From: Bacillota bacterium
GTDB taxonomy: Bacteria; Bacillota; Bacilli; Alicyclobacillales; SLC66
Length of the DNA: 54,059 nucleotides
NCBI GenBank assembly: GCA_021828865.1
Contig: JAJZCW010000023.1
Coordinates: 1 to 54,059 of the forward strand
Direction of reading: 5' to 3'
In this document: positions 1 through 54,059 of the stretch, piece by piece
Layout: each line of letters opens with the position of its first letter
Position numbering within the stretch: position 1 is the stretch's first letter
The notes under the pieces: generated by a model
What the model was told of the DNA's origin: nothing
Database searches by the model: none
What the model saw: only the letters and a program-made list of their open reading frames with translations
Made by a program: the position numbers and the translations under genes

Positions 1-234
1 ATTGCTGAAAACACACAATGCCTCGGGGATTACCGTACTGGCTATCTATATAGCTTTTAAATCGTTGAAACACTCTACCTCACCTCAATTGCTGCTTCTT
101 CAGGTAACCGGCCCTTTTGTCTAGTAAGCCGTCAAATATCGCAAAAGAATAAATATTTAAAATTCTGACTCTAAGCCTTGCCGGGTTTGCACCCCTTTAG
201 CTGAATAATGTTTGAGGTAGCCCCTATCGCCTAC

Positions 235-612
235 TTAGTAAATCGGGTTTTGACTGGAAAGATCGTCAATCGCTTGAACCGCTAGTTCCAACGCCCTAAC
301 TCTTCTTTTTAAAAGAGTCCTTTGGGGACTTCCTGCCTTTAACTTAGTATAACTGTTCTCAATTGATGGGAATAAGCCGGTAAGAACATTGCGAGCTTCT
401 GATAGATCTTCCTTGGTGTAATTATGTGGTTTTTGATTCCAAACGTTTTCTAGCATGGCTAAACCTATGTAAATAGCCTTGAGTCGTTTCTTTACTAAGG
501 TAGTATTTGCACCTTTCTGAGTCATCTGGAATAAGCCATTTTCAAGTTTACCGATTGTCGATTGCATGGATTTTTTTGATTCCAATTTATCTACATTTGA
601 TACTATTTCCAA
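235..612 (-). CDS. Hypothetical helical protein with internal duplication
   Basis: Function not recognised. It has 125 residues, is probably all helical, and has no signal peptide or membrane segment. Residues 39-56 (LVKKRLKAIYIGLAMLEN) and 100-117 (LLKRRVRALELAVQAIDD) are clearly related, so the protein seems to be two copies of a basic helical repeat. The start is TTG at 612, preceded by a G-rich ribosome site (GGGGGGCGAG). It is transcribed away from the ATPase gene at 808. The internal repeat and the good ribosome site are the reasons to believe the gene. Confidence 0.6.
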   Translation of the reverse strand: MEIVSNVDKLESKKSMQSTIGKLENGLFQMTQKGANTTLVKKRLKAIYIGLAMLENVWNQKPHNYTKEDLSEARNVLTGLFPSIENSYTKLKAGSPQRTLLKRRVRALELAVQAIDDLSSQNPIY

Positions 613-807
613 TTTAACTCGCCCCCCTTCGTCTCTTCAGTAATCCTAACCAAAATCTGAATACTAGGATAATGTGTACCAATATATAATTGTTGAACCA
701 ACAACCGCGAAGTCGAAATCAATCAAATCTGGATCTAGATCATTCGAATTAAACCGCTTGTGTTATGATTTAACAAAAGTGACTCCATATTTAAAGGGGT
801 TCTGCCC

Positions 808-1554
808 ATGTTTTTACGTGAAGCTCGCATTGTCAACCGACCGGAAACGATCATTTATCCGTTTCATCTCCCTGCACTGTCGGGAGTGGACGCGATCCAG
901 TTTGATTCATTCATTACTTTTTTCGTCGGTGAAAACGGGTCCGGCAAGTCTACCCTGTTAGAGGCACTAGCCATTGCCTGCGGATTTAATCCCGAAGGTG
1001 GAAGCATTGGGAACTCATTTTACACAGTTAGTACAGAGTCAACTTTGCACGAACACTTAAAGCTCTCCTGGATGCCGAAAGCCACAAGCGGATTTTATTT
1101 TCGTGCAGAAAGTTTTTTTAACTTCGCCACCTACAATGATGAGGCACAAAAAGGACCTGGCGGTAGTTATGCACCCTACGGAGGGCGCTCTCTACACGAA
1201 CAATCACACGGGGAATCGTTCCTGAATCTCTTCCTTTACCGATTTGGTAAAAGACAATCCGCCATTTACCTGCTCGACGAACCTGAAGCTGCTTTGTCTC
1301 CCACCCGCCAACTATCCTTTTTACGCATCTTGCACGATCACGAACGTTCGAAAAAGTCTCAGTTTATCATTGCGTCCCACTCACCGATCCTGCTAGCCTA
1401 CCCCGGCGCGCGCATTCTCAACTTCGATAAATCGCCACTAGAACCGGTTGAATATAGAGACACCGAACATTACGCGATTACAAAACAATTTATCAACCAT
1501 CCAGAAGGTATGCTGCGCGAACTTTTCAAAGACGATCTGGAAGATGAACATTGA
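808..1554 (+). CDS. AAA/ABC-type ATPase, COG3910 family
   Basis: A 248-residue soluble ATPase. The Walker A motif GENGSGKST lies near residue 45, an ABC-like signature (QSHGESFL) near 131, Walker B (IYLLDEPEAALSP) near 151, and a switch histidine in ASHSPILLAYP near 190. Motifs, spacing and length fit the predicted ATPases of COG3910, whose physiological role is not established. The ATG at 808 follows AAAGGGG about 8 bases upstream. A weak -10 (TATGAT, 764-769) lies upstream. It appears monocistronic, and no obvious partner gene is adjacent. Confidence 0.9.
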   Translation: MFLREARIVNRPETIIYPFHLPALSGVDAIQFDSFITFFVGENGSGKSTLLEALAIACGFNPEGGSIGNSFYTVSTESTLHEHLKLSWMPKATSGFYFRAESFFNFATYNDEAQKGPGGSYAPYGGRSLHEQSHGESFLNLFLYRFGKRQSAIYLLDEPEAALSPTRQLSFLRILHDHERSKKSQFIIASHSPILLAYPGARILNFDKSPLEPVEYRDTEHYAITKQFINHPEGMLRELFKDDLEDEH

Positions 1555-1866
1555 GTATTTTTACACTAACAAACTCTCTATATTCCGTTAACGAGTTTAT
1601 TATATTTTTGCATATTTAAAAGTACCGTTTTTTTGGGACTAACCGGCCCAATAATCCAACAACGCTATCAACCCGGTAATTGCATAAAAATTCAATAATC
1701 AATTTTCATGCCTTGCTCTATTTGCGCCCCCGTATGTCAAAAAGAAAATCAATGTAACTTACACAAAGGCTGTTTTAGATAGAGTGAAACAAATAGTCCA
1801 TCCGAAATTCTGCTCCAGAAGTCAGAGCTCAATGTATCTCCGCAAATATCGAGTGTTACGCTCAAC
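1555..1866. other. Intergenic stretch, no feature seen
   Basis: About 310 AT-rich bases between the convergent ATPase and membrane-protein genes. I see no convincing reading frame, strong terminator hairpin or RNA gene; short frames here are poorly supported on either strand. Confidence 0.5.
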
Positions 1867-2169
1867 CTACTCGTTATATTCAGGGTGCTTAGACCAAAGT
1901 CTTGCTGAGCCGAGAGCCTTAAGTAAGGATGCGACTGCAAATAGCGCAACCGCTAGATAGTCATACGTATGAACGTTAGCGAAATGGAGCAGCATCGCGC
2001 CCACAACGAGGTTAACCCACCCCCAAAGCACGTTGATTATAGCTGAAGACGGCTTACCAAATGGCGTTTGGTTCTTTTGACCTGTCACTCCTTTGATAAA
2101 ATGAGGAACTCCATTTGTAATAAGCAAACCCGACAGAAAGCTAAATACGTACAATTGCCACATATACAT
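1867..2169 (-). CDS. Small integral membrane protein, conserved hypothetical
   Basis: A 100-residue protein with about three hydrophobic segments (around residues 3-20, 43-63 and 67-86). A loop, NGVPHFIKGVTGQ, followed by TPFGKPSSA, separates the first two and looks like a family signature rather than random hydrophobic sequence. Function is unknown. It is divergent from the TetR-type regulator at 2338, and the shared intergenic region holds a 34-base palindrome. It may therefore be a target of that regulator (inference). Confidence 0.7.
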   Translation of the reverse strand: MYMWQLYVFSFLSGLLITNGVPHFIKGVTGQKNQTPFGKPSSAIINVLWGWVNLVVGAMLLHFANVHTYDYLAVALFAVASLLKALGSARLWSKHPEYNE

Positions 2170-2212
2170 TCTCCTTCGTTAAAAACATCAAATCCCTTAA
2201 ACCGCCTTACCC

Positions 2213-2242
2213 TTGACAAAAACAAATAAATCCAAATACGAT
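2213..2242 (+). promoter_or_regulatory. Sigma-A type promoter for the TetR gene
   Basis: A perfect -35 TTGACA (2213-2218) and a -10-like TACGAT (2237-2242) separated by 18 bases, upstream of the regulator gene at 2338. The -10 overlaps the left arm of the palindrome at 2237-2270, which fits autorepression. Confidence 0.55.
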
Positions 2243-2270
2243 TTATGCAACATATGTCGCTTAAATCGTA
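2237..2270. promoter_or_regulatory. 34-bp palindrome, candidate TetR operator
   Basis: TACGATTTA (2237-2245) and TAAATCGTA (2262-2270) are perfect inverted repeats. Their centre coincides exactly with a second perfect palindrome, ACATATGT (2250-2257). The nested symmetry, its place between the divergent membrane-protein and TetR genes, and the overlap with the -10 suggest a dimer- or double-dimer operator. Confidence 0.7.
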
Positions 2271-2337
2271 CGGTAGCTAAGCTGATTGTGTCAATGAAGA
2301 GTAACTAAGAAGCGACAAAAGGAGGGCGATTGTTGCT

Positions 2338-2868
2338 TTGAGACGAAAAAACAAGACTTCCGATATGATGAAAGAATATATTGCCGAAAGCTTATTAATT
2401 CTTATGGGAACTGGTTCTTTCGAGGAAATCAAAATTAATGAAATCACTGCAAAAGCCGGAGTAAATCGTTCGACGTATTATAGAAACTTCCAATCAAAAA
2501 ACGATATTGTTGTATTTTACTTTAAGAATATAATGTACGAGCTTCTTGAAGTTCTTAGTGAGGAAGACAACTCTCTCGAAACTTACCTTTTTAAAATGTT
2601 TTCCCATTTCTATAACTACAAAAAGGAGTTATTACTGATCTACAAGCAAGGACTGTCCAATTTGATTTTAGAATCTTTCCATGAAATCTTTAGCAATGCC
2701 TCCAGAAGTAGTTCACTCACCTTTGAAGAACGGTGCAAGAAATACTATCATACGGGAGGTATCTACAACACTCTTTTGCTTTGGTTTGCTGATGAAATGT
2801 GTACGCCCCCAAAGCGAATGAGTGAAATCACATTTTCACATTTGCCAAGAGGTTTCGCTCTAACCTGA
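2338..2868 (+). CDS. TetR/AcrR-family transcriptional regulator
   Basis: A 176-residue one-domain repressor of TetR type. Residues about 12-55 form the HTH (FEEIKINEITAKAGVNRSTY, then YRNFQSKNDIVVFYF). The C-terminal helical part (about 60-170) is the ligand and dimer domain and is not recognisable to a known ligand class. The start is TTG at 2338, chosen because GGAGGG lies 11 bases upstream. It probably controls itself and the divergent membrane protein through the palindrome at 2237-2270 (inference). Confidence 0.85.
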   Translation: MRRKNKTSDMMKEYIAESLLILMGTGSFEEIKINEITAKAGVNRSTYYRNFQSKNDIVVFYFKNIMYELLEVLSEEDNSLETYLFKMFSHFYNYKKELLLIYKQGLSNLILESFHEIFSNASRSSSLTFEERCKKYYHTGGIYNTLLLWFADEMCTPPKRMSEITFSHLPRGFALT

Positions 2869-2981
2869 CCTAAATGTAGAATAGGCCCAGGCCGACCCAC
2901 CCCAACAAGGGAGCAGTTTGACGCCCGAGTCACCCCCCATTCCCTTAATGTAGCAAAAGGGAGCCTACTTCAAGTGTACTA

Positions 2982-4301
2982 CTAATATCCTTTGTAAACG
3001 CCACTCACCACGCCTGGGATGTTGTATGGACTTTCCCATGCACCCTCAATGTGCCGTATGGCCGCTACCGCATTATCGAGTGGATTCCAAATATTGTTGT
3101 ACCCGTTCACATGGTCACTCCAGAACGTGCTCGGTAGCATCTGCATCAGACCGCTCGCGTGTTCGCCGTCCACCGGCGTGGGATTTACCGCATAGGGATT
3201 TCCGCTGGCATCTTCATGCTCGACGATTATCTCAAGCCCAGGCAACCAACTTTCTGGCACTTGGTCGATTTGAACGGCCTGCTGCAATATGGCGATAATC
3301 TGCGGTTCGGGCATAGGCTCGCCTTGACTCGGAGGGCCGCCGTTACCGCCCATCGTCCCGCCTTCGAGAATTTGCAAAATTGGAAGAGCGCTGGGGTCGA
3401 AAAAATTAGAATCGAGCACCAGTGCTTGCCCAAATAGAATCTGTTGATCAAGCGTGTTGTGCAGAAAGTTAAACGCCGCTTCCGCATTGTACAATGGCTG
3501 ATAATTCTTTTGTTGCAAGGTTGATGGCCCGAAAACGACAATCTGCGATCCATCACTTTCAGTGACGATTTTCCAATTTGTCACCCAATACCCGTTATAC
3601 CTCGTAATGTTCTGCAATACCATTTCTGTCACGTAGTAATAGTATTTCTTGCCATTCGAATACCCAACCTTGCGCAACTGGACAGGTTTGAAGTCGATCT
3701 CACTCGGCTGAAGTAATTGCACCACGCGATCCAGCGATTTGAGTGGGTTCTTGGCGCCCGCCCTCACGCCAATCTCATAAAAAGTTTCGAGGAGACCGTA
3801 TGAGAGTCCCAGTTGCAGTTGGTTGACCTGAGAGATCTCAGCGGACGTCAACCCCTTATTTTCGTCAAACGCTCCCCACCGGATTGTCTTCGTCCATTCA
3901 TTCGCGAGCGTCAGAAAATTGATGGTCGCCGTTTGACCATTCGGTTCCGTTTCGGTGATCGTCTGATTCGAACCAAAGCCCATCATCGGATGTTGGAACA
4001 GATCCGATGCGCCGATTATGAGGGTCATCATCAACATCAAACTGATCATCGGAACGATCAACGCGGTGATCAGTAAGGCAATGAGGATGCGCCGTATCTT
4101 GCGATTCTTCAGCGCAGTAGTGGCGACCCCAACCCAGTTCCCTGCAGAGGCATTTGCTGCAATCTTCGCGACGTCCTTCGCATCGTTAGCGAGTTCAGAA
4201 ACCTTTGCGGCCGCTTTTTTTGCCTCGTCGGGAATATTGTCCTTTGCCCCTTGTACCGCTTTGCTCTTCGCTTGGCGGATCAACCGTTCCCGAATGTTCA
4301 T
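2982..4301 (-). CDS. VirB1-like lytic transglycosylase of the T4SS
   Basis: A 439-residue, membrane-anchored cell-wall hydrolase. A basic N-terminus (about 1-70) is followed by one strong membrane segment (about 72-98), a long extracellular region, and a C-terminal SLT-type lysozyme domain (about 345-439). The catalytic glutamate is in VEHEDASGNPYAVN, followed by SGLMQMLPSTF. It would open the peptidoglycan for the conjugation channel, as Orf14 of Tn916 or TcpG of pCW3 do. The ATG overlaps the stop of the VirB6-like gene as ATGA, so the two are translationally coupled. It is the last gene of the T4SS run. Confidence 0.88.
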   Translation of the reverse strand: MNIRERLIRQAKSKAVQGAKDNIPDEAKKAAAKVSELANDAKDVAKIAANASAGNWVGVATTALKNRKIRRILIALLITALIVPMISLMLMMTLIIGASDLFQHPMMGFGSNQTITETEPNGQTATINFLTLANEWTKTIRWGAFDENKGLTSAEISQVNQLQLGLSYGLLETFYEIGVRAGAKNPLKSLDRVVQLLQPSEIDFKPVQLRKVGYSNGKKYYYYVTEMVLQNITRYNGYWVTNWKIVTESDGSQIVVFGPSTLQQKNYQPLYNAEAAFNFLHNTLDQQILFGQALVLDSNFFDPSALPILQILEGGTMGGNGGPPSQGEPMPEPQIIAILQQAVQIDQVPESWLPGLEIIVEHEDASGNPYAVNPTPVDGEHASGLMQMLPSTFWSDHVNGYNNIWNPLDNAVAAIRHIEGAWESPYNIPGVVSGVYKGY

Positions 4302-7180
4302 CAGCGATCACCGCCACCGAAGATTCGATCCGATAAACTCGATCCTTTTCGCCTTAAACTCGGGCGATCCGGATTCGTTTCGGTAGCCTTCAGGATTCTT
4401 GCCACTCGCTGTACACGTTGGTGAGCCGACCGTTTCCCCATTGGCAGATTTTCCGCCTTCAAGCCCCTTTGCCTCATTGTCATCGGACGCCTCGTCGTGT
4501 CTGACGATCGCGCAGTGCCCTGCGCCTCCCTGCGTAAAATTGGCCTCTCTCGTAAAGGCGGAACAGGATTTTCACCGGGTATCGCCGCCGGAATCCCACT
4601 TGGCCTTTGCTTCAACGGTTCCGTTTGCCGCGTTGGATTAACCGATTCTTGTGCCGCGTCTCCCATATCTTCGAGCGTCCGGTGAAACGCATGGACATAA
4701 CTACGATCCGGTGGCGTAGATTCCACCTTCTTGCGCGCCTTTACCGTCGCCGGGTTGGTTTGTCTCCTTACTCGCTTCGGCGCCTGTGGCTCATAATCCA
4801 ACTCCGCGCGCTGCGCCGCGATCTTGCGAATCAGGTGGAACGCCGCGCCCTTACCCGTATCGGCAACCTTCCTGCTTGCTAAACCAAGCGTGACCCCGAC
4901 CATCGCATCCATCGCTCGATCGGGTTCGGCCAACGTCTTCACGGCCGTCATCGCGTGCGTGACCTTGCTCAACCGCGCTTCCCACTTTGCAACCGTATCG
5001 ACTTGAGGTTTGTTATTTGACTGTTTATCGCTGCTTGCAGGTAAAGACCTTCTCACCGGTGGTTTATTTGCACCTGATTCACCCCGTTGCGACCGCCCTG
5101 TTGGCGCAAAACGATGGATGGGCACATCATGGTCCAATTCTCCGCGTTTCTCTTGACTCTCTTGGGCAGGGGTCAACCATTGCGGTTCCTCGGATGTTCT
5201 GGCGAGTGGTTCCGTCTGTTCTGGCGCATCCCGTGTGGCCCATCTTTCCTCACGTTGTTCGCGATCCTCCTTGCCATCGGTCAACGCCCATTCGCCCGTC
5301 GGCGCTCCCTGATCCGTTGGATTCGGTTCATCAAACTCTGCTGCACTGTTGTTGGATGGTGGACGCATAGAAGGATGGAGAGGTGACGGCATAATGCGAC
5401 CGCCTTGTTCCAATTGACGAGGGATCTCACCGTCTATTCGGTGTTCGCCGCGATCCGGTTCAAACGCCCATTCGGAAAACGAGCGATCCTCCCTTTCGCC
5501 GGGTTCTACGGTTTCTCCTGTTACCCTACTTTCAAAGTCGTCTGCGGGTGGAGGGAAGCCGAAATCATCGTTCAAATCAAAATCGCGTAAATCGTTTTGA
5601 TGGCGAAGTGCTGCATCCAAACGCCCCAAACTTTTGGCATCGCGGACACCCTCCGCTGCTCTACGAATCAAAGAGGATTTCTTCTCGGCGTTGCGTTCTT
5701 TACTTGACTTGCCCCGGGAGCCGCTATTCCGTTCCCACGGCTTTGCGCGCCGCGATTCTGCGGTAAGCCGTTTGCCCCATCCAAGTGGTAACCCTTGCTT
5801 GGCAGCCTTCTCGGTGGCAGTTCGAATTTTCTGCATAGGTTTCATTTTTCGATAAATCCACCACGCCACAATAATTGCCGCGATGTACACAATCCCTTGC
5901 CAAAAGAAAGTGGAGGAACTGGCGAAAGCACTCGCAACTCCTTTTGCCCCCGACAGATCTTGCGCCATCGTATGGATAATTTGCGTAATGCCGAACAGAA
6001 CAGAACTGTACGCACTCACGAAAAAAATCAGAAAAAGCGACATCGCCATATACTGAACCCAACGTAAAGTGAGTGTGTTCGCGCGCGTGACGGGAAACAG
6101 TTCGAGCGGCAAGATGATCGCGCCGGCCGCCACGAGGATGAGGAAAGCTAGCCGGGCAAAAATCATGATGGCTCCCATCACAAAGAAGTAGAGAATCGCC
6201 CCTAAATTCCCGAGAAACGCTTCGACCGCGATGACGATCCGATTTCCCGAAGAGAATGCCACCGATCCGGTAGGGGAATTTTGTAACTTCCCCACCACTT
6301 GATTGCGTACGCTGGCCTCAAGTGGATACCCGAGAATTCCCCGCCATGCGGCTGTGCTGTCCTGCAAACCCACAACCTGAGTCCCGGATGTGTCGTAATT
6401 GGCCCCTTCCTCGCCAGCGATCCACTCTTGCAACACAAGGTCATCCCATGCGTTTTCGATCAACGAATTGGTTCCCGACGCTTTGGCACCCGTCGCGCTT
6501 GAAACCACAGTTTCCACAATTCCGCCCGCGAAATTACCTATCGCTCCTGGGAAAGCGCCAATCTTTTGAATCACACCAGAAGTGGCGACCGCAGGGCTTG
6601 AGATGACGACAACGAGAATGAAGGCTCCAGCCACCTTGACCACACGGCTGAACACATTTGGCAGATCCTTTTTGATGAATCCAAACCAGATGAAAACACC
6701 GATCAAGGTAAGTACCGCAAGCGGAATGAGGGGCACAGCAACCTGCTGATAGGCACTATGAAGGATTTTCAGCACAATATCCGTCATGCCATTCAGCCCA
6801 TTAACGGCATATCCCGTCTTGAAGAAATTAAGGGCAGCGTCCATCATCGACACTGACGTGACAAAAATGATGTTGGCGCCCCAATAAACCGGATCAAAGT
6901 TCCCTTGCCATCCATCGGAGTCAAACATGTAATTGCCAACGGGAGCTTTTGGGTTATCAAAGAGTTGTGCATTTTGCGAAATAGTCCCCATGCTCGTATT
7001 TGAAGTCTGACTTTGCCCACCGCCACTGACTCCAGAATTTTGCGAAGTACACCCTGGAGCGTTAGGGTCTTTTACGCAGATCGGTGAAGTCGCGTGCGCT
7101 GAATACGTATACGAAATGAAGAAAAACGGCGTGAACACGATGACGAGAGCAAATACCCATTTTTTCAATCGCTTGATCAC
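4301..7180 (-). CDS. VirB6/TrbL/TcpH-like polytopic conjugation protein
   Basis: A 959-residue inner-membrane channel component. It has an N-terminal signal-like segment (about 6-30, ending near AHA), an extracellular stretch, then about seven membrane helices between residues 95 and 450. A very long charged cytoplasmic tail (about 460-959) is rich in Arg, Glu and Pro. Such tails are typical of Gram-positive VirB6 homologues (Orf15 of Tn916, TcpH). The start is GTG at 7180, directly after a leader hairpin and a run of seven T. It sits between the VirB4 and VirB1-like genes, the usual order. Confidence 0.85.
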   Translation of the reverse strand: MIKRLKKWVFALVIVFTPFFFISYTYSAHATSPICVKDPNAPGCTSQNSGVSGGGQSQTSNTSMGTISQNAQLFDNPKAPVGNYMFDSDGWQGNFDPVYWGANIIFVTSVSMMDAALNFFKTGYAVNGLNGMTDIVLKILHSAYQQVAVPLIPLAVLTLIGVFIWFGFIKKDLPNVFSRVVKVAGAFILVVVISSPAVATSGVIQKIGAFPGAIGNFAGGIVETVVSSATGAKASGTNSLIENAWDDLVLQEWIAGEEGANYDTSGTQVVGLQDSTAAWRGILGYPLEASVRNQVVGKLQNSPTGSVAFSSGNRIVIAVEAFLGNLGAILYFFVMGAIMIFARLAFLILVAAGAIILPLELFPVTRANTLTLRWVQYMAMSLFLIFFVSAYSSVLFGITQIIHTMAQDLSGAKGVASAFASSSTFFWQGIVYIAAIIVAWWIYRKMKPMQKIRTATEKAAKQGLPLGWGKRLTAESRRAKPWERNSGSRGKSSKERNAEKKSSLIRRAAEGVRDAKSLGRLDAALRHQNDLRDFDLNDDFGFPPPADDFESRVTGETVEPGEREDRSFSEWAFEPDRGEHRIDGEIPRQLEQGGRIMPSPLHPSMRPPSNNSAAEFDEPNPTDQGAPTGEWALTDGKEDREQREERWATRDAPEQTEPLARTSEEPQWLTPAQESQEKRGELDHDVPIHRFAPTGRSQRGESGANKPPVRRSLPASSDKQSNNKPQVDTVAKWEARLSKVTHAMTAVKTLAEPDRAMDAMVGVTLGLASRKVADTGKGAAFHLIRKIAAQRAELDYEPQAPKRVRRQTNPATVKARKKVESTPPDRSYVHAFHRTLEDMGDAAQESVNPTRQTEPLKQRPSGIPAAIPGENPVPPLRERPILRREAQGTARSSDTTRRPMTMRQRGLKAENLPMGKRSAHQRVQRVARILKATETNPDRPSLRRKGSSLSDRIFGGGDR

Positions 7181-7220
7181 AAAAAAAGCCCCCTCTTACC
7201 AAGAAGGAGCACTGTGGGAA
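7181..7220 (-). promoter_or_regulatory. UUCCCAC / SD-sequestering leader hairpin (virB6-like gene)
   Basis: Read in the minus sense: TTCCCAC (7220-7214), then GCTCCTTCTT, loop GGT, AAGAGGGGGC, seven T, GTG start. All ten stem pairs form in RNA if two are G-U; on the plus strand those two are C-A mismatches. The VirB4 stop codon TAA lies at the loop, so VirB4 translation ends inside the hairpin that holds the next gene's ribosome site. Confidence 0.8.
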
Positions 7221-9616
7221 TTTTTTTCGGGCTTTGGCGTATTGTCGAACCACCGCAACAAGATCTCGGGTTTCATCTCCACCTGCATTCGTTTGACCCT
7301 TCCTAGAGCATCGACCACTAGACCTTCGCCGGGTGCAAAGCTGCCGAACCGCTTGAACCATTCGACTGGATCTTCGTGATCCAATCCGGCGAGTTTCAGT
7401 GACGCTTCGGTCTCTACCTGCGAATTCTGGCGCAAGATGAATCGCCACGCGAACAGTCCGTCGATGCTCTCGCCCCAGTTTTTGAAGTCGGTCGCGTTCT
7501 GCATGAGCATCAGTGGCACGATGTTCAGCGACCGCGATTCCCGCAGCAGGTTGTCCACTAAATCTCTGCCCTGTGCAAATTTACGCAGTTTCCACGACTC
7601 ATCTAAGTCCAACACCTTCAGCACTGACTGGGGCAAGTTGCTAAAGTAACCCATCCCCATCCCCGCCACCGCATAATAAAGGGCAATACTGAGTCTTTCG
7701 TTCAGAGTTTTTGGTGCCCCGTTTGGAATCGTCAACCCGCTCGTATCCACAATCGTCGCATCAAAGTTTTGTGGCGTTTGCTTCATGTCTTCGGCAAAGA
7801 GAACCCGGCCAAGTGGAGAACTATACAAATCCTCCATAATTCCCAGCATCAATTCCAACTGTTGGTAATACAACTCGCGGGTTTCTTTTCTCAGCATGGA
7901 GGCTAGTGCATTGCCAAACTGATTCATATCTTGCGTTTCTCCGCTGCGGACCCGTCTAAGCGCCTGACCGATCAACGCCGAGCGAATATCGCGCGTATTA
8001 TCATCTGTGGTCACGTTATTAAAGATAAGGTCAAGCAGATCCCGCTCTATTCCCTCTACGCCAAGTCGGAATGGATTAAGCCGTGCGCCATCATCACGCA
8101 GTCGGATCATATTCACCTTGGCACCGATCTTGTACAAGTTGTCGTAATCGTGCCCCTTCGGATCTTGGATGAACGCCTTTGCCCCCCAAGAAATGAGCAT
8201 GGAGATAATGTATTCGGCTGTGTTTGTTTTCCCCGAACCAAGCCCACCGCATAGTAAAATTGATGGCTGCATGTTCAATTCCTGAGCCGGACGCCGAGGA
8301 TCCATGAACACTGCGCGCTCCGTATTGGTCTTGCCTAAGTAAAATCCCTTTTCATCCCCAAAATCGGTCGTTGTAAAAGGCAGTCCTGCCGCCAGGGTTC
8401 CGGCATCCATCGGGATTTCATACGCGGTTTGAATCGGTTGTCCCCACGGATAAAACGCCTGCCACAATCTGCGTTGATCGGCCGGAGCTTGCACCAGATC
8501 AGTCAGCGCCATGTTGGTGATCACCGATTTCCGGTAGTCGGCGAGCGTCTTTTCGTCGCCTGCCCCAAAACCGATCACTGTTTTCACATGGACGAGCGGA
8601 TCCCGCATGCGAAGCTTTTGCTCCAACTCTTCTGAGTGCTCCATGTCGACTTCGAGTTCGAGCGGAGGGGTTTCGCCTCCTTCGTCGTACTCTTTCCACT
8701 TCGCATCTGCAGAAAGTTTCTTCTTGCGCAGGTTTTTCCGGGCAGAGATTGGATCTTCCACCCGGATGTGCATCGCGATATCAACGGGGATGTCCATATA
8801 CTCGACTTGATGAACCCAGTCGTACCCGCTCGCATCGTCTTCGTCGATCTCATTCGGCACTCGAAGTACGTTGTAAAACGTCTGATAGGATTCTTGCTTA
8901 TCTGGACGAACGATTTTGAGATGAAAGAGTGACTCTTTGATCACACCGTCATTCGTCCAGAGCCCGAGATGGTGCTGCGGATGGATCACGCCATCGCTCG
9001 AAACGAACGCGGGCAGATTTTTCGGGAACCGACTCTCCGGCGCCACAGTGCCTCGATAGTAGCCATGCCTCAACCAAGTTTCGATTTCCGCTTGCGATGC
9101 GACATGCAACTTAAGGAAGGAACGGAACCCGCGCATCCACTTTCGACGCTCTTCTTCGAGTTGTTCGAGCAATTGTACCCGAATATCGCTCCGGCGCAGG
9201 ATATTCTTTGCCGGTTTCACCAACGTCTGATACGCCTCTCTTGCAAACTCCCTCCAATTATCTTTGAGTTGAATGGTGAGTCGCCGTGAAATCGGTACAA
9301 CAACGTAGATCCGGCGTTCAAACAAGACGTCCTTCGCCAGTTCTTTTGCCTCTTTGAAGTGCGCTTTGTTAAGCGGATGATCCGTGCGTACAAACCGCTT
9401 CTCCCACGTGTTTGAGGGCACCCCCACGGCCAGCGAATACAAATGCCACTCCCCGATGACCTGTCGCAATCCACGGGCAATCGTTGCAATCGACTGATTC
9501 TGCGACGCTGCGCTGGTCAAAGGGCGATCGTCCGGTTCCACAACAAATACGGCGTATCCGCGCGCTTTCTCGTCAAACGCAATCCCATTCTCCGCATAAA
9601 TGACGGGTTGAGCCAA
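7196..9616 (-). CDS. VirB4/TcpF-type conjugation ATPase
   Basis: About 806 residues. This is the AAA+ motor of the T4SS. The N-terminal half is the VirB4 family domain. The C-terminal half has Walker A (LLCGGLGSGKTNTAEY, near 470) and Walker B (LKVLDLDESWKLRKF). I place the start at TTG 9616 (protein begins MAQPVIYAEN) rather than at the TTG at 9658, because GGAGAGGGGG lies 8 bases before it and the longer version would translate through a leader hairpin. It is between TcpE and VirB6 homologues, as in Tn916 and pCW3. Its stop lies within the next leader. Confidence 0.88.
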   Translation of the reverse strand: MAQPVIYAENGIAFDEKARGYAVFVVEPDDRPLTSAASQNQSIATIARGLRQVIGEWHLYSLAVGVPSNTWEKRFVRTDHPLNKAHFKEAKELAKDVLFERRIYVVVPISRRLTIQLKDNWREFAREAYQTLVKPAKNILRRSDIRVQLLEQLEEERRKWMRGFRSFLKLHVASQAEIETWLRHGYYRGTVAPESRFPKNLPAFVSSDGVIHPQHHLGLWTNDGVIKESLFHLKIVRPDKQESYQTFYNVLRVPNEIDEDDASGYDWVHQVEYMDIPVDIAMHIRVEDPISARKNLRKKKLSADAKWKEYDEGGETPPLELEVDMEHSEELEQKLRMRDPLVHVKTVIGFGAGDEKTLADYRKSVITNMALTDLVQAPADQRRLWQAFYPWGQPIQTAYEIPMDAGTLAAGLPFTTTDFGDEKGFYLGKTNTERAVFMDPRRPAQELNMQPSILLCGGLGSGKTNTAEYIISMLISWGAKAFIQDPKGHDYDNLYKIGAKVNMIRLRDDGARLNPFRLGVEGIERDLLDLIFNNVTTDDNTRDIRSALIGQALRRVRSGETQDMNQFGNALASMLRKETRELYYQQLELMLGIMEDLYSSPLGRVLFAEDMKQTPQNFDATIVDTSGLTIPNGAPKTLNERLSIALYYAVAGMGMGYFSNLPQSVLKVLDLDESWKLRKFAQGRDLVDNLLRESRSLNIVPLMLMQNATDFKNWGESIDGLFAWRFILRQNSQVETEASLKLAGLDHEDPVEWFKRFGSFAPGEGLVVDALGRVKRMQVEMKPEILLRWFDNTPKPEKNSHSAPSW

Positions 9617-9648
9617 ACAGAAAACCCCCTCTCCATATGGAAAGGGGG
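9617..9648 (-). promoter_or_regulatory. SD-sequestering leader hairpin (virB4-like gene)
   Basis: Minus sense: CCCCCTTTCC, loop ATAT, GGAGAGGGGG, a T-rich spacer and TTG. It is a ten-pair stem with one U-G. It has the same architecture as the other leaders but lacks the TTCCCAC box. The upstream TcpE gene stops 7 bases before the hairpin. Confidence 0.65.
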
Positions 9649-9654
9649 ATCGTA

Positions 9655-10242
9655 TCAAGCGTTTCGGCGCAGTTTGGGCGCTTCCCGGATCCGTCGGATT
9701 TCGCCATCGACCACACGGTATTTACCAGGCTCCAGAGGACGATTGGATCGCCGCAATACCCAAGTACCATCTCGCAATACCCTTGCCCCAAGCGGCTTAT
9801 GAAGGGTAAACGATCCGCGACCTGAGATGGGTGTCGCGCGCGCAGTACCCTGATCAACCGCATAGAAGGAAAAGCGAAACTGCGGCGCTTTTTTATCAAT
9901 CTTGATGGCTTTGAATCCATCCGTCAGATGCTTCCGACGGAAATAGCTCAACAGATCGAGGGTCCAGGTAAGCACCGATTTGCCTTGCGGGTCAAACTGC
10001 TTGGCCGCCCACCCTGCCATTAACCCAATTGCGATTTGCCATAACCAAACTGGAATGATGTGATAGAGAAGGTGGAGAAATCCGGCCAAGAAAAAACCAG
10101 GGAAAATGGCGGCGATCACACCAAGGCCGATGACATCGAGACCCACCGCCATGTACTTCCCCAGCTTGAGCGCTCCGGCGCCTGAACCGATCTTTGTAAT
10201 TTCCGTTTTCGAGCGGTACAACTCTCGATAGGTGCGATACAT
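9655..10242 (-). CDS. TcpE-family conjugal transfer membrane protein
   Basis: 195 residues. A cytoplasmic N-terminus is followed by two hydrophobic helices (about 33-58 and 63-82). Then comes a DPQGKSVLTWTLDLLSYFRR segment typical of TcpE/PrgI-type proteins that sit next to VirB4, and a basic C-terminus. In Gram-positive T4SSs this protein helps recruit the VirB4 ATPase to the membrane. Its ATG overlaps the TAA of the pilin-like gene (TAATG), and the VirB4 leader follows its stop. The order supports the assignment. Confidence 0.78.
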   Translation of the reverse strand: MYRTYRELYRSKTEITKIGSGAGALKLGKYMAVGLDVIGLGVIAAIFPGFFLAGFLHLLYHIIPVWLWQIAIGLMAGWAAKQFDPQGKSVLTWTLDLLSYFRRKHLTDGFKAIKIDKKAPQFRFSFYAVDQGTARATPISGRGSFTLHKPLGARVLRDGTWVLRRSNRPLEPGKYRVVDGEIRRIREAPKLRRNA

Positions 10243-10655
10243 TAGCTGCCGGTCCCCGTTGTGCCGCCGCGAAACAGATTGCCAAAATAGAGAGCGCCCG
10301 CGATTAACAAGGTTGGGTTCAATACCAGAATGATCGCCACGAAGCCGAATCCAACCTCAGTCCAAAGGGCCGTTGTGTTTTTAGCCCTAGAGGCTTTCAC
10401 CGCACCGATGACCACCAAGACAACAATGATCACCACCGCGATCCCTTGCAGATATTGAAAGCCAAACGCATTCAAGAGAGTGATAATCTGATTGGCGGCG
10501 TCCAAAACACTTTGTTGATCGCCACCGAGTTGAGTCGGTGTTGGCAAACTCCCGCCTGTTCCCGCAGCAAACGCTGGCGATGCGGATGCCAGCAGCATGA
10601 TCGCCATTGCCATCCCGGTCCATACTGTTCGCCATGACTTTGTGAAATGATTCAA
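10242..10655 (-). CDS. VirB2/TrbC-like pilin or small T4SS membrane protein
   Basis: 137 residues. A cleavable signal peptide (about 1-31, ending PAFAAG) is followed by a short extracellular part and two membrane helices (about 65-88 and 99-125) with a small basic loop (KASRAK) between them. This is the layout of VirB2/TrbC-type conjugative pilins. The start is TTG at 10655 with AAGGAGGAG 6 bases upstream inside a leader. It heads the T4SS core run pilin-TcpE-VirB4-VirB6-VirB1. Confidence 0.72.
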   Translation of the reverse strand: MNHFTKSWRTVWTGMAMAIMLLASASPAFAAGTGGSLPTPTQLGGDQQSVLDAANQIITLLNAFGFQYLQGIAVVIIVVLVVIGAVKASRAKNTTALWTEVGFGFVAIILVLNPTLLIAGALYFGNLFRGGTTGTGS

Positions 10656-10694
10656 AGAAATCTCCTCCTTCTATCCAGTAGGAAACCGTGGGAA
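10656..10694 (-). promoter_or_regulatory. UUCCCAC leader (virB2-like gene)
   Basis: Minus sense: TTCCCAC (10694-10688), then TTTCCT able to pair with AGGAGA that contains the ribosome site, then TTG. The stem is weaker (about 6 pairs, 13-base loop) than in other copies. The preceding YdjM-like gene ends three bases before TTCCCAC. Confidence 0.65.
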
Positions 10695-10696
10695 GA

Positions 10697-11287
10697 TTAA
10701 GCGGCTGGAATGATCGGGAATGCATGATGTGCCAACTGCCAAGCATGTCCGAAGACGGGATATTGCAGCGCCAATCCATACATCACCACGAAAAACATCC
10801 CGACGAGAAACACCACCTCCAATGCGGAATTTGCAAATCCATCGGATGACACAAGGTAAAACGCAAATCGCCACTTGAGCGGCCACAGAAGCTGTTCGCC
10901 TTCCCGGTTGAGAAGGTCGATCACAATGTGCGAAAGGTAGCCGAATGCCGCGCCAAGCAACACCGGAAATAATGCGAAGTGGATAGGCCCCATGCTCGCC
11001 TGCCAATGCCGCCCGGCGAACGCCAGCCAGAACCAGAGTGCCGCAATCGGTAGACTGTGCGTGACCCCCCGGTGCTTGGCTCTCATCATTTCTAGACCCA
11101 TTGCGAACGGGAACATCGCTTTTGCCGGGATGGTGTTCGGGTTATCTGCGTCCGGCATAATTGAAGTGAGCATCGAAACGCCTAATGCCAGAACCCCCGG
11201 TGCGCTCAAGATCGGGGTATGCGTATAATTGATCAGCACGAGCGACGTCGAGAAGAGGCCGAATGCTTGGTGGGTTTTATACAACAC
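10697..11287 (-). CDS. YdjM-like (DUF457) membrane metal-dependent hydrolase
   Basis: 196 residues with several membrane helices. The N-terminal THQAFGLF, the SIMPDADN motif (about 43-50), HRGVTHS (about 72-78) and SHIVIDLLN (about 119) carry the His/Asp residues typical of the LexA-binding, membrane-bound putative hydrolases of the YdjM/DUF457 family. Start GTG at 11287, overlapping the end of the upstream small gene by 11 bases. Its role in the element is unknown; the stop is followed within a few bases by the pilin leader. Confidence 0.82.
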   Translation of the reverse strand: MLYKTHQAFGLFSTSLVLINYTHTPILSAPGVLALGVSMLTSIMPDADNPNTIPAKAMFPFAMGLEMMRAKHRGVTHSLPIAALWFWLAFAGRHWQASMGPIHFALFPVLLGAAFGYLSHIVIDLLNREGEQLLWPLKWRFAFYLVSSDGFANSALEVVFLVGMFFVVMYGLALQYPVFGHAWQLAHHAFPIIPAA

Positions 11288-11573
11288 CCATCATCTCTCC
11301 CCTCAGCGCAATCAAAGCCCCTAATAACGCGCTCGATAATGATCGAGTGGCACATACCGCAATCGAATCGCCTTTTTTCAAACGCACTTCATGGCCCAAC
11401 TCTCTTTCTGCCACTTGCACGTCGATTTGTTCCTTGGCTAACCTTTCGAAAAGTTCACTTGTCTTTGAACGCTCAAAGTAAAGGCGTTCCAACTCGGTTT
11501 CTGTACTGAACATCGCCTTGATGAGCTCTTGGTGTTCCCATTCTTTTTTCCTAATCGCGTCGTCCAGCGACAT
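11277..11573 (-). CDS. Small conserved element protein (paralogue of the 27106-27441 protein)
   Basis: 98 residues, not recognised. The first half is a charged helix (KEWEHQELIKAMFSTETELE). The second half shares a pattern with the product of 27106-27441: ELERLYFERS, LFERLAKEQIDVQV, and a C-terminal CATRSLSSALLGALIALRG against CVARSLTGALLGAHTALRG. The pair therefore defines a small family belonging to this element. The ATG at 11573 sits 6 bases after a leader hairpin. No catalytic motif is visible. Confidence 0.75.
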   Translation of the reverse strand: MSLDDAIRKKEWEHQELIKAMFSTETELERLYFERSKTSELFERLAKEQIDVQVAERELGHEVRLKKGDSIAVCATRSLSSALLGALIALRGEMMGVV

Positions 11574-11613
11574 AAAAAAGACCCCCTTTCGCCAAGAAAG
11601 GAGGTAGTGGGAA
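11574..11613 (-). promoter_or_regulatory. UUCCCAC / SD-sequestering leader hairpin
   Basis: Minus sense: TTCCCAC (11613-11607), CCTCCTTTC, loop TTGGC, GAAAGGGGG, TCTTTTTT, ATG. Nine pairs with one U-G. The 5' arm copies the anti-SD tail expected at the 3' end of 16S rRNA. A non-coding stretch of about 120 bases separates it from the TnpB stop upstream. Confidence 0.82.
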
Positions 11614-11734
11614 ATTTATATTTTTTTTGATAGAAGGCGCATGCTATTTAAAACCGTTACAGAAAACTTACCCAAACTTACAAAGGCACGTTTTCTACTT
11701 ATTGTTCGCTCTCCGCTTTTGGAACCACGGATTC

Positions 11735-13180
11735 CTAAGTTGGAGTCTGGCCGTTAACGGTGGCAAATGACTGTACAAGCTCATTGACTTCACAACCGGC
11801 GTCAGGGACTGCTCCCGTGATCTCAGCGTTTCTACGATCCAGAATTCGTTTGATCTGAAACTTACTCATCCAGAGCTTAATTTCAGGGTCATAGAAACGT
11901 TTCAAGATCACCTTCGCTGCATTGCCATCCGCCGTATCGACCGTGCCACAAAGCTTGCACCTGAAGCGATCTCCTTTGCGGTTTTTCTTTGCCGTGAAAC
12001 CGCAATGAGAGCACTCCTGACTCGTATACGCAGATGCAACCGCTTGTAGGCGGGAACCTCCCACCGTTATTTTAAAATCCGCTCGTTTGTGCAAAGTTCC
12101 TCGCATCCATAGTGTGACTCGACGTGATAGCTTTTTATTTTTCGCTCTACCGCTCATCTGACTTAAATCTTCCATGATGACATTTTCGGGACGTTGATCC
12201 AAAACCTGATTAAGTGCATGATTTATCACTGTTGCCATAGCCGCTTGAGAACGAATACGAAATTGAATTTGTTTTTTCTTACCAAGATTATTTCTGCGAA
12301 CCTTCTTTAAATAGGCGCTGCGGTCTTTTTCATCTTCGATTGTGCCTGCTATTTTTTCAGCAGTAGTACGTATTTTGCTACGTCGTCTCCCTTTCTCGGT
12401 ATATACCTCCTCCACTTTAGCAAGTAATCGACCAAAATCCTTGCCGTGCCGCTGATTATATTGATCCGTAAACACTTCGGTAGTCCCTGCGTCCAGTGCA
12501 ATATCCTTTATCAAATGCTTCGTTCTTGACACCTTCACTTTACTGGCTGTATGGATCTCAAAGCGGCCATAATTATCAACAAGCCATATGTTCCCACGAA
12601 TCTCTGTATTACCAAGAAGAGGAATCACTACTCGCTGGCGATGATGTAAAGTAGTGACTGATACGTACTGTTTACCGCCTTCAACAAATACGCGATAACT
12701 TTGCCCATCCAATACAGTAATTCGTCGTTGATTGATTCGCGGAGGTCTTTTCAACGAATTTACGACAAGATGAAATAACCACGCGTCACGATGTTCGCCA
12801 GATAATACTTTTGCGAGTTTCCCATACTGTTTAAATAACTTAAAATATTTGATCCGCACTTCTTCGCTTTGAGTGTGCTTAAATACTTGTGACTTCCACG
12901 AACTTCTCTTCTTTGCGATCTCCAACCACGAAATCATTGTATAAATAGCATCAAACAAACACTCATTTTCAATATGAACCGGTAATGTGTGGTGACTGAA
13001 TTTCCGCCCGAAAGCTCGCTTTACTTTCCATGAAGACTGCCAAATATACCAGTTTGCAGTTTTAGCAAGTTCCACAAGATAGGAGTCTTTTTGTTTGGCA
13101 TACGCTTCCATTAACTCGCGAAGCAGGATAGCTTTCCGCTTATTTAATGGGCGGGATAGCCTTCTTCGTGTTCGCATCAT
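11735..13180 (-). CDS. tnpB: Large TnpB-family (RuvC-like) nuclease
   Basis: 481 residues, longer than the usual 360-420 of TnpB, mainly because of an extended N-terminus. RuvC residues are all present: Asp in IALDAGTTEVFTD (about 231), Glu in VIMEDLSQM (about 340) and Asp in TVDTADGNAAKV (about 425). A four-Cys zinc finger (CSHCG...CKLC, about 396-421) precedes the last motif. No TnpA and no clear IS ends are adjacent. The first codons follow GAGAGGGGG, which looks like the 3' half of an element leader, so insertion there may have placed it under that ribosome site. It could be an RNA-guided nuclease or a domesticated one. Confidence 0.82.
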   Translation of the reverse strand: MMRTRRRLSRPLNKRKAILLRELMEAYAKQKDSYLVELAKTANWYIWQSSWKVKRAFGRKFSHHTLPVHIENECLFDAIYTMISWLEIAKKRSSWKSQVFKHTQSEEVRIKYFKLFKQYGKLAKVLSGEHRDAWLFHLVVNSLKRPPRINQRRITVLDGQSYRVFVEGGKQYVSVTTLHHRQRVVIPLLGNTEIRGNIWLVDNYGRFEIHTASKVKVSRTKHLIKDIALDAGTTEVFTDQYNQRHGKDFGRLLAKVEEVYTEKGRRRSKIRTTAEKIAGTIEDEKDRSAYLKKVRRNNLGKKKQIQFRIRSQAAMATVINHALNQVLDQRPENVIMEDLSQMSGRAKNKKLSRRVTLWMRGTLHKRADFKITVGGSRLQAVASAYTSQECSHCGFTAKKNRKGDRFRCKLCGTVDTADGNAAKVILKRFYDPEIKLWMSKFQIKRILDRRNAEITGAVPDAGCEVNELVQSFATVNGQTPT

Positions 13181-13200
13181 GGTAGAAAACCCCCTCTCAC
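13181..13200 (-). promoter_or_regulatory. Half leader: SD arm without its partner
   Basis: Minus sense GTGAGAGGGGG, TTTTC, TACCATG, which matches the 3' arm, T-rich spacer and start seen in complete leaders (for example at 18709-18748). The CCTCC arm and TTCCCAC are absent on the other side. This looks like a leader truncated where the TnpB gene and its flank joined. Confidence 0.5.
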
Positions 13201-13238
13201 AAAGACTTGTCCAACATTAAAGGATCACCACGCACCCC

Positions 13239-14108
13239 TTACGTTTGCAACTCCTTCAGCACGCTCTCCAGCCACCGGATCGTATATTTCGTCGTCTCCA
13301 CCCCTTTCGCCGCATGATTGATCTGTACGGGCATCAGCCGAGCATAAGACTTGCCCTTCTCTTTCAGCGCCCATTCCTTATCGACGGTCCGTACCTGAAA
13401 ACCCAATGTCTCAAATAGCGCATTCACCTTGACCGCCGACAAGGGCGGATTCAACCGCTTGCCAATTTCCGTGGGCGTATAGGCGACCTCTGTATTCTCC
13501 TCCCGGATCTGGCGTTTGAAGGTGGTCAAATCCACGTCAAACTCTTTTTCGGTATCTTCCATCGCAATCAGTGAGGCCATGGCAGGCGTCAGGCCGATCA
13601 TGACGCCGATCTGCGTTTTCTGTTTGAGGGTGTTGCGAATCGCGCCCCAGGGAATTCGATGCGCCGTTTTCTCGACAGCCTTCTTAATGATGTGTGGCGC
13701 CTCTTCCCGCGCGGCCTCTTCGACGTTGAGCAGATAGCTACGAACGGTTTTCGCGACTTCGCTGTCCCGCAAGAGCATGCCGATCCGCAAAACAGCCCTG
13801 CGAGGAACAATAACTAATGAGGCCGTGTTTTTGGGAATTGAACCCATCTCCTTTAAGGAGATCAGTTCAATGCCGGTAATTGTACGAAGCCCATCTTCCT
13901 CCAATTCGTCCCGGTGATCCAATATCAAGCTGTCAACGGCCTTCTTGGGCACTTCGTAATAATCAGCCGCCAATGATACCGTAGTATGAAGATCGTCCGG
14001 CAACAGTGCCAGCACCTTCACTTTGTCCAATACATCGACCCTCGCAGCCAATTGATCCCGTACCGCCCGATCTTCTAGCAATTCCTGTTCCCTGACTAAC
14101 TCGATCAT
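13239..14108 (-). CDS. Antirepressor-like protein (paralogue of 15776-16615)
   Basis: About 289 residues with start ATG at 14108, 6-7 bases after GAGGAGGG. The N-terminal 150 residues are closely similar to the protein at 15776-16615: VKVLALLPDDLHTTVSLA, YYEVPKKAVDSLI, and RRAVLRIGMLLRDSEVAK. The last resembles the conserved helical region of phage antirepressor/BRO-type proteins. The C-terminal half differs between the two. It is probably a DNA-binding regulator of the element (inference). A TTCCCAC leader precedes it. Confidence 0.6.
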   Translation of the reverse strand: MIELVREQELLEDRAVRDQLAARVDVLDKVKVLALLPDDLHTTVSLAADYYEVPKKAVDSLILDHRDELEEDGLRTITGIELISLKEMGSIPKNTASLVIVPRRAVLRIGMLLRDSEVAKTVRSYLLNVEEAAREEAPHIIKKAVEKTAHRIPWGAIRNTLKQKTQIGVMIGLTPAMASLIAMEDTEKEFDVDLTTFKRQIREENTEVAYTPTEIGKRLNPPLSAVKVNALFETLGFQVRTVDKEWALKEKGKSYARLMPVQINHAAKGVETTKYTIRWLESVLKELQT

Positions 14109-14147
14109 CCAAATACCCTCCTCTACCATGTAAAGTTGCCGTGGGAA
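14109..14147 (-). promoter_or_regulatory. UUCCCAC leader (antirepressor-like gene)
   Basis: Minus sense: TTCCCAC (14147-14141), CTTTAC, loop ATG, GTAGAG, GAGGG, then ATG. Six stem pairs with one U-G, covering the start of the ribosome site. The upstream 60-residue gene stops three bases before TTCCCAC. Confidence 0.65.
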
Positions 14148-14150
14148 CTT

Positions 14151-14333
14151 TTACGCAATCTTCGCGATTAAACCCGCACCGATCTTTTCCGCCATCGCCA
14201 AAATCTCTTTTGCAGCGTTCTCCTTTGACATCATTTGATCCGTGGCCAAGGCCGACGCGATGTTCAGCAGTGCCGCGTAGATTTCTGCCCGCTCTGCCGT
14301 CTGGTAAATGATCCGCAGTTGATCATCACTCAT
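14151..14333 (-). CDS. Small hypothetical protein
   Basis: 60 residues, helical and uncharacterised, ending in a mildly hydrophobic segment (EKIGAGLIAKIA). The ATG overlaps the upstream TGA (ATGA), the last of a chain of overlaps in this block, which is the main reason to accept it. Its stop lies directly before a TTCCCAC leader. Confidence 0.6.
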   Translation of the reverse strand: MSDDQLRIIYQTAERAEIYAALLNIASALATDQMMSKENAAKEILAMAEKIGAGLIAKIA

Positions 14334-14632
14334 TGTGACCGCCTCCTACTCGCCATCATTGCAATCCCATCTGCCAGCCCCTGCCGGTACGAATGTTCTG
14401 CCATGACACTATCTGCCTCCGCGACGGCGCTTTCGTATTCGATCAGCCATTCCCTCTGGTCGTCGCTGAGTGATGCCATGAGTTTGTCCAGCCATACGCC
14501 CACCGCGCGGTTCGCTTTTATGTAACGCTCATCGGCTGCCGTCTCTTTCGAAATGGCCCCCATACGTTCAAAGAACGCAAGTGTGACCGCTTCTTTTTCT
14601 ACCCGTTCCGCAACGATGACAGTCCTATTCAC
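14330..14632 (-). CDS. Small hypothetical protein, YRQGL-type
   Basis: 100 residues. It is a paralogue of the next gene upstream: both end in a Y-R-Q-G-L-x-D-G motif (SYRQGLADGIAMMASRRR here), and both share a central LMAxLsxxxxxWLxxxES pattern. No catalytic motif is seen. Start GTG at 14632 overlaps the upstream stop (GTGA), and the end overlaps the downstream start (ATGA). Function unknown; probably a soluble helical protein. Confidence 0.65.
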   Translation of the reverse strand: MNRTVIVAERVEKEAVTLAFFERMGAISKETAADERYIKANRAVGVWLDKLMASLSDDQREWLIEYESAVAEADSVMAEHSYRQGLADGIAMMASRRRSQ

Positions 14633-14928
14633 GACACCCGCCTCCAGCCGTTTAATAATTCCATTCCATCCGTAAGCCCCTGCCGGTAGATGTACTCCGC
14701 CGTTATGGTGTCTGCCGTCGTCGCTTCGCTTTCAAAATCCTTTAGCCACTGCTGGTGCTCCTCACAGGTAAGAACCGCCATCAGTTTGCGAAACAACTCG
14801 AATGCCCGATCATTTGGCGCCATAAAGCGCGGATCGGCCATCGAATGAACCGACGCCAGTTCGACACGATCATTAAGGAAAAATTGAATAGCATCCTCAA
14901 GCTTTCCTGCTGATTCGGTCCCGTTCAT
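14629..14928 (-). CDS. Small hypothetical protein, YRQGL-type
   Basis: 99 residues from the ATG at 14928, preceded by AAGGGTGG 6 bases away. Closely related to its downstream neighbour (FRKLMAVLTCEEHQQWLKDF and YIYRQGLTDGMELL), indicating a tandem duplication. Overlaps the upstream gene's end by 32 bases and the next start by GTGA. Function unknown. Confidence 0.65.
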   Translation of the reverse strand: MNGTESAGKLEDAIQFFLNDRVELASVHSMADPRFMAPNDRAFELFRKLMAVLTCEEHQQWLKDFESEATTADTITAEYIYRQGLTDGMELLNGWRRVS

Positions 14929-15151
14929 GATCAACCACCCTTTCAACTGTTAGTCTCGACTCGATCCCCTGCCGCAGCACTGGACTCTTGATGTGCTGGT
15001 TAATGCACTGAAGTTCCTCCGTTGACAATTGATCCAGGTAGCTCATCCATAATTCTTCTAGAGAATGGCACTTTGTAACGTCGACTCCCCGATTCTTTGC
15101 GAGTAAGAAAGCAACGAATAAAACATCCGTCGCTGTGACCTGTCCCTCCAT
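14897..15151 (-). CDS. Small hypothetical protein
   Basis: 84 residues, starting MEGQVTATDVLF at 15151. I prefer this start because its ATG overlaps the TGA of the 32-residue membrane peptide (TGATG). A reading frame continues upstream but only as the antisense-like frame of that peptide. A central CHSLEELWMSYLDQLS segment is helical. No family recognised. Confidence 0.6.
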   Translation of the reverse strand: MEGQVTATDVLFVAFLLAKNRGVDVTKCHSLEELWMSYLDQLSTEELQCINQHIKSPVLRQGIESRLTVERVVDHERDRISRKA

Positions 15152-15249
15152 CACCATTTCACCGCCCCCGTCACTGTCCATAGCCCGAAAGCAAAGCCAT
15201 AAAACAACAGCACCACCAGCGCCCAACCAATCGCCCGCCGGATCTTCAT
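15151..15249 (-). CDS. 32-residue single-pass membrane peptide
   Basis: A short gene encoding M-K-I-R-R followed by one hydrophobic helix (residues about 6-23, AIGWALVVLLFYGFAFGL) and a short tail ending AVKW. Its ATG overlaps the TGA of the HIRAN gene (ATGA) and its TGA overlaps the ATG of the next gene (TGATG), so it is precisely fitted between coupled genes. The positive-inside N-terminus and the two exact overlaps argue that it is real. Function unknown. Confidence 0.65.
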   Translation of the reverse strand: MKIRRAIGWALVVLLFYGFAFGLWTVTGAVKW

Positions 15250-15665
15250 GCGACACTCACACTCATCCGCAGGCCGTAATTGCCTATGTCGGAGCCGCCG
15301 GTGACACTTTCAAACCGCGCGGGCACCATCATCCCTTTATCCATCAGCGGCGCAAAGACGGCCGCCCACTCACGCGGGAGATACCCGATGGGATACGAAC
15401 CCTTCCCCGCCACATGCGCGATCACTTGGATGGCGTTCACGTCGAATGGGTTGTTTTCACGCCTCAATAGGAGTGCGATGTGATAACGAGAGTAGTGCGT
15501 CAAGTGCTGGAGCGCGGCTTGGCGATTTTCGAAGGTGACGCCAGCGGCTTTGAGGGTGAGTGGCTGCTTGATCAGTTGCCACGCAAGTTTGAGCGCTTCC
15601 GACTGGGTGTAACGGCCAGTCCGATATAGAGAGTGATTGAGAATCATGAGGACATGACGATTCAC
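15246..15665 (-). CDS. HIRAN-domain protein
   Basis: 139 residues. The C-terminal 85 residues have the HIRAN pattern: LLLRRENNPFDVNAIQVI, then GYLPREWAAVFAPLMDKG. HIRAN domains bind DNA ends or damaged/stalled DNA and are usually fused to SNF2 helicases; stand-alone versions occur in phages and mobile elements. The N-terminal 50 residues are a short helical extension. Start GTG at 15665 after AAGGAGG. It heads the overlapping small-gene run down to 14151. Confidence 0.78.
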   Translation of the reverse strand: MNRHVLMILNHSLYRTGRYTQSEALKLAWQLIKQPLTLKAAGVTFENRQAALQHLTHYSRYHIALLLRRENNPFDVNAIQVIAHVAGKGSYPIGYLPREWAAVFAPLMDKGMMVPARFESVTGGSDIGNYGLRMSVSVA

Positions 15666-15700
15666 GACAAAAAACCTCCTTGTCTACACAGGAGGCTTGC
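15666..15700 (-). promoter_or_regulatory. SD-sequestering leader hairpin (HIRAN gene)
   Basis: Minus sense: CCTCCT (15695-15690), nine-base loop, AGGAGG (15680-15675), TTTTTTGTC, GTG. A six-pair perfect stem covering the ribosome site; the TTCCCAC box is absent. Confidence 0.6.
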
Positions 15701-15714
15701 GATACAATATCTGT

Positions 15715-15778
15715 AACGCATTTTCCTGTGCGTTTTTGGTTGAGAGCATCTGACGTTTGGCGACTGGGGATGCTCTCA
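15715..15778 (-). terminator. Two inverted repeats after the antirepressor-like gene
   Basis: TGAGAGCATC (15741-15750) and GATGCTCTCA (15769-15778) form a perfect 10-pair stem beginning at the stop codon of the 15776-16615 gene. AACGCA/TGCGTT (15715-15734) forms a second small stem. There is an A-rich but no clean T-tract after the first stem in the minus sense, so a partial terminator or processing site is as likely as full termination. Confidence 0.4.
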
Positions 15779-16615
15779 GTGTTTAACCTCAATGTTTTCG
15801 CTCTCCAGTAACTCCTTGATTTTCTGAAATCCCTTCTCGTTGTATCGAAATGAAGAGACTTGCTTTGCGCTGTGGGGCGACTTGTCTAATACAAGCACTC
15901 CGTATTCTGCTGTTTTGACTCCATGCTTTTCCGCGATTCTGCCCACCTTATTCGCCGATATGCCGAGTTCTGCACCAATTTCCGAGGCGGTATAAAGTTT
16001 TTCAACCTGCGGACGTGGCACAATTTCGCGACCAGCCAACATTTCTGTGGCGGCGCTAACCAGGGATTCGATGGCCACATCCGAGAGATGCTTTTTGAAT
16101 TCTTTCGTGGCGTCGAAGATCAATTTGGCGCGGCGCGTCTGTGCGTTCATCAACATAACTTGCAACCGTGCTTCACGATCCTGTTTATCGATGGCTTGTT
16201 TGATGACATGAGGCGCTTGATTTCTTGCAACGTCCTCAATGTTGAGAAGTGCCGTCCGTACGGCTTTGGCCACTTCGGAGTCACGGAGCAACATGCCGAT
16301 TCGAAGGATCGCGCGGCGGGGAATGATGGTTAAAGCAGCCGAATTTTTGGAAATTGCACCCACCTGCTTAAAGTAGGTCAGTTCATTTCCTCTCAAAACG
16401 CGCAACCCATCAGACTCCAATTCCTCCCTATGGTCTTGAATAAGCGCCTCAAGCGCTTTTAAAGAGACTTCGTAATAGTTCGTAGCCATTTCTGTCGTTG
16501 CATTCACGTCATCAGGCAATAGAACCAATGCCTTAACCTTGTTGAGAATTTCTGTGCGGTTTGCGTATTCATCGCGCAAGGATTTACTTTCGAGCAGTGC
16601 ATCAATCTTGGACAT
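15776..16615 (-). CDS. Antirepressor-like protein
   Basis: 279 residues, paralogous to 13239-14108 over the first ~150 residues (VKALVLLPDDVNATTEMATN, YYEVSLKALEALI, RRAILRIGMLLRDSEVAKAV). The C-terminal part has an HTH-like segment, LYTASEIGAELGISANKVGR (about 200-219), then KHGVKTAEYGV, typical of the C-terminal DNA-binding region of phage antirepressors. Its ATG follows directly on the stop of the small XRE gene (TAAATG), so the two form one unit. Likely a regulator of this element. Confidence 0.62.
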   Translation of the reverse strand: MSKIDALLESKSLRDEYANRTEILNKVKALVLLPDDVNATTEMATNYYEVSLKALEALIQDHREELESDGLRVLRGNELTYFKQVGAISKNSAALTIIPRRAILRIGMLLRDSEVAKAVRTALLNIEDVARNQAPHVIKQAIDKQDREARLQVMLMNAQTRRAKLIFDATKEFKKHLSDVAIESLVSAATEMLAGREIVPRPQVEKLYTASEIGAELGISANKVGRIAEKHGVKTAEYGVLVLDKSPHSAKQVSSFRYNEKGFQKIKELLESENIEVKH

Positions 16616-16825
16616 TTAATTCGCCTCCCTGTATTGCAATAATTCACCCACGCCAATATTTAGCGCCTTGCAAAGTACATCTAAGGTCTGAAACCGAATT
16701 CCATCTCCCTTCCCGTAGAAAAGATTCGTTAAGGAAGTACGAGAAAGACCAGTTTGATCAGAAAGCGACTTTAAGGTAAACACTTTCCTTTCCGCCATAA
16801 TGATCGAAAGTCTTGATTCAATCAC
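16616..16825 (-). CDS. XRE/Cro-family HTH regulator
   Basis: 69 residues, a minimal Cro/C1-type HTH: SLSDQTGLSRTSLTNLFYGK with a following LDVLCKALNIGVGELLQY. The divergent gene at 16998 encodes a protein with nearly the same HTH (DISNATGISRQTLTNLAYNH), so the two may compete for the same operator. Starts GTG or nearby at 16825 after GGGGGTGAG. Co-transcribed with the antirepressor-like gene. Confidence 0.85.
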   Translation of the reverse strand: MIESRLSIIMAERKVFTLKSLSDQTGLSRTSLTNLFYGKGDGIRFQTLDVLCKALNIGVGELLQYREAN

Positions 16826-16863
16826 GATTTCTCACCCCCGCTTGCCATTAAGATAAGTTTACA

Positions 16864-16882
16864 TATACAAACGTCTTGTATA
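16864..16882. promoter_or_regulatory. Inverted repeat, candidate XRE operator
   Basis: TATACAA (16864-16870) and TTGTATA (16876-16882) are perfect inverted repeats with a 5-base spacer, located between the two divergent XRE genes. A related CTGTAC word recurs at about 16883-16888 and about 16971-16976. Size and place fit a lambda-like repressor site. Confidence 0.55.
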
Positions 16883-16997
16883 CTGTACACTTTTAATAGA
16901 AAGATACACCACTTAACCATTGCTTGTCAATACGTTCATTACTGTTATTTTTACAAATTATATGGTAAGCTGTACGCATGAATAGGAGGGCAAGACA

Positions 16998-17558
16998 TTG
17001 ATTCTCTCGAATCTTTCTGTCGTATTGGCTGAACGGAAATTAAAAATCACTGATATTTCCAATGCAACGGGCATATCTAGGCAAACCTTAACCAATCTTG
17101 CCTATAATCATGGCGACGGTATCAGATATGAAACGTTGGATACCTTGTGTTCTTTTCTAAAGATTGCACCGGGGGAATTGCTATTACATTATCCGATCAC
17201 ATTAACGATCCTAGAAGCGAAGGAAACGACGAAAGCCAACGGTGATGGTAAGTATTCTGGAGCAACAACATTGGTTGTGCTTTTGACAATTAGGGGGATT
17301 CATTATAAAGAAGCGATTCATACCCAAGGAACTGTATTCCTTAATGAAAAGCAGAAAACCGTACCACGCTTTTATGTAGAGTTAGAATTTCCATCAATTT
17401 TAAAGACAGCTTACGAAGAAATGCCTACAATCTTCCAATCGGAGATAACAGGACGCATTGTAGATAAAATGTATAAATTGTTTTCTGTCCCGGATGATGC
17501 AATTTTGGAGTTAAACATTGTGGATCAGTTGCAACATGATGATCCTTTTCGGGGGTGA
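16998..17558 (+). CDS. XRE-family regulator with C-terminal extension
   Basis: 186 residues. The N-terminal HTH (about 16-60) resembles that of the divergent Cro-like protein. The C-terminal ~115 residues are a separate domain I do not recognise (RGIHYKEAIHTQGTVFL ... RFYVELEFPSIL), perhaps sensing or dimerising. Start TTG at 16998, chosen because AGGAGGG lies 7 bases upstream. The gene ends about 40 bases before a candidate structured RNA and 125 bases before an intrinsic terminator. Confidence 0.82.
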   Translation: MILSNLSVVLAERKLKITDISNATGISRQTLTNLAYNHGDGIRYETLDTLCSFLKIAPGELLLHYPITLTILEAKETTKANGDGKYSGATTLVVLLTIRGIHYKEAIHTQGTVFLNEKQKTVPRFYVELEFPSILKTAYEEMPTIFQSEITGRIVDKMYKLFSVPDDAILELNIVDQLQHDDPFRG

Positions 17559-17597
17559 GTCTTGATCATCTTGTCGATCATGATGATAATCCAAAGA

Positions 17598-17678
17598 GGA
17601 TCTTCTGAGGACGGAACAGGCAGCCGTCGCCCTCCAGCAAGGGGTTAGGAGATGCAGATTGTCACCTGCCTAAGATCC
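17598..17678 (+). ncRNA. Candidate structured RNA with pseudoknot
   Basis: Closing stem GGATCTT (17598-17604)/AAGATCC (17672-17678). Inside, GACGG/CCGTC (17610-17614/17624-17628) closes a loop whose AGGCAG (17618-17623) is complementary to CTGCCT (17666-17671) right beside the closing stem, forming a pseudoknot. CCCT/AGGG (17630-17643) adds a hairpin. An alternative stem uses TTAG..GCAG/CTGC..CTAA (17645-17673) and excludes the pseudoknot. A terminator follows. No known RNA family recognised; it could be a 3' UTR structure of the XRE gene or a separate small RNA. Confidence 0.45.
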
Positions 17679-17683
17679 CAAGA

Positions 17684-17708
17684 GGCCGTGGAGACTCCAC
17701 GGTCTTTT
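17684..17708 (+). terminator. Intrinsic terminator
   Basis: CCGTGG, loop AGACT, CCACGG followed by TCTTTT and further T-runs (to about 17720). It would end transcription of the XRE gene and the candidate RNA on the plus strand, just before the convergent pilin-like gene. Confidence 0.7.
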
Positions 17709-17730
17709 GCTTTCTTTTTTCGCCACCACC

Positions 17731-18177
17731 TCACGACTGCCACTCCTGAAAAAATGCCATGCTAAAGTGAAACGGCGTCACCGATGGCTCCACCGTCGTC
17801 CACGCTCCCCCGCTCCATGTCGGGATCTTAATCGGCAGCACCAAGCCGTAGTCCACGGTCAAGTGGACAAATCCATTCTCCGGCACAAGCGACAATAACA
17901 ACTGATTCGGCCCCGCTTCCCCAATCGTGGGCGCGGTCGTGTACGAAATGGTATCGCTATCGACCGGAAGGTCATTCCCAAACGCACTCACCAACTCCTG
18001 ACCGATCGGCTGATTCGTGTTCGGATCAATCATGTTCTGGTATTGCCCCGCCGCCAGCCCATACTCAAACGCGACCGCAGTGGCGGGAATGACGTGAATC
18101 GTCGTGGCACCTAGCGCCAGGACAATATAAAGACCGTACGCCATCAACATTGCGACTAACCAATCCAACGCGCGCAT
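17731..18177 (-). CDS. TadE/pilin-like exported protein
   Basis: 148 residues. One N-terminal hydrophobic helix (about 5-35) is followed by an extracellular domain with no recognised fold. Size, topology and the adjacent gene of the same plan (18229-18708) suggest a pair of TadE/TadF-like or minor pseudopilin subunits for the Tad-type machinery encoded at 31-36 kb (inference). Start ATG at 18177 after GAGGGAGG. It is the last gene of the 23-kb-to-17.7-kb run. Confidence 0.55.
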   Translation of the reverse strand: MRALDWLVAMLMAYGLYIVLALGATTIHVIPATAVAFEYGLAAGQYQNMIDPNTNQPIGQELVSAFGNDLPVDSDTISYTTAPTIGEAGPNQLLLSLVPENGFVHLTVDYGLVLPIKIPTWSGGAWTTVEPSVTPFHFSMAFFQEWQS

Positions 18178-18220
18178 CAAAAACGCCTCCCTCTCTCAAT
18201 GAGGGAGGAAGGCGTGGGAA
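18178..18220 (-). promoter_or_regulatory. UUCCCAC / SD-sequestering leader hairpin
   Basis: Minus sense: TTCCCAC (18220-18214), GCCTT, CCTCCCTC, loop ATTGAGA, GAGGGAGG, CGTTTTTG, ATG. Eight perfect pairs, extendable with the flanking GCC/GGC. Confidence 0.82.
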
Positions 18221-18228
18221 AAAAGTGC

Positions 18229-18708
18229 TCATTGCGTAGGAACCTGCGCTGAAGACTGTTCCTGCACGGTGATCGTCTGCTGAACCCCGTTATGATCGCC
18301 AAACTGCGCCAGAAAGTTATCCAGCAAGGGAGGCGAATACGAGAGTTGAACCGACCCTGTAATGGTATCCTCATCACCCAATGGCGTCCCCGACTTGATC
18401 GACGAAAGCGAAAACTGCGGCTCGACACCCGTCCACGACCCCTGCCCCCAATCGCTGACATTCTCATTCCAGGTGGCCTCCGCCGCGTTCATGGCGGCAT
18501 TGTCATCGAGAACTGGGACCTTTTGATTGATGAATGGATTATACGTCCAGTACGATTGTGAAGAACCGGCATCGACGCAAGCCGCCATTAATTCGTGCAT
18601 GCGTACATTAAACATGGCGAAATCGCCCAGCATCAGGATCATGACGATAAAAAACGCGATTAGCGCAATGCCAATCCGCCAGGTGAGTAACCCTCCAAAA
18701 CTCGGCAA
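18229..18708 (-). CDS. TadE-like exported pilus protein
   Basis: 159 residues. The N-terminus (GGLLTWRIGIALIAFFIVMI) is a single membrane helix preceded by few residues, as in TadE-like proteins. The remainder (about 45-159) is an extracellular, Ser/Gly/Asn-rich domain. Start TTG at 18708, 8 bases after GAGAGGGGG. Neighbour of another protein of the same design; both probably belong to the surface appendage of the element. Confidence 0.58.
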   Translation of the reverse strand: MPSFGGLLTWRIGIALIAFFIVMILMLGDFAMFNVRMHELMAACVDAGSSQSYWTYNPFINQKVPVLDDNAAMNAAEATWNENVSDWGQGSWTGVEPQFSLSSIKSGTPLGDEDTITGSVQLSYSPPLLDNFLAQFGDHNGVQQTITVQEQSSAQVPTQ

Positions 18709-18748
18709 ATGAAAAACCCCCTCTCATTTGAGAAGGGGCATAGGGGAA
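18709..18748 (-). promoter_or_regulatory. Leader hairpin with variant box (TTCCCCTA)
   Basis: Minus sense: TTCCCCTA (18748-18741), CCCCTTCTC, loop AAAT, GAGAGGGGG, TTTTTCAT, TTG. Nine pairs, one U-G. The box differs from TTCCCAC by one base and extension. Confidence 0.75.
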
Positions 18749-18762
18749 AAGTTTGCGGATTC

Positions 18763-19371
18763 TCATTCCTGAACTGCGTTGAACCGCTTCATCTTCTCCC
18801 TAAAACGCAAGGTATAGAGAATTGGCACAACGATTAACCACCCATATACGAGCAGCCTTACCACCAGCCAATGATACGGTCCGCTCGGATCAATCCACTT
18901 CGTCAGCATTGAAGGATACGGAAATAGCGCAATGAAGGTAAGGATGCCTATCCAATACACAAACAGCCGAAATCGTTCATATAACCGTTTCGATTGCTGA
19001 ATCGTTTCCTGTTCTGCCTCTTCGCCAAGAAAACCTGAAATCACTCCAAGCATCAAGTACGTCCCGAAAACGGTCGGCGGCATCCAGGCCACAAATAGAC
19101 TCGTGATCACAATCAAATAAACGATCAAACGCTGCCATTTCGGAAATTGTTGCACCCACTTGTGACCCCAACGAATCCGCCGTTTTTGACTTTCGAAGGC
19201 AAGAGGCAATACCAGCATAGCCGCCACTGCCAATGCCAACTCAGTGATTTCTGCATTGGCCACATTGGAAAGTAGCCAGAACCACTGAATTAACCATAGA
19301 AAAATAGTGAGCGGGTACAGCAGCACCAATAATCGAAGCCAATTCCGTCCTGAATGAAATGCGTGTTCCAT
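18763..19371 (-). CDS. Polytopic membrane protein of the element
   Basis: About 202 residues with roughly five hydrophobic segments (about 12-32, 40-58, 80-120, 137-152, 168-190). Not recognised. Start ATG at 19371, because it overlaps the stop of an 11-codon leader peptide (TGATG) and GGAGG lies upstream. A truncated paralogue is at 25056-25187 with the same N-terminus (SGRNWLRLLVLLYP). It lies between the pilin-like genes and the large secreted protein; a role in their export or assembly is possible. Confidence 0.72.
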   Translation of the reverse strand: MEHAFHSGRNWLRLLVLLYPLTIFLWLIQWFWLLSNVANAEITELALAVAAMLVLPLAFESQKRRIRWGHKWVQQFPKWQRLIVYLIVITSLFVAWMPPTVFGTYLMLGVISGFLGEEAEQETIQQSKRLYERFRLFVYWIGILTFIALFPYPSMLTKWIDPSGPYHWLVVRLLVYGWLIVVPILYTLRFREKMKRFNAVQE

Positions 19372-19406
19372 CACGTGCGGGTTCCTCCTTTTTTGATCGG
19401 GGGCAA
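19371..19406 (-). CDS. Candidate leader peptide (11 residues)
   Basis: TTG at 19406 lies at the usual distance after the SD arm of the leader hairpin. It opens a short frame (M-P-P-I-K-K-G-G-T-R-T) whose TGA overlaps the ATG of the membrane-protein gene. The second gene's own GGAGG lies inside this short frame. The same arrangement recurs at the truncated paralogue (short frame with TAA directly before ATG). Confidence 0.45.
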   Translation of the reverse strand: MPPIKKGGTRT

Positions 19407-19451
19407 TAAAACACCCCCTCCCCTATTCACAAGAGAGGGGGCGTGTGGGAA
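19407..19451 (-). promoter_or_regulatory. UUCCCAC / SD-sequestering leader hairpin
   Basis: Minus sense: TTCCCAC (19451-19445), CCCCCTCTC, ten-base loop, GGGAGGGGG, TGTTTTA, TTG. Nine pairs with one U-G. The upstream secreted-protein gene stops 3 bases before TTCCCAC. Confidence 0.8.
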
Positions 19452-19454
19452 ACA

Positions 19455-22235
19455 TCACTTACCGTCCGGCACCCATTTCCACGTATAGGTCGTTGAAGTT
19501 CCGTCAGCACGGCCGATATTGGTTCCGGCAATTCCAAAATTCCACGTCTGCATGAAGTCCTCCGTACCGGGATGCGAGAAATATTGTTGACCACTCACAA
19601 CGGAGAATAAGAGTTGCGGATTCCAACCGGCAATCTGCGGATAAATTCCCGCACCCGATTTAGGCTCCACCAAGACCCCATCATTATGCTGCGCGTCATA
19701 CGGGGCGAAATTCGTGGTGCTCGACTCAAACGGCGAAGCATTTAAAGGGTAACTGCCGCCTTTGTCATCGATATGACCGTTCAGATCCCCGCCTTGGCTG
19801 TAATCGGCGTTGCTCGCGCTCGGGTACGCATCACTGGGCGGAACCCAAGCCCCAAACGGAGCAAAGCCATGCAGCGACATGGTGCTTGGACTTCCGCCTT
19901 GAATCGTCGCCGTCACGTTCCAAGAATTCCATAACTCGCTTTCGCCATTGCTCATCGTGAAACTCTGCTCGGCGGTCTCGCTGACGGGTAGGTTATGATA
20001 GAGCGTGATCGTCTTGTAGTTTGGCGTATACCAGGTATCGCATGACTGATTTGGCGGTGTTCCCGAGCAACTGTGATGCCTGGTGTAGCCGCTCAAGTAG
20101 GTATAGGGGTAGGGTTGATCGATGACCGTTTTCATGGTCGCTTTTAATTTGAACGTGATCGGGAGTTGGCTCGGATACCCGTCTGTGATCCCGAGCGAAA
20201 AGACACCCGAATGACTCCCGTCCGTGGATTCCGCAATCGGCGTGTCCTGGTAAACAGGATTCATGGGCACTTTGCCTGGCGGATACCCCGCCATTGCCCC
20301 TTCTTTATCAGGACTTCCCGGCGCGATGGTTCGCAAGATCACATAAAAGGGTTCCGTATCGCTTTCGTAAACAGGTGTTTGCGGCTGGATCGTCGTCCCT
20401 GACGCCGGAAACGTCACCGTCACGTCCGCCTGCGCCTGATCCTGCCCGCTATCCGCGCTGTTGAACGTGTAGCCGTACTGATCACTCGACGGTGCATACG
20501 CCCGAATCACCACTGAGTTCGTCTGACTGCTCTTCCAACCTGACTGCTTCCAAGGAGCGAAGGTGTTATTGAGTAACGACGTGCTGAGGTTGATTTGCGA
20601 TTGTGGAGTGCTTCCGCTATACACTGGGGACTCGGTGACGTAGTGAAACGGTCCGCCGTTGACGCTCATCGAATAGGCAATCTGATCGCTGTTGCCGCTG
20701 CCGGTTGGCAAGTCGTTGGCACCCAAGATCAGCGCAAGCGGCGTCGTGAACTGCGCAGGCTGCGTACTGGTGTAATCGCCGCCGAAGGTGTAATTGGCGC
20801 CCACGTCGTCCCAGAGTTCGAGGCCCTGGTTAGTGGCCAGAGTGAGCGTCGGTTCCTCTGTCCCGCTTGCTGTGTCGAGCATCAATTCTGAAGGCGTGGA
20901 AAGCGGCGTGCCAGTAGATGCGCCAAACGAGGCCAACCACCCACCCTGCGTTCCGTCATACAGATTCCCATTTGAAGGATTAGGAGAAATCCGGTCAATG
21001 CCACCCGCCTGATCGGCAAGGTACATGTTGCCACTGGCCGAGATTTCCGGCGAACCCATTGGTTCGAGTTGGCCGGAACTGCCGGAAATACTGATGCGCT
21101 CCACTTGGTTTGTCGGCACGTTCGGATCGACCGTGGCATAACCGTAAGTACCTTTGTCGGTGAAAGGCACGATATACTGACCGTTCGCATAGCCGGATTC
21201 GGACAAGTAGGAGGTTTGGCCATTGCCGATGTTTTGTTTTTGCAGAGTGATCGAAACATTTCCGCTCGGTGAAATGCTCCCCAAAAACACGTCACCCTCT
21301 GTATCGTTCCACATGACATGACCTGCGGATGTGGCGATAGGTGAAGCGGTCGATGGGATGGGACCATAGGGATTGGCTACGTATTGGGAGGTTCCTGTTT
21401 TCGGGTTTATAAGAAACAGCATCCCTGTACCTGAACTTCCACCAAAACTATCGTTATTCGCATCATACGCGCCCGTCACGGCGATGTACGGCGTTCCGTC
21501 CGTGGCAACCGCCAGCGATGGTGAGGCGTCGAAGCGAACACCAAAATTGTGACTGTATATGATAGCCATTGTGCTCGGATCAACTGCAAAAATCCAACCG
21601 TCTTGAGTTGAAATCCATATGGAATCGGTAGGAGCGTTTATTTCGCTGGCTGAGATAAACAACGGATAGGAAACCGTTTGGCTATAACCCTTTCCCCCGT
21701 TTAGATTGCTGGCACCACCAATACTGACCGATGTATTTTGCAAGGTTTTGGTGGCACTGTCCCAATGGAAACGGTAAAACTCCGTGCCTGCTGCCAAATA
21801 CGCATCGCCAGTTGCTGAGTCAACCACAGGCGATGAGTTTGACACCCCTGTGACTCGTGTTGCAGCAAGCGCAGTGGGTTTACCGCCACTCCAATTTCCC
21901 ATGTCCCATACGGTCATATAGCCTTGACCCGTTGGATCTGGCTCTTGAGAGCCGTTAATGCTGATGATCGGGGCAGCAATAGGGAAATACATCAAATTCC
22001 CCGCGCCCATCGCGGTACTACTACTGTACATTTGGCTACCGGACAAAGAAATGCCATCGATATTGATGCTGTTGATCGTGGCTTCCGTCGTCCACGGGTA
22101 TTGATCCGCGATTCCGTTCACGTGGGTGCGCGATACGTTGTCGCCAAACATCACAATTCCGCTTGCCGCATACGCGATCATTGTCGTCAACGCCACTACG
22201 ACGGCAGCGATGCTGGTTATGGTTCGTTTTTTCAT
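19455..22235 (-). CDS. Large secreted beta-propeller-like protein
   Basis: 926 residues with a signal peptide (about 1-24, ending AYAAS). Residues about 110-480 contain repeats typical of PQQ-like/WD-type beta-propellers, e.g. DSATGDAYLAAGTEFYRFHW and IWISTQDGWIFAVDPSTMAI. The rest is Gly/Ser/Pro-rich beta sandwich-like sequence with one Cys pair (HHSCSGTPPNQSCDTW). No membrane anchor or LPXTG motif. Start ATG at 22235 after AAAGGGG. By position it may be a pilus-tip or surface-contact protein of the element (inference). Confidence 0.65.
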   Translation of the reverse strand: MKKRTITSIAAVVVALTTMIAYAASGIVMFGDNVSRTHVNGIADQYPWTTEATINSINIDGISLSGSQMYSSSTAMGAGNLMYFPIAAPIISINGSQEPDPTGQGYMTVWDMGNWSGGKPTALAATRVTGVSNSSPVVDSATGDAYLAAGTEFYRFHWDSATKTLQNTSVSIGGASNLNGGKGYSQTVSYPLFISASEINAPTDSIWISTQDGWIFAVDPSTMAIIYSHNFGVRFDASPSLAVATDGTPYIAVTGAYDANNDSFGGSSGTGMLFLINPKTGTSQYVANPYGPIPSTASPIATSAGHVMWNDTEGDVFLGSISPSGNVSITLQKQNIGNGQTSYLSESGYANGQYIVPFTDKGTYGYATVDPNVPTNQVERISISGSSGQLEPMGSPEISASGNMYLADQAGGIDRISPNPSNGNLYDGTQGGWLASFGASTGTPLSTPSELMLDTASGTEEPTLTLATNQGLELWDDVGANYTFGGDYTSTQPAQFTTPLALILGANDLPTGSGNSDQIAYSMSVNGGPFHYVTESPVYSGSTPQSQINLSTSLLNNTFAPWKQSGWKSSQTNSVVIRAYAPSSDQYGYTFNSADSGQDQAQADVTVTFPASGTTIQPQTPVYESDTEPFYVILRTIAPGSPDKEGAMAGYPPGKVPMNPVYQDTPIAESTDGSHSGVFSLGITDGYPSQLPITFKLKATMKTVIDQPYPYTYLSGYTRHHSCSGTPPNQSCDTWYTPNYKTITLYHNLPVSETAEQSFTMSNGESELWNSWNVTATIQGGSPSTMSLHGFAPFGAWVPPSDAYPSASNADYSQGGDLNGHIDDKGGSYPLNASPFESSTTNFAPYDAQHNDGVLVEPKSGAGIYPQIAGWNPQLLFSVVSGQQYFSHPGTEDFMQTWNFGIAGTNIGRADGTSTTYTWKWVPDGK

Positions 22236-22260
22236 GGCTTTTCCCCTTTCTGAGGAACAT

Positions 22261-22299
22261 AAAAAAACCGCCCCTCGTTAGGAGAGACGGCGGTGGGAA
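22261..22299 (-). promoter_or_regulatory. UUCCCAC leader (secreted protein gene)
   Basis: Minus sense: TTCCCAC (22299-22293), CCGCC, small internal loop, CTC, loop, GAG, GGCGG, seven T, then an ATG at 22260. That ATG is out of frame with the secreted protein, whose own site (AAAGGGG) and ATG at 22235 follow. This copy therefore seems separated from its gene by a short upstream frame. Confidence 0.68.
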
Positions 22300-22307
22300 A
22301 GTTAGAT

Positions 22308-22979
22308 TTACGCCCCCCAATTAGGAGGAGTTACAGGTTGCGTGTTGGGCTGTGAAGTCTCCGTCCCCGGCGGCACTACCTGAATGTTCCCATCGCTACT
22401 GCTTGTCGCCTTCTGCGTACCAGCAGTCGTATTCCCACTTGGCGGCGTGATCGTCCACACGTGGCTTGTCCCATTCCACACATTTGAGAACCCCATCGCA
22501 TCCAGCAGTTTCTCGGCGTAGTAGAGACCGAAGAACGATGTCAGTTTCCCGCTGTTCGGGTCTTTCACCGGAAAATTCGGCACGCCCGATTCGACCGTAG
22601 CGCCATTCACGATGATGGACGCCAACCCTTTTTTGCCGTGGATCGCGAGACTGACTTTGCCGTTATTATCGGTGACGGTCAGCGCTCCTTCGCCGCGCGT
22701 TTTGAAGTTGCCGTCCCAAGCAGCGTGATCGCCACCCACGTGGTTGATGACCTGCATGATGTACCAGATCGGTATGAACGTCGTCATCACGCCGCTGTTC
22801 GGATCCTTTGCTGCAAAGACGTAGGGCATGTAGGTGGTTTTGCCGATTACCACAACGCTGGTTTTTTTGAGTGTGAAGTGGCCCTCTTTGACGGTACTCG
22901 CCGCCGCGAATGTTGGGGCGGTCATTGTTGCGATGAGTGCAAATGCACCCACTGCGGTGATCCATTTTTTTGATTTCAT
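22308..22979 (-). CDS. Secreted protein of unknown function
   Basis: 223 residues from ATG 22979. A clear signal peptide (about 1-27, SKKWITAVGAFALIATM then APTFAAA). Two related segments follow: AAKDPNSGVMTTFIPIWYIM and PVKDPNSGKLTSFFGLYYAE, so the body seems to be an internal duplication with a conserved KDPNSG. It resembles stalk or copper-amine-oxidase-N-like domains only loosely. The last 45 residues are Pro/Thr/Ser-rich. First gene downstream of a strong promoter. Confidence 0.68.
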   Translation of the reverse strand: MKSKKWITAVGAFALIATMTAPTFAAASTVKEGHFTLKKTSVVVIGKTTYMPYVFAAKDPNSGVMTTFIPIWYIMQVINHVGGDHAAWDGNFKTRGEGALTVTDNNGKVSLAIHGKKGLASIIVNGATVESGVPNFPVKDPNSGKLTSFFGLYYAEKLLDAMGFSNVWNGTSHVWTITPPSGNTTAGTQKATSSSDGNIQVVPPGTETSQPNTQPVTPPNWGA

Positions 22980-23035
22980 CCCGATCAACTCCTACCTAAT
23001 TTTATCGTACTCGTCTATGTAGGCAAGGGTGGGAA
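22980..23035 (-). promoter_or_regulatory. UUCCCAC leader (first gene after promoter)
   Basis: Minus sense: TTCCCAC (23035-23029), CCTAC (arm), long loop, GTAGGAG containing the ribosome site, then ATG. The stem is shorter and the loop longer than usual. It begins only about 25-30 bases after the -10 box, so TTCCCAC is near the 5' end of the transcript. Confidence 0.65.
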
Positions 23036-23050
23036 AAATCCGTGCATTCA

Positions 23051-23104
23051 CTTTATCAACTATAATATATTATAATAATTAAATATAGTCAATAAAGTTG
23101 ATTA
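23051..23104 (-). promoter_or_regulatory. Strong promoter framed by an inverted repeat
   Basis: Minus-sense -35 TTGACT (23092-23087), 17-base spacer, -10 TATATT (23069-23064). The -35 and the region after the -10 lie in an imperfect inverted repeat (CTTTATTGACTATA and TATAGTTGATAAAG, 12 of 14 positions). This could be an operator or a repressor-controlled promoter for the secreted-protein genes and those downstream. Confidence 0.65.
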
Positions 23105-23111
23105 TTAGGAA

Positions 23112-23143
23112 TAAAAAAAGCCCCTCACACATTATAGAGGGGC
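23112..23143 (-). terminator. Intrinsic terminator of the nuclease-like gene
   Basis: Minus sense GCCCCTC (23143-23137), ten-base loop, GAGGGGC (23126-23120), seven T. It ends the transcript of 23231-24943. No start codon or TTCCCAC is linked to it, which separates it from the leaders. Confidence 0.75.
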
Positions 23144-23230
23144 CGAAAGTGTTGTTATTTCCGATGCTGCCGTATTCGTTGCACCTCAGATTCACCAAAT
23201 ATTTCGTATGCGAAACGGATTTTAAGTCAT

Positions 23231-24943
23231 CTATTTCTCTGACTCATCATTTTTTGTCAATATACCCATCACCTCATTGGTAAGAACTTTCCCCCTTTGT
23301 TGAATAACGGATGCGAATTGTAATTTGACCCTTGTATATGCCAAGAAATCAGAGAACGAAAGGTAACGATATTTAGATTGACTTTTTTGATTTAGAATGT
23401 TTACCAAACTAATTCCGTTATCTATTATTCCGATGAACGTTTCAAACTCATCAATGTCGAACAAGTGCCAGTGTACAATAGGGAGTTCATTATACAACCC
23501 CTCTTGACGAATCTCTTCATCTATTTTCTGATACATTTGTCTTATTGATGTAAAAGCTCCTTGAGTAACGATAATTGCATGAATTCGACGAGCGGTTGTC
23601 ACATCGGGATCAATCCTATCCCCTAATTGCGACATATTTTTTAAATGCTGATAGATCTTTTTGGCTGGTTCAATAAACATTTTGCGCATATCATCAATGA
23701 ACGAATTTATATCACCCTTGATGAGAGTGTCATTCATCTTCAGTCGCTTGGACTTAAAATCAATAACGACGAGGTCTGTACCAAGTGAGATAAACGCATC
23801 AGGAGATAAGACGCCCTGTTTATATTCAAATTCATGTATAATTTCTCCTTCGATCTTCGTCCCTATTGAGCCAAGGAGATCATGACAATAAGCCTCAAAT
23901 ATTCGACCAAAAAATACTTGATATTTGTTTTTTTCATGTTTCTGTAATCCGTCGAAAACTCTCCAATATAGTCCATCCCATATATAATCCAATACAAACC
24001 GACTATAAAGTGGATAAAATAGCTCTCCAACGTGTACAAGAGGCTTCTTTCGAAAATACGAAAAATCCCAACGTTTATATACAGTGTCTTGAAAGTCTCG
24101 GTTAAATTCCACAACTGAGATTGACATTTCGCCAAGCAGACGTTCAACTTCTTGCGAACCAAACCGCTCAACTATTACAGAAATGTCCTTAGCTAAGCGA
24201 TTACTCCATAAAAATTCCTCTACATTTGCCAACAATGGTGAATACGCAAGTATAATACTGGACATAAACTTTATAAACATTCGAATGTCTATCCCTGTAA
24301 TTCGTAGATAAAGTGCCGGTATGTCAATAAATTCACTTGATTTGAATCTGTAAGACTGACTAGCAAGGTTCCAGTAACATTCATAGCTACGTTGCAACAC
24401 AGCCCCCGTTTTGATTTGTTTGTAAAATGTGCCGTTTTGAACAGTCTCAAGCAAAACATATTCATGAGATAAGGGATTCATGGAATTTGAAAGGGTCGTG
24501 GCTAGATACAGGGCCAAAGAAATTGAATAAGGATCATCAAATGGACGTGTCTTCATCCATGTAGATGAATCCCCTTCAGCTAAGATTCGTTTTGCGATAT
24601 TTAATAAAATATGAGGCCCGTATGGAACTTGGCCTTGATCGACATATTCTTTAAGTCCCTTCAAAAAAGTCAAAGTGGGAGAATTTCCGTGAATTCGTGA
24701 TATTACACTATTTAGGAGACTACGATTATCAATCCCTGCCTCAAAAATTGCGTTCAATCTTGCGATAGCAAATAACAGTTCGCCAATATCTGCATTACGA
24801 AACTTTTCGCTAATCTCTTTTTGCGTTAACCTGAATCCAAATATTTGTTCAAAATCAACCATTACCTTTGCCGAAATACCCGTTTCAGGAATGAATATTC
24901 TCTTCGATTTTTTCCTTCTTTTTCGATTTTTTCTATGACTCAT
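23231..24943 (-). CDS. Large accessory protein with PD-(D/E)XK nuclease-like motif
   Basis: 570 residues, mostly helical, with a very basic N-terminus (HRKNRKRRKKSKR). In residues about 345-400, FGRIFEAYCHDLLGSI is followed by LSPDAFISLGTDLVVIDFKS and K-R. The Glu, the D of SPDAF and the D-F-K form the E...D-x(n)-(D/E)-x-K arrangement of PD-(D/E)XK nucleases. Base composition is lower in GC than in the surrounding element. No helicase or methylase is adjacent. It is probably a defence or restriction-like protein (inference). Confidence 0.55.
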   Translation of the reverse strand: MSHRKNRKRRKKSKRIFIPETGISAKVMVDFEQIFGFRLTQKEISEKFRNADIGELLFAIARLNAIFEAGIDNRSLLNSVISRIHGNSPTLTFLKGLKEYVDQGQVPYGPHILLNIAKRILAEGDSSTWMKTRPFDDPYSISLALYLATTLSNSMNPLSHEYVLLETVQNGTFYKQIKTGAVLQRSYECYWNLASQSYRFKSSEFIDIPALYLRITGIDIRMFIKFMSSIILAYSPLLANVEEFLWSNRLAKDISVIVERFGSQEVERLLGEMSISVVEFNRDFQDTVYKRWDFSYFRKKPLVHVGELFYPLYSRFVLDYIWDGLYWRVFDGLQKHEKNKYQVFFGRIFEAYCHDLLGSIGTKIEGEIIHEFEYKQGVLSPDAFISLGTDLVVIDFKSKRLKMNDTLIKGDINSFIDDMRKMFIEPAKKIYQHLKNMSQLGDRIDPDVTTARRIHAIIVTQGAFTSIRQMYQKIDEEIRQEGLYNELPIVHWHLFDIDEFETFIGIIDNGISLVNILNQKSQSKYRYLSFSDFLAYTRVKLQFASVIQQRGKVLTNEVMGILTKNDESEK

Positions 24944-25055
24944 CTCATAAGACCTTCTCGTTATAAAAATAAAACCCTATATATTCCATCGCGTTTGACT
25001 TATTCTACACTTCTCGATACCTTTCCTCCCACGCCTCGATATCTCAATCGCCTCT

Positions 25056-25187
25056 TTATTGACCATCCCAGGAAATTGACCATTGAAAGAGTATCAAATA
25101 AACGCTAAATGGGTACAACAGCACCAACAACCGAAGCCAATTCCGTCCAGAATAAAATGCACGTTCAACCATGGATGGGTGCCTCAT
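25056..25187 (-). pseudogene. Truncated paralogue of the 18763-19371 membrane protein
   Basis: From the ATG at 25172 this frame encodes 38 residues including SGRNWLRLLVLLYP, identical over that run to the N-terminus of the 18763-19371 protein. It then diverges and stops at 25056. Nucleotide similarity extends into the flank. It keeps a complete TTCCCAC leader and a short leader frame ending TAAATG. It is evidently the stub of a duplicated gene cut by the inserted AT-rich block. Confidence 0.75.
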
Positions 25188-25241
25188 TTAATAATTCGTC
25201 AAATAAAAAACCTCCTCTGCTGAGAGAGGAGGCCGTGGGAA
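25188..25241 (-). promoter_or_regulatory. UUCCCAC / SD-sequestering leader hairpin (truncated paralogue)
   Basis: Minus sense: TTCCCAC (25241-25235), CCTCCTCT (25232-25225), short loop, AGAGGAGG (25218-25211), TTTTTTAT, TTG of a five-codon frame ending TAA next to ATG. Eight perfect pairs. Confidence 0.78.
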
Positions 25242-25252
25242 ACTCGTTAAAT

Positions 25253-25870
25253 TTATTCGTCCTCACACTTGGAGCAAAGCCCCCCGGTTAAAGTCCCCTT
25301 CGGAAAGGCATGTCCACATCTTGAGCAGTAATCAACATTTTCTAAATCATTGCAGTTATCACATATCATATCGGAATTATACGGAACAGTACCTAATCTT
25401 TTCTTGCAAATCACACAAATGTCGTCAGCGTTGATCAACGGCGTGATGTCAATTTCATCAAAATCGATGGAATCAATTTCAAAATCACTTGCTTGTAAAT
25501 ATTCATCATAAATTTGAGCCTCAATCGATAAATTAACATTAACTTTTAATAATATTTCAGCCGCTTTGGTATCATCTATCAAAAAACCGAGTAAATTTAC
25601 ATTAACAGACGATTCAACATCAAAAGTTATGGTTTCTTCATCATATGAGGAGATTTCGCTATTAACGATTTCGCAGTCATTGATAATGTTAAATTCTGAT
25701 AGTTCTTCGATAGGCATTCTAGAATCTTCGCGAATATTATTTATTAGTTCTTCATCAATTCCCAACTCAATTTTATTAATTATATTGTCAGTTATTTTTC
25801 TTTCTAAACTATCAAACAGTTCTTTAACATAAGCTAAAGTATCATCTTTAACATCTTCAACATCCAACAT
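25253..25870 (-). CDS. Acidic protein with C-terminal zinc ribbons
   Basis: 205 residues from ATG 25870, which follows GGGGGTAAAGG. The first ~150 residues are very acidic and helix/strand mixed, not recognised. The C-terminus carries three Cys pairs: CVICKK, CDNC, then CSRCGHAFPKGTLTGGLCSKC. The last ribbon resembles the C-terminal ribbon of the divergent PIN protein (CHMCGREDHLIRGLCLRC). The two genes flank a shared intergenic region, so they may form one accessory unit. Confidence 0.6.
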   Translation of the reverse strand: MLDVEDVKDDTLAYVKELFDSLERKITDNIINKIELGIDEELINNIREDSRMPIEELSEFNIINDCEIVNSEISSYDEETITFDVESSVNVNLLGFLIDDTKAAEILLKVNVNLSIEAQIYDEYLQASDFEIDSIDFDEIDITPLINADDICVICKKRLGTVPYNSDMICDNCNDLENVDYCSRCGHAFPKGTLTGGLCSKCEDE

Positions 25871-26199
25871 ACCTTTACCCCCACGCATAAATTTGAAATG
25901 CTGTTACGAAAACAATATTAACACAAATATCCATTGTGATTTCTGCGTTCTAAATTTGCACCATCATAAATTTCTAGTACATAGTATAAAACACGAACAC
26001 CGAAAGCAGACCAATCAGCGGAAGTATAATGAAACTTCTCGAGTCGATCAGGCCCGCGTCACGTCTCGGCCAACACGCCACCTGAGGAAACACGCCTTGA
26101 ATGAAGGCAGGATAAATGCTGCTAGCGCGATCATAGATGCAACATGAAAATAAAGTGACGAAATGCGTGCTTATGTTCCAAACCCGAAATATTCTTCGA

Positions 26200-26229
26200 T
26201 TGTTCACTGATTGCTTAAAGTGGTATAAT
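26200..26229 (+). promoter_or_regulatory. Promoter for the PIN-domain gene
   Basis: -35 TTGTTC (26200-26205), 18-base spacer, perfect -10 TATAAT (26224-26229), about 45 bases before the start codon. Confidence 0.55.
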
Positions 26230-26273
26230 TTCAAAATCAACTTAATTAAACTCCTCAAACTGGGGTGTATATA

Positions 26274-27155
26274 ATGACAATGGTATTCATAGATACCAAC
26301 GTGTATTTAGATTTTTATCGTAGCCGAAATGATGCCATTCGCATATTACAAGATCTTGTTGACCACCATGCATCGAAGTTGTTATTTCCTGAACAAGTTT
26401 ATTTAGAAATTCGACGAAATAAGGATTCCATTATTGGTGAAGTCATATCTGATCTGACAGAATCCAAAAAAAACGTACCTTCCTTGCCTGCATCATCTTT
26501 AATCTCTGAATCGGAATATGAAGAATGGAATACCGCAAAAAAGGCTGTTTTAGCTCCCCTATTGGACAAAATCATTAAAAAACTCAATGAACGGCTAGAA
26601 GACTCCACAAAAGACGAGATCTATTCACAAATAAAGAGTATTTATAGTCATGCGCATGTAATTGCTACCACTGACGAACATTTGAGAAATGCGGAGAAAA
26701 GACGTTTTTTAGGTAATCCACCTCGTCCGCAAAAAGGTAAGCTTGCATCGGCTTGTGACGAAATAATATGGGAAGCAATTCTTGCTTCAGTAAAAGATGA
26801 CCTCATTATTGTGTCTAGGGACGGAACTTATAAGAGTCATCTTTCATTCCTAAGAGACGAATTTTACGAAACTACCGGATACCAGCTAATTGGTGTGGTT
26901 AATAAAATCAGTGATTCCATATCAAATTTAGGCCAAACAGTTAGTCCAGAAATCAGCGATATCGAAGATCAGCAGATTGAAGGAATTAAATGGACACCTT
27001 TCGGCCATTTTGGGCAATTCGCATCCGGTGAATATTGGGTTGCTTCGCAGTCGACGCCTCCTTACGACTATGGTCACTGTCATATGTGCGGAAGAGAGGA
27101 TCATCTTATTCGGGGTCTTTGCTTAAGGTGCAACGCAATTGAAGCAGAAGACTAA
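26274..27155 (+). CDS. PIN-domain protein with C-terminal zinc ribbon
   Basis: About 293 residues from ATG 26274, with GGGG about 9 bases upstream. The N-terminal FIDTNVYLDFYRSR, a central CDEIIWEAIL and DDLIIVSRDGTYKSH carry the acidic residues of the PIN ribonuclease fold (PIN_4/DUF4935-like). A ~60-residue linker leads to a C-terminal CHMCGREDHLIRGLCLRC zinc ribbon. The stand-alone PIN and the lack of a small antitoxin make a classic VapC unlikely. Its last 50 bases overlap the convergent gene ending at 27106. Confidence 0.78.
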   Translation: MTMVFIDTNVYLDFYRSRNDAIRILQDLVDHHASKLLFPEQVYLEIRRNKDSIIGEVISDLTESKKNVPSLPASSLISESEYEEWNTAKKAVLAPLLDKIIKKLNERLEDSTKDEIYSQIKSIYSHAHVIATTDEHLRNAEKRRFLGNPPRPQKGKLASACDEIIWEAILASVKDDLIIVSRDGTYKSHLSFLRDEFYETTGYQLIGVVNKISDSISNLGQTVSPEISDIEDQQIEGIKWTPFGHFGQFASGEYWVASQSTPPYDYGHCHMCGREDHLIRGLCLRCNAIEAED

Positions 27156-27441
27156 TAGGATCTCCCCCCCGCAACGCCGTATGTGCCCCGAGCAGCGCGC
27201 CAGTTAGTGATCTTGCAACACAGGCGACGGATAAAGCCCCCTTGTGCAAGATTACTTTCACTTGCTCGACACCTTGCGTAATCTGCACGTCGACGCCTTC
27301 TTCTTGAAGGCGCTGGTACACCTCGTCGGACAGACGCTTTTCGGTATACAACCTTTCCAATTGTTGCTCTGTGGCAAGCAGGTGGATCAGTGTGTCTTGG
27401 TGTTCCTTTTCCTGCTTGCTGATTTCGTCATCAATGAACAT
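27106..27441 (-). CDS. Small element protein with altered C-terminus
   Basis: 111 residues from ATG 27441, paralogue of the 11277-11573 protein (QLERLYTEKR, VYQRLQEEGVDVQI, CVARSLTGALLGAHTALRG). The relatives' natural end would be just after ALRG plus a few residues. Here the frame runs on for about 17 residues that are antisense to the PIN gene's zinc ribbon. This suggests that the inserted block joined inside or at the end of this gene. A complete TTCCCAC leader precedes it. Confidence 0.72.
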   Translation of the reverse strand: MFIDDEISKQEKEHQDTLIHLLATEQQLERLYTEKRLSDEVYQRLQEEGVDVQITQGVEQVKVILHKGALSVACVARSLTGALLGAHTALRGGDPISLLLQLRCTLSKDPE

Positions 27442-27480
27442 AGAAAAACCTCCTTTCATAAAGAAAGGAGGTGGTGGGAA
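27442..27480 (-). promoter_or_regulatory. UUCCCAC / SD-sequestering leader hairpin
   Basis: Minus sense: TTCCCAC (27480-27474), CCTCCTTTC (27471-27463), five-base loop, GAAAGGAGG (27457-27449), TTTTTCT, ATG. Nine perfect Watson-Crick pairs; the archetype of the family. An alternative ATG lies in the loop. Confidence 0.88.
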
Positions 27481-27543
27481 GTTTGCTGATTATGATGGCA
27501 AGCGTTGATGGCCAATGCAGTGAAAGGTTTTACAAAAGAGAAA

Positions 27544-28182
27544 TCAATGCGGTGCAGAACTTAATTTCACGCCCGCTTGTTCTGCCCGAAGCCTCACCAT
27601 GTCCAACACCCATTGATAAGACAACGGAGTCGTTTCGCTCGCACGTAACAGCTCAATATAGATATCATTTAGTGCCGCTATGATGCTCCCAGCTGTCGAA
27701 GCGATAGCCGTTTCCATTGAATTCAGCGCAGTCAATAGTTTTCTTTTTTGCAAATCGGTCAACTTATCTCCGTTGCGTGTCAATAATTCGCGTACCCAGT
27801 TCGGATCATCGCGAAACCTACGCAAAAGATTATCATGTGCCAATTCTTGCAGCGATCCGGATTCATATCGCACGAAAGTAGCAGGACTCCATCCTAAAAG
27901 TTTTGCTACAGCACTTTGCGACAATGAATATTTCTTTCTGATCGCCCGAATTTCGTCGGGCGACAACAAACCTATCCGCTCTCTGTATTGCGAATATGCC
28001 AGAAAGAGTTTCTGGTCATCCAATTCCATATCAAAGACGGATTGATGGCAAACAGAGCAGAACCTGGTTGCCGCGATGACGGTAATCGGCGTACCACGAA
28101 TAGTAAAGGTTTCTTCATGTGCTTCCACCGTAGTTAATTGCATCGTATCGCAATGTTCACAATATGCCTGCTTGTTGCTCAT
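27544..28182 (-). CDS. mqsA: MqsA-like antitoxin
   Basis: 212 residues from ATG 28182 after GGGAGGTGATT. The N-terminus has the two-Cys-pair zinc domain (YCEHCDT and RFCSVCHQ). The centre has an XRE-type HTH (IRKKYSLSQSAVAKLLGWSP, then TFVRYESGS). This zinc plus HTH layout is that of MqsA/YgiT antitoxins. The C-terminal ~90 residues are an extra helical region. It follows the toxin gene by 19 bases, toxin first as in mqsRA. Confidence 0.85.
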   Translation of the reverse strand: MSNKQAYCEHCDTMQLTTVEAHEETFTIRGTPITVIAATRFCSVCHQSVFDMELDDQKLFLAYSQYRERIGLLSPDEIRAIRKKYSLSQSAVAKLLGWSPATFVRYESGSLQELAHDNLLRRFRDDPNWVRELLTRNGDKLTDLQKRKLLTALNSMETAIASTAGSIIAALNDIYIELLRASETTPLSYQWVLDMVRLRAEQAGVKLSSAPH

Positions 28183-28201
28183 CAATAATCACCTCCCATA
28201 A

Positions 28202-28498
28202 TTAGTCGTGGAACGAAATGCATTTGACACCGACTTGAGGATCTAATTTTAGTTTGATATAGAATTGTTTGCCACCAATCTTTTTTCTAAAAATCCATAC
28301 AGGAGTTGGATCACCATTTCGATCTGGCATCGGGCCTTTAGAATAGTTTTTATCCGACAAATGCGAAATGGCACGATACACGTCTCTCAACGTGAGTCCG
28401 TGAGCAGCAATGGATTGCAAGTTTTTCGAGCGAGGAATCAACACCCATCGATTCGCCGCTAATTCCACCTGCAACTGTCTAAGGAACTCATCGAGCAT
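28202..28498 (-). CDS. mqsR: MqsR-like mRNA interferase toxin
   Basis: 98 residues. GLTLRDVYRAISHLSDKNYS followed by VWIFRKKIGGKQFYIKLKL and CISFHD matches the MqsR pattern (LSxxDFYKS ... VYLKITV ... VSFK). It has a basic, compact RelE-like fold and would cleave mRNA in free form. It lies upstream of the zinc/HTH antitoxin in the same transcript, with a good promoter (extended -10) just before it. Confidence 0.82.
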   Translation of the reverse strand: MLDEFLRQLQVELAANRWVLIPRSKNLQSIAAHGLTLRDVYRAISHLSDKNYSKGPMPDRNGDPTPVWIFRKKIGGKQFYIKLKLDPQVGVKCISFHD

Positions 28499-28519
28499 TG
28501 TCGCTCACCCCGTAAGTCA

Positions 28520-28547
28520 ATTATATCACGCTTAAAAGAAAACACAA
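28520..28547 (-). promoter_or_regulatory. Promoter of the mqsRA-like operon
   Basis: Minus sense -35 TTGTGT (28547-28542), 16-base spacer, -10 TATAAT (28525-28520) with an extended TGA just upstream of it. It is about 22 bases before the toxin start. Confidence 0.6.
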
Positions 28548-28578
28548 TCAATTGAGTGTAAAACTGACTGCTTGCAGA

Positions 28579-29277
28579 TTAAGGAGGCAACGCTTGACTC
28601 AGTGCGGCCAAGCGTTGATGGCCCAGCCAATGATACGCCTCGCGTGGGCGCCCATAAAGAAATCCCTGAATATACCTTACGCCTGCATCCATCACCGCTA
28701 TTGCCTCACGGCCCGTCTCGACTCCCTCGACGATGAGCTTCGCTTCCCAATCTTCCGCAAATCGACGTGTCTTCCGAACCGTTTCAAAATCCCCATGGCG
28801 CACAAACGATAAATCTAACTTTAAGAAATCCGGGCTTAGCAACGAAAGCATACGAAGATTCGTTTGTCCAACACCGAAATCATCAATCGCTATCAGAGCA
28901 CCTTGCTGTCGAAATTCAAGCAACCATTCGATGTCTACATCCGTCAATCTCGCATGCTCAGACACCTCGATGACCAATTCGTTCGCAATGGATCGTAGCA
29001 CTTGCCAAGAGGGGTCCAACAGTGCATGTGATGGCATGTTTAAAAACATCCGCTGATTTCCGATTAGTAGAGAAATTCCCGTTTCGATCTCCAAGTCTCG
29101 AATTTGCCGATCGAGCACTTTTGAACCGCCAAACTCATTTGCGCGTTCGAATACCTCGCGAGCACCCTTCAATCTCAAAATACCTCTTCCGCGAATCAGC
29201 GCTTCGTACCCTATGGGTTTAATCCCACCCGCCACATCGACAATTGGTTGAAATACTGGAACTAATTCGATGGGCAT
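28579..29277 (-). CDS. EAL-domain c-di-GMP phosphodiesterase
   Basis: 232 residues, a stand-alone EAL domain. All catalytic residues are visible: YEALIRG, FLNMP (Asn), VIEVSE, IDDFGVG (Asp pair), LKLDLSF (Lys, Asp), VEGVET (Glu) and QGFLYGRP (Gln). It should hydrolyse c-di-GMP. The ATG follows AAAGGGGG, 12 bases after the stop of the ParM-like gene, so both are co-transcribed. A cytosolic phosphodiesterase inside a transfer element could lower c-di-GMP in the host and shift it between motile and attached states. Confidence 0.88.
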   Translation of the reverse strand: MPIELVPVFQPIVDVAGGIKPIGYEALIRGRGILRLKGAREVFERANEFGGSKVLDRQIRDLEIETGISLLIGNQRMFLNMPSHALLDPSWQVLRSIANELVIEVSEHARLTDVDIEWLLEFRQQGALIAIDDFGVGQTNLRMLSLLSPDFLKLDLSFVRHGDFETVRKTRRFAEDWEAKLIVEGVETGREAIAVMDAGVRYIQGFLYGRPREAYHWLGHQRLAALSQALPP

Positions 29278-29289
29278 GGCCCCCTTTCG

Positions 29290-30339
29290 CTAGCCAATAT
29301 TTAAAAAGTATTGCATTTTAAAGTACCCTCTGGCGTTTGAGCCTTGCGGATCTTCAATCTTAAACACATTGGGATGGATCTGACCTACCATCGTATTCTG
29401 AAAGAGTTCCGCCCCACCTCCACCAAGGTACGCCACATGAATGGATCGGATGGCTTGGCCCCACTTCTCCGCGATCTGATCCCGAATCTGTCCCCCAATG
29501 CTCTTGATGGTTTGGTCTCGAATGGGACTTAAATCCAGGATTTGGCCACCATGTGTGATTTTTTGCCCTCTAATGACATAATCAAGGCGCCTGGAATCCA
29601 GCCTGTCTTCGCCAAACTGACGCTGAAATTCGCGCGAAATGCGATTGCCCACCGTATTTACCGCCAGCGGGAGTGTGAAACTCAGTTCTTTAATCACCTT
29701 AAACTCTGGCAATATCTCACAAACAATCACATCGGTCGTGCCATATCCAATGTCGACCACGGCGACCCGCGTCCCTGGTATTTCAAGCAATACTTGGTCT
29801 CGAATGGGAACAATTTTGTCGTCTTTAATCTGAAAGACCGCATCAAAAATCATGGCTTCCGCTTGGCGAAACACGTTCGCAGAGACGATTTTATTCAACC
29901 AGCGGTGTCCCTTAATCGAACCCGCTAACCCTTTTAATGGACCGCGGAATTCCAGGATCATTTGCCTGAATTTCTCTCGTTGTTCTTTTGTCGCAGTGTA
30001 AGGAAGTCCTGAAAATATGACTTTCTGCTCCTCATGGGAAGTCGCCAAAATCACCGCGCCAAGCAACGCTTTGAATTCATCTCTGGAAATTCGATCTGCA
30101 GCCATGGTACGAGTGGCCTGAGAGTCCTCACGTAAAGCACGTTCACCAACGATGAACCTCTTCCTTTGTTCACCGTCTTTCCATTCCAGTGCTAACTCGC
30201 TTAAGCTTCGTGAGGAGGTGAATATTTCATCGTCGTCTTCGCCAAAGTAAGCGGTCGAAACCACGGAGGGAATGGTGTAGACAATCTTTCCGTCCGTCGT
30301 CCACTTCGTATTTCCATTTCCAATATCAAGTCCAATCAA
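29290..30339 (-). CDS. ParM/Alp-like actin-family protein
   Basis: About 349 residues. Actin-fold ATPase: phosphate-1 loop LIGLDIGNGNTKW (start), phosphate-2 loop VAVVDIGYGTTDVIV (about 196-210) and adenosine loop VAYLGGGGAEL (about 312). These resemble plasmid-segregation actins (ParM, Alp7). No ParR-type adaptor is seen nearby. I place the start at TTG 30339 (MIGLDIG) after AAGGGGGG, which CCTCCT upstream could sequester; a TTG at 30366 is an alternative. It supports a plasmid or plasmid-like nature for the element. Confidence 0.8.
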   Translation of the reverse strand: MIGLDIGNGNTKWTTDGKIVYTIPSVVSTAYFGEDDDEIFTSSRSLSELALEWKDGEQRKRFIVGERALREDSQATRTMAADRISRDEFKALLGAVILATSHEEQKVIFSGLPYTATKEQREKFRQMILEFRGPLKGLAGSIKGHRWLNKIVSANVFRQAEAMIFDAVFQIKDDKIVPIRDQVLLEIPGTRVAVVDIGYGTTDVIVCEILPEFKVIKELSFTLPLAVNTVGNRISREFQRQFGEDRLDSRRLDYVIRGQKITHGGQILDLSPIRDQTIKSIGGQIRDQIAEKWGQAIRSIHVAYLGGGGAELFQNTMVGQIHPNVFKIEDPQGSNARGYFKMQYFLNIG

Positions 30340-30369
30340 GATGGTGATACCCCCCTTATTTGGCAATCA

Positions 30370-30440
30370 AGTAGGAGGAGGCGCCTAGCCCCCGTCCTCT
30401 CACACCACCGCCTACGGCAGAAATCGCCCGTGCCGGGCGA
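30370..30440 (-). other. Possible group II intron 3'-end remnant
   Basis: Minus sense contains GCCGTAGGCGGTGGTGTGAG and AGGACGGGGGCTAG followed by CGCCTCCTAC. From memory this resembles the distal part of bacterial group II introns, but there is no maturase gene here. It separates a leader (30445-30482) from the ParM-like gene. It may be a scar, and its CCTCCT can pair with the ParM ribosome site. Confidence 0.3.
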
Positions 30441-30444
30441 ACAT

Positions 30445-30482
30445 AAAAAAAGCCCTCCTACCGAAGCGGGAGGGCTTGGGAA
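30445..30482 (-). promoter_or_regulatory. Leader hairpin with variant box (TTCCCAA)
   Basis: Minus sense: TTCCCAA (30482-30476), GCCCTCC, nine-base loop, GGAGGGC, seven T, ATG at 30444. The ATG opens a ten-codon frame (M-F-A-R-H-G-R-F-L-P) that stops within the possible intron remnant. The gene once led by this copy appears displaced. Confidence 0.68.
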
Positions 30483-30501
30483 TTCGTAGTATTTTAAAGT
30501 G

Positions 30502-30744
30502 TTAGAGCGTGTTGGTGGTGATCAGTTTATCAAGCTGTGTCTGCACTGCGTTGACAATTGTGGTGAAAAGCGTGCTTAATGTGCTGTTGTTTTGCACAAA
30601 CACAAACAGTAGACCGATTACGATCCCAAGGTCCATGAGTTGGTTCCAGGCGAATACGTGCGTGTCAATGCGCCGTAGCTCCGTTTGATACCAGACGTAG
30701 AGACGAATGTATAGCGCGAGAAGTTTACTCCTCATCCACTTCAT
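30502..30744 (-). CDS. Small membrane protein of the Tad-like region
   Basis: About 80 residues from ATG 30744 (or 30735), overlapping the upstream gene's end by 11-20 bases. The N-terminus is basic (RSKLLALYIRLYVWYQTELR), followed by one hydrophobic helix (about 38-53) and an amphipathic C-terminus rich in Thr/Val. Not recognised. Position after TadC suggests an accessory pilin-assembly or holin-like protein; this is a guess. Confidence 0.55.
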   Translation of the reverse strand: MKWMRSKLLALYIRLYVWYQTELRRIDTHVFAWNQLMDLGIVIGLLFVFVQNNSTLSTLFTTIVNAVQTQLDKLITTNTL

Positions 30745-30946
30745 CCTCGTCGTCCCCCTCCTCATCCTCATCGGGCGCATTCATGGCTCGCAAGGTGCGC
30801 CACTGGCGAACCATCATGACCAGCGCAACGACCGTGATAATCAGCGCAATGTATGCCCCTTTGATGGCGCCCCAGACCGTGAACACGAACACGGCTGCCA
30901 TCAGAATTTCTTCAACCCAAATCAGAATTTTGTTGTTTTTTCCCAA
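30725..30946 (-). CDS. Small membrane protein with acidic tail
   Basis: 73 residues. Two hydrophobic helices (about 8-27 and 31-46) are followed by a short basic stretch and a strongly acidic tail (DEDEEGDDEDEVDEE). Start TTG at 30946 after GAGGAGGG. It overlaps the next gene. Function unknown. A full TTCCCAC leader is upstream. Confidence 0.6.
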   Translation of the reverse strand: MGKNNKILIWVEEILMAAVFVFTVWGAIKGAYIALIITVVALVMMVRQWRTLRAMNAPDEDEEGDDEDEVDEE

Positions 30947-30964
30947 AGGTTAACCCTCCTCGTC

Positions 30965-31007
30965 GAAAATAAAAGCCCCTTCTCACGAGAGAAGGAGCCC
31001 GTGGGAA
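30965..31007 (-). promoter_or_regulatory. UUCCCAC / SD-like leader hairpin
   Basis: Minus sense: TTCCCAC (31007-31001), GCTCCTTCTC, loop TCGT, GAGAAGGGGC, TTTTATTTTC. Ten pairs with one U-G. The gene's own GAGGAGGG and TTG come about 20 bases later, so this copy is offset from the start, as at 19407-19451. TadC stops just upstream. Confidence 0.78.
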
Positions 31008-31011
31008 AAAC

Positions 31012-31893
31012 TCATAATCCAAAAATGCTGTGAACACTGAAATACGCCAGCGCGATTTTATAGGCAAAATAACCCGCAAAAATTAACATGTAGAGAAATG
31101 CACCAGCCGTGAACATGCGCATTCGATTTTCTGTGATTGACTTCCTTTTTTCAATAAATTCATCCATCCTAGCACTTTCATCACGTGCCTGTTTCTCCAC
31201 GATTTCCGCCAGCGCGCCGAGTGAACTCTTCTCCGCCGTCCGGATTGCCTGAATGAATCGCGTGAGCTCTGCCACTTTGAATTCCCGTTGCAGGTCCGTC
31301 AGCGCTTCGCTTAACCCGCGTATGCGCGATTCCTTCAGCCGCCGCCGAAACACCTCGCCAAAATCCCCCTGCGCTTCCTTCGCAATGATCCGTAGCGATT
31401 CCTCAAAAGGCGTATCCCGCCGCAGGAGACTCACATACCGCCGTTTTAATCCCCGGATCTGCTCGACCGCGCTCAACCGCCGCGCCTGAATTCGCGACAA
31501 CCACCGGCGCCAGGGCACGGTAATGACGCCGGCCGTGAGAATCAGCAGGAAGATTGGCGAAGATTTCTTTGCCCACAAATCGAGCAGTATCATTCCCACG
31601 CTCACCAAGAACTGCATCAAAATGACGTCGATCGCGCTGAACCCGCCAGGGCGCCCGGCCAGCGTCAAGATCCGTTCGAGTGGCGCCACCCATTCTTTCG
31701 GAATGGCTGCCTCAATGTAGTAATAGAGCAACGTTTTTAACTTTCTCGGGAGCGACTTCCCACCAAGCTTTCGGTAGGCGAGTCTGACTCGCCAAAAGGT
31801 GTCCCCAACGTACGGGTCAACCCTCGCAACTGCAGGCCAACTCAACCAGACCACCGCAACCGGCAAAAAGAGATAAAGCATCCACAGAATCAC
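31012..31893 (-). CDS. tadC: TadC-like platform protein (T2SF domain)
   Basis: 293 residues from GTG 31893, which overlaps the upstream TGA (GTGA); an ATG at 31881 is an alternative. Membrane segments lie near the N-terminus (about 2-20), in the middle (about 92-130) and at the C-terminus (about 262-285). The cytoplasmic part has the T2SF pattern (LLRRDTPFEESLRIIAKEA, GLSEALTDLQREF). It would form the inner-membrane platform of a Tad-type pilus with TadB. The next genes are small membrane proteins. Confidence 0.8.
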   Translation of the reverse strand: MILWMLYLFLPVAVVWLSWPAVARVDPYVGDTFWRVRLAYRKLGGKSLPRKLKTLLYYYIEAAIPKEWVAPLERILTLAGRPGGFSAIDVILMQFLVSVGMILLDLWAKKSSPIFLLILTAGVITVPWRRWLSRIQARRLSAVEQIRGLKRRYVSLLRRDTPFEESLRIIAKEAQGDFGEVFRRRLKESRIRGLSEALTDLQREFKVAELTRFIQAIRTAEKSSLGALAEIVEKQARDESARMDEFIEKRKSITENRMRMFTAGAFLYMLIFAGYFAYKIALAYFSVHSIFGL

Positions 31894-32090
31894 TTCTTCT
31901 TCTTCGCCTCCACCACGAGGCGCGCCAAACGGATCTGCGTCGAAAGGCTTTGCACCTTCACTTCGCCGAGGAGTCCGCGTCGAACCGTCGCGATCGCCCA
32001 AGGTTCCCCAACCTGTCTTGGATATTTGATCTTCTCGACCGTATAGACCCTACCATCCATCTGGACTTTTACCGGAAACTTAATCCGCAT
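31890..32090 (-). CDS. Small basic hypothetical protein
   Basis: 66 residues from ATG 32090 after AAAGGGGG. It begins MRIKFPVKVQMDGRVYTVEK and ends VEAKKKK. It is a compact beta-rich, basic protein, not recognised. It overlaps the NERD gene by 11 bases and TadC by GTGA, so it is part of the coupled run and likely real. Confidence 0.58.
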   Translation of the reverse strand: MRIKFPVKVQMDGRVYTVEKIKYPRQVGEPWAIATVRRGLLGEVKVQSLSTQIRLARLVVEAKKKK

Positions 32091-32709
32091 AACCGATTGC
32101 CCCCTTTCTTGCCTTTCGTAATCTGCGCAACTCTCTCGCATAGTTCCGCTGCCGTCCAATCATCTCTTCATCCACCCGGCGCGCTGCCGTGATCTTCTGA
32201 TGCCAAACCTCCATCTCGCTCTCATCCAAAATTGGTGAGCGACGCATCCACTGCGCCAAGAACGCCTCAAACCATGCGCGGGTGAATACGCGATCCGTCA
32301 TCCCCAACCCGATTTGCAATTCGCCAAACGGATGCGCGAAGACGACACATGGCGTCATCGGCAATGTGTCGCCAAGAACCGATCGAAGTTTGGCAACGTG
32401 GCGCTCATTTTGCAGGACCGGGTTATACAGCTGATGAATCTTTCCTTTCCCGTGCGGCACAAAACTCCATTGCATTTCGCTCGGTTGCCCGTAGACGATC
32501 CCATTCCAATTTTTCGTCTCGACGACCAATAGCCCCATCGGCGTGAGCACGAGATGATCGATTTGAAACGGAAGACCCTCGGCGTCCTCAAAGTAGACAT
32601 CGTTGTACAGGCGATAAGGTAGATGGCCTAAAACTCGTTGAATACTATTGGCCACTGCATACTCGCCGCTATGACCCGACTGACGTTTTGAATTGCGGCG
32701 TCTCGACAT
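32080..32709 (-). CDS. NERD-domain protein
   Basis: 209 residues from ATG 32709, chosen because it is 6 bases after GGAGGG. The N-terminal ~110 residues match NERD (nuclease-related domain): SGEYAVANSIQRVL, LYNDVYF, FQIDHLVLTPMGLLVVETKN. The D and E-x-K fit a PD-(D/E)XK-like active site. A helical, basic C-terminus follows (RNYARELRRLRKARKG). NERD proteins occur widely on plasmids; the substrate is unknown. Preceded by a TTCCCAC leader that lies inside the previous coding frame. Confidence 0.8.
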   Translation of the reverse strand: MSRRRNSKRQSGHSGEYAVANSIQRVLGHLPYRLYNDVYFEDAEGLPFQIDHLVLTPMGLLVVETKNWNGIVYGQPSEMQWSFVPHGKGKIHQLYNPVLQNERHVAKLRSVLGDTLPMTPCVVFAHPFGELQIGLGMTDRVFTRAWFEAFLAQWMRRSPILDESEMEVWHQKITAARRVDEEMIGRQRNYARELRRLRKARKGAIGYAD

Positions 32710-32747
32710 GTGCATCCCTCCTCTATCTTGCAAGAAGGAGGTGGGAA
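32710..32747 (-). promoter_or_regulatory. UUCCCAC / SD-sequestering leader inside an upstream gene
   Basis: Minus sense: TTCCCAC (32747-32741) directly joined to CCTCCT, TCTT, GC, AAGA, TAG, AGGAGG, then ATG. Two stacked stems of 6 and 4 pairs. The upstream zinc-finger gene reads through TTCCCAC and stops at the TAG inside the hairpin. Confidence 0.82.
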
Positions 32748-32941
32748 GATTGATCCGCGTCGAGCGCCATTTGCTCTTCGCACGTAGCACAAATGGATGT
32801 GGTGACGAACTTAAACCCCTGTTCCCGCTCACACCGCGCGCAAATGTGGCGAAGACCTTGATGCCGCCAGTGATTGATTAAATCGACCGAGACGTATATG
32901 GACGCTCCGTCGATAAAGAAGTCAGATGGACTTTTAGACAT
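32723..32941 (-). CDS. Small zinc-finger protein
   Basis: 72 residues from ATG 32941. Two Cys pairs, CARCER and CATCEEQ, about 19 residues apart, form a likely zinc site. The N-terminal half (FFIDGASIYVSVDLINHW) is strand/helix. The last residues (S-S-H-L-L-L-A-R) are encoded by the TTCCCAC leader of the NERD gene. Function unknown; may bind nucleic acid or a partner protein. Confidence 0.65.
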   Translation of the reverse strand: MSKSPSDFFIDGASIYVSVDLINHWRHQGLRHICARCEREQGFKFVTTSICATCEEQMALDADQSSHLLLAR

Positions 32942-32981
32942 AGAAAAACCCCCTTCCAATTACAGAAGGAGGCCATTGGAA
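32942..32981 (-). promoter_or_regulatory. Leader hairpin with variant box (TTCCAAT)
   Basis: Minus sense: TTCCAAT (32981-32975), CCTCCTTC, loop, GAAGGGGG, TTTTTCT, ATG. Eight pairs with one U-G. The 115 bases between it and the TadB stop hold no gene that I can see. Confidence 0.72.
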
Positions 32982-33097
32982 ATTATTATGCGGCTGTTTC
33001 AAGCGTCCAGACCGCTCACGCACCTATGCCACACCGTGCCTCGCCCAGCCTAATCCCACCAAGCCAGACCGAACCCTAGTCTGCCGGACCAAATAAA

Positions 33098-33946
33098 TTA
33101 AATATTCGGCTTCGCTGATGCCGTACGCCGAGCAAAAAGAATGATCATGACGTAACCAGAAAGCCCAAGTCCAAAAATCAGATTCCCCTCGAAATTGCCG
33201 GTCAAATAAGCATTTATCGCCCTAGCAAACATCGCATAAAGTGCAATCGGAGCCATCGAAATGGCCAGAAGCAGTTTCATCGCTTCATCGCGTTGTAATC
33301 GCATTGCACGCTCATAACGCTTTTTGTTTGCCAATTCGTCCAACACCTCATGCATGTATGCATCCAAATTCGTCGCCTGCTCATAATTTGCGATGATCCC
33401 GTTTATAACATAGGAGAAATACTTGCTTGGTGTCGCATCGGCCGTATACCGTAACCAGTCGACGACTGAAAACTGCCCAGATTCGACCTGCGCCTTCCCC
33501 TTTTCGAACACGCTGACGATGGGACCCTCGACTTCATCGCCCACTTCACGCACCCACTGCTCAACGGTTGCCCCGGCCTCAAACACCCCGGCGCCGTATT
33601 CAAGCGCCTGCACCACGCCCTCTTCATATCGATCCATCCACCGCTCTTTCCACATCTCCGAGACGAGGTACGGCAATACACCGCCAATGACTGCTCCGAT
33701 AAACGGCGTGGCGTGCATCCAAGTGACGGTGATATAGACACCAACGGCCACCGACCCGATCGTGATATACGTCAGGCGGCGCTTGGCCGTAAAGAGATTC
33801 TGAATAGCTTGCGTCCCTTTTCCGCGTTTCCGGCGTTGTCCCATCCGCCTGCGGACTCGATTGTAGGGCACCTGTTTGAAGTGCTCCCAGGTGAGATTGG
33901 CCACGATCAACAGCGCTGGAATCAACACATAGAACAACAGTATCAT
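33098..33946 (-). CDS. tadB: TadB-like platform protein (T2SF domain)
   Basis: 282 residues from ATG 33946, overlapping the TadA stop as ATGA. N-terminal membrane helix (about 2-18), a second pair (about 60-95), and two C-terminal helices (about 225-272). The cytoplasmic T2SF part spans about 110-215 (YEEGVVQALEYGAGVFEAGA ... LDELANKKRYERAMRLQRDE). With TadC it would make the inner-membrane platform driven by TadA. Confidence 0.8.
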   Translation of the reverse strand: MILLFYVLIPALLIVANLTWEHFKQVPYNRVRRRMGQRRKRGKGTQAIQNLFTAKRRLTYITIGSVAVGVYITVTWMHATPFIGAVIGGVLPYLVSEMWKERWMDRYEEGVVQALEYGAGVFEAGATVEQWVREVGDEVEGPIVSVFEKGKAQVESGQFSVVDWLRYTADATPSKYFSYVINGIIANYEQATNLDAYMHEVLDELANKKRYERAMRLQRDEAMKLLLAISMAPIALYAMFARAINAYLTGNFEGNLIFGLGLSGYVMIILFARRTASAKPNI

Positions 33947-36453
33947 TGCTGCGTCCACCCCCAGTTTTCTGGAATCGGAATCCCTGCGTCAAACATCTCC
34001 TCAACAAATTCATCGGTAGGACCGCTAAACTCGAAATATCCGGCGACAGAACCGTCCTCGTTGATGCCGACCTGGTGAAATCGCATGACGGTGTGAAGCG
34101 TTTGATCGGGACGCAGTTCTACCACTTCATCGATAAATCGTGAAATCCCATCCGAGCGCTTAAACGCATCGGCATGGACGATGGTATGGACGCGTCGAAA
34201 AATAATGTCCTTAACCATTTCGCGCGGCGGATGGGAACTATGATTGGCCGCGAAATTGATTAACACGTCGATCGCGTCTAGACAAGAGTTGGAGTGGATC
34301 GTGGTCGAGCTTCCGTCCTGGCCTGCTTGTATTGCTCGCAGAAATGTGTATGCCAAGGTGTCCCGCAATTCAGCAATGAAAATTCTATCAGGGTACATTC
34401 TGAGCGCCGCTTTCACAGCATCTGCAAGATCAAACACGCCCTCGCGCTGTACAACACGGATGACGTGAGTATCATTTTGCGGTTGTAGCTCTTGTGCTTC
34501 CTCTAAGACAATAAGCACAGTCCCGCTAGGAGTTTCGGCGGTTAAGGCATTCGCAAGTGTCGATTTACCGGAATTGTGATGGACAAGAAACTGCCCATCC
34601 AAGTAAAGGTGATCGCCGTCTACTTCCCATCCGAAATACTCGCCATAACCTATAGGTTCCACAGTGAACCCTGTTACTTGTAAATCTTTTTTTTGCCTTC
34701 GTGGTGTTCCTTTTTTCCTTTCGACCCTAGTAGGTATGAGATTGTGTTCTCCTGTAATAAAAATCCTATAATAATCGCCACTAAATTTTGAGCCATCCTT
34801 TCTTGTAAAGCCTTTTGAAACTTTGCTAATGTTCGCTGAATATCCAAGGCTACGGCAAATGAACTGAACATCTTTTGCCAATTCAAAAGATTTTGTGATG
34901 TAATCAAAACCGGCACCTGTCCAACTACCATCAGTATCCAGAATCCCAGCTAGTAATTCTAGTCGCTGTTTTCGTGATCCTGTTTTATAAATTTGAGGAA
35001 TAAATTTATCCCCTGCATGTGTGCCGTAAAGATCTAACGCCTTTAAGTCATGGATTAAATTATTTTTGTGATGTTCGCCCTTGGTATCAGAAGCAACACA
35101 TAAGTTGACAGAGGTTCCTTCTCCTACTTTTCTTATGTGCAAACCTCTATTTTTTGCTTCTTGATAAACACGTTGAACAATCTCTTTTTCAGGTGTACAT
35201 ACAGCCACATGATGATTTCCTATGCAACCATCACCTAGCAGTACACCCAGAAAATACGGATCGATGATCAAGTCCTTTTCAGGAAACTTTACATTTGCAC
35301 GCCACAATTTGTGAATATGCTTAAATTTCTTGCTTTGCTTTTGGTAATCTGACACCGTTATGGTCTTAAATTGTCTTTGCTCTCCTGCTTGCCGTGGCGT
35401 CGATTTCAACGCCAAAGCGTGTCCCTCATTCACTATGAACGGTTCGCCTCTATGTGGGGTTACGCGCACCATTCGATCTACACCTTGATGCAGATTAATT
35501 ACCGTGCGCGGCGTGTTGTCTGGCCCCATTAGTCGGTCTCCAACCCGTACATCCGCCGCACGTTTGATACAGCCGTCATACATCAAAATCGGCGCATCGG
35601 CATCATGACATCCGGTCCCCCCGCTGATCAGGTGATTCTTCGCCATTCTCGTCATGAGACGCAGATAGTCCATCGTTGCCGGATCAATTGACTTACTATC
35701 ATAAGGGAAATAAAGAGTTTTGCGCTGATACTCTCGCCGCACTTGACGTAAATTCGGAAACTTCGGCAGTTCCGTTTGTGCTTGTGATTGCGATGTTAAA
35801 TCTTGTGATGTAAAAGCCTTGACGAACCTCCGCATCGTGATAATGACGCACGGTACAAATTTGTATTCCCCCTTGCGGAACACGGAGTATCCTGATACTC
35901 CACTGATGACATGCATTCTTTCTCCAGAAGGAAAAACCGCGTCCATTGACACCTTCGACGCATCGTAATGCTGTCCGAATTGCGCCAGGTGGCGATTCAA
36001 CCAGGTCATGGCATGTCCGTAGTTACGAAACCCCGGCCTTTTGTAAATTTGCCGACCTTCTCGTGAGGCATAGGTGATGATCTGCTCCTCACGACTGTCA
36101 TACGGCACAAACACCTGCATGTCGCTGATCTCTTTGTTCTTCCACAGATTTTCTAACGGTCCCATGCTGAACATGTCATCCAGGATCGAATTGACGATTT
36201 CGCGATGTGCTTTCGCGGGAATTTCCTTGTGTGCGGCCACGATGTTTGTCAACTGGGCGTCCCTCATGGCACGGCTGGCTTCGACTTGTACGGATTCCTT
36301 GTTCGCGATCTCCTGAAACTCCTTGAGTACAATCTCCTGCCACTGGAACAGTTCGTTATCGGTCATATTCGATTTGTTGAGTTCGGCCCAAGCATCTTGA
36401 CTAAGGCTCCATAAATCGGCATCTAATGAATTCTTATCGTCGGTATCAGACAT
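33943..36453 (-). CDS. tadA: TadA/CpaF-type secretion ATPase with intein
   Basis: 836 residues before splicing, 490 after. The ATPase N-terminal domain spans 1-270. The P-loop is split: NHLISGGTG (residue 281), intein (282-627), then SGKSTLANAL. Later motifs are intact: Asp-box VLIVLEEAQELQ, Walker B-like DRIFIAELRD and His-box TTIHSNS. So the enzyme should work only after splicing. It belongs to the VirB11/TadA family and powers a Tad-type pilus or related transfer apparatus. ATG follows AAGGAGG in a leader; TadB is coupled by ATGA. Confidence 0.9.
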   Translation of the reverse strand: MSDTDDKNSLDADLWSLSQDAWAELNKSNMTDNELFQWQEIVLKEFQEIANKESVQVEASRAMRDAQLTNIVAAHKEIPAKAHREIVNSILDDMFSMGPLENLWKNKEISDMQVFVPYDSREEQIITYASREGRQIYKRPGFRNYGHAMTWLNRHLAQFGQHYDASKVSMDAVFPSGERMHVISGVSGYSVFRKGEYKFVPCVIITMRRFVKAFTSQDLTSQSQAQTELPKFPNLRQVRREYQRKTLYFPYDSKSIDPATMDYLRLMTRMAKNHLISGGTGCHDADAPILMYDGCIKRAADVRVGDRLMGPDNTPRTVINLHQGVDRMVRVTPHRGEPFIVNEGHALALKSTPRQAGEQRQFKTITVSDYQKQSKKFKHIHKLWRANVKFPEKDLIIDPYFLGVLLGDGCIGNHHVAVCTPEKEIVQRVYQEAKNRGLHIRKVGEGTSVNLCVASDTKGEHHKNNLIHDLKALDLYGTHAGDKFIPQIYKTGSRKQRLELLAGILDTDGSWTGAGFDYITKSFELAKDVQFICRSLGYSANISKVSKGFTRKDGSKFSGDYYRIFITGEHNLIPTRVERKKGTPRRQKKDLQVTGFTVEPIGYGEYFGWEVDGDHLYLDGQFLVHHNSGKSTLANALTAETPSGTVLIVLEEAQELQPQNDTHVIRVVQREGVFDLADAVKAALRMYPDRIFIAELRDTLAYTFLRAIQAGQDGSSTTIHSNSCLDAIDVLINFAANHSSHPPREMVKDIIFRRVHTIVHADAFKRSDGISRFIDEVVELRPDQTLHTVMRFHQVGINEDGSVAGYFEFSGPTDEFVEEMFDAGIPIPENWGWTQQ
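34573..35610 (-). mobile_element. Intein with LAGLIDADG endonuclease in the TadA P-loop
   Basis: 346 residues. It starts at Cys (CHDADAPILMYDG, block A). Block B has VNEGHALAL with its histidine. Two LAGLIDADG-type motifs (YFLGVLLGDGCIG and LELLAGILDTDGSW) give the homing endonuclease. Blocks F/G read YFGWEVDGDHLYLDGQFLVH then H-N, with Ser as the +1 residue of the host. All residues needed for splicing seem present. It interrupts G-x-x-G/SGKST, so the unspliced ATPase cannot bind nucleotide. Confidence 0.92.
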
Positions 36454-36492
36454 AAAAAAACCTCCTTACAAAGTAAGAGGCACCGGTGGGAA
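36454..36492 (-). promoter_or_regulatory. UUCCCAC / SD-sequestering leader hairpin (tadA)
   Basis: Minus sense: TTCCCAC (36492-36486), CCTCTTAC, loop TTT, GTAA, bulged G, GAGG, seven T, ATG. A short frame (36466-36513, 15 codons) ends with TAA inside the 3' arm. Confidence 0.8.
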
Positions 36493-36513
36493 ATTGGGGG
36501 CGGGTTGATTCAT
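36466..36513 (-). CDS. Possible 15-residue upstream peptide of tadA
   Basis: ATG at 36513 opens M-N-Q-P-A-P-N-F-P-P-V-P-L-T-L and stops (TAA, 36468-36466) within the tadA leader hairpin. The ribosome site (GGCGGG) is weak. The stop-in-hairpin position matches that of VirB4 before VirB6, which is the only reason to list it. Confidence 0.25.
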   Translation of the reverse strand: MNQPAPNFPPVPLTL

Positions 36514-36517
36514 ACGC

Positions 36518-36760
36518 TCAACCCGCCAAAAGCGTTAATTTTCCCGCAACGGAATCCCCCTCCTGCAAGAAATCGGCATAGTGGGAAAAATCAAAACCGC
36601 CATCCTCTCTCCCTTTGCGGCAGTAGATACGGCGGTTTTCAGCTTTCTTATTGGATACCACTTGCGTTTGCGGTTTTCGATGCCACTGTAATCGCAAGCC
36701 GGCGGGATCAGGTTTCCCTTCCCTAATTCGCTTGCGCCTTTGACGCGACGAATGACTCAT
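36518..36760 (-). CDS. Small basic hypothetical protein
   Basis: 80 residues from ATG 36760. It begins with MSHSSRQRRKRIREGKPDP, then a central KKAENRRIYCRKGRED. Not recognised; the very basic N-terminus suggests nucleic-acid or ribosome contact. It overlaps the decayed phosphatase frame by 38 bases. A TTCCCAC leader-like sequence is embedded in its second half (36556-36587), so its 3' part may be overprinted on a leader, or the frame may be fortuitous. Confidence 0.4.
   Translation of the reverse strand: MSHSSRQRRKRIREGKPDPAGLRLQWHRKPQTQVVSNKKAENRRIYCRKGREDGGFDFSHYADFLQEGDSVAGKLTLLAG
36556..36587 (-). promoter_or_regulatory. UUCCCAC leader-like sequence, start region unclear
   Basis: Minus sense: TTCCCAC (36587-36581), about 15 bases, GCAGGAGGGGG, ATTCCG, TTG opening a five-codon frame. 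The pairing arm is poor. It is the rightmost copy of the motif. Confidence 0.45.
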
Positions 36761-37290
36761 ATGCTTCACCTTCCCTGTTTAACAATACCTGAGTAGCAAA
36801 CAAATTGGCAATACGTTTTGCACTCGCATCAAAATTCTCGTGCTTCACCATCTCAAACTCGCCTGTATTCAGGCAAAACGCCCCAAGCACCAATTGATTG
36901 GCCGTCCCAATATCCACAAACACAGCATCTTTTCGAAACACCGGTTTACCTACGCTACCGAGCCAAAAGGTCTCGTTGTGACCGACAACCAGACGCTTCC
37001 CCAGTCAGCTTTCGGGCGGGTTTATGCCAAACATGAACTCATCCCGAATCCAGATCACTTCGTGCGTCCGCTGCTTGTCGAAGGTTCTCGCCGGATGGAC
37101 GCCCGCATGCAAAATCATTCAATCCCCGACGATGATGGCATGGGGCAAGTCAGCAAAATATCCTAACCACGTCTCAGCCGAAATCCCGCGATCCATGAAC
37201 TGATTCAGCGTCAGGTCCATGCCGTTGGCACCAAGGCCGCCGCCGTAGTTGCGCCGAATCCATTCTTCGTTGAGGGTTTGTCCGTCACCG
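36723..37290 (-). pseudogene. Metallophosphatase pseudogene (PrpE/Ap4A-hydrolase type)
   Basis: A single frame carries the C-terminal half of a calcineurin-type phosphatase: LNEEWIRRNYGG, LGYFADLPHAIIV, HAGVHPARTF, VIWIRDEF, GKRLVVGHN and VFVDIGTANQLVLGAF. It is broken by two in-frame TGA codons (37121-37119 and 37007-37005). The N-terminal metal motifs (GDxHG, GDxxDRG) are missing; the frame is instead joined to an HD-domain gene in another frame. It is dead unless TGA were decoded, which other genes here argue against. Confidence 0.72.
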
Positions 37291-37632
37291 GACCACATCA
37301 TGCAGCAAGGCGACCACTTTCTCTTCGGTCTCTTCGACCATCGCGGCGACATTGACAGGATGCGCGATGTACGGGTGTCCCGCTTTGTCGATCTGACCAG
37401 CGTGCGCTTTCATCGCGATATTGAGGGCGAGAGCGAGTTCCTTGAGTTCTTCATACCATGCACGCATATTCGTCAACGACATTCCACCAGCGTTATAAAA
37501 CAACGAATAAGATTCCGGGCCATCATACCCCAACTCGTTATCAACCATGCCGCGAAACGAATACTCGCCTTCAAGACTTTGGTATATCTTCTCCATTACC
37601 CTAGCCGCTTGCTCAGCAGTTGGTTTCTCCAC
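37285..37632 (-). CDS. Truncated RelA/SpoT-type HD-domain protein
   Basis: 115 residues from GTG 37632, preceded by GGAGGG. The C-terminal part is the start of a RelA/SpoT-type HD hydrolase: AHAGQIDKAGHPYIAHPVNV, then VVALLHDVV. The next expected residues (E-D) and the rest of the domain are absent; a stop follows where the phosphatase remnant begins in another frame. So the protein has the first His and the HD pair but is probably inactive. Coupled to the double-HTH gene upstream. Confidence 0.62.
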   Translation of the reverse strand: MEKPTAEQAARVMEKIYQSLEGEYSFRGMVDNELGYDGPESYSLFYNAGGMSLTNMRAWYEELKELALALNIAMKAHAGQIDKAGHPYIAHPVNVAAMVEETEEKVVALLHDVVR

Positions 37633-37634
37633 GA

Positions 37635-38207
37635 CTACTTTCCCTCCTTCGCCCATGCTGCGCCCATCCTAAGCGCTGTCAAAATCCGCTCCATGGCCAG
37701 GTCGCTGCTGACGTCAATCTCCTCGCCGTCGATCACTACTGTGTCACTTTGCATCACGAGCGCAGTGAGATCCACGTACTCCTCGCGCTTCAACAGTAAA
37801 TCATTGACGTCAACCTGGTAAGCGGCAGCCAGCTTATTTAAGGTAATCATCGACACTGCTCTTCGCTTCCCATTCTCAATCAATGAAAGCGTCGACGGGT
37901 TGATGCCCGCGCGTTTCGCCGCCTCATTGACACTCCACTTTCGTGTAAATCGAACTTCACGAAGGGCCATCATGTCAACAACGGATTCCTTCCCTTTCTC
38001 TTCTGTCCCCTCCTCAGTCATAAACTCCTGTGGATCCACCCGAAACAGTTTGGCCAATCCCTCGACAATCACGTAGGACGGGCTCTTGACCCTGCCTTTC
38101 TCCATCAGTGAGATGTAGGGGATGGTCACCCCCACAAAATCCGCCACCTTCTTTAGCGTTAAGTGCTGCTCCTTGCGAAGTTTTGCTAAGAGCGCTGAAT
38201 TGAACAT
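37635..38207 (-). CDS. Double XRE-family HTH regulator
   Basis: 190 residues with two Cro/C1-type HTH domains in tandem: residues about 7-60 (LKKVADFVGVTIPYISLMEK) and about 80-135 (VNEAAKRAGINPSTLSLIEN). A C-terminal ~50 residues (VIDGEEIDVSSDLAMERIL) may mediate dimerisation. ATG at 38207 after AAAGGACG. First gene of the short run ending in the decayed HD/phosphatase genes. Confidence 0.85.
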   Translation of the reverse strand: MFNSALLAKLRKEQHLTLKKVADFVGVTIPYISLMEKGRVKSPSYVIVEGLAKLFRVDPQEFMTEEGTEEKGKESVVDMMALREVRFTRKWSVNEAAKRAGINPSTLSLIENGKRRAVSMITLNKLAAAYQVDVNDLLLKREEYVDLTALVMQSDTVVIDGEEIDVSSDLAMERILTALRMGAAWAKEGK

Positions 38208-38625
38208 TGGTTATCGTCCTTTCTAAGCTGGCTCATTACGTCGGTGCCCCATGTACGATCACAGGATATCGGCGATTTTCAATGTGCTGGCTGCCCATTC
38301 CCCCATTAATAGATATTTATAGATCGCGCGAGCACCTATTGTTTATATTATACTATTTAAAGTAATGATAATATGAGGTGTTTGTGGCTTTCACCTATAC
38401 CTCCAAAAAGGAGTTGCTCACATTACACATCTTAAAGTTAGATAAACATTTTTTTATGTATAGCAAAAAGATCACTTTTCAAAATTGATCATTTTGCTAA
38501 AATATAATAAGTTTCACTTACATTTTAACTTATGCGACTAATAGTCTCCCACCTCTAAGCGCAACTAAGGTGGTGGATATACGTCAATTCTCGAGTTAGA
38601 TTGATGATCGGGGGCCATCTCTATA
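38208..38625. other. Divergent intergenic region
   Basis: About 420 AT-rich bases between the double-HTH gene and the globin chemoreceptor. It holds AT-rich -10-like words (TATAAT near 38503) and one hairpin, CCACCT (38549-38554)/AGGTGG (38568-38573), reminiscent of an IS605-type end. No reading frame or RNA family recognised. Confidence 0.4.
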
Positions 38626-39921
38626 ATGATTAATGTTGCAAGTGAATATTTAGATTTTTTTTCACTCATTGGTTTAACAAATCAAGACTTAACTTTATTA
38701 CATCAATCTTCTGCTTTTTTTCATCAACATGCAGATTCTTCAACAGATCACTTCTATCAACTTTTGCAGAAAAATTCCTATTTGAAAAATATCGCGTTCC
38801 AGCATTCCTCCATTGAAGACCTAAAAAAAACACAAAAAGAGTATTTTTTGTCTCTCAGTTCAGACTCCATTGACAATTCCTATATTCAAAATCGACAAAT
38901 GATTGGGCGAGTACACGAGAGAATTCAAATCCCACAAAAATATTTAGTGATGATGATGGGGGCATATATTGATTACGTCGGAAAACTGATCAATGAATTA
39001 CCCACCGGCTTCTTTTCTGCTTTTATGAAACGAATCAAATTAGATGAAGTGTTAATGATTGAAGCTTATGAAGAAGCAGATCGACAAATGTTGCAAAAAC
39101 ATGCAGAGGTCAATTTATTAGACCAAACGATTAAAATGTCCCAAACTTTTGTAGAACTGTTTATGATCAAGCCAGCCATTTTAATCAGTGATGGAAAAAA
39201 GGTATTGCACTTTATTAAAAGCAAAGCATTGCCTGATTTGGAGTTCAAGGTGGGAGATCCACTACCTTCCGGTACGTCTACACAAAAGGCATTTGAGCAA
39301 AAAGAAATTGTTCGTGAGGAGCATGATGCTTCCACCCTCGGAGTACCTTATTTTGCTATATCCAGTCCGTTGATGCAAGACGATCAATGTATTGGCATCA
39401 TGACAGCCGTTGTCTCACTCGAGCAGGAAAATCTATTGAACCAAGCTTCCAAACGATTACATGATTTAGTGGAAACCATGAATTTATCCGCAAACGAAAT
39501 AGCTAATGGGTCTCAAAATGTGGCAGATCAACTTCAACAGATGGTAATTGCTGTGGAAACTGCTAAGCACCGAACTGATGATTCCGAGTCTCTGATACAA
39601 TTCGTCGAAGAAATATCAGCACAATCAAATTTATTGGGCTTAAATGCAGCCATTGAGTCTGCTCGAGCTGGTGAAATTGGGCGTGGATTTGGTGTGGTTT
39701 CAAATGAGATACGAAAAATGGCTCGTCAAAGCAAGGAGTATGCGAAACAAATAACAGAACAATTGCAGCTTGTCAGTTCATCCATAAATGAAATGAATAA
39801 CGGAATTCACACAATCGCGGCAACTACTGAACAGCATACTGGTTCCATTCAAGAATTGTCGGCTTCCTTTCATGATTTAGAAACCCTAGCTGATCAATTT
39901 TATGCTTTAGTAAATAAATAA
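38626..39921 (+). CDS. Globin-coupled soluble chemoreceptor (HemAT-like)
   Basis: 431 residues, no membrane segment. N-terminal protoglobin-type domain (about 1-165) with a proximal-His candidate in [22 protein letters not shown]-like middle domain (about 170-270; [31 protein letters not shown]) is shared with the other two soluble receptors. The C-terminal signalling part is short, with the tip motif [20 protein letters not shown]. It would sense oxygen or redox through haem and control CheA. Confidence 0.85.
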
Positions 39922-39929
39922 AATATATC

Positions 39930-40138
39930 TCATTATATTTTAAATAAAAAGAAATTGGAGCCGGAAAACGAACAAAGAATTTGGTGCCGTGGGTATCACT
40001 TTCTATGCTGATTTTGGCTTTATGCTTTTCAGCGATTCGATAACACGTGGTAATCCCTAATCCGGTTCCATTTTCTTTCGTTGTAAAAAAAGGGATCCCT
40101 ATTTTCTCTAAGTATTCTTTGGGATGCCGTTCTTTCAA
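39930..40138 (-). pseudogene. Histidine kinase fragment, C-terminal
   Basis: The frame encodes KEYLEKIGIPFFTTKENGTG, then LGITTCYRIAEKHKA and GTKFFVRFP, the F and G2 boxes of a HATPase domain. The N-box part lies at 41985-42342. An IS607-type element lies between the two pieces, and the C-terminus now runs on into sequence antisense to the chemoreceptor. It is a disrupted kinase. Confidence 0.78.
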
Positions 40139-40150
40139 ACTTACTCAAAT

Positions 40151-41317
40151 CTACGCATAGGTAGCTTTGACGTTGAATTCCTGCTTCGTCGAGGTCGCCT
40201 CTGTATGAGCAGGTCTTACGTCCCCTACACAGGCTGGCACCGTGGAACTCACGGCCAATTTCATCAGATTCTTCGCCGTGTTCAGGTCGCGGTCATGATG
40301 AGTGCCGCAAACCGAACATGTCCATTCTCGTATCGATAGCGGCATGCTTTCTTGTTTTGTCCCACACTTCGAGCAAATTTTACTTGATGCAAACCACCTG
40401 TCCGCTACGATGAGGTCACCACCACGCATCGCCGTCTTATACATCAACTGTCGCCGAAACTCGTGAAAGCCCATATCTCCCACCGCTCTTGCCAAGCGAT
40501 GATTCGCCATCATTCCTTTGACGTTCAAATCCTCAATGACGATCACACCGTATTGACTTGCTAGTCTGGTGGTGAGTTGGTGCAGTTCGTCGTTACGGAT
40601 ATTGGCTACCTTCGCGTGGAGCTTCGTCAATTTGAGCTTAGTTTTTGCTCTATTTTTTGAGCCTTTTTGCTTACGAGACAAGGAACGTTACAAACGGCGC
40701 AAACGATTCAAGAGTATTCCGTGAGACTTTGCGCCTGTCACGAATGTTCCGTCAGACAAGGTGGCTAATCGATGGACACCCAAATCCACGCCGACCATCG
40801 CTTGGTTTTCGTACATTGGCGGCATCTCTTCTGTATCCACCGTGATACTCACAAACCATTTGTCTGCCTTACGCGAAATGGTAGCGGATATGATCTTGCC
40901 AGAGAACCGCAACACTTCCCGCATGCGTACCCATCCCAGATTCGGAATGCGAATGCGCTTGTCACTGACGGAAAATTGATCATTCGTGAGCGTAAAACGG
41001 TCATAAATCCCTTTCTTTTTTAAGGCTGGGTACTTCGCACCGCCTCGAAAAAACAGCCCAAACGCATCACCAAGGGGAATCAATGCCATTTGTGGCGCAT
41101 TTTTGGTGACTTCTAGCATCCAAGGGAACTGTTCGCGCTTAATCGCGTTCAGTTGCCGACGAAGTGAAGCTTGCGTTGGTTTTTCACCCGCCTCGTATTG
41201 GCGCTTCCACTCCGCAAGCCCCCAGTTGTAGGCAAACCGAGCCACACCACTGGCTTTAGCAAAATAGGTGGCTTGCTGATGGTTGGGATCAAGCGCAATC
41301 TTATGGCTTCTGTGCAT
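40151..41317 (-). pseudogene. tnpB: IS607-type TnpB with an in-frame stop
   Basis: Two halves of one TnpB in the same frame: residues 1-209 end LLNRLRRL, then a TAA (40690-40688), then RSLSRKQKGSKNRAKTK onward. RuvC residues are otherwise present: VGVDLGVHRLA, IVIEDLNVKG, and HDRDLNTAKN, with the zinc finger CSKCG...CSVCG. A Gln or similar codon has probably become TAA. Without readthrough the nuclease is inactive. Confidence 0.82.
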
Positions 41318-41930
41318 CGTCCACCACCTGCTTCATGCCTTCAATCAATTTCTGGTTTTTGCGTGATCGGGAACCATAGAGCCGCGCAGAAAATACCGTA
41401 ATGATTTCAAGGACATCTTTGGCAAGATCCTCTTCAAACGTGGTGTCTTCACCTTGATTGAGAATGACCACTTCCACCTCTTTCGCCTCGCAAATGGCAA
41501 AGACAAGTTCTGCGCCAAAACGCAGGAGACGATCTTTATGCGTAATGACCAACCTGCCTACTTCGTCCTGCAAAATGGCATTCAATAGCCGCTTCAAGCC
41601 TTTCTTGTGGTCGTTCATGCCTGATCCAAGATCAGCAACGACCTCGAACGTCCACCCTTGTGCAGCGCAGTACATTTCAAGGACTTGCTTCTGCCGTTCC
41701 AAGTCCTCTTTCTGATCATGGCTTGAAACTCTAGCGTAGGCTACAGTCTTCCTGTCGCTTCGTTGAAGACGGAACAATTCCGGCCGCAGTTTCATCAGGT
41801 CGTATCGGCGGTGACCACCGGGCGTTATTTCATCCGGCTGTAATCGATCTTCTTTTTCCCAACGACGGAGTGTCGTAATGGATACTCCTAACACCTTCGA
41901 CGCTTCGCCTATCGTCACTAATCTATCCAT
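41301..41930 (-). CDS. tnpA: IS607-family serine recombinase TnpA
   Basis: 209 residues. An N-terminal MerR-type HTH (VTIGEASKVLGVSITTLRRW) precedes a serine resolvase catalytic domain with YARVSSHDQKEDLERQ (nucleophile Ser) and RLVITHKDRLLRFG. This domain order (HTH first) defines IS607 TnpA. Its end overlaps the TnpB start by 17 bases. The enzyme seems intact, though its TnpB is broken. Confidence 0.9.
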   Translation of the reverse strand: MDRLVTIGEASKVLGVSITTLRRWEKEDRLQPDEITPGGHRRYDLMKLRPELFRLQRSDRKTVAYARVSSHDQKEDLERQKQVLEMYCAAQGWTFEVVADLGSGMNDHKKGLKRLLNAILQDEVGRLVITHKDRLLRFGAELVFAICEAKEVEVVILNQGEDTTFEEDLAKDVLEIITVFSARLYGSRSRKNQKLIEGMKQVVDDAQKP

Positions 41931-41984
41931 ATTGATAGTATACAGATAGTTTTAATCATATTCAACGATTACTGTTCAAGCCCT

Positions 41985-42342
41985 GTCTTTCATCCTCTAT
42001 TGATAGCTCGACATGATCCTCGCGAGAATAGGTACGAATGAAAAGCGCTCCATGATCTTGCATGGCTTCTAACCCATTGCGACATAGGTTAAGGATTAGT
42101 TGAGTGATTTCTTGTGAATCCAACAAAACATCAGTGGTTTCTCTTGGTTGAAATAGTAATTGTTTATTTTGAGAAAACGCGTCCGCTTCCAGTAATGGGT
42201 ACACACGTTCAATAATATGATTGATATTTTGTACCTTCATTTCATCGCTCGAATCTTTAAAAAATGATAAAAATTCCGTAATGATCACGTTAGTACGCTG
42301 AATCCTCTCCCCATAGATAAATCTAGGGAGTTCTGTGAATTC
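41985..42342 (-). pseudogene. Histidine kinase fragment, central part
   Basis: The frame encodes ERIQRTNVIITEFLSFFKD, then QEITQLILNLCRNGLEAM (N box) and ELSIEDERQGL. It is typical of sporulation- or PAS-type kinases between the H box and ATPase core. The frame has no start and is closed upstream by a TAG, so the N-terminus is also lost. The rest is beyond the IS607 element. Confidence 0.75.
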
Positions 42343-42388
42343 CTATACTGACAAGACACGGTGGCAACGGCAACAACGTTTCGTTGGG

Positions 42389-42589
42389 TCATCCACGATA
42401 CTCATCCACTCCATTATCAAACGGTGGAATTTGCAAGGTTTCTGACCATCGATTGGATGCGATAATTGCGTCTGCTTCGTCTAACGGAAACGCAGTTAGT
42501 TGATCCATACCACCTGCTTCCGTTGCTTCCACTATGCCAATCCGTTTCCCGTTTGGGGTATCGACTCTTACTACGTGCCACAAATTCAT
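42389..42589 (-). CDS. Small hypothetical protein
   Basis: 66 residues, beginning MNLWHVVRVDTPNGKRIGIV. ATG at 42589 after AAAGGAGTG, a good ribosome site. It is a compact, mixed strand/helix protein of unknown function, downstream of the chemotaxis operon's terminator and next to the kinase remnant. Confidence 0.6.
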   Translation of the reverse strand: MNLWHVVRVDTPNGKRIGIVEATEAGGMDQLTAFPLDEADAIIASNRWSETLQIPPFDNGVDEYRG

Positions 42590-42637
42590 TGCGGATCACT
42601 CCTTTATTAAAAGCTTCCTATGTCTCAATTTTCCTAC

Positions 42638-42660
42638 AAAAAAAGCAGGCGTTTGCCCAC
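42638..42660 (-). terminator. Intrinsic terminator of the chemotaxis operon
   Basis: Minus sense GTGGGC, loop AAAC, GCCTGC, seven T; six pairs with two G-U. It lies 50 bases after the CheX stop. A T-run on the plus side could make it bidirectional. Confidence 0.6.
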
Positions 42661-42706
42661 TTTTTCGACCAATTTTCTTTTGCTATTCTGCCGTTCCAAC
42701 GTGGTG

Positions 42707-43150
42707 TTAACTTTCCTCTACCGCTAACACCAGTTGCCCAGATGCACCGTCACTTGTCGCAAAAGGTACCTCAATCGCTTTGCTGAAACCGCCAAGCTTC
42801 ACCATGCCTTGCATCGTAGTGGGAGGCGTGATATCAATCTTTACGCCCTGGTCATACAATTTCGTTGCCGTATGTCCTGCTACGCTGTTACCAAATTCGC
42901 CCACAAACGATTCCAACATTTCGCCGGACAATTCCATGCCGTACATCGCAAGTCCAGCCTGCGAGAACATGGCGGTTTCGCCAAGAATGAGCAACCTCCC
43001 CTTAATGGCTCCGACGATGCCCACTAGCACACCGTAATCTGTTTGTAAAATCGGTGCAGACACCATGCTTGGTTTTTCCGTTTGGATGGTTGCCAGTTCG
43101 CAAATACTGTTCAATGCCGCATTTAATAGTTCCGTAATAGGACTAGTCAT
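42707..43150 (-). CDS. cheX: CheX-like CheY-P phosphatase
   Basis: 147 residues. The conserved E-x-x-N phosphatase motif is in MLESFVGEFGNSVAGH (about 82-97), within the CheC/CheX/FliY-type fold (GVLVGIVGAIKGRLLILGET before, PTTMQG and QLVLAVEE after). It would dephosphorylate CheY. Last gene of the operon CheW - two small genes - chemoreceptor - CheY - PilZ protein - CheX, ending at the terminator at 42638-42660. Confidence 0.85.
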   Translation of the reverse strand: MTSPITELLNAALNSICELATIQTEKPSMVSAPILQTDYGVLVGIVGAIKGRLLILGETAMFSQAGLAMYGMELSGEMLESFVGEFGNSVAGHTATKLYDQGVKIDITPPTTMQGMVKLGGFSKAIEVPFATSDGASGQLVLAVEES

Positions 43151-43151
43151 T

Positions 43152-43910
43152 TTACTCTCTCCTCTCGAAATAGCAAATATTTTCTTTCGTTAGCGGACAA
43201 CTTTTACATCCTCCTGATCGTTTCTTTCCGGTACATCCATTGACGTGTCGTATAATCTCATCTCGATCACGTTCAGGCAAACGGCTAAATTTCATTCCCA
43301 TGCGAAATTGTCGCGGGTGAATCATATGCAAATTCACAATAATTCCCTCAACAGCAATATAAGACACCGCACCTTTTCTTCCGATTATAGGAATTTTCGC
43401 GTGGACTTTTACTCCCACACCTAATGGACGCTCGTGGAGAAAAGCCACACCCCCGCCACTAAGATCAGTGGTAGTCACTTTAAGCAAACCTTTTTTCTCC
43501 ACATCAATCTCCAGCGGAATTTGTACATGAGTACGGTAAAATTCTCGTTCTATTTTTTCATGATGACTAATCTGGGCTTTATCTGTCGTGATGGAAACCA
43601 TCGGCAAATGACGCTCATTTTTTAAGAAATCGGTAACTCCGTAATAATTTCCTACCACAAATTCCTTTTGTATGGCTTCCGTCCCTGTGTTTCGATCCCA
43701 CTCCACCAAAATAGGTTCCCCAATCGCAATATAAAACGGGTCACCAGATACATCGTACGGTGTGGCGATCTGCAATTCCGTTGTAGTGAGTCTGCGTTTC
43801 ACTTTACTATGCAATCCTGCGAAAATATTTGCCGCGTGGATCGTTATTTCCTGGCCTTGGTCCGGAAATTCTTGCGAGTTTAAACTATGCTGCAAGCTAA
43901 AGCTTGGCAA
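43152..43910 (-). CDS. YcgR-like PilZ protein with C-terminal Cys cluster
   Basis: 252 residues. The N-terminal YcgR/flagellar-brake-type domain (about 1-120) precedes a PilZ domain with the two c-di-GMP motifs: EREFYRTHV (RxxxR, about 132) and TTDLSGGGVAFL (D-x-S-x-x-G, about 157). The C-terminus has an unusual C-x8-C-x2-C-x7-C cluster, possibly a metal or iron-sulfur site. It should link c-di-GMP to the motor or to chemotaxis. Start TTG at 43910 after AAAGGATG. Confidence 0.82.
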   Translation of the reverse strand: MPSFSLQHSLNSQEFPDQGQEITIHAANIFAGLHSKVKRRLTTTELQIATPYDVSGDPFYIAIGEPILVEWDRNTGTEAIQKEFVVGNYYGVTDFLKNERHLPMVSITTDKAQISHHEKIEREFYRTHVQIPLEIDVEKKGLLKVTTTDLSGGGVAFLHERPLGVGVKVHAKIPIIGRKGAVSYIAVEGIIVNLHMIHPRQFRMGMKFSRLPERDRDEIIRHVNGCTGKKRSGGCKSCPLTKENICYFERRE

Positions 43911-43941
43911 CTATTTTCATCCTTTCTCATTTGCGTAGCAG

Positions 43942-44298
43942 CTATATGATCTTTGCGATAGCGTCCATCACACGTTCAGCATTGAATGGTTTGACGATGA
44001 AATCTTTAGCTCCCGCTTGAATGGCTTCAATCACCATATTTTGTTGTCCCATCGCTGAGCACATGATGACTTTTGCATTACCATCAAAAGCTTTAATCCG
44101 TTTCAACCCCTCTATTCCATCTACTTCTGGCATGGTAATGTCCATCGTGACGATATCAGGACTTAATTCCTGGTATTTTGCCAATGCTTCTGCACCATTT
44201 CCAGCTTCGCCAGCTACTTCATGCCCATTTTTGGTTACGATATCTTTTAACATCATTCGCATAAACGCAGCGTCATCGACTACTAACACTTTTGCCAT
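43942..44298 (-). CDS. cheY: CheY response regulator
   Basis: 118 residues, a single receiver domain. Acidic pocket VVDDAAFMR, phosphoacceptor Asp in DIVTMDITMPEVDG, Thr/Ser in VIMCSAMG, and Lys in KDFIVKPF. The strong resemblance to Bacillus/Thermotoga-type CheY and the gene neighbours make the role in flagellar switching very likely. Confidence 0.95.
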   Translation of the reverse strand: MAKVLVVDDAAFMRMMLKDIVTKNGHEVAGEAGNGAEALAKYQELSPDIVTMDITMPEVDGIEGLKRIKAFDGNAKVIMCSAMGQQNMVIEAIQAGAKDFIVKPFNAERVMDAIAKII

Positions 44299-44311
44299 TC
44301 GTTGATCCCCT

Positions 44312-45565
44312 TCACTTAATTTTGCTTAACATATCGGTGGTGGTTTTCACGTGGGTGACAGTTGCCGATAACTCTTCCAATTGCGCGGCCTGTTCTTCAC
44401 TTGCCGCCATGCTTTCTTGAACGGACGTTTGGATATGGCTGATTTCCGTGGTGATTTCTGTTACCTTATCACGGACTTGTTTGGAGGAATCTTTGACCGT
44501 TTGAGACAGACGACGAATTTCATCTGCCACCACCCCAAATCCTCTGCCTAATTCCCCAGCCCTTGCTGCTTCTATGGCAGCATTTAGTCCTAGTAGATTC
44601 GTTTGTGCCGCAACTTCTCCTACTAAGTTGTTGATTTCCACCAGTGCTTTTGCATTTTCGTTCAGATGATTGACTGCGCTTGCAATAGAATCTACGTTTT
44701 GCGCGAAACTAGTACCCGCTTCTGCTAAATCACGAGACAAAGTATCTAACACACCTACTTGATCATTGAGACTGCTCACGCCATCCGTCAGTTCTTTGGC
44801 ATGTGAAACAGGCATTACCACCGTCATCACCCCTTGAAACTCCCCGTTCCAAATTATTGGATTGGCAATTGAGTAATAGGGGATTCCAAACAACTTAGGG
44901 TCTCCATTTTCCTTGTGTGGTTGATGATCTCGCCATGCTTTGGCAGTGATCGTTTTGGAAAGTGTAGGATTGTCAATCAAATTGTCGTTTTTATTCACTG
45001 GAAATGGGAATTGTTCTGTTTTTCTAATATGAGTGGCCACTCCTTTGACATCTGCAAACACACAAAACGATGCTTCCGGCGCAATCATTACCGAATTTTC
45101 AAAATACCAATCCACTGGGAATTCTTCGCTGCCTGTATAACTCTGAACTGCCGTTAAATCTGAATTTATTGCCCCGTAATCCTTTACATCTACCCCCGCA
45201 ATATGACCCATTAGCCAGTTTTGAAGGAATTTGAACGTTTCCATACTGACTCCTGCTTGGCCTGTTTCTAGCTTTTGTTTAATATCAACCGCTTGATTGA
45301 TCAGGTCGGCATGGATGCGTTTGTGCTCCTCCAAATCAGGCGTATGATGCTGTTCCATGTAACGTTCTTCACTCGCAAAATGATTGGCATCGTATTTCAA
45401 CAAATCATTGAGCACCGCTAAAATTTCAGAGTCTTCTCCACGTTTTTGAAAAATGGTATACATGCGATTGATTAAATCAACCAATTGTTGATGTTCGCTA
45501 TCCATTTCAGGAACGCCTGTTTGAAATTTCTCCGATAATTCAAGATATTTTTCAGCAATAGACAT
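44312..45565 (-). CDS. Chemoreceptor with N-terminal hemerythrin domain
   Basis: 417 residues, no membrane segment. The N-terminal bacteriohemerythrin (about 5-130) has all di-iron ligands: [35 protein letters not shown], and [18 protein letters not shown]-like domain (about 150-270, [10 protein letters not shown]) is shared with the other soluble receptors. The signalling tip is [20 protein letters not shown]. It probably senses oxygen or redox. ATG at 45565, about 8 bases after GGGGG. Confidence 0.9.
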
Positions 45566-45583
45566 CCAGGTTTCCCCCAAGTA

Positions 45584-45910
45584 TTATTTGTTCAAGCGTT
45601 TTTTGAGTTGATCTGCTAGTGCTTTTCTTGCTTCAGTGGGACTCATGCCGCTGGTGGTTTGCCTACGCTTTTGTTGCGCTTCATAGCTGGTTTCGCCAGT
45701 GACCGCCAGTTTTTCTTCTCGTTTTGTTTTGCTGGACTTATCCTGACCTTTTGCTTGATGCTTCTTACCGTAGTAATCCTCTCTTATTTCCGCAAGCCGA
45801 TCATCAATCGTTTGATACTTTAGTGTTCGCTCCCTTCTGTCTGTAATTGATGTTTGTTTAGGTCCTCTTTTTGGTATCATTGTCCCTTTGATACTTGGTT
45901 TTTTCGCCAT
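45584..45910 (-). CDS. Basic hypothetical protein in the chemotaxis operon
   Basis: 108 residues from ATG 45910. It is highly charged and probably mostly helical or disordered (AKKPSIKGTMIPKRGPKQTS; ALADQLKKRLNK at the end). No family recognised. It lies 18 bases before the hemerythrin receptor gene and shares the operon. Confidence 0.6.
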   Translation of the reverse strand: MAKKPSIKGTMIPKRGPKQTSITDRRERTLKYQTIDDRLAEIREDYYGKKHQAKGQDKSSKTKREEKLAVTGETSYEAQQKRRQTTSGMSPTEARKALADQLKKRLNK

Positions 45911-45944
45911 TCCACTAACCCCGTTTTGATGTAAACGCACTAGG

Positions 45945-46235
45945 TTATACGTCTTCTTCTATATCAGATGCATCGGAAGTTTTTCCTTGTTTGGACAAAT
46001 ACAGCACTTCCTTTACAATTTTCGCACCAGGATATTGTTGCAATACCTCGCCACTGGTTAGATCCGTATCAAATAGCCGTTCTTGTTGATCCACCACCAA
46101 CGTAAAGGTTTTGCCTTTGCGTTTCCGTGGTGTTAGGCTATTCTCTACGACCTCTGTTTCTTCGACAGCTATATTTGACTTGCCACGTGGTTTGCTAATG
46201 GCCTCGATTTCTTTGGCTGTTAATCGTTTTGCCAC
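45945..46235 (-). CDS. Hypothetical protein in the chemotaxis operon
   Basis: 96 residues beginning MAKRLTAKEIEAISKPRG. A central KGKTFTLVVDQQERLFDTDL looks strand-rich, and the tail is acidic. Not recognised. It sits between CheW and the basic protein, close spacing on both sides. Confidence 0.58.
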   Translation of the reverse strand: MAKRLTAKEIEAISKPRGKSNIAVEETEVVENSLTPRKRKGKTFTLVVDQQERLFDTDLTSGEVLQQYPGAKIVKEVLYLSKQGKTSDASDIEEDV

Positions 46236-46249
46236 GAGTCGATCCCACC

Positions 46250-46627
46250 TTATACCGTGATTTCTTCCTGTATCACAAGTTTTGTCAAGTCCACCACCGG
46301 GATAGCCTTGCCATCATGCAACCAAATGTCTCTGTCCAGTGCTCGTTGAATCTCGTTTTCCTCCATTCTGACAATATCCTTTGCTTCCGTTACTCTAAAC
46401 GCACGTTTCCCCTCCACCAAAATCAGCATATCTTTTTCGCCATAACTAGCTTCTATCCCCATTAGTTTCAATGTATCTAACACGGTATACAACGTCTTAC
46501 GTACCACTGCTATGCCCAATTTTTCCGGTGATTGCAACGGAATATGGGTAACAGGCACCATCTCTTCAATCGATTCCACCTGCTCAATTGGCATCACATA
46601 GGTTTGATTCCCAATCATGTATAACAA
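46250..46627 (-). CDS. cheW: CheW-like coupling protein (short)
   Basis: 125 residues. It has the CheW fold signature: YVMPIEQVESIEEMVPVTHI at the start and IPVVDLTKLV at the end, with a central LMGIEASYGEKDMLILVEGK. It is shorter than the usual 140-160. It would couple receptors to CheA, for which no gene lies in the window. First gene of the operon; the start is TTG 46627 or ATG 46618. Confidence 0.78.
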   Translation of the reverse strand: MLYMIGNQTYVMPIEQVESIEEMVPVTHIPLQSPEKLGIAVVRKTLYTVLDTLKLMGIEASYGEKDMLILVEGKRAFRVTEAKDIVRMEENEIQRALDRDIWLHDGKAIPVVDLTKLVIQEEITV

Positions 46628-46704
46628 ATATTACATTATTACCCACCTTTTTCTAATTAATCAATTATAATAAATTTATTTATATCTATTTCCATTTATT
46701 TTAA

Positions 46705-46815
46705 GGTATCGGATTTAATGGTTTAAACCGCAAAACAATTTACAACCAATCAATGTATTGGTTATTCCATTCATCGAATCATCAAATTTCAATTCAAACA
46801 CATAATCCGAATACC
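46705..46815 (-). repeat. 111-base structured repeat, copy 1
   Basis: Ends in inverted repeats GGTATCGGATT (46705-46715) and AATCCGAATACC (46804-46815). It is similar to the copy at 48815-48927 over its whole length. It lies 15 bases after the stop of the dCache receptor gene. It could be a MITE-like element or a 3' UTR structure. Confidence 0.65.
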
Positions 46816-46830
46816 TTTTTTACCTCTGAT

Positions 46831-48774
46831 TTAGAGAGAAAAGTCTTCTACCATCGATTGCAATTTTTCTGCCAATTGTTCGAGCGAATGAGCGGACGCC
46901 GCGATCTCTTCCATGCTCGCCAGTTGTCCTTCCGCTTCCTTGGAGATATTCAGGGTGGCACTCGAATTGGTTGCGGCAATCTCATGAATTTTTTGCATGG
47001 CAGTGACTACGCCATCGCTGTCTTTTGCCATTTCGACCACTGCATTTGACACCTCGTGAATCTGCTGCGTCACATTAGCGATGGCTTCTTGAATGGAGGA
47101 AAACGCTTCGCTGGCAACATCCACTGCACTGGAACCTTCAATAACAGCAGACGTGGCCTGGGTGGTGAGCGTGACTGCACTAGTCGTATCCAGTTGAATC
47201 GTGCTGACCAAAGAGGAAATTTGCTCTGCGGATTTTGCCGATTGTGCAGCAAGTTTCCTGACTTCATCTGCCACTACCGCAAACCCTGCGCCATGCTCGC
47301 CAGCTCTCGCCGCTTCAATGGCTGCATTCAATGCAAGCAGGTTAGTTTGCTCTGTAATCGCGGTAATCACAGTCACGATATCCCCAATTTGCTTGGAGCG
47401 ATTACCGAGCACATCCACCGCCTGTTCTAAGGAAGTGACCGTACTGCGAATTTGGTTCATTCCCTCGTATACCCGCGAGATGGAGGACTTCCCATCTAAT
47501 GCCATGGTGGACGCATTCATGGAGGTGGATGACACCAGATTCGCCCGCTCCGCAATATGTTGAATTTGTTTGGAAATTGCATCTACCGCCCGCGTACTTT
47601 CTTCTACGTTATGGGACTGTTTTTCAGAACCTGTTGCCACTTCCTGGACAGTTAGGGCGATGTGTTCAGTGGCATGGCTGTTTTCTTCCGCGCTGGAAGA
47701 CAACTCTTCCGAAGCAGATGCCAAATGGCTTGAAGTTTCGCTCAAATTGTGAATTAGCGTTCGCAAAGAAGTTGTCATTTGATTAAAACTATTACCCAAT
47801 TGGCCTATGATATCATTGGTTTTAATATCGACTTGCTCGGTTAGTTTCCCCTCGCTGACTTTCACAACCGCTTCTGACATCTGATAGAGCGGTTTCATGA
47901 TGGACCGATAAAGCAAGAAAATCAACAATCCAAACACAATCAAGGACACGACAAGCACGATCAGTGTGGTTCGCAAAATCGAATTGACAATCGATGAAAT
48001 CTGCGAAGTATAGAGTACTGACCCTACCTTCCAACCTGTTAAGGAATTGGTGGAATAGGTGATATAAGCCGGTTGATGATTAATGGTGGTCAGATATTGC
48101 CCGGAAGCAGACGAATACATAGGATCTGCAAACGATGCGATCGCCTTTCCAGGTTTACTGGTGGCATCTACCAAGACATGTCGATTGTTATCGTATATGA
48201 CAATAAACCCTGAATGGTTGATTTGGAGTTTTTTTACTGCCTGCGCCATTTGGCTCAAATTCAAATCGACCGCCATCACGCCACTGTGATCATTCAGCAT
48301 TCTCGCAACGGTGATCACAATATCTCCTGTGCTAGCATCCACATATGGCGGAGTGATCACGGTTTGTCCGGGATGGGCAACGGCCTGTGTATACCAAGGG
48401 CGAATACGAGGATCGTATCCAGCAGGTAAAGACTGGATCGGTTCAAGATCCATTTGTCCCGTAGCAGTCCCCAAATAGGTGTTCATGATATTTGAGTGGT
48501 GGCTTTCGAACACCCCCAGTAAATGCATCACTTGTTTTCTGGTGGTTGATTTAGAAAAGAGGTTGGCAAAAGTCGTCACATCTTGTATTTCCGGTTGAAT
48601 CTCCTCTGTGATGTTGTCGATGACTAAAGAAACATTCTGTTTTGAGCCAGATAGAATCTGTTGTTCCACCTTACTTTTGGTAATCGAGTAGGAAACAAAG
48701 CTGATAATAATGGTTGGAATTAAAAGTACAAGCAGAAAAGAGCCAAGTAATTTTTGTCTCAGTCCCAAACGCAT
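46831..48774 (-). CDS. Transmembrane chemoreceptor, dCache type
   Basis: 647 residues. Membrane helices at about 9-30 and 277-300 flank an extracellular dCache_1 domain (about 35-270; [30 protein letters not shown]). Then HAMP (about 300-350) and a full signalling helical region with tip [20 protein letters not shown]. It would detect small extracellular molecules; the ligand cannot be told. Confidence 0.92.
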
Positions 48775-48814
48775 GATTATCCCCTCTCTAGTGAAATTTA
48801 TGTTTTAAATATTA

Positions 48815-48927
48815 GGCATTCGGATTTGAAGGTTGAAAATCTCAAAACAATTTCCAGCCAATCAATGCGTAGGATATTCCAATTATGTGATCATCAGATT
48901 TCAAATCAACCTCATAATCCGAATACC
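48815..48927 (-). repeat. 113-base structured repeat, copy 2
   Basis: Begins GGCATTCGGATT (48815-48826), ends AATCCGAATACC (to 48927). It starts directly after the stop of the soluble receptor gene in the minus sense. Inner AGGTTGA/TCAACCT pairs; copy 1 has different bases that still pair, hinting at a conserved fold. Confidence 0.65.
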
Positions 48928-49770
48928 CTATTTTAATTTTGATAAATGCACCGCCGTTTGATGAACCTGATCGACACTAGCCGCTAATTCTTCAAGATGT
49001 GCGGATAACTCTTCATTCCCCGCCGCACTTCCATGAACGGAGTGCTGAATGTGATCAATGTCTCCCAAGATCTCTTGGATTTTTGTGCTTACTTGTTTGG
49101 CAGAATCTTTGACGGTTAAGGATAAACGCCTGATCTCGTCAGCTACCACACCAAATCCTCTGCCTTGCTCTCCTGCCCTTGCCGCTTCAATGGCTGCGTT
49201 CAGTCCTAACAAATTGGTTTGGCTAGCGACCTCTGCAATGAGTGCATTGATTTCTTCGAGCGCATTGGCATGTTCCTGTAGATCACCCACGCGGTCTGTG
49301 ATCTGCTCTGCACTTCTCGCTTGTTCTTCGCCTGCTCTCGCCATTTCATGTCCTAATTGATTAAGCACCCCTACTTGTTCGGTAAGGTTATCTACTCCCT
49401 GTTCCAAAAATTTCGTGTTATCCGAAGGGAAAATGATGGTCAGCACTCCTGCAAACGTCCCATCATCATGTTCGATGGGGAGCGATTTGGTAACATAGTT
49501 GAATCCGAAATTAGCAGGATTACCATCTGCTTCTAAATACTCGTGTTTGCGCCACGCCTTTGCCGTATTGGTTACTGTCAGATTAGATGAGTCAATGTGT
49601 TCACCTACTTTGAAGGGAAACGGAAACCGTGGTGATGTCCACTGATATTCCACGACACCCTCTTCGTTGATGTAAAGGATGTAAGCATCTTTTGGTGCCA
49701 TTTTGGTCAATACTTCAATTTGTTTGGCGATCTCCTTACTGACTGCTTTCTTTTCAAACATATTGGACAT
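48928..49770 (-). CDS. Soluble chemoreceptor with PAS-like domain
   Basis: 280 residues from ATG 49770, with AAAGGT about 9 bases upstream. N-terminal PAS-like sensor (about 15-125; [27 protein letters not shown]), the same domain as in the globin and hemerythrin receptors but here without an extra module. A short signalling helix pair with tip [20 protein letters not shown] follows. No membrane segment. The ligand is unknown. Confidence 0.85.
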
Positions 49771-49854
49771 ATTTATGCATACCTTTATATTTATATTTTT
49801 GATGATTAATGCCTTATTCAGCCGATACGGGATATGTAACACATGATATTAGAT

Positions 49855-51205
49855 TACTTCAACTACCCACCACCTAAGAGGTGGGGGCTTGTATCTCCCC
49901 AGAAGTGCAAGCGACTTATGTCTCCTTCTTTAACTTGGGGATACATCGTGGGGTGGTTGACAACACCCCAACCACACAGGTCATGCCTAAATGGTCACTG
50001 CAACCAGGTACTCGATTCCCTTTCGGTGCAGATTCATGCCACCTATCCGATCATCATTTGACCGATAGAGGCAGTTTTTACACGCAAAACGATGGTGTTT
50101 TTTATCTCGGTTCGCTCTTTCTGTATGACCACACTTTGGGCAAGTTTGTGACGTATATCGTGGATTGACAGCAATCACCTTCGATTGCGATTGGATGGCT
50201 TTATATTCTATCATCTGCCGAAGCTGATCATACGCCCATGATACCGATTCGTAGCGATTCCGTTTTCGCACTTTTTCTGTAGCCCCACGAACGCCCGTTA
50301 AGTCTTCCAATACAAATAAGGTGTTGGTTCCATACCGTTCTACGAGTGCCTTACTGACCTGATGATTCACATCGGTCATCCAACGGGTTTCTCGTACTCC
50401 GATCTTTTTGAGTCGTCTCCTTGCTGACGAGGTTTGACGTTGTTGCAAGTGCCTTCTTAATTGTTTGTAGTGCGAACGCTTGTCTTTCACATCGCGACCT
50501 TTGACAAACCATACTTTGCCATGAGAATCGTAAGTAGTGACGAGAAAATTCATCCCCATATCCACGCCGACAATCTCGTTGATATGTTCCCATTCTACCT
50601 CTTCGATACTTTTGGTCATGGGAATGTGCAAAAAGAACTTACCGTGTTTATAGACCACTTTGGCAGTACCAAACGCCCACGTTCCATCAAAGAAATGTTC
50701 CGTTCCTTTCGTTTCAAACCGGACTTTGATTCTGCCTTCTAATGTGTTGATAGAAAACAACCCTTGTACCAACGAATAGTCACGGTTCCAAACTAAATCT
50801 AACTCTTGTTTCCTAAATATCAGTTTCGTCCAATCGTGACCGTTTTCTATCATGCTTTTATATCTGGCGATGACGGTCTTCATGACGGACTGTGCCATTT
50901 GGGAACGCAAGCCGAACGTTTCTCGCAAGTGGCGATACGTGGTGGTATGCAGACTGGCTTGTACTAGATTTTTTGTGGTGTAAATCACTGCTGAGATAGA
51001 ATTGCAACCTTCGCGATATGCCTGTAATGTTTGTTGCAACATCGTTTGTTGTTCATCAGTCGGTAAGATTTTCACTTTCGCAGTTAACACAAGTTCCACG
51101 CTCTCACCACCTTTCACTAAAATTAGTATATTATAGTTTTAGTGATACTTAAAGAGGGAAAGTTCGTGGCAATTCCTCCCCCACTTGAGAAGTGGGAGTA
51201 TCCTT
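49855..51205 (-). mobile_element. IS200/IS605-type element carrying only TnpB
   Basis: The right end (low coordinates) has the hairpin CCCACC...GGTGGG near 49867-49884, and the left end has CCCCCACTT/AAGTGGGAG near 51178-51200. Both ends and the single TnpB gene between them match solo-tnpB IS605 elements. No TnpA is present, so movement would need one in trans. The 3' part of tnpB and the right end should encode the guide RNA. Confidence 0.65.
49987..51099 (-). CDS. tnpB: TnpB nuclease of an IS200/IS605-type element
   Basis: 370 residues from GTG 51099 after GGTGGTGAG. RuvC motifs: IVGVDMGMNFLVTTYD, LFVLEDLTGVRG and NDDRIGGMNLH. The zinc finger is CPKCGHTERANRDKKHHRF then CKNC. All three acidic residues are present, so an active RNA-guided nuclease is likely. 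It interrupts the space between two signalling genes. Confidence 0.88.
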   Translation of the reverse strand: MELVLTAKVKILPTDEQQTMLQQTLQAYREGCNSISAVIYTTKNLVQASLHTTTYRHLRETFGLRSQMAQSVMKTVIARYKSMIENGHDWTKLIFRKQELDLVWNRDYSLVQGLFSINTLEGRIKVRFETKGTEHFFDGTWAFGTAKVVYKHGKFFLHIPMTKSIEEVEWEHINEIVGVDMGMNFLVTTYDSHGKVWFVKGRDVKDKRSHYKQLRRHLQQRQTSSARRRLKKIGVRETRWMTDVNHQVSKALVERYGTNTLFVLEDLTGVRGATEKVRKRNRYESVSWAYDQLRQMIEYKAIQSQSKVIAVNPRYTSQTCPKCGHTERANRDKKHHRFACKNCLYRSNDDRIGGMNLHRKGIEYLVAVTI

Positions 51206-51401
51206 GCCGCATTACGATTAATTTAACAATATATCCCAATTTCGCCCCGTCCTCATTAATCTGCACTTGCAATTTCCCATATACGGAAACCCTGATCAAT
51301 AGAGTCAGATCCGTGAGATGGGCGATAACTTCAAGAACAAATATTATCAACTTGTCGATTAAATAAACAAAGGTAAAAAAAACTGTAAAATACTAGAATC
51401 C
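51206..51401. other. Intergenic region beside the IS left end
   Basis: About 200 AT-rich bases between the IS end and the GGDEF/EAL gene. A minus-strand frame (up to about 51350) has protein-like stretches but no start signal or family; it may be a remnant. No terminator is obvious. Confidence 0.3.
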
Positions 51402-54059
51402 TTAATATTCATTAAGTCCTAATTTATTGATAATGGTGTATTCTAACCATTTGAGTAATCTCTGATATAGAAGAGGATCGTAATCAATTTGGTGTATTTG
51501 GTGATGTAGTGCCATCCCTTCGCTATCTTCCCAACCTTGCTCACGAAAAAAGTGAGTAAGGGGACACTGTTCTTCACTCAGCATAGATTTTCTGTTTTGA
51601 CGCATTCTTTGAATAAGATAAGCTAATGCTCCTAACCAAGTTTGAATTTTTCCCGGTTTCAATGAATGAAAAAACTGAGCTTTCCAATCTACAACTTTAT
51701 TCATTGGCATAGGTCTAGCAAAATAATATCCCTGTCCATATTCTGCCCCTAAAAGAGAAACGGCTTCAGCTACCTCCAGAGATTCAATTCCTTCAATTAC
51801 TATTTCCCAGCCAAAATCAACGCTTATCTCGATGAGACTACTTAATAATTTTAGGGTAGATAATGGGTGCTCAGCTAATGGCGCTAATAGTCCACGATCA
51901 AATTTTACGACTTGAAAAGGGTGAACAACTAGTCGAAGAAAATTACTATCGCCAGCGCCAAAATCATCCATCACCAAATGTATACCCATTTCAATCAATT
52001 TTGCAATTGGCTCTTTCAAAGTATCAAGATTAAATCCTTGTGTTTCTAGTAATTCTAAATAAACACGTTGAGGCGAGAATTGATAACGGAGTAGAGCTTC
52101 CTGAATCCACGTAATAATCTCTGAGTTGTATAGTGTGGATGGAGAAAGATTAATAGATAATCCAACTTGTTCAGCATTATATCCCAATTGGATGAGAGTC
52201 TGAATTCCTTTTTCCAATCCAAACTGAAACAACCGGTCAATTTCTGCCACCCCCAGAAAGGGAAGGAAAGTGGCAGGAGCGAGAATATTGCCGTTCCCCA
52301 TTTGGATTCTGGCCAAAATCTCATATTTCAATATCTTTCCGGTTTGAAGATTCACAATAGGTTGCATGTAAAATAAAAGACCATCATTGAATAACTGAGA
52401 TCGGTATTTTTGGGCATCCATTTTGGAGAGGGTTGAAGTAATTTGGTTTTGACCCCAACGTTCCTGACCAAATAATTGTACTTCTAAGGCAAACGCTTTC
52501 ATCCAAGGTGATTCAAATTGATGAGTAAAAGCCCCGTATATTCCCAAAACTGTTTCTGTATTCTGATTGGGATCCAGAATAGGCACCATTAGTAATGAAT
52601 GAACGCCCAGCTTTCGGAACAATTGATGCCATATTTCGAAACGAGGTTCTTTTAGATATGACGATACACTTAAAATAGTAGAGCTAAACCAAGACTCGGA
52701 AAGTAAACTTTGCCCATTAGAAGAAGATGGAGTGGGATCCACTTTTAAATTATTGGTTGATAAAGCCACCTCTAATTCCTTTCCCCGATGCCCCACGGCT
52801 TCCTCAATAACAAACCCCTCTTGGGAATGTAGCTTAAAACGGATGATCCCAATAATACCTGGTAATTGACTAAGTACAGATAATTCATCTCCTGAGCGAA
52901 TAACCCTCATTCGACTAAAAATATGCAAATACTTAGTCATCATTTGTTCTTGTTCTTGTAATTGCACTTGCAAATCCATTTGCAATCGATGGTGGATAAT
53001 GGAGATAATTTCCTGATAACTGGCGATCGGATATCGAGCTGCAAATTGGGTGACTTGTTGCGAATAAAAGTCAGTCGCTTGCGATAAAAGTTCGCCACTA
53101 ATCCCCATCAATGCATTTATTTTTCCAACTTTGCGAGAATGCTCACGAATCTTATCAAGCGAATCTTCGCTATGGAGCAGATAATCAACGTGTCGAGTGG
53201 CATGTTCTTGATATTCTGCAAGATCTTCTTCACTGAAACTATTGATGATCGATCGGGACGCTTCTTGATGAGATAATTTAACAAAAAATTGATCTGTCAA
53301 TAGTTGGCTGGGAAATAAAAGTTTAAAATGAGAGCCACTCTTTTTCCATTCTTCAGCAACCCCAAGTTGCCACCATCGCTTTCGCGACCATTGGTGGTTT
53401 TTTACTTGATACATGGCTATATAGGCAATTCGTATCAGATGATCTTCTTCTTCTCCGTGTTCGGGATAAAGAGCCAAACCCATGCTTATCGTGATCGTGA
53501 TTAAGTGGCCAACCGAAACTTCAATAGGCTCTTCTAACAAACGGTGCAGCAAAGATAAGGTTTCTTCTATACTTTTTTCATAGGCCATCGAGGAAAAAGG
53601 ATGAAAGATAATAACAAATTCATCTCCACCCCATCTTGCCAAAAAATGATATTCTCTATATGCAGTTTGTAGTCGTTGAGCCATTATTTTTAAGAGGTGA
53701 TCACCTGCTTCATGACCAAATGTATCATTGACGTACTTGAAATTATCTAAATCAAAAATTCCTAGTAAAAAGGAGGAATGGTCTTGCTTCGCCTGTGAAA
53801 TGGTATGATGCAAATGTTGCTCGAACGATCTTCGATTGGGAAGAGAAGTTAGGGAATCGTGCATAGCGGCGTATTCCAACTGTTGTTCTAACTGAAAATG
53901 ACCAGTCATATCCTGAATCGTCCAAATACTACTTGTCATTTGATGATCAGACAACTCTTTTAACCAACTGATCGATAGGTCCACCCATTTTTGCCGTCCG
54001 TTTTTCGTGGTAATCGTAAGCCCTGATTCACTGCCAAACCCTCTTTGTTGCCATTCATT
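51402..54059 (-). CDS. PAS-GGDEF-globin-like-GAF-EAL protein (5' end outside)
   Basis: At least 885 residues are visible and the frame continues beyond the window. Order: end of a PAS domain, GGDEF domain with intact GGDEF, a helical globin-like region, GAF, then EAL. The I-site position reads REYH, not RxxD. The globin-like part has KVGKINALMGI where sensor globins have a His, so haem binding is doubtful. EAL residues are present (EIL, LSINLS, ELLET, MDDFGAG, KFD, IEG, QGYYFARP). It may both make and degrade c-di-GMP. Confidence 0.85.
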   Translation of the reverse strand, partial: NEWQQRGFGSESGLTITTKNGRQKWVDLSISWLKELSDHQMTSSIWTIQDMTGHFQLEQQLEYAAMHDSLTSLPNRRSFEQHLHHTISQAKQDHSSFLLGIFDLDNFKYVNDTFGHEAGDHLLKIMAQRLQTAYREYHFLARWGGDEFVIIFHPFSSMAYEKSIEETLSLLHRLLEEPIEVSVGHLITITISMGLALYPEHGEEEDHLIRIAYIAMYQVKNHQWSRKRWWQLGVAEEWKKSGSHFKLLFPSQLLTDQFFVKLSHQEASRSIINSFSEEDLAEYQEHATRHVDYLLHSEDSLDKIREHSRKVGKINALMGISGELLSQATDFYSQQVTQFAARYPIASYQEIISIIHHRLQMDLQVQLQEQEQMMTKYLHIFSRMRVIRSGDELSVLSQLPGIIGIIRFKLHSQEGFVIEEAVGHRGKELEVALSTNNLKVDPTPSSSNGQSLLSESWFSSTILSVSSYLKEPRFEIWHQLFRKLGVHSLLMVPILDPNQNTETVLGIYGAFTHQFESPWMKAFALEVQLFGQERWGQNQITSTLSKMDAQKYRSQLFNDGLLFYMQPIVNLQTGKILKYEILARIQMGNGNILAPATFLPFLGVAEIDRLFQFGLEKGIQTLIQLGYNAEQVGLSINLSPSTLYNSEIITWIQEALLRYQFSPQRVYLELLETQGFNLDTLKEPIAKLIEMGIHLVMDDFGAGDSNFLRLVVHPFQVVKFDRGLLAPLAEHPLSTLKLLSSLIEISVDFGWEIVIEGIESLEVAEAVSLLGAEYGQGYYFARPMPMNKVVDWKAQFFHSLKPGKIQTWLGALAYLIQRMRQNRKSMLSEEQCPLTHFFREQGWEDSEGMALHHQIHQIDYDPLLYQRLLKWLEYTIINKLGLNEY

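Follow-up and report, generated by a model that had tools for sequence, protein, structure and literature searches.

A repeated tag-and-hairpin leader before gene starts of T4SS/Tad elements in a Bacillota lineage

The 54,059-nucleotide contig JAJZCW010000023.1 of a Bacillota genome (GCA_021828865.1), referred to below at its full length as the window, carries many minus-strand genes of one element that are preceded by the same heptamer, TTCCCAC (the tag), and by a hairpin at the Shine-Dalgarno (SD) sequence. This raises the question of whether the repeated arrangement is an RNA leader, and what such a leader could do for the genes that carry it. The original prediction was an element-wide translational switch, perhaps with a factor acting in trans, a reading that the present analysis partly supports.

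Leaders in the window

Exact TTCCCAC occurs 20 times on the two strands of the window, compared with an average of 8.1 in 100 shuffled sequences, none of which reached 20. The six plus-strand copies all lie within ORFs, and each of the 14 minus-strand sites originally listed was found in its place. A credible leader consists of the tag, a hairpin whose 3' arm usually holds the SD, in most cases a T-rich spacer, and a start codon. This design, at first assumed for all 14 exact sites, is credible at 13 of them, some of which deviate in detail (there is no T-run at 10694, 14147, 23035, and 32747). The remaining site, 36587, is doubtful: it lies inside the ORF 36518-36769, its 'start' opens four codons only, and it is probably a chance occurrence. 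The tag variants at 18748 (TTCCCCT), 30482 (TTCCCAA), and 32981 (TTCCAAT) are all followed by strong hairpins. Two tagless hairpin leaders, 9614-9648 (5' of VirB4) and 15663-15698, are added here. The chemotaxis region had been described as free of leaders, and indeed no covariance-model match (E up to 1) lies above position 36497. What had been overlooked is the terminator-like appearance of the leaders, since a T-run stands directly 3' of most hairpins. The sites are as follows.

36451..36492, minus strand: TadA leader; TTCCCAC, hairpin, T-run, ATG; orthologous leaders in C6, G005, C37, and G003
36547..36587, minus strand: doubtful site; TTCCCAC within another ORF, 4 codons opened
32939..32981, minus strand: leader with a degenerate tag (TTCCAAT) of a small zinc-ribbon-like protein; ORF listed as 32723-32959, ATG at 32941
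32707..32747, minus strand: precedes the NERD-domain gene; T-run lacking; contains the stop codon of the ORF upstream
30944..31007, minus strand: tag, strong hairpin, and T-rich tail; the 73-aa gene has its SD and TTG start beyond the hairpin
30442..30482, minus strand: TTCCCAA-variant leader; a 10-codon mini-ORF, starting with ATG at 30444, precedes the ParM/Alp-like gene
27439..27480, minus strand: leader of the 117-aa small protein gene; highest covariance-model score
25200..25241, minus strand: leader with a mini-ORF; TTG opens 4 codons, then TAAATG
22977..23035, minus strand: leader of the secreted 226-aa protein; long loop, partial SD pairing, T-run lacking; C11 and C27 carry orthologs
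22258..22299, minus strand: leader with an overlapping ORF; ATG opens 74 codons overlapping the start of the 926-aa gene
19404..19451, minus strand: leader with a mini-ORF; TTG opens 11 codons, and the TGA overlaps the GTG (19374) of the 203-aa gene
18706..18748, minus strand: TTCCCCT-variant leader of the 159-aa gene; covariance-model match, strong hairpin
18175..18220, minus strand: leader of the 149-aa gene; exact tag, covariance-model match
15663..15698, minus strand: tagless leader; hairpin, T-run, GTG start of a 139-aa ORF
14106..14147, minus strand: leader of the antirepressor-like 296-aa gene; tag at 39 nt, weak hairpin, low SD pairing
11571..11613, minus strand: leader of the 98-aa small protein gene; exact tag, covariance-model match
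10653..10694, minus strand: leader of the putative VirB2-like pilin gene; weak hairpin, long T-run absent
9614..9648, minus strand: tagless VirB4 leader; hairpin, T-run, TTG start; the same in C6, G005, and G017
7178..7220, minus strand: leader of the VirB6/TrbL-like gene; VirB4 stop codon within its loop

The gene names proposed earlier hold for VirB4, TadA, T2SSF, and NERD, which scored above the Pfam cut-offs, and VirB6/TrbL scored just under; the pilin (10242-10655) lacks a Pfam match and owes its name to position only. A stop codon in the loop, at a distance from tag to loop end that appeared by eye to be a constant 15 nt, was discarded as a feature, because the purine-rich 3' arm dictates the letters and the distance is not constant in the other elements.

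Covariation, spread, and element-specific tags

Within 315 kb of DNA that is mostly from elements the covariance model matched 65 times, whereas 335 kb of control DNA from the same genome gave no match; thus copies were recovered outside the window, a point on which the original prediction had been staked. In the alignment of these 65 copies, which was fitted to the model and therefore favours the structure, 88.3% of the cells are paired, changes on both sides are seen in 9 of the 10 pairs, and the covariation score is 0.430, versus 0.279 (sd 0.013) after shuffling and at most 0.142 after sliding. TTCCCAC-type element DNA (167 kb) contains 75 exact tags, 49 of which are followed by an SD and a start codon 24-66 nt downstream. 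The same test gave on average 2.2 of 19.1 sites for 104 permuted heptamers (best 14), and 8 of 71 for TTCCCAC in control DNA of the same genome, from which about 9 of the 49 sites may be due to chance. Typically, some 39 nt separate the beginning of the tag from the start codon: 75 motifs gave 73 pairs of motif and SD/start, and 40 of these pairs have a spacing of 36-42 nt, with a peak of 13 at 39; this spacing is held in the weak-hairpin leaders 10694, 14147, and 32747.

When the model was searched across the phylum, with 15 candidates scored per genome, only the genome of the window was positive (1 of 398). Genome G011, the fourth with matches in the family search, was rejected as independent, its contig C33 being 100% identical to our contig C17 over 18,843 bases; it is omitted from the 65 matches and contributes 4 of the 56 hairpins of a family count. 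Viral contigs gave no match to one exact leader pattern and none to VirB4. The leader architecture is present at a few genes, AACI_RS15255 and AACI_RS15335 among them, of plasmid pAACI02 of Alicyclobacillus acidocaldarius DSM 446, a named and culturable relative.

The new point of this analysis is that related T4SS/Tad elements share the leader architecture while the tag word differs by element. In particular, TTCCCAC, GTCC[CT]AC, TCCA[CT]C, and CTTACC were found, each largely constant inside one element and different between elements, orthologous genes included. A tag-blind scan for hairpins detected TTCCCAC at 25 of the 40 hairpins in seven TTCCCAC-type groups and at none of 31 in C37, C9, G003, and G017. 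The other words, whose regular expressions were composed after inspection of the hairpins, accompany 12 of the 15 hairpins of G003 (GTCC[CT], one of the 12 being a spurious row), 6 of the 9 of C37/C9 (TCCA[CT]C), and 5 of the 7 of G017 (CTTAC); the contrast between TTCCCAC and TCCA[CT]C inside one genome depends on the binning of the metagenome-assembled genome (MAG). At the orthologous TadA genes of the window, C6, G005, G003, and C37 the tags are TTCCCAC, TTCCCAC, TACCCAC, GTCCTAC, and TTCCACC, respectively, and the arm sequences of orthologous leaders differ as well.

A possible translational switch and its rivals

The predicted pairing probability of the SD is 0.88 in the leaders (49 sites) versus 0.54 in 193 control genes, and exceeds 0.8 in 69% of leader sites versus 11% of control genes. 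We lean towards reading the leader as a default-off translational switch that would be opened by a putative element-encoded factor recognizing the tag. The hairpin would block initiation by hiding the SD in its 3' arm, and the putative factor, encoded by the element itself, would bind the tag as RNA. Such a factor would activate rather than repress, because the SD is predicted to be strongly paired when nothing is bound; that it acts in trans is to be expected from the change of the tag from element to element. Where a T-run follows, the hairpin may double as an intrinsic terminator, whose opening would favour transcription into the gene too. Several observations count against the switch: low or near-control SD pairing is predicted at 14147 (0.38), C11 5498 (0.60), and some other sites; the SD of the main gene at 31007 lies outside the hairpin; the VirB4 leaders of the window, C6, G005, and G017 have the hairpin and no tag; and at least four T among the last eight bases before the start, a terminator signature, are found in 30 of 36 well-spaced leaders.

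Since most leaders also look like intrinsic terminators, the main rival is local attenuation, in which hairpin and T-run would form a terminator before each gene group, a tag-bound factor would antiterminate, and the overlap with the SD would be a side effect of compactness. A GC-rich stem followed by a U-run is seen in most leaders, the exceptions being 32747, 23035, 14147, and 10694. The spacer T fraction is 0.83 in the 65 leaders versus 0.25 in 154 control genes, and a T-run of at least four is present in 57 of 65 versus 9 of 154, figures inflated by the inclusion of the T-run in the covariance model. Internal terminators are known to be numerous in some conjugation operons, with more than 20 described for pLS20 (PMC8955417); however, when the best hairpin of each of 48 pLS20 gene starts was taken, none was a terminator-like stem 3-12 nt from the start, and the nine terminator-like stems stop 15-101 nt before the start, the SD being separate from them. 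The tag and the predicted SD pairing persist without a T-run at 32747 (0.80), 23035 (0.79), and the orthologs of the latter (0.79 in C27), and weak-hairpin leaders keep the tag 39 nt from the start codon. Finally, mini-ORFs begin at the leader start and reach or overlap the main start (22299, 19451, 25241), and the C11 ortholog has one of eight codons whose TGA overlaps the ATG. Because leaders lacking a T-run occlude the SD and leader starts open mini-ORFs, translation is favoured, and we rate local attenuation rather unlikely.

The remaining explanations appear weaker. Passive insulation combined with pLS20-like processive antitermination, where the terminators are ordinary, the polymerase is loaded once at the operon start, and the tag has an unrelated role, would suit an operon-like block of about 30 kb with 18 hairpin leaders in one direction and has a precedent in conAn (PMC8955417), but it needs a single loading site, whereas the tag recurs at each leader and is left unexplained, and the genome has no NusG paralogue; we consider it improbable. 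A similarly low probability is given to the tag being a DNA-level site (protein-binding, promoter, or recombination sequence, e.g. for iteron-like use or for module shuffling via repeated linkers) with a separate hairpin. The same heptamer is a RepA-bound iteron repeat in the Streptomyces plasmid pWTY27 (PMC3583192), and for the extended start-associated sequences (ESAS) of cluster K phages a role as DNA sites was suspected (PMC3203893); nevertheless, the tag has a single orientation, stands at a set distance from the start codon, and directly adjoins a covarying RNA hairpin on its 5' side. There is no consistent -10 element, two promoter scans giving 10 and 29 hits versus 16.9 and 27.7 in shuffles, and recombination linkers would not need the differing arms of orthologous leaders. 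Opening of the hairpins by heat is very improbable, even though an SD-occluding hairpin is the usual form of an RNA thermometer: predicted SD pairing is 0.93 at 37 C and 0.92 at 60 C, with 31 of 36 leaders above 0.8 at 60 C, and an element-specific tag would be left with no reason.

The search for the factor of the proposed switch removed several candidates. A trans-acting sRNA with the exact complement GTGGGAA was rejected, since no complement lies outside ORFs in the window. Beyond it the only such sites are C6a 7982, C11a 7174, and C4end 5410 in a search that skipped sites recognized as leader complements, and the last two are themselves complements of further leader copies. C6 has no 98/117-aa small protein at the corresponding position, only the leader with a 6-codon ORF, yet it keeps the tag. 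The skipping-rope RNA was discarded as a partner, occurring only in the window and in none of 15 other loci searched. Searches for NusG/LoaP paralogues and for CsrA gave nothing beyond one NusG on contig C42, and CSD proteins are encoded only on contigs without leader matches. Small zinc-ribbon ORFs are present in the elements as candidates only, none being linked to the leader.

Relation to known systems and significance

Riboswitch platforms, ribosomal protein leaders, and thermometers occlude the SD by a hairpin in one operon each. Unlike them, many starts of one element carry the same design here, together with an element-specific tag. No Rfam (release 15) family corresponds to the leaders, either at the gathering threshold (window and 15 loci) or at E up to 1 (7000-36700), the sole matches being the skipping-rope RNA at 17600-17676 on the plus strand and a tRNA in locus L012. 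In the literature searched, including UUCCCAC/TTCCCAC as a word, this leader was not found, and the heptamer of pWTY27, as described in the cited text, represents DNA iterons (PMC3583192). It is on these two negative results that we call the leader undescribed.

Three systems, as far as the cited texts describe them, each match part of the arrangement, and none matches the whole combination. Cluster K mycobacteriophages carry start-associated sequences (SAS) and ESAS, short repeats in 11-19 copies directly before the start codons of a gene subset, all pointing the same way; the ESAS repeats vary from one subcluster to another and are preserved at orthologous genes (PMC3203893). This resembles the repetition of our leaders before many starts of one element, their single orientation, and their difference between relatives. 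However, SAS is the 13-bp GGGATAGGAGCCC, located 3-7 bp before the start codon, and contains the SD core, i.e. it is the ribosome-binding site (PMC3203893), whereas the leaders have a different tag about 39 nt upstream, an SD in a covarying hairpin, and a T-run after it. Similarly, RNA pairing of the 17-bp inverted repeats of ESAS is unsupported according to that paper (PMC3203893), unlike that of the leader stems, which covary with double changes. In phage Mu, the structure of the mom mRNA hides the start signals, and the element-encoded zinc-finger protein Com binds adjacent to it and opens the structure, recognizing CC(N)2-3GAG in a hairpin loop and controlling one gene (PMC6483171). The leaders share with mom a start region predicted to be hidden in RNA structure; they differ in serving many genes, and small zinc-ribbon ORFs are the candidates here for a Com-like role. 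The pLS20 family has a conjugation operon of more than 30 kb with many terminator-like hairpins between genes and conAn antitermination from one loading site, with the protein ConAn1 and the RNA conAn2 at the start of the operon (PMC8955417). A TadA-type ATPase is annotated there as well, and terminator-like hairpins stand along the transfer genes in both systems, but our leaders carry a tag per gene group and usually have the SD in the hairpin.

It is possible, and we suggest it only tentatively, that each element of the lineage has its own translational code, an RNA word per gene group read by a cognate element-borne factor. This would keep the mRNAs silent in the host and shield them from sister elements in the same cell, the word would drift with its reader, and the hairpin would serve as both terminator and SD lock, so that transcription and translation of each gene group would be released by a single recognition event. 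Should the switch prove real, it would constitute an RNA regulon over many mobile-element genes, with a recognition word that diverges between sister elements along with the genes, and would offer a natural set of possibly orthogonal pairs of tag and factor. It would also make the silence of large transfer operons in the host directly testable and provide a sequence handle for recognizing such elements in MAGs. With element-specific tags, an element could activate its own genes while leaving those of a neighbour off.

Leaders of the window and neighboring features

The word TTCCCAC occurs 20 times in the window against 8.1 expected (a count of 20 was reached in 0 of 100 shuffles), and 14 of these exact copies are on the minus strand. 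For these 14 sites the original prediction proposed a common design, consisting of this tag, a hairpin hiding the Shine-Dalgarno (SD) sequence in its 3' arm, a T-rich spacer, and a start codon. Reading and folding of each site upheld the design, usually with a T-run, at 13 of them and at three predicted tag variants; the remaining site, 36587, lies within another ORF and opens four codons. Of the 16 tagged leaders other than 36587, 12 have a tag that begins 38-40 nt 5' of the start codon; in the other four the distance is 43, 45, 56, or 61 nt. Two starts in the window have the hairpin and T-run without a tag:

9614-9648, minus strand, untagged hairpin and T-run start preceding VirB4
15663-15698, minus strand, untagged hairpin and T-run start

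Other features were observed on the minus strand. TadA (33943-36453) contains an intein-like insert (Hom_end_hint, LAGLIDADG_3); its orthologs on contigs C6 and C37 of the same MAG and in the relative G005 (JAJZAS010000051.1) are about 500 aa without the insert, and the ortholog in G003 (JABEUY010000055.1) is as long as that of the window. The short, broken-looking ORFs at 36800-37660, between a two-HTH regulator and TadA, are apparently gene remnants. By eye, a leader within 25130-25241 precedes what seems to be a shortened repeat of the N-terminal part of the 203-aa gene 18763-19374, and a 481-aa ORF among the element genes (11735-13180) has a zinc-ribbon C-terminus and TnpB-type resemblance. 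Two related antirepressor-like proteins of 280-296 aa (13239-14129 and 15776-16615; 40% identical), with relatives in G003, have a tag leader at one gene and none at the other. On the plus strand, a Skipping-rope RNA (RF02924, 49.5 bits, 17600-17676) lies inside the element, opposing the leader direction, and is absent from 15 other loci scanned.

Selection on the hairpin and distribution of the leaders

The hairpin of the leaders is under selection. In 65 copies, aligned by fitting to the covariance model, pairing holds in 88.3% of cells, both partners have changed in 9 of 10 pairs, and the covariation score reaches 0.430, compared with 0.279 in shuffled and at most 0.142 in slid alignments. 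In a tag-blind scan for SD-bearing hairpins adjoining starts, 300 kb of element DNA, a set including a duplicate contig, yielded 56, versus 12 in 370 kb of control DNA; 44 and two of these, respectively, have a T-rich spacer. Since one of the two T-rich control hairpins is itself a TTCCCAC leader, its stretch was later moved to the other set. The SD pairing probability is 0.88 over 49 tag sites versus 0.54 in 193 control genes.

The tag is also positioned and specific. An SD and start lie 24-66 nt 3' of exact TTCCCAC at 49 of 75 sites (167 kb). The same holds on average for 2.2 of 19.1 sites when the heptamer is permuted (104 versions), and in control DNA for 8 of 71 exact copies. The tag-to-start distance is 36-42 nt in 40 of 73 pairs, peaking at 39; for GTCC[CT]AC in G003 the peak is at 40-41 nt.

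The source MAG comprises 3.08 Mb in 45 contigs, the window being one entire contig (C36). A covariance model founded on 11 leader copies, which match it by construction, gave 48 matches in this genome at E up to 1, on C36, C6, C17, C11, C27, C4, C9, C30, and C37, with one each on C8 and C26. At E up to 0.1 there were 65 matches in 315 kb from 19 sources (element contigs, relatives, and a stretch that had earlier served as control) and none in 335 kb of control DNA (17 stretches of the same genome). Within the family, 4 of 18 genomes had matches (E up to 1e-3); within the order it was 4 of 59, all from the same family (E up to 1e-4), and within the phylum, with 15 candidates per genome scored, 1 of 398, the source genome itself. 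One of the four family genomes, G011, carries a contig identical to C17: G000:C17 (L011) and G011:C33 (L053), in MAGs from two genera, are 100% identical across 18,843 bases, reflecting either very recent transfer or shared contamination.

Leaders of the same form precede AACI_RS15255 and AACI_RS15335 on plasmid pAACI02 of A. acidocaldarius DSM 446 (NC_013207.1; G019), whose VirB4 is 47% identical. PLSDB types this plasmid as non-mobilizable; the label "conjugative" is one that we infer from T4SS genes.

Tags of individual elements

Comparison of ORFs revealed that T4SS/Tad gene sets are orthologous among the window, C6, C37, G003, G005, G017, and A. acidocaldarius; C9, compared alongside C37, holds SLT and VirB6. 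The words upstream of the hairpins differ between these elements.

Tags upstream of hairpins from the tag-blind scan (patterns except TTCCCAC were composed after inspecting the hairpins)
TTCCCAC: window 7/12, C6 7/11, C17 4/4, C27 2/2, C11 1/1, C30 and C4 2/3, G005 2/7; C37, C9, G003, and G017 0/31
TCCA[CT]C: C37 4/5, C9 2/4
GTCC[CT]: G003 12/15 (including one spurious row of two codons), C6 1/11
CTTAC: G017 5/7, G005 1/7
No clear tag: A. acidocaldarius plasmid and chromosome stretches (TTCCCAC 0/18, TCCA[CT]C 1, GTCC[CT] 2)

A swap of the tag is seen among the orthologous leaders of a 98-aa gene (five of five orthologs), TadA (five of the seven orthologs listed), NERD (three of four), and VirB6, where five of seven orthologs have a clear hairpin. 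VirB4 orthologs have the hairpin in six of eight cases and a tag only in C37 and G003. Farther VirB4 elements (~30% identity) show single or paired leaders with different words, e.g. TTGTCACCC and TTGGTCACCC in G010; of nine such stretches, five have a credible VirB4-type or neighboring leader and two have no leader; in the other two the only hairpin is chance-like, or no hairpin goes with a large ORF.

Translation, termination, and candidate factors

We favor a default-off translational switch opened by an element-encoded factor. Because the predicted hairpins are strong (SD pairing 0.93 at 37 C in 36 well-spaced leaders), the start would be off without help; an RNA thermometer is unlikely, as predicted pairing stays at 0.92 at 60 C. 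A host factor is hard to reconcile with an element-specific tag on a common hairpin, since TTCCCAC and TCCA[CT]C elements share one MAG, a co-occurrence subject to binning errors.

Transcription termination at the hairpin and T-run is a serious rival, and at least four T among the eight bases preceding the start are present in 30 of the 36 well-spaced leaders. At 32747, 23035, and the C27 ortholog of the latter, the SD is occluded yet there is no T-run, which speaks for translation, whereas the low or near-control SD pairing at 14147 (0.38) and C11 5498 (0.60) counts against it. The starts of leaders 22299, 19451, 25241, and C11 6612 open mini-ORFs that reach or cross the main start (at C11 6612, eight codons whose TGA overlaps the ATG), an arrangement suggesting that the leader start is in use. 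Core-gene leaders, judged by eye, appear to head gene groups in which inner genes overlap the preceding stop, as expected if one switch serves each translational unit; examples are:

TadA, then T2SSF
VirB2-like, then VirB3-like
VirB6, then SLT

As to the factor of the favored translational switch, the source genome has a single NusG with no further paralogue, no CsrA was found in it, and its cold-shock proteins are on other contigs. The elements contain small zinc-ribbon ORFs:

32723-32959, zinc-ribbon ORF that has a weak relative (E 6e-4) in G017
C17, DUF6011/double-zinc-ribbon protein with its own leader

Because Com of phage Mu is a zinc finger, such proteins may be candidate factors by analogy, a lead and no more.

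SAS/ESAS (PMC3203893), Com/mom (PMC6483171), and the conAn operons (PMC8955417) each have one side in common with the leaders; the pLS20 terminators differ in construction, and no Rfam family corresponds to the leaders. The leader is built from known principles, and its surprising part is the element-specific tag.
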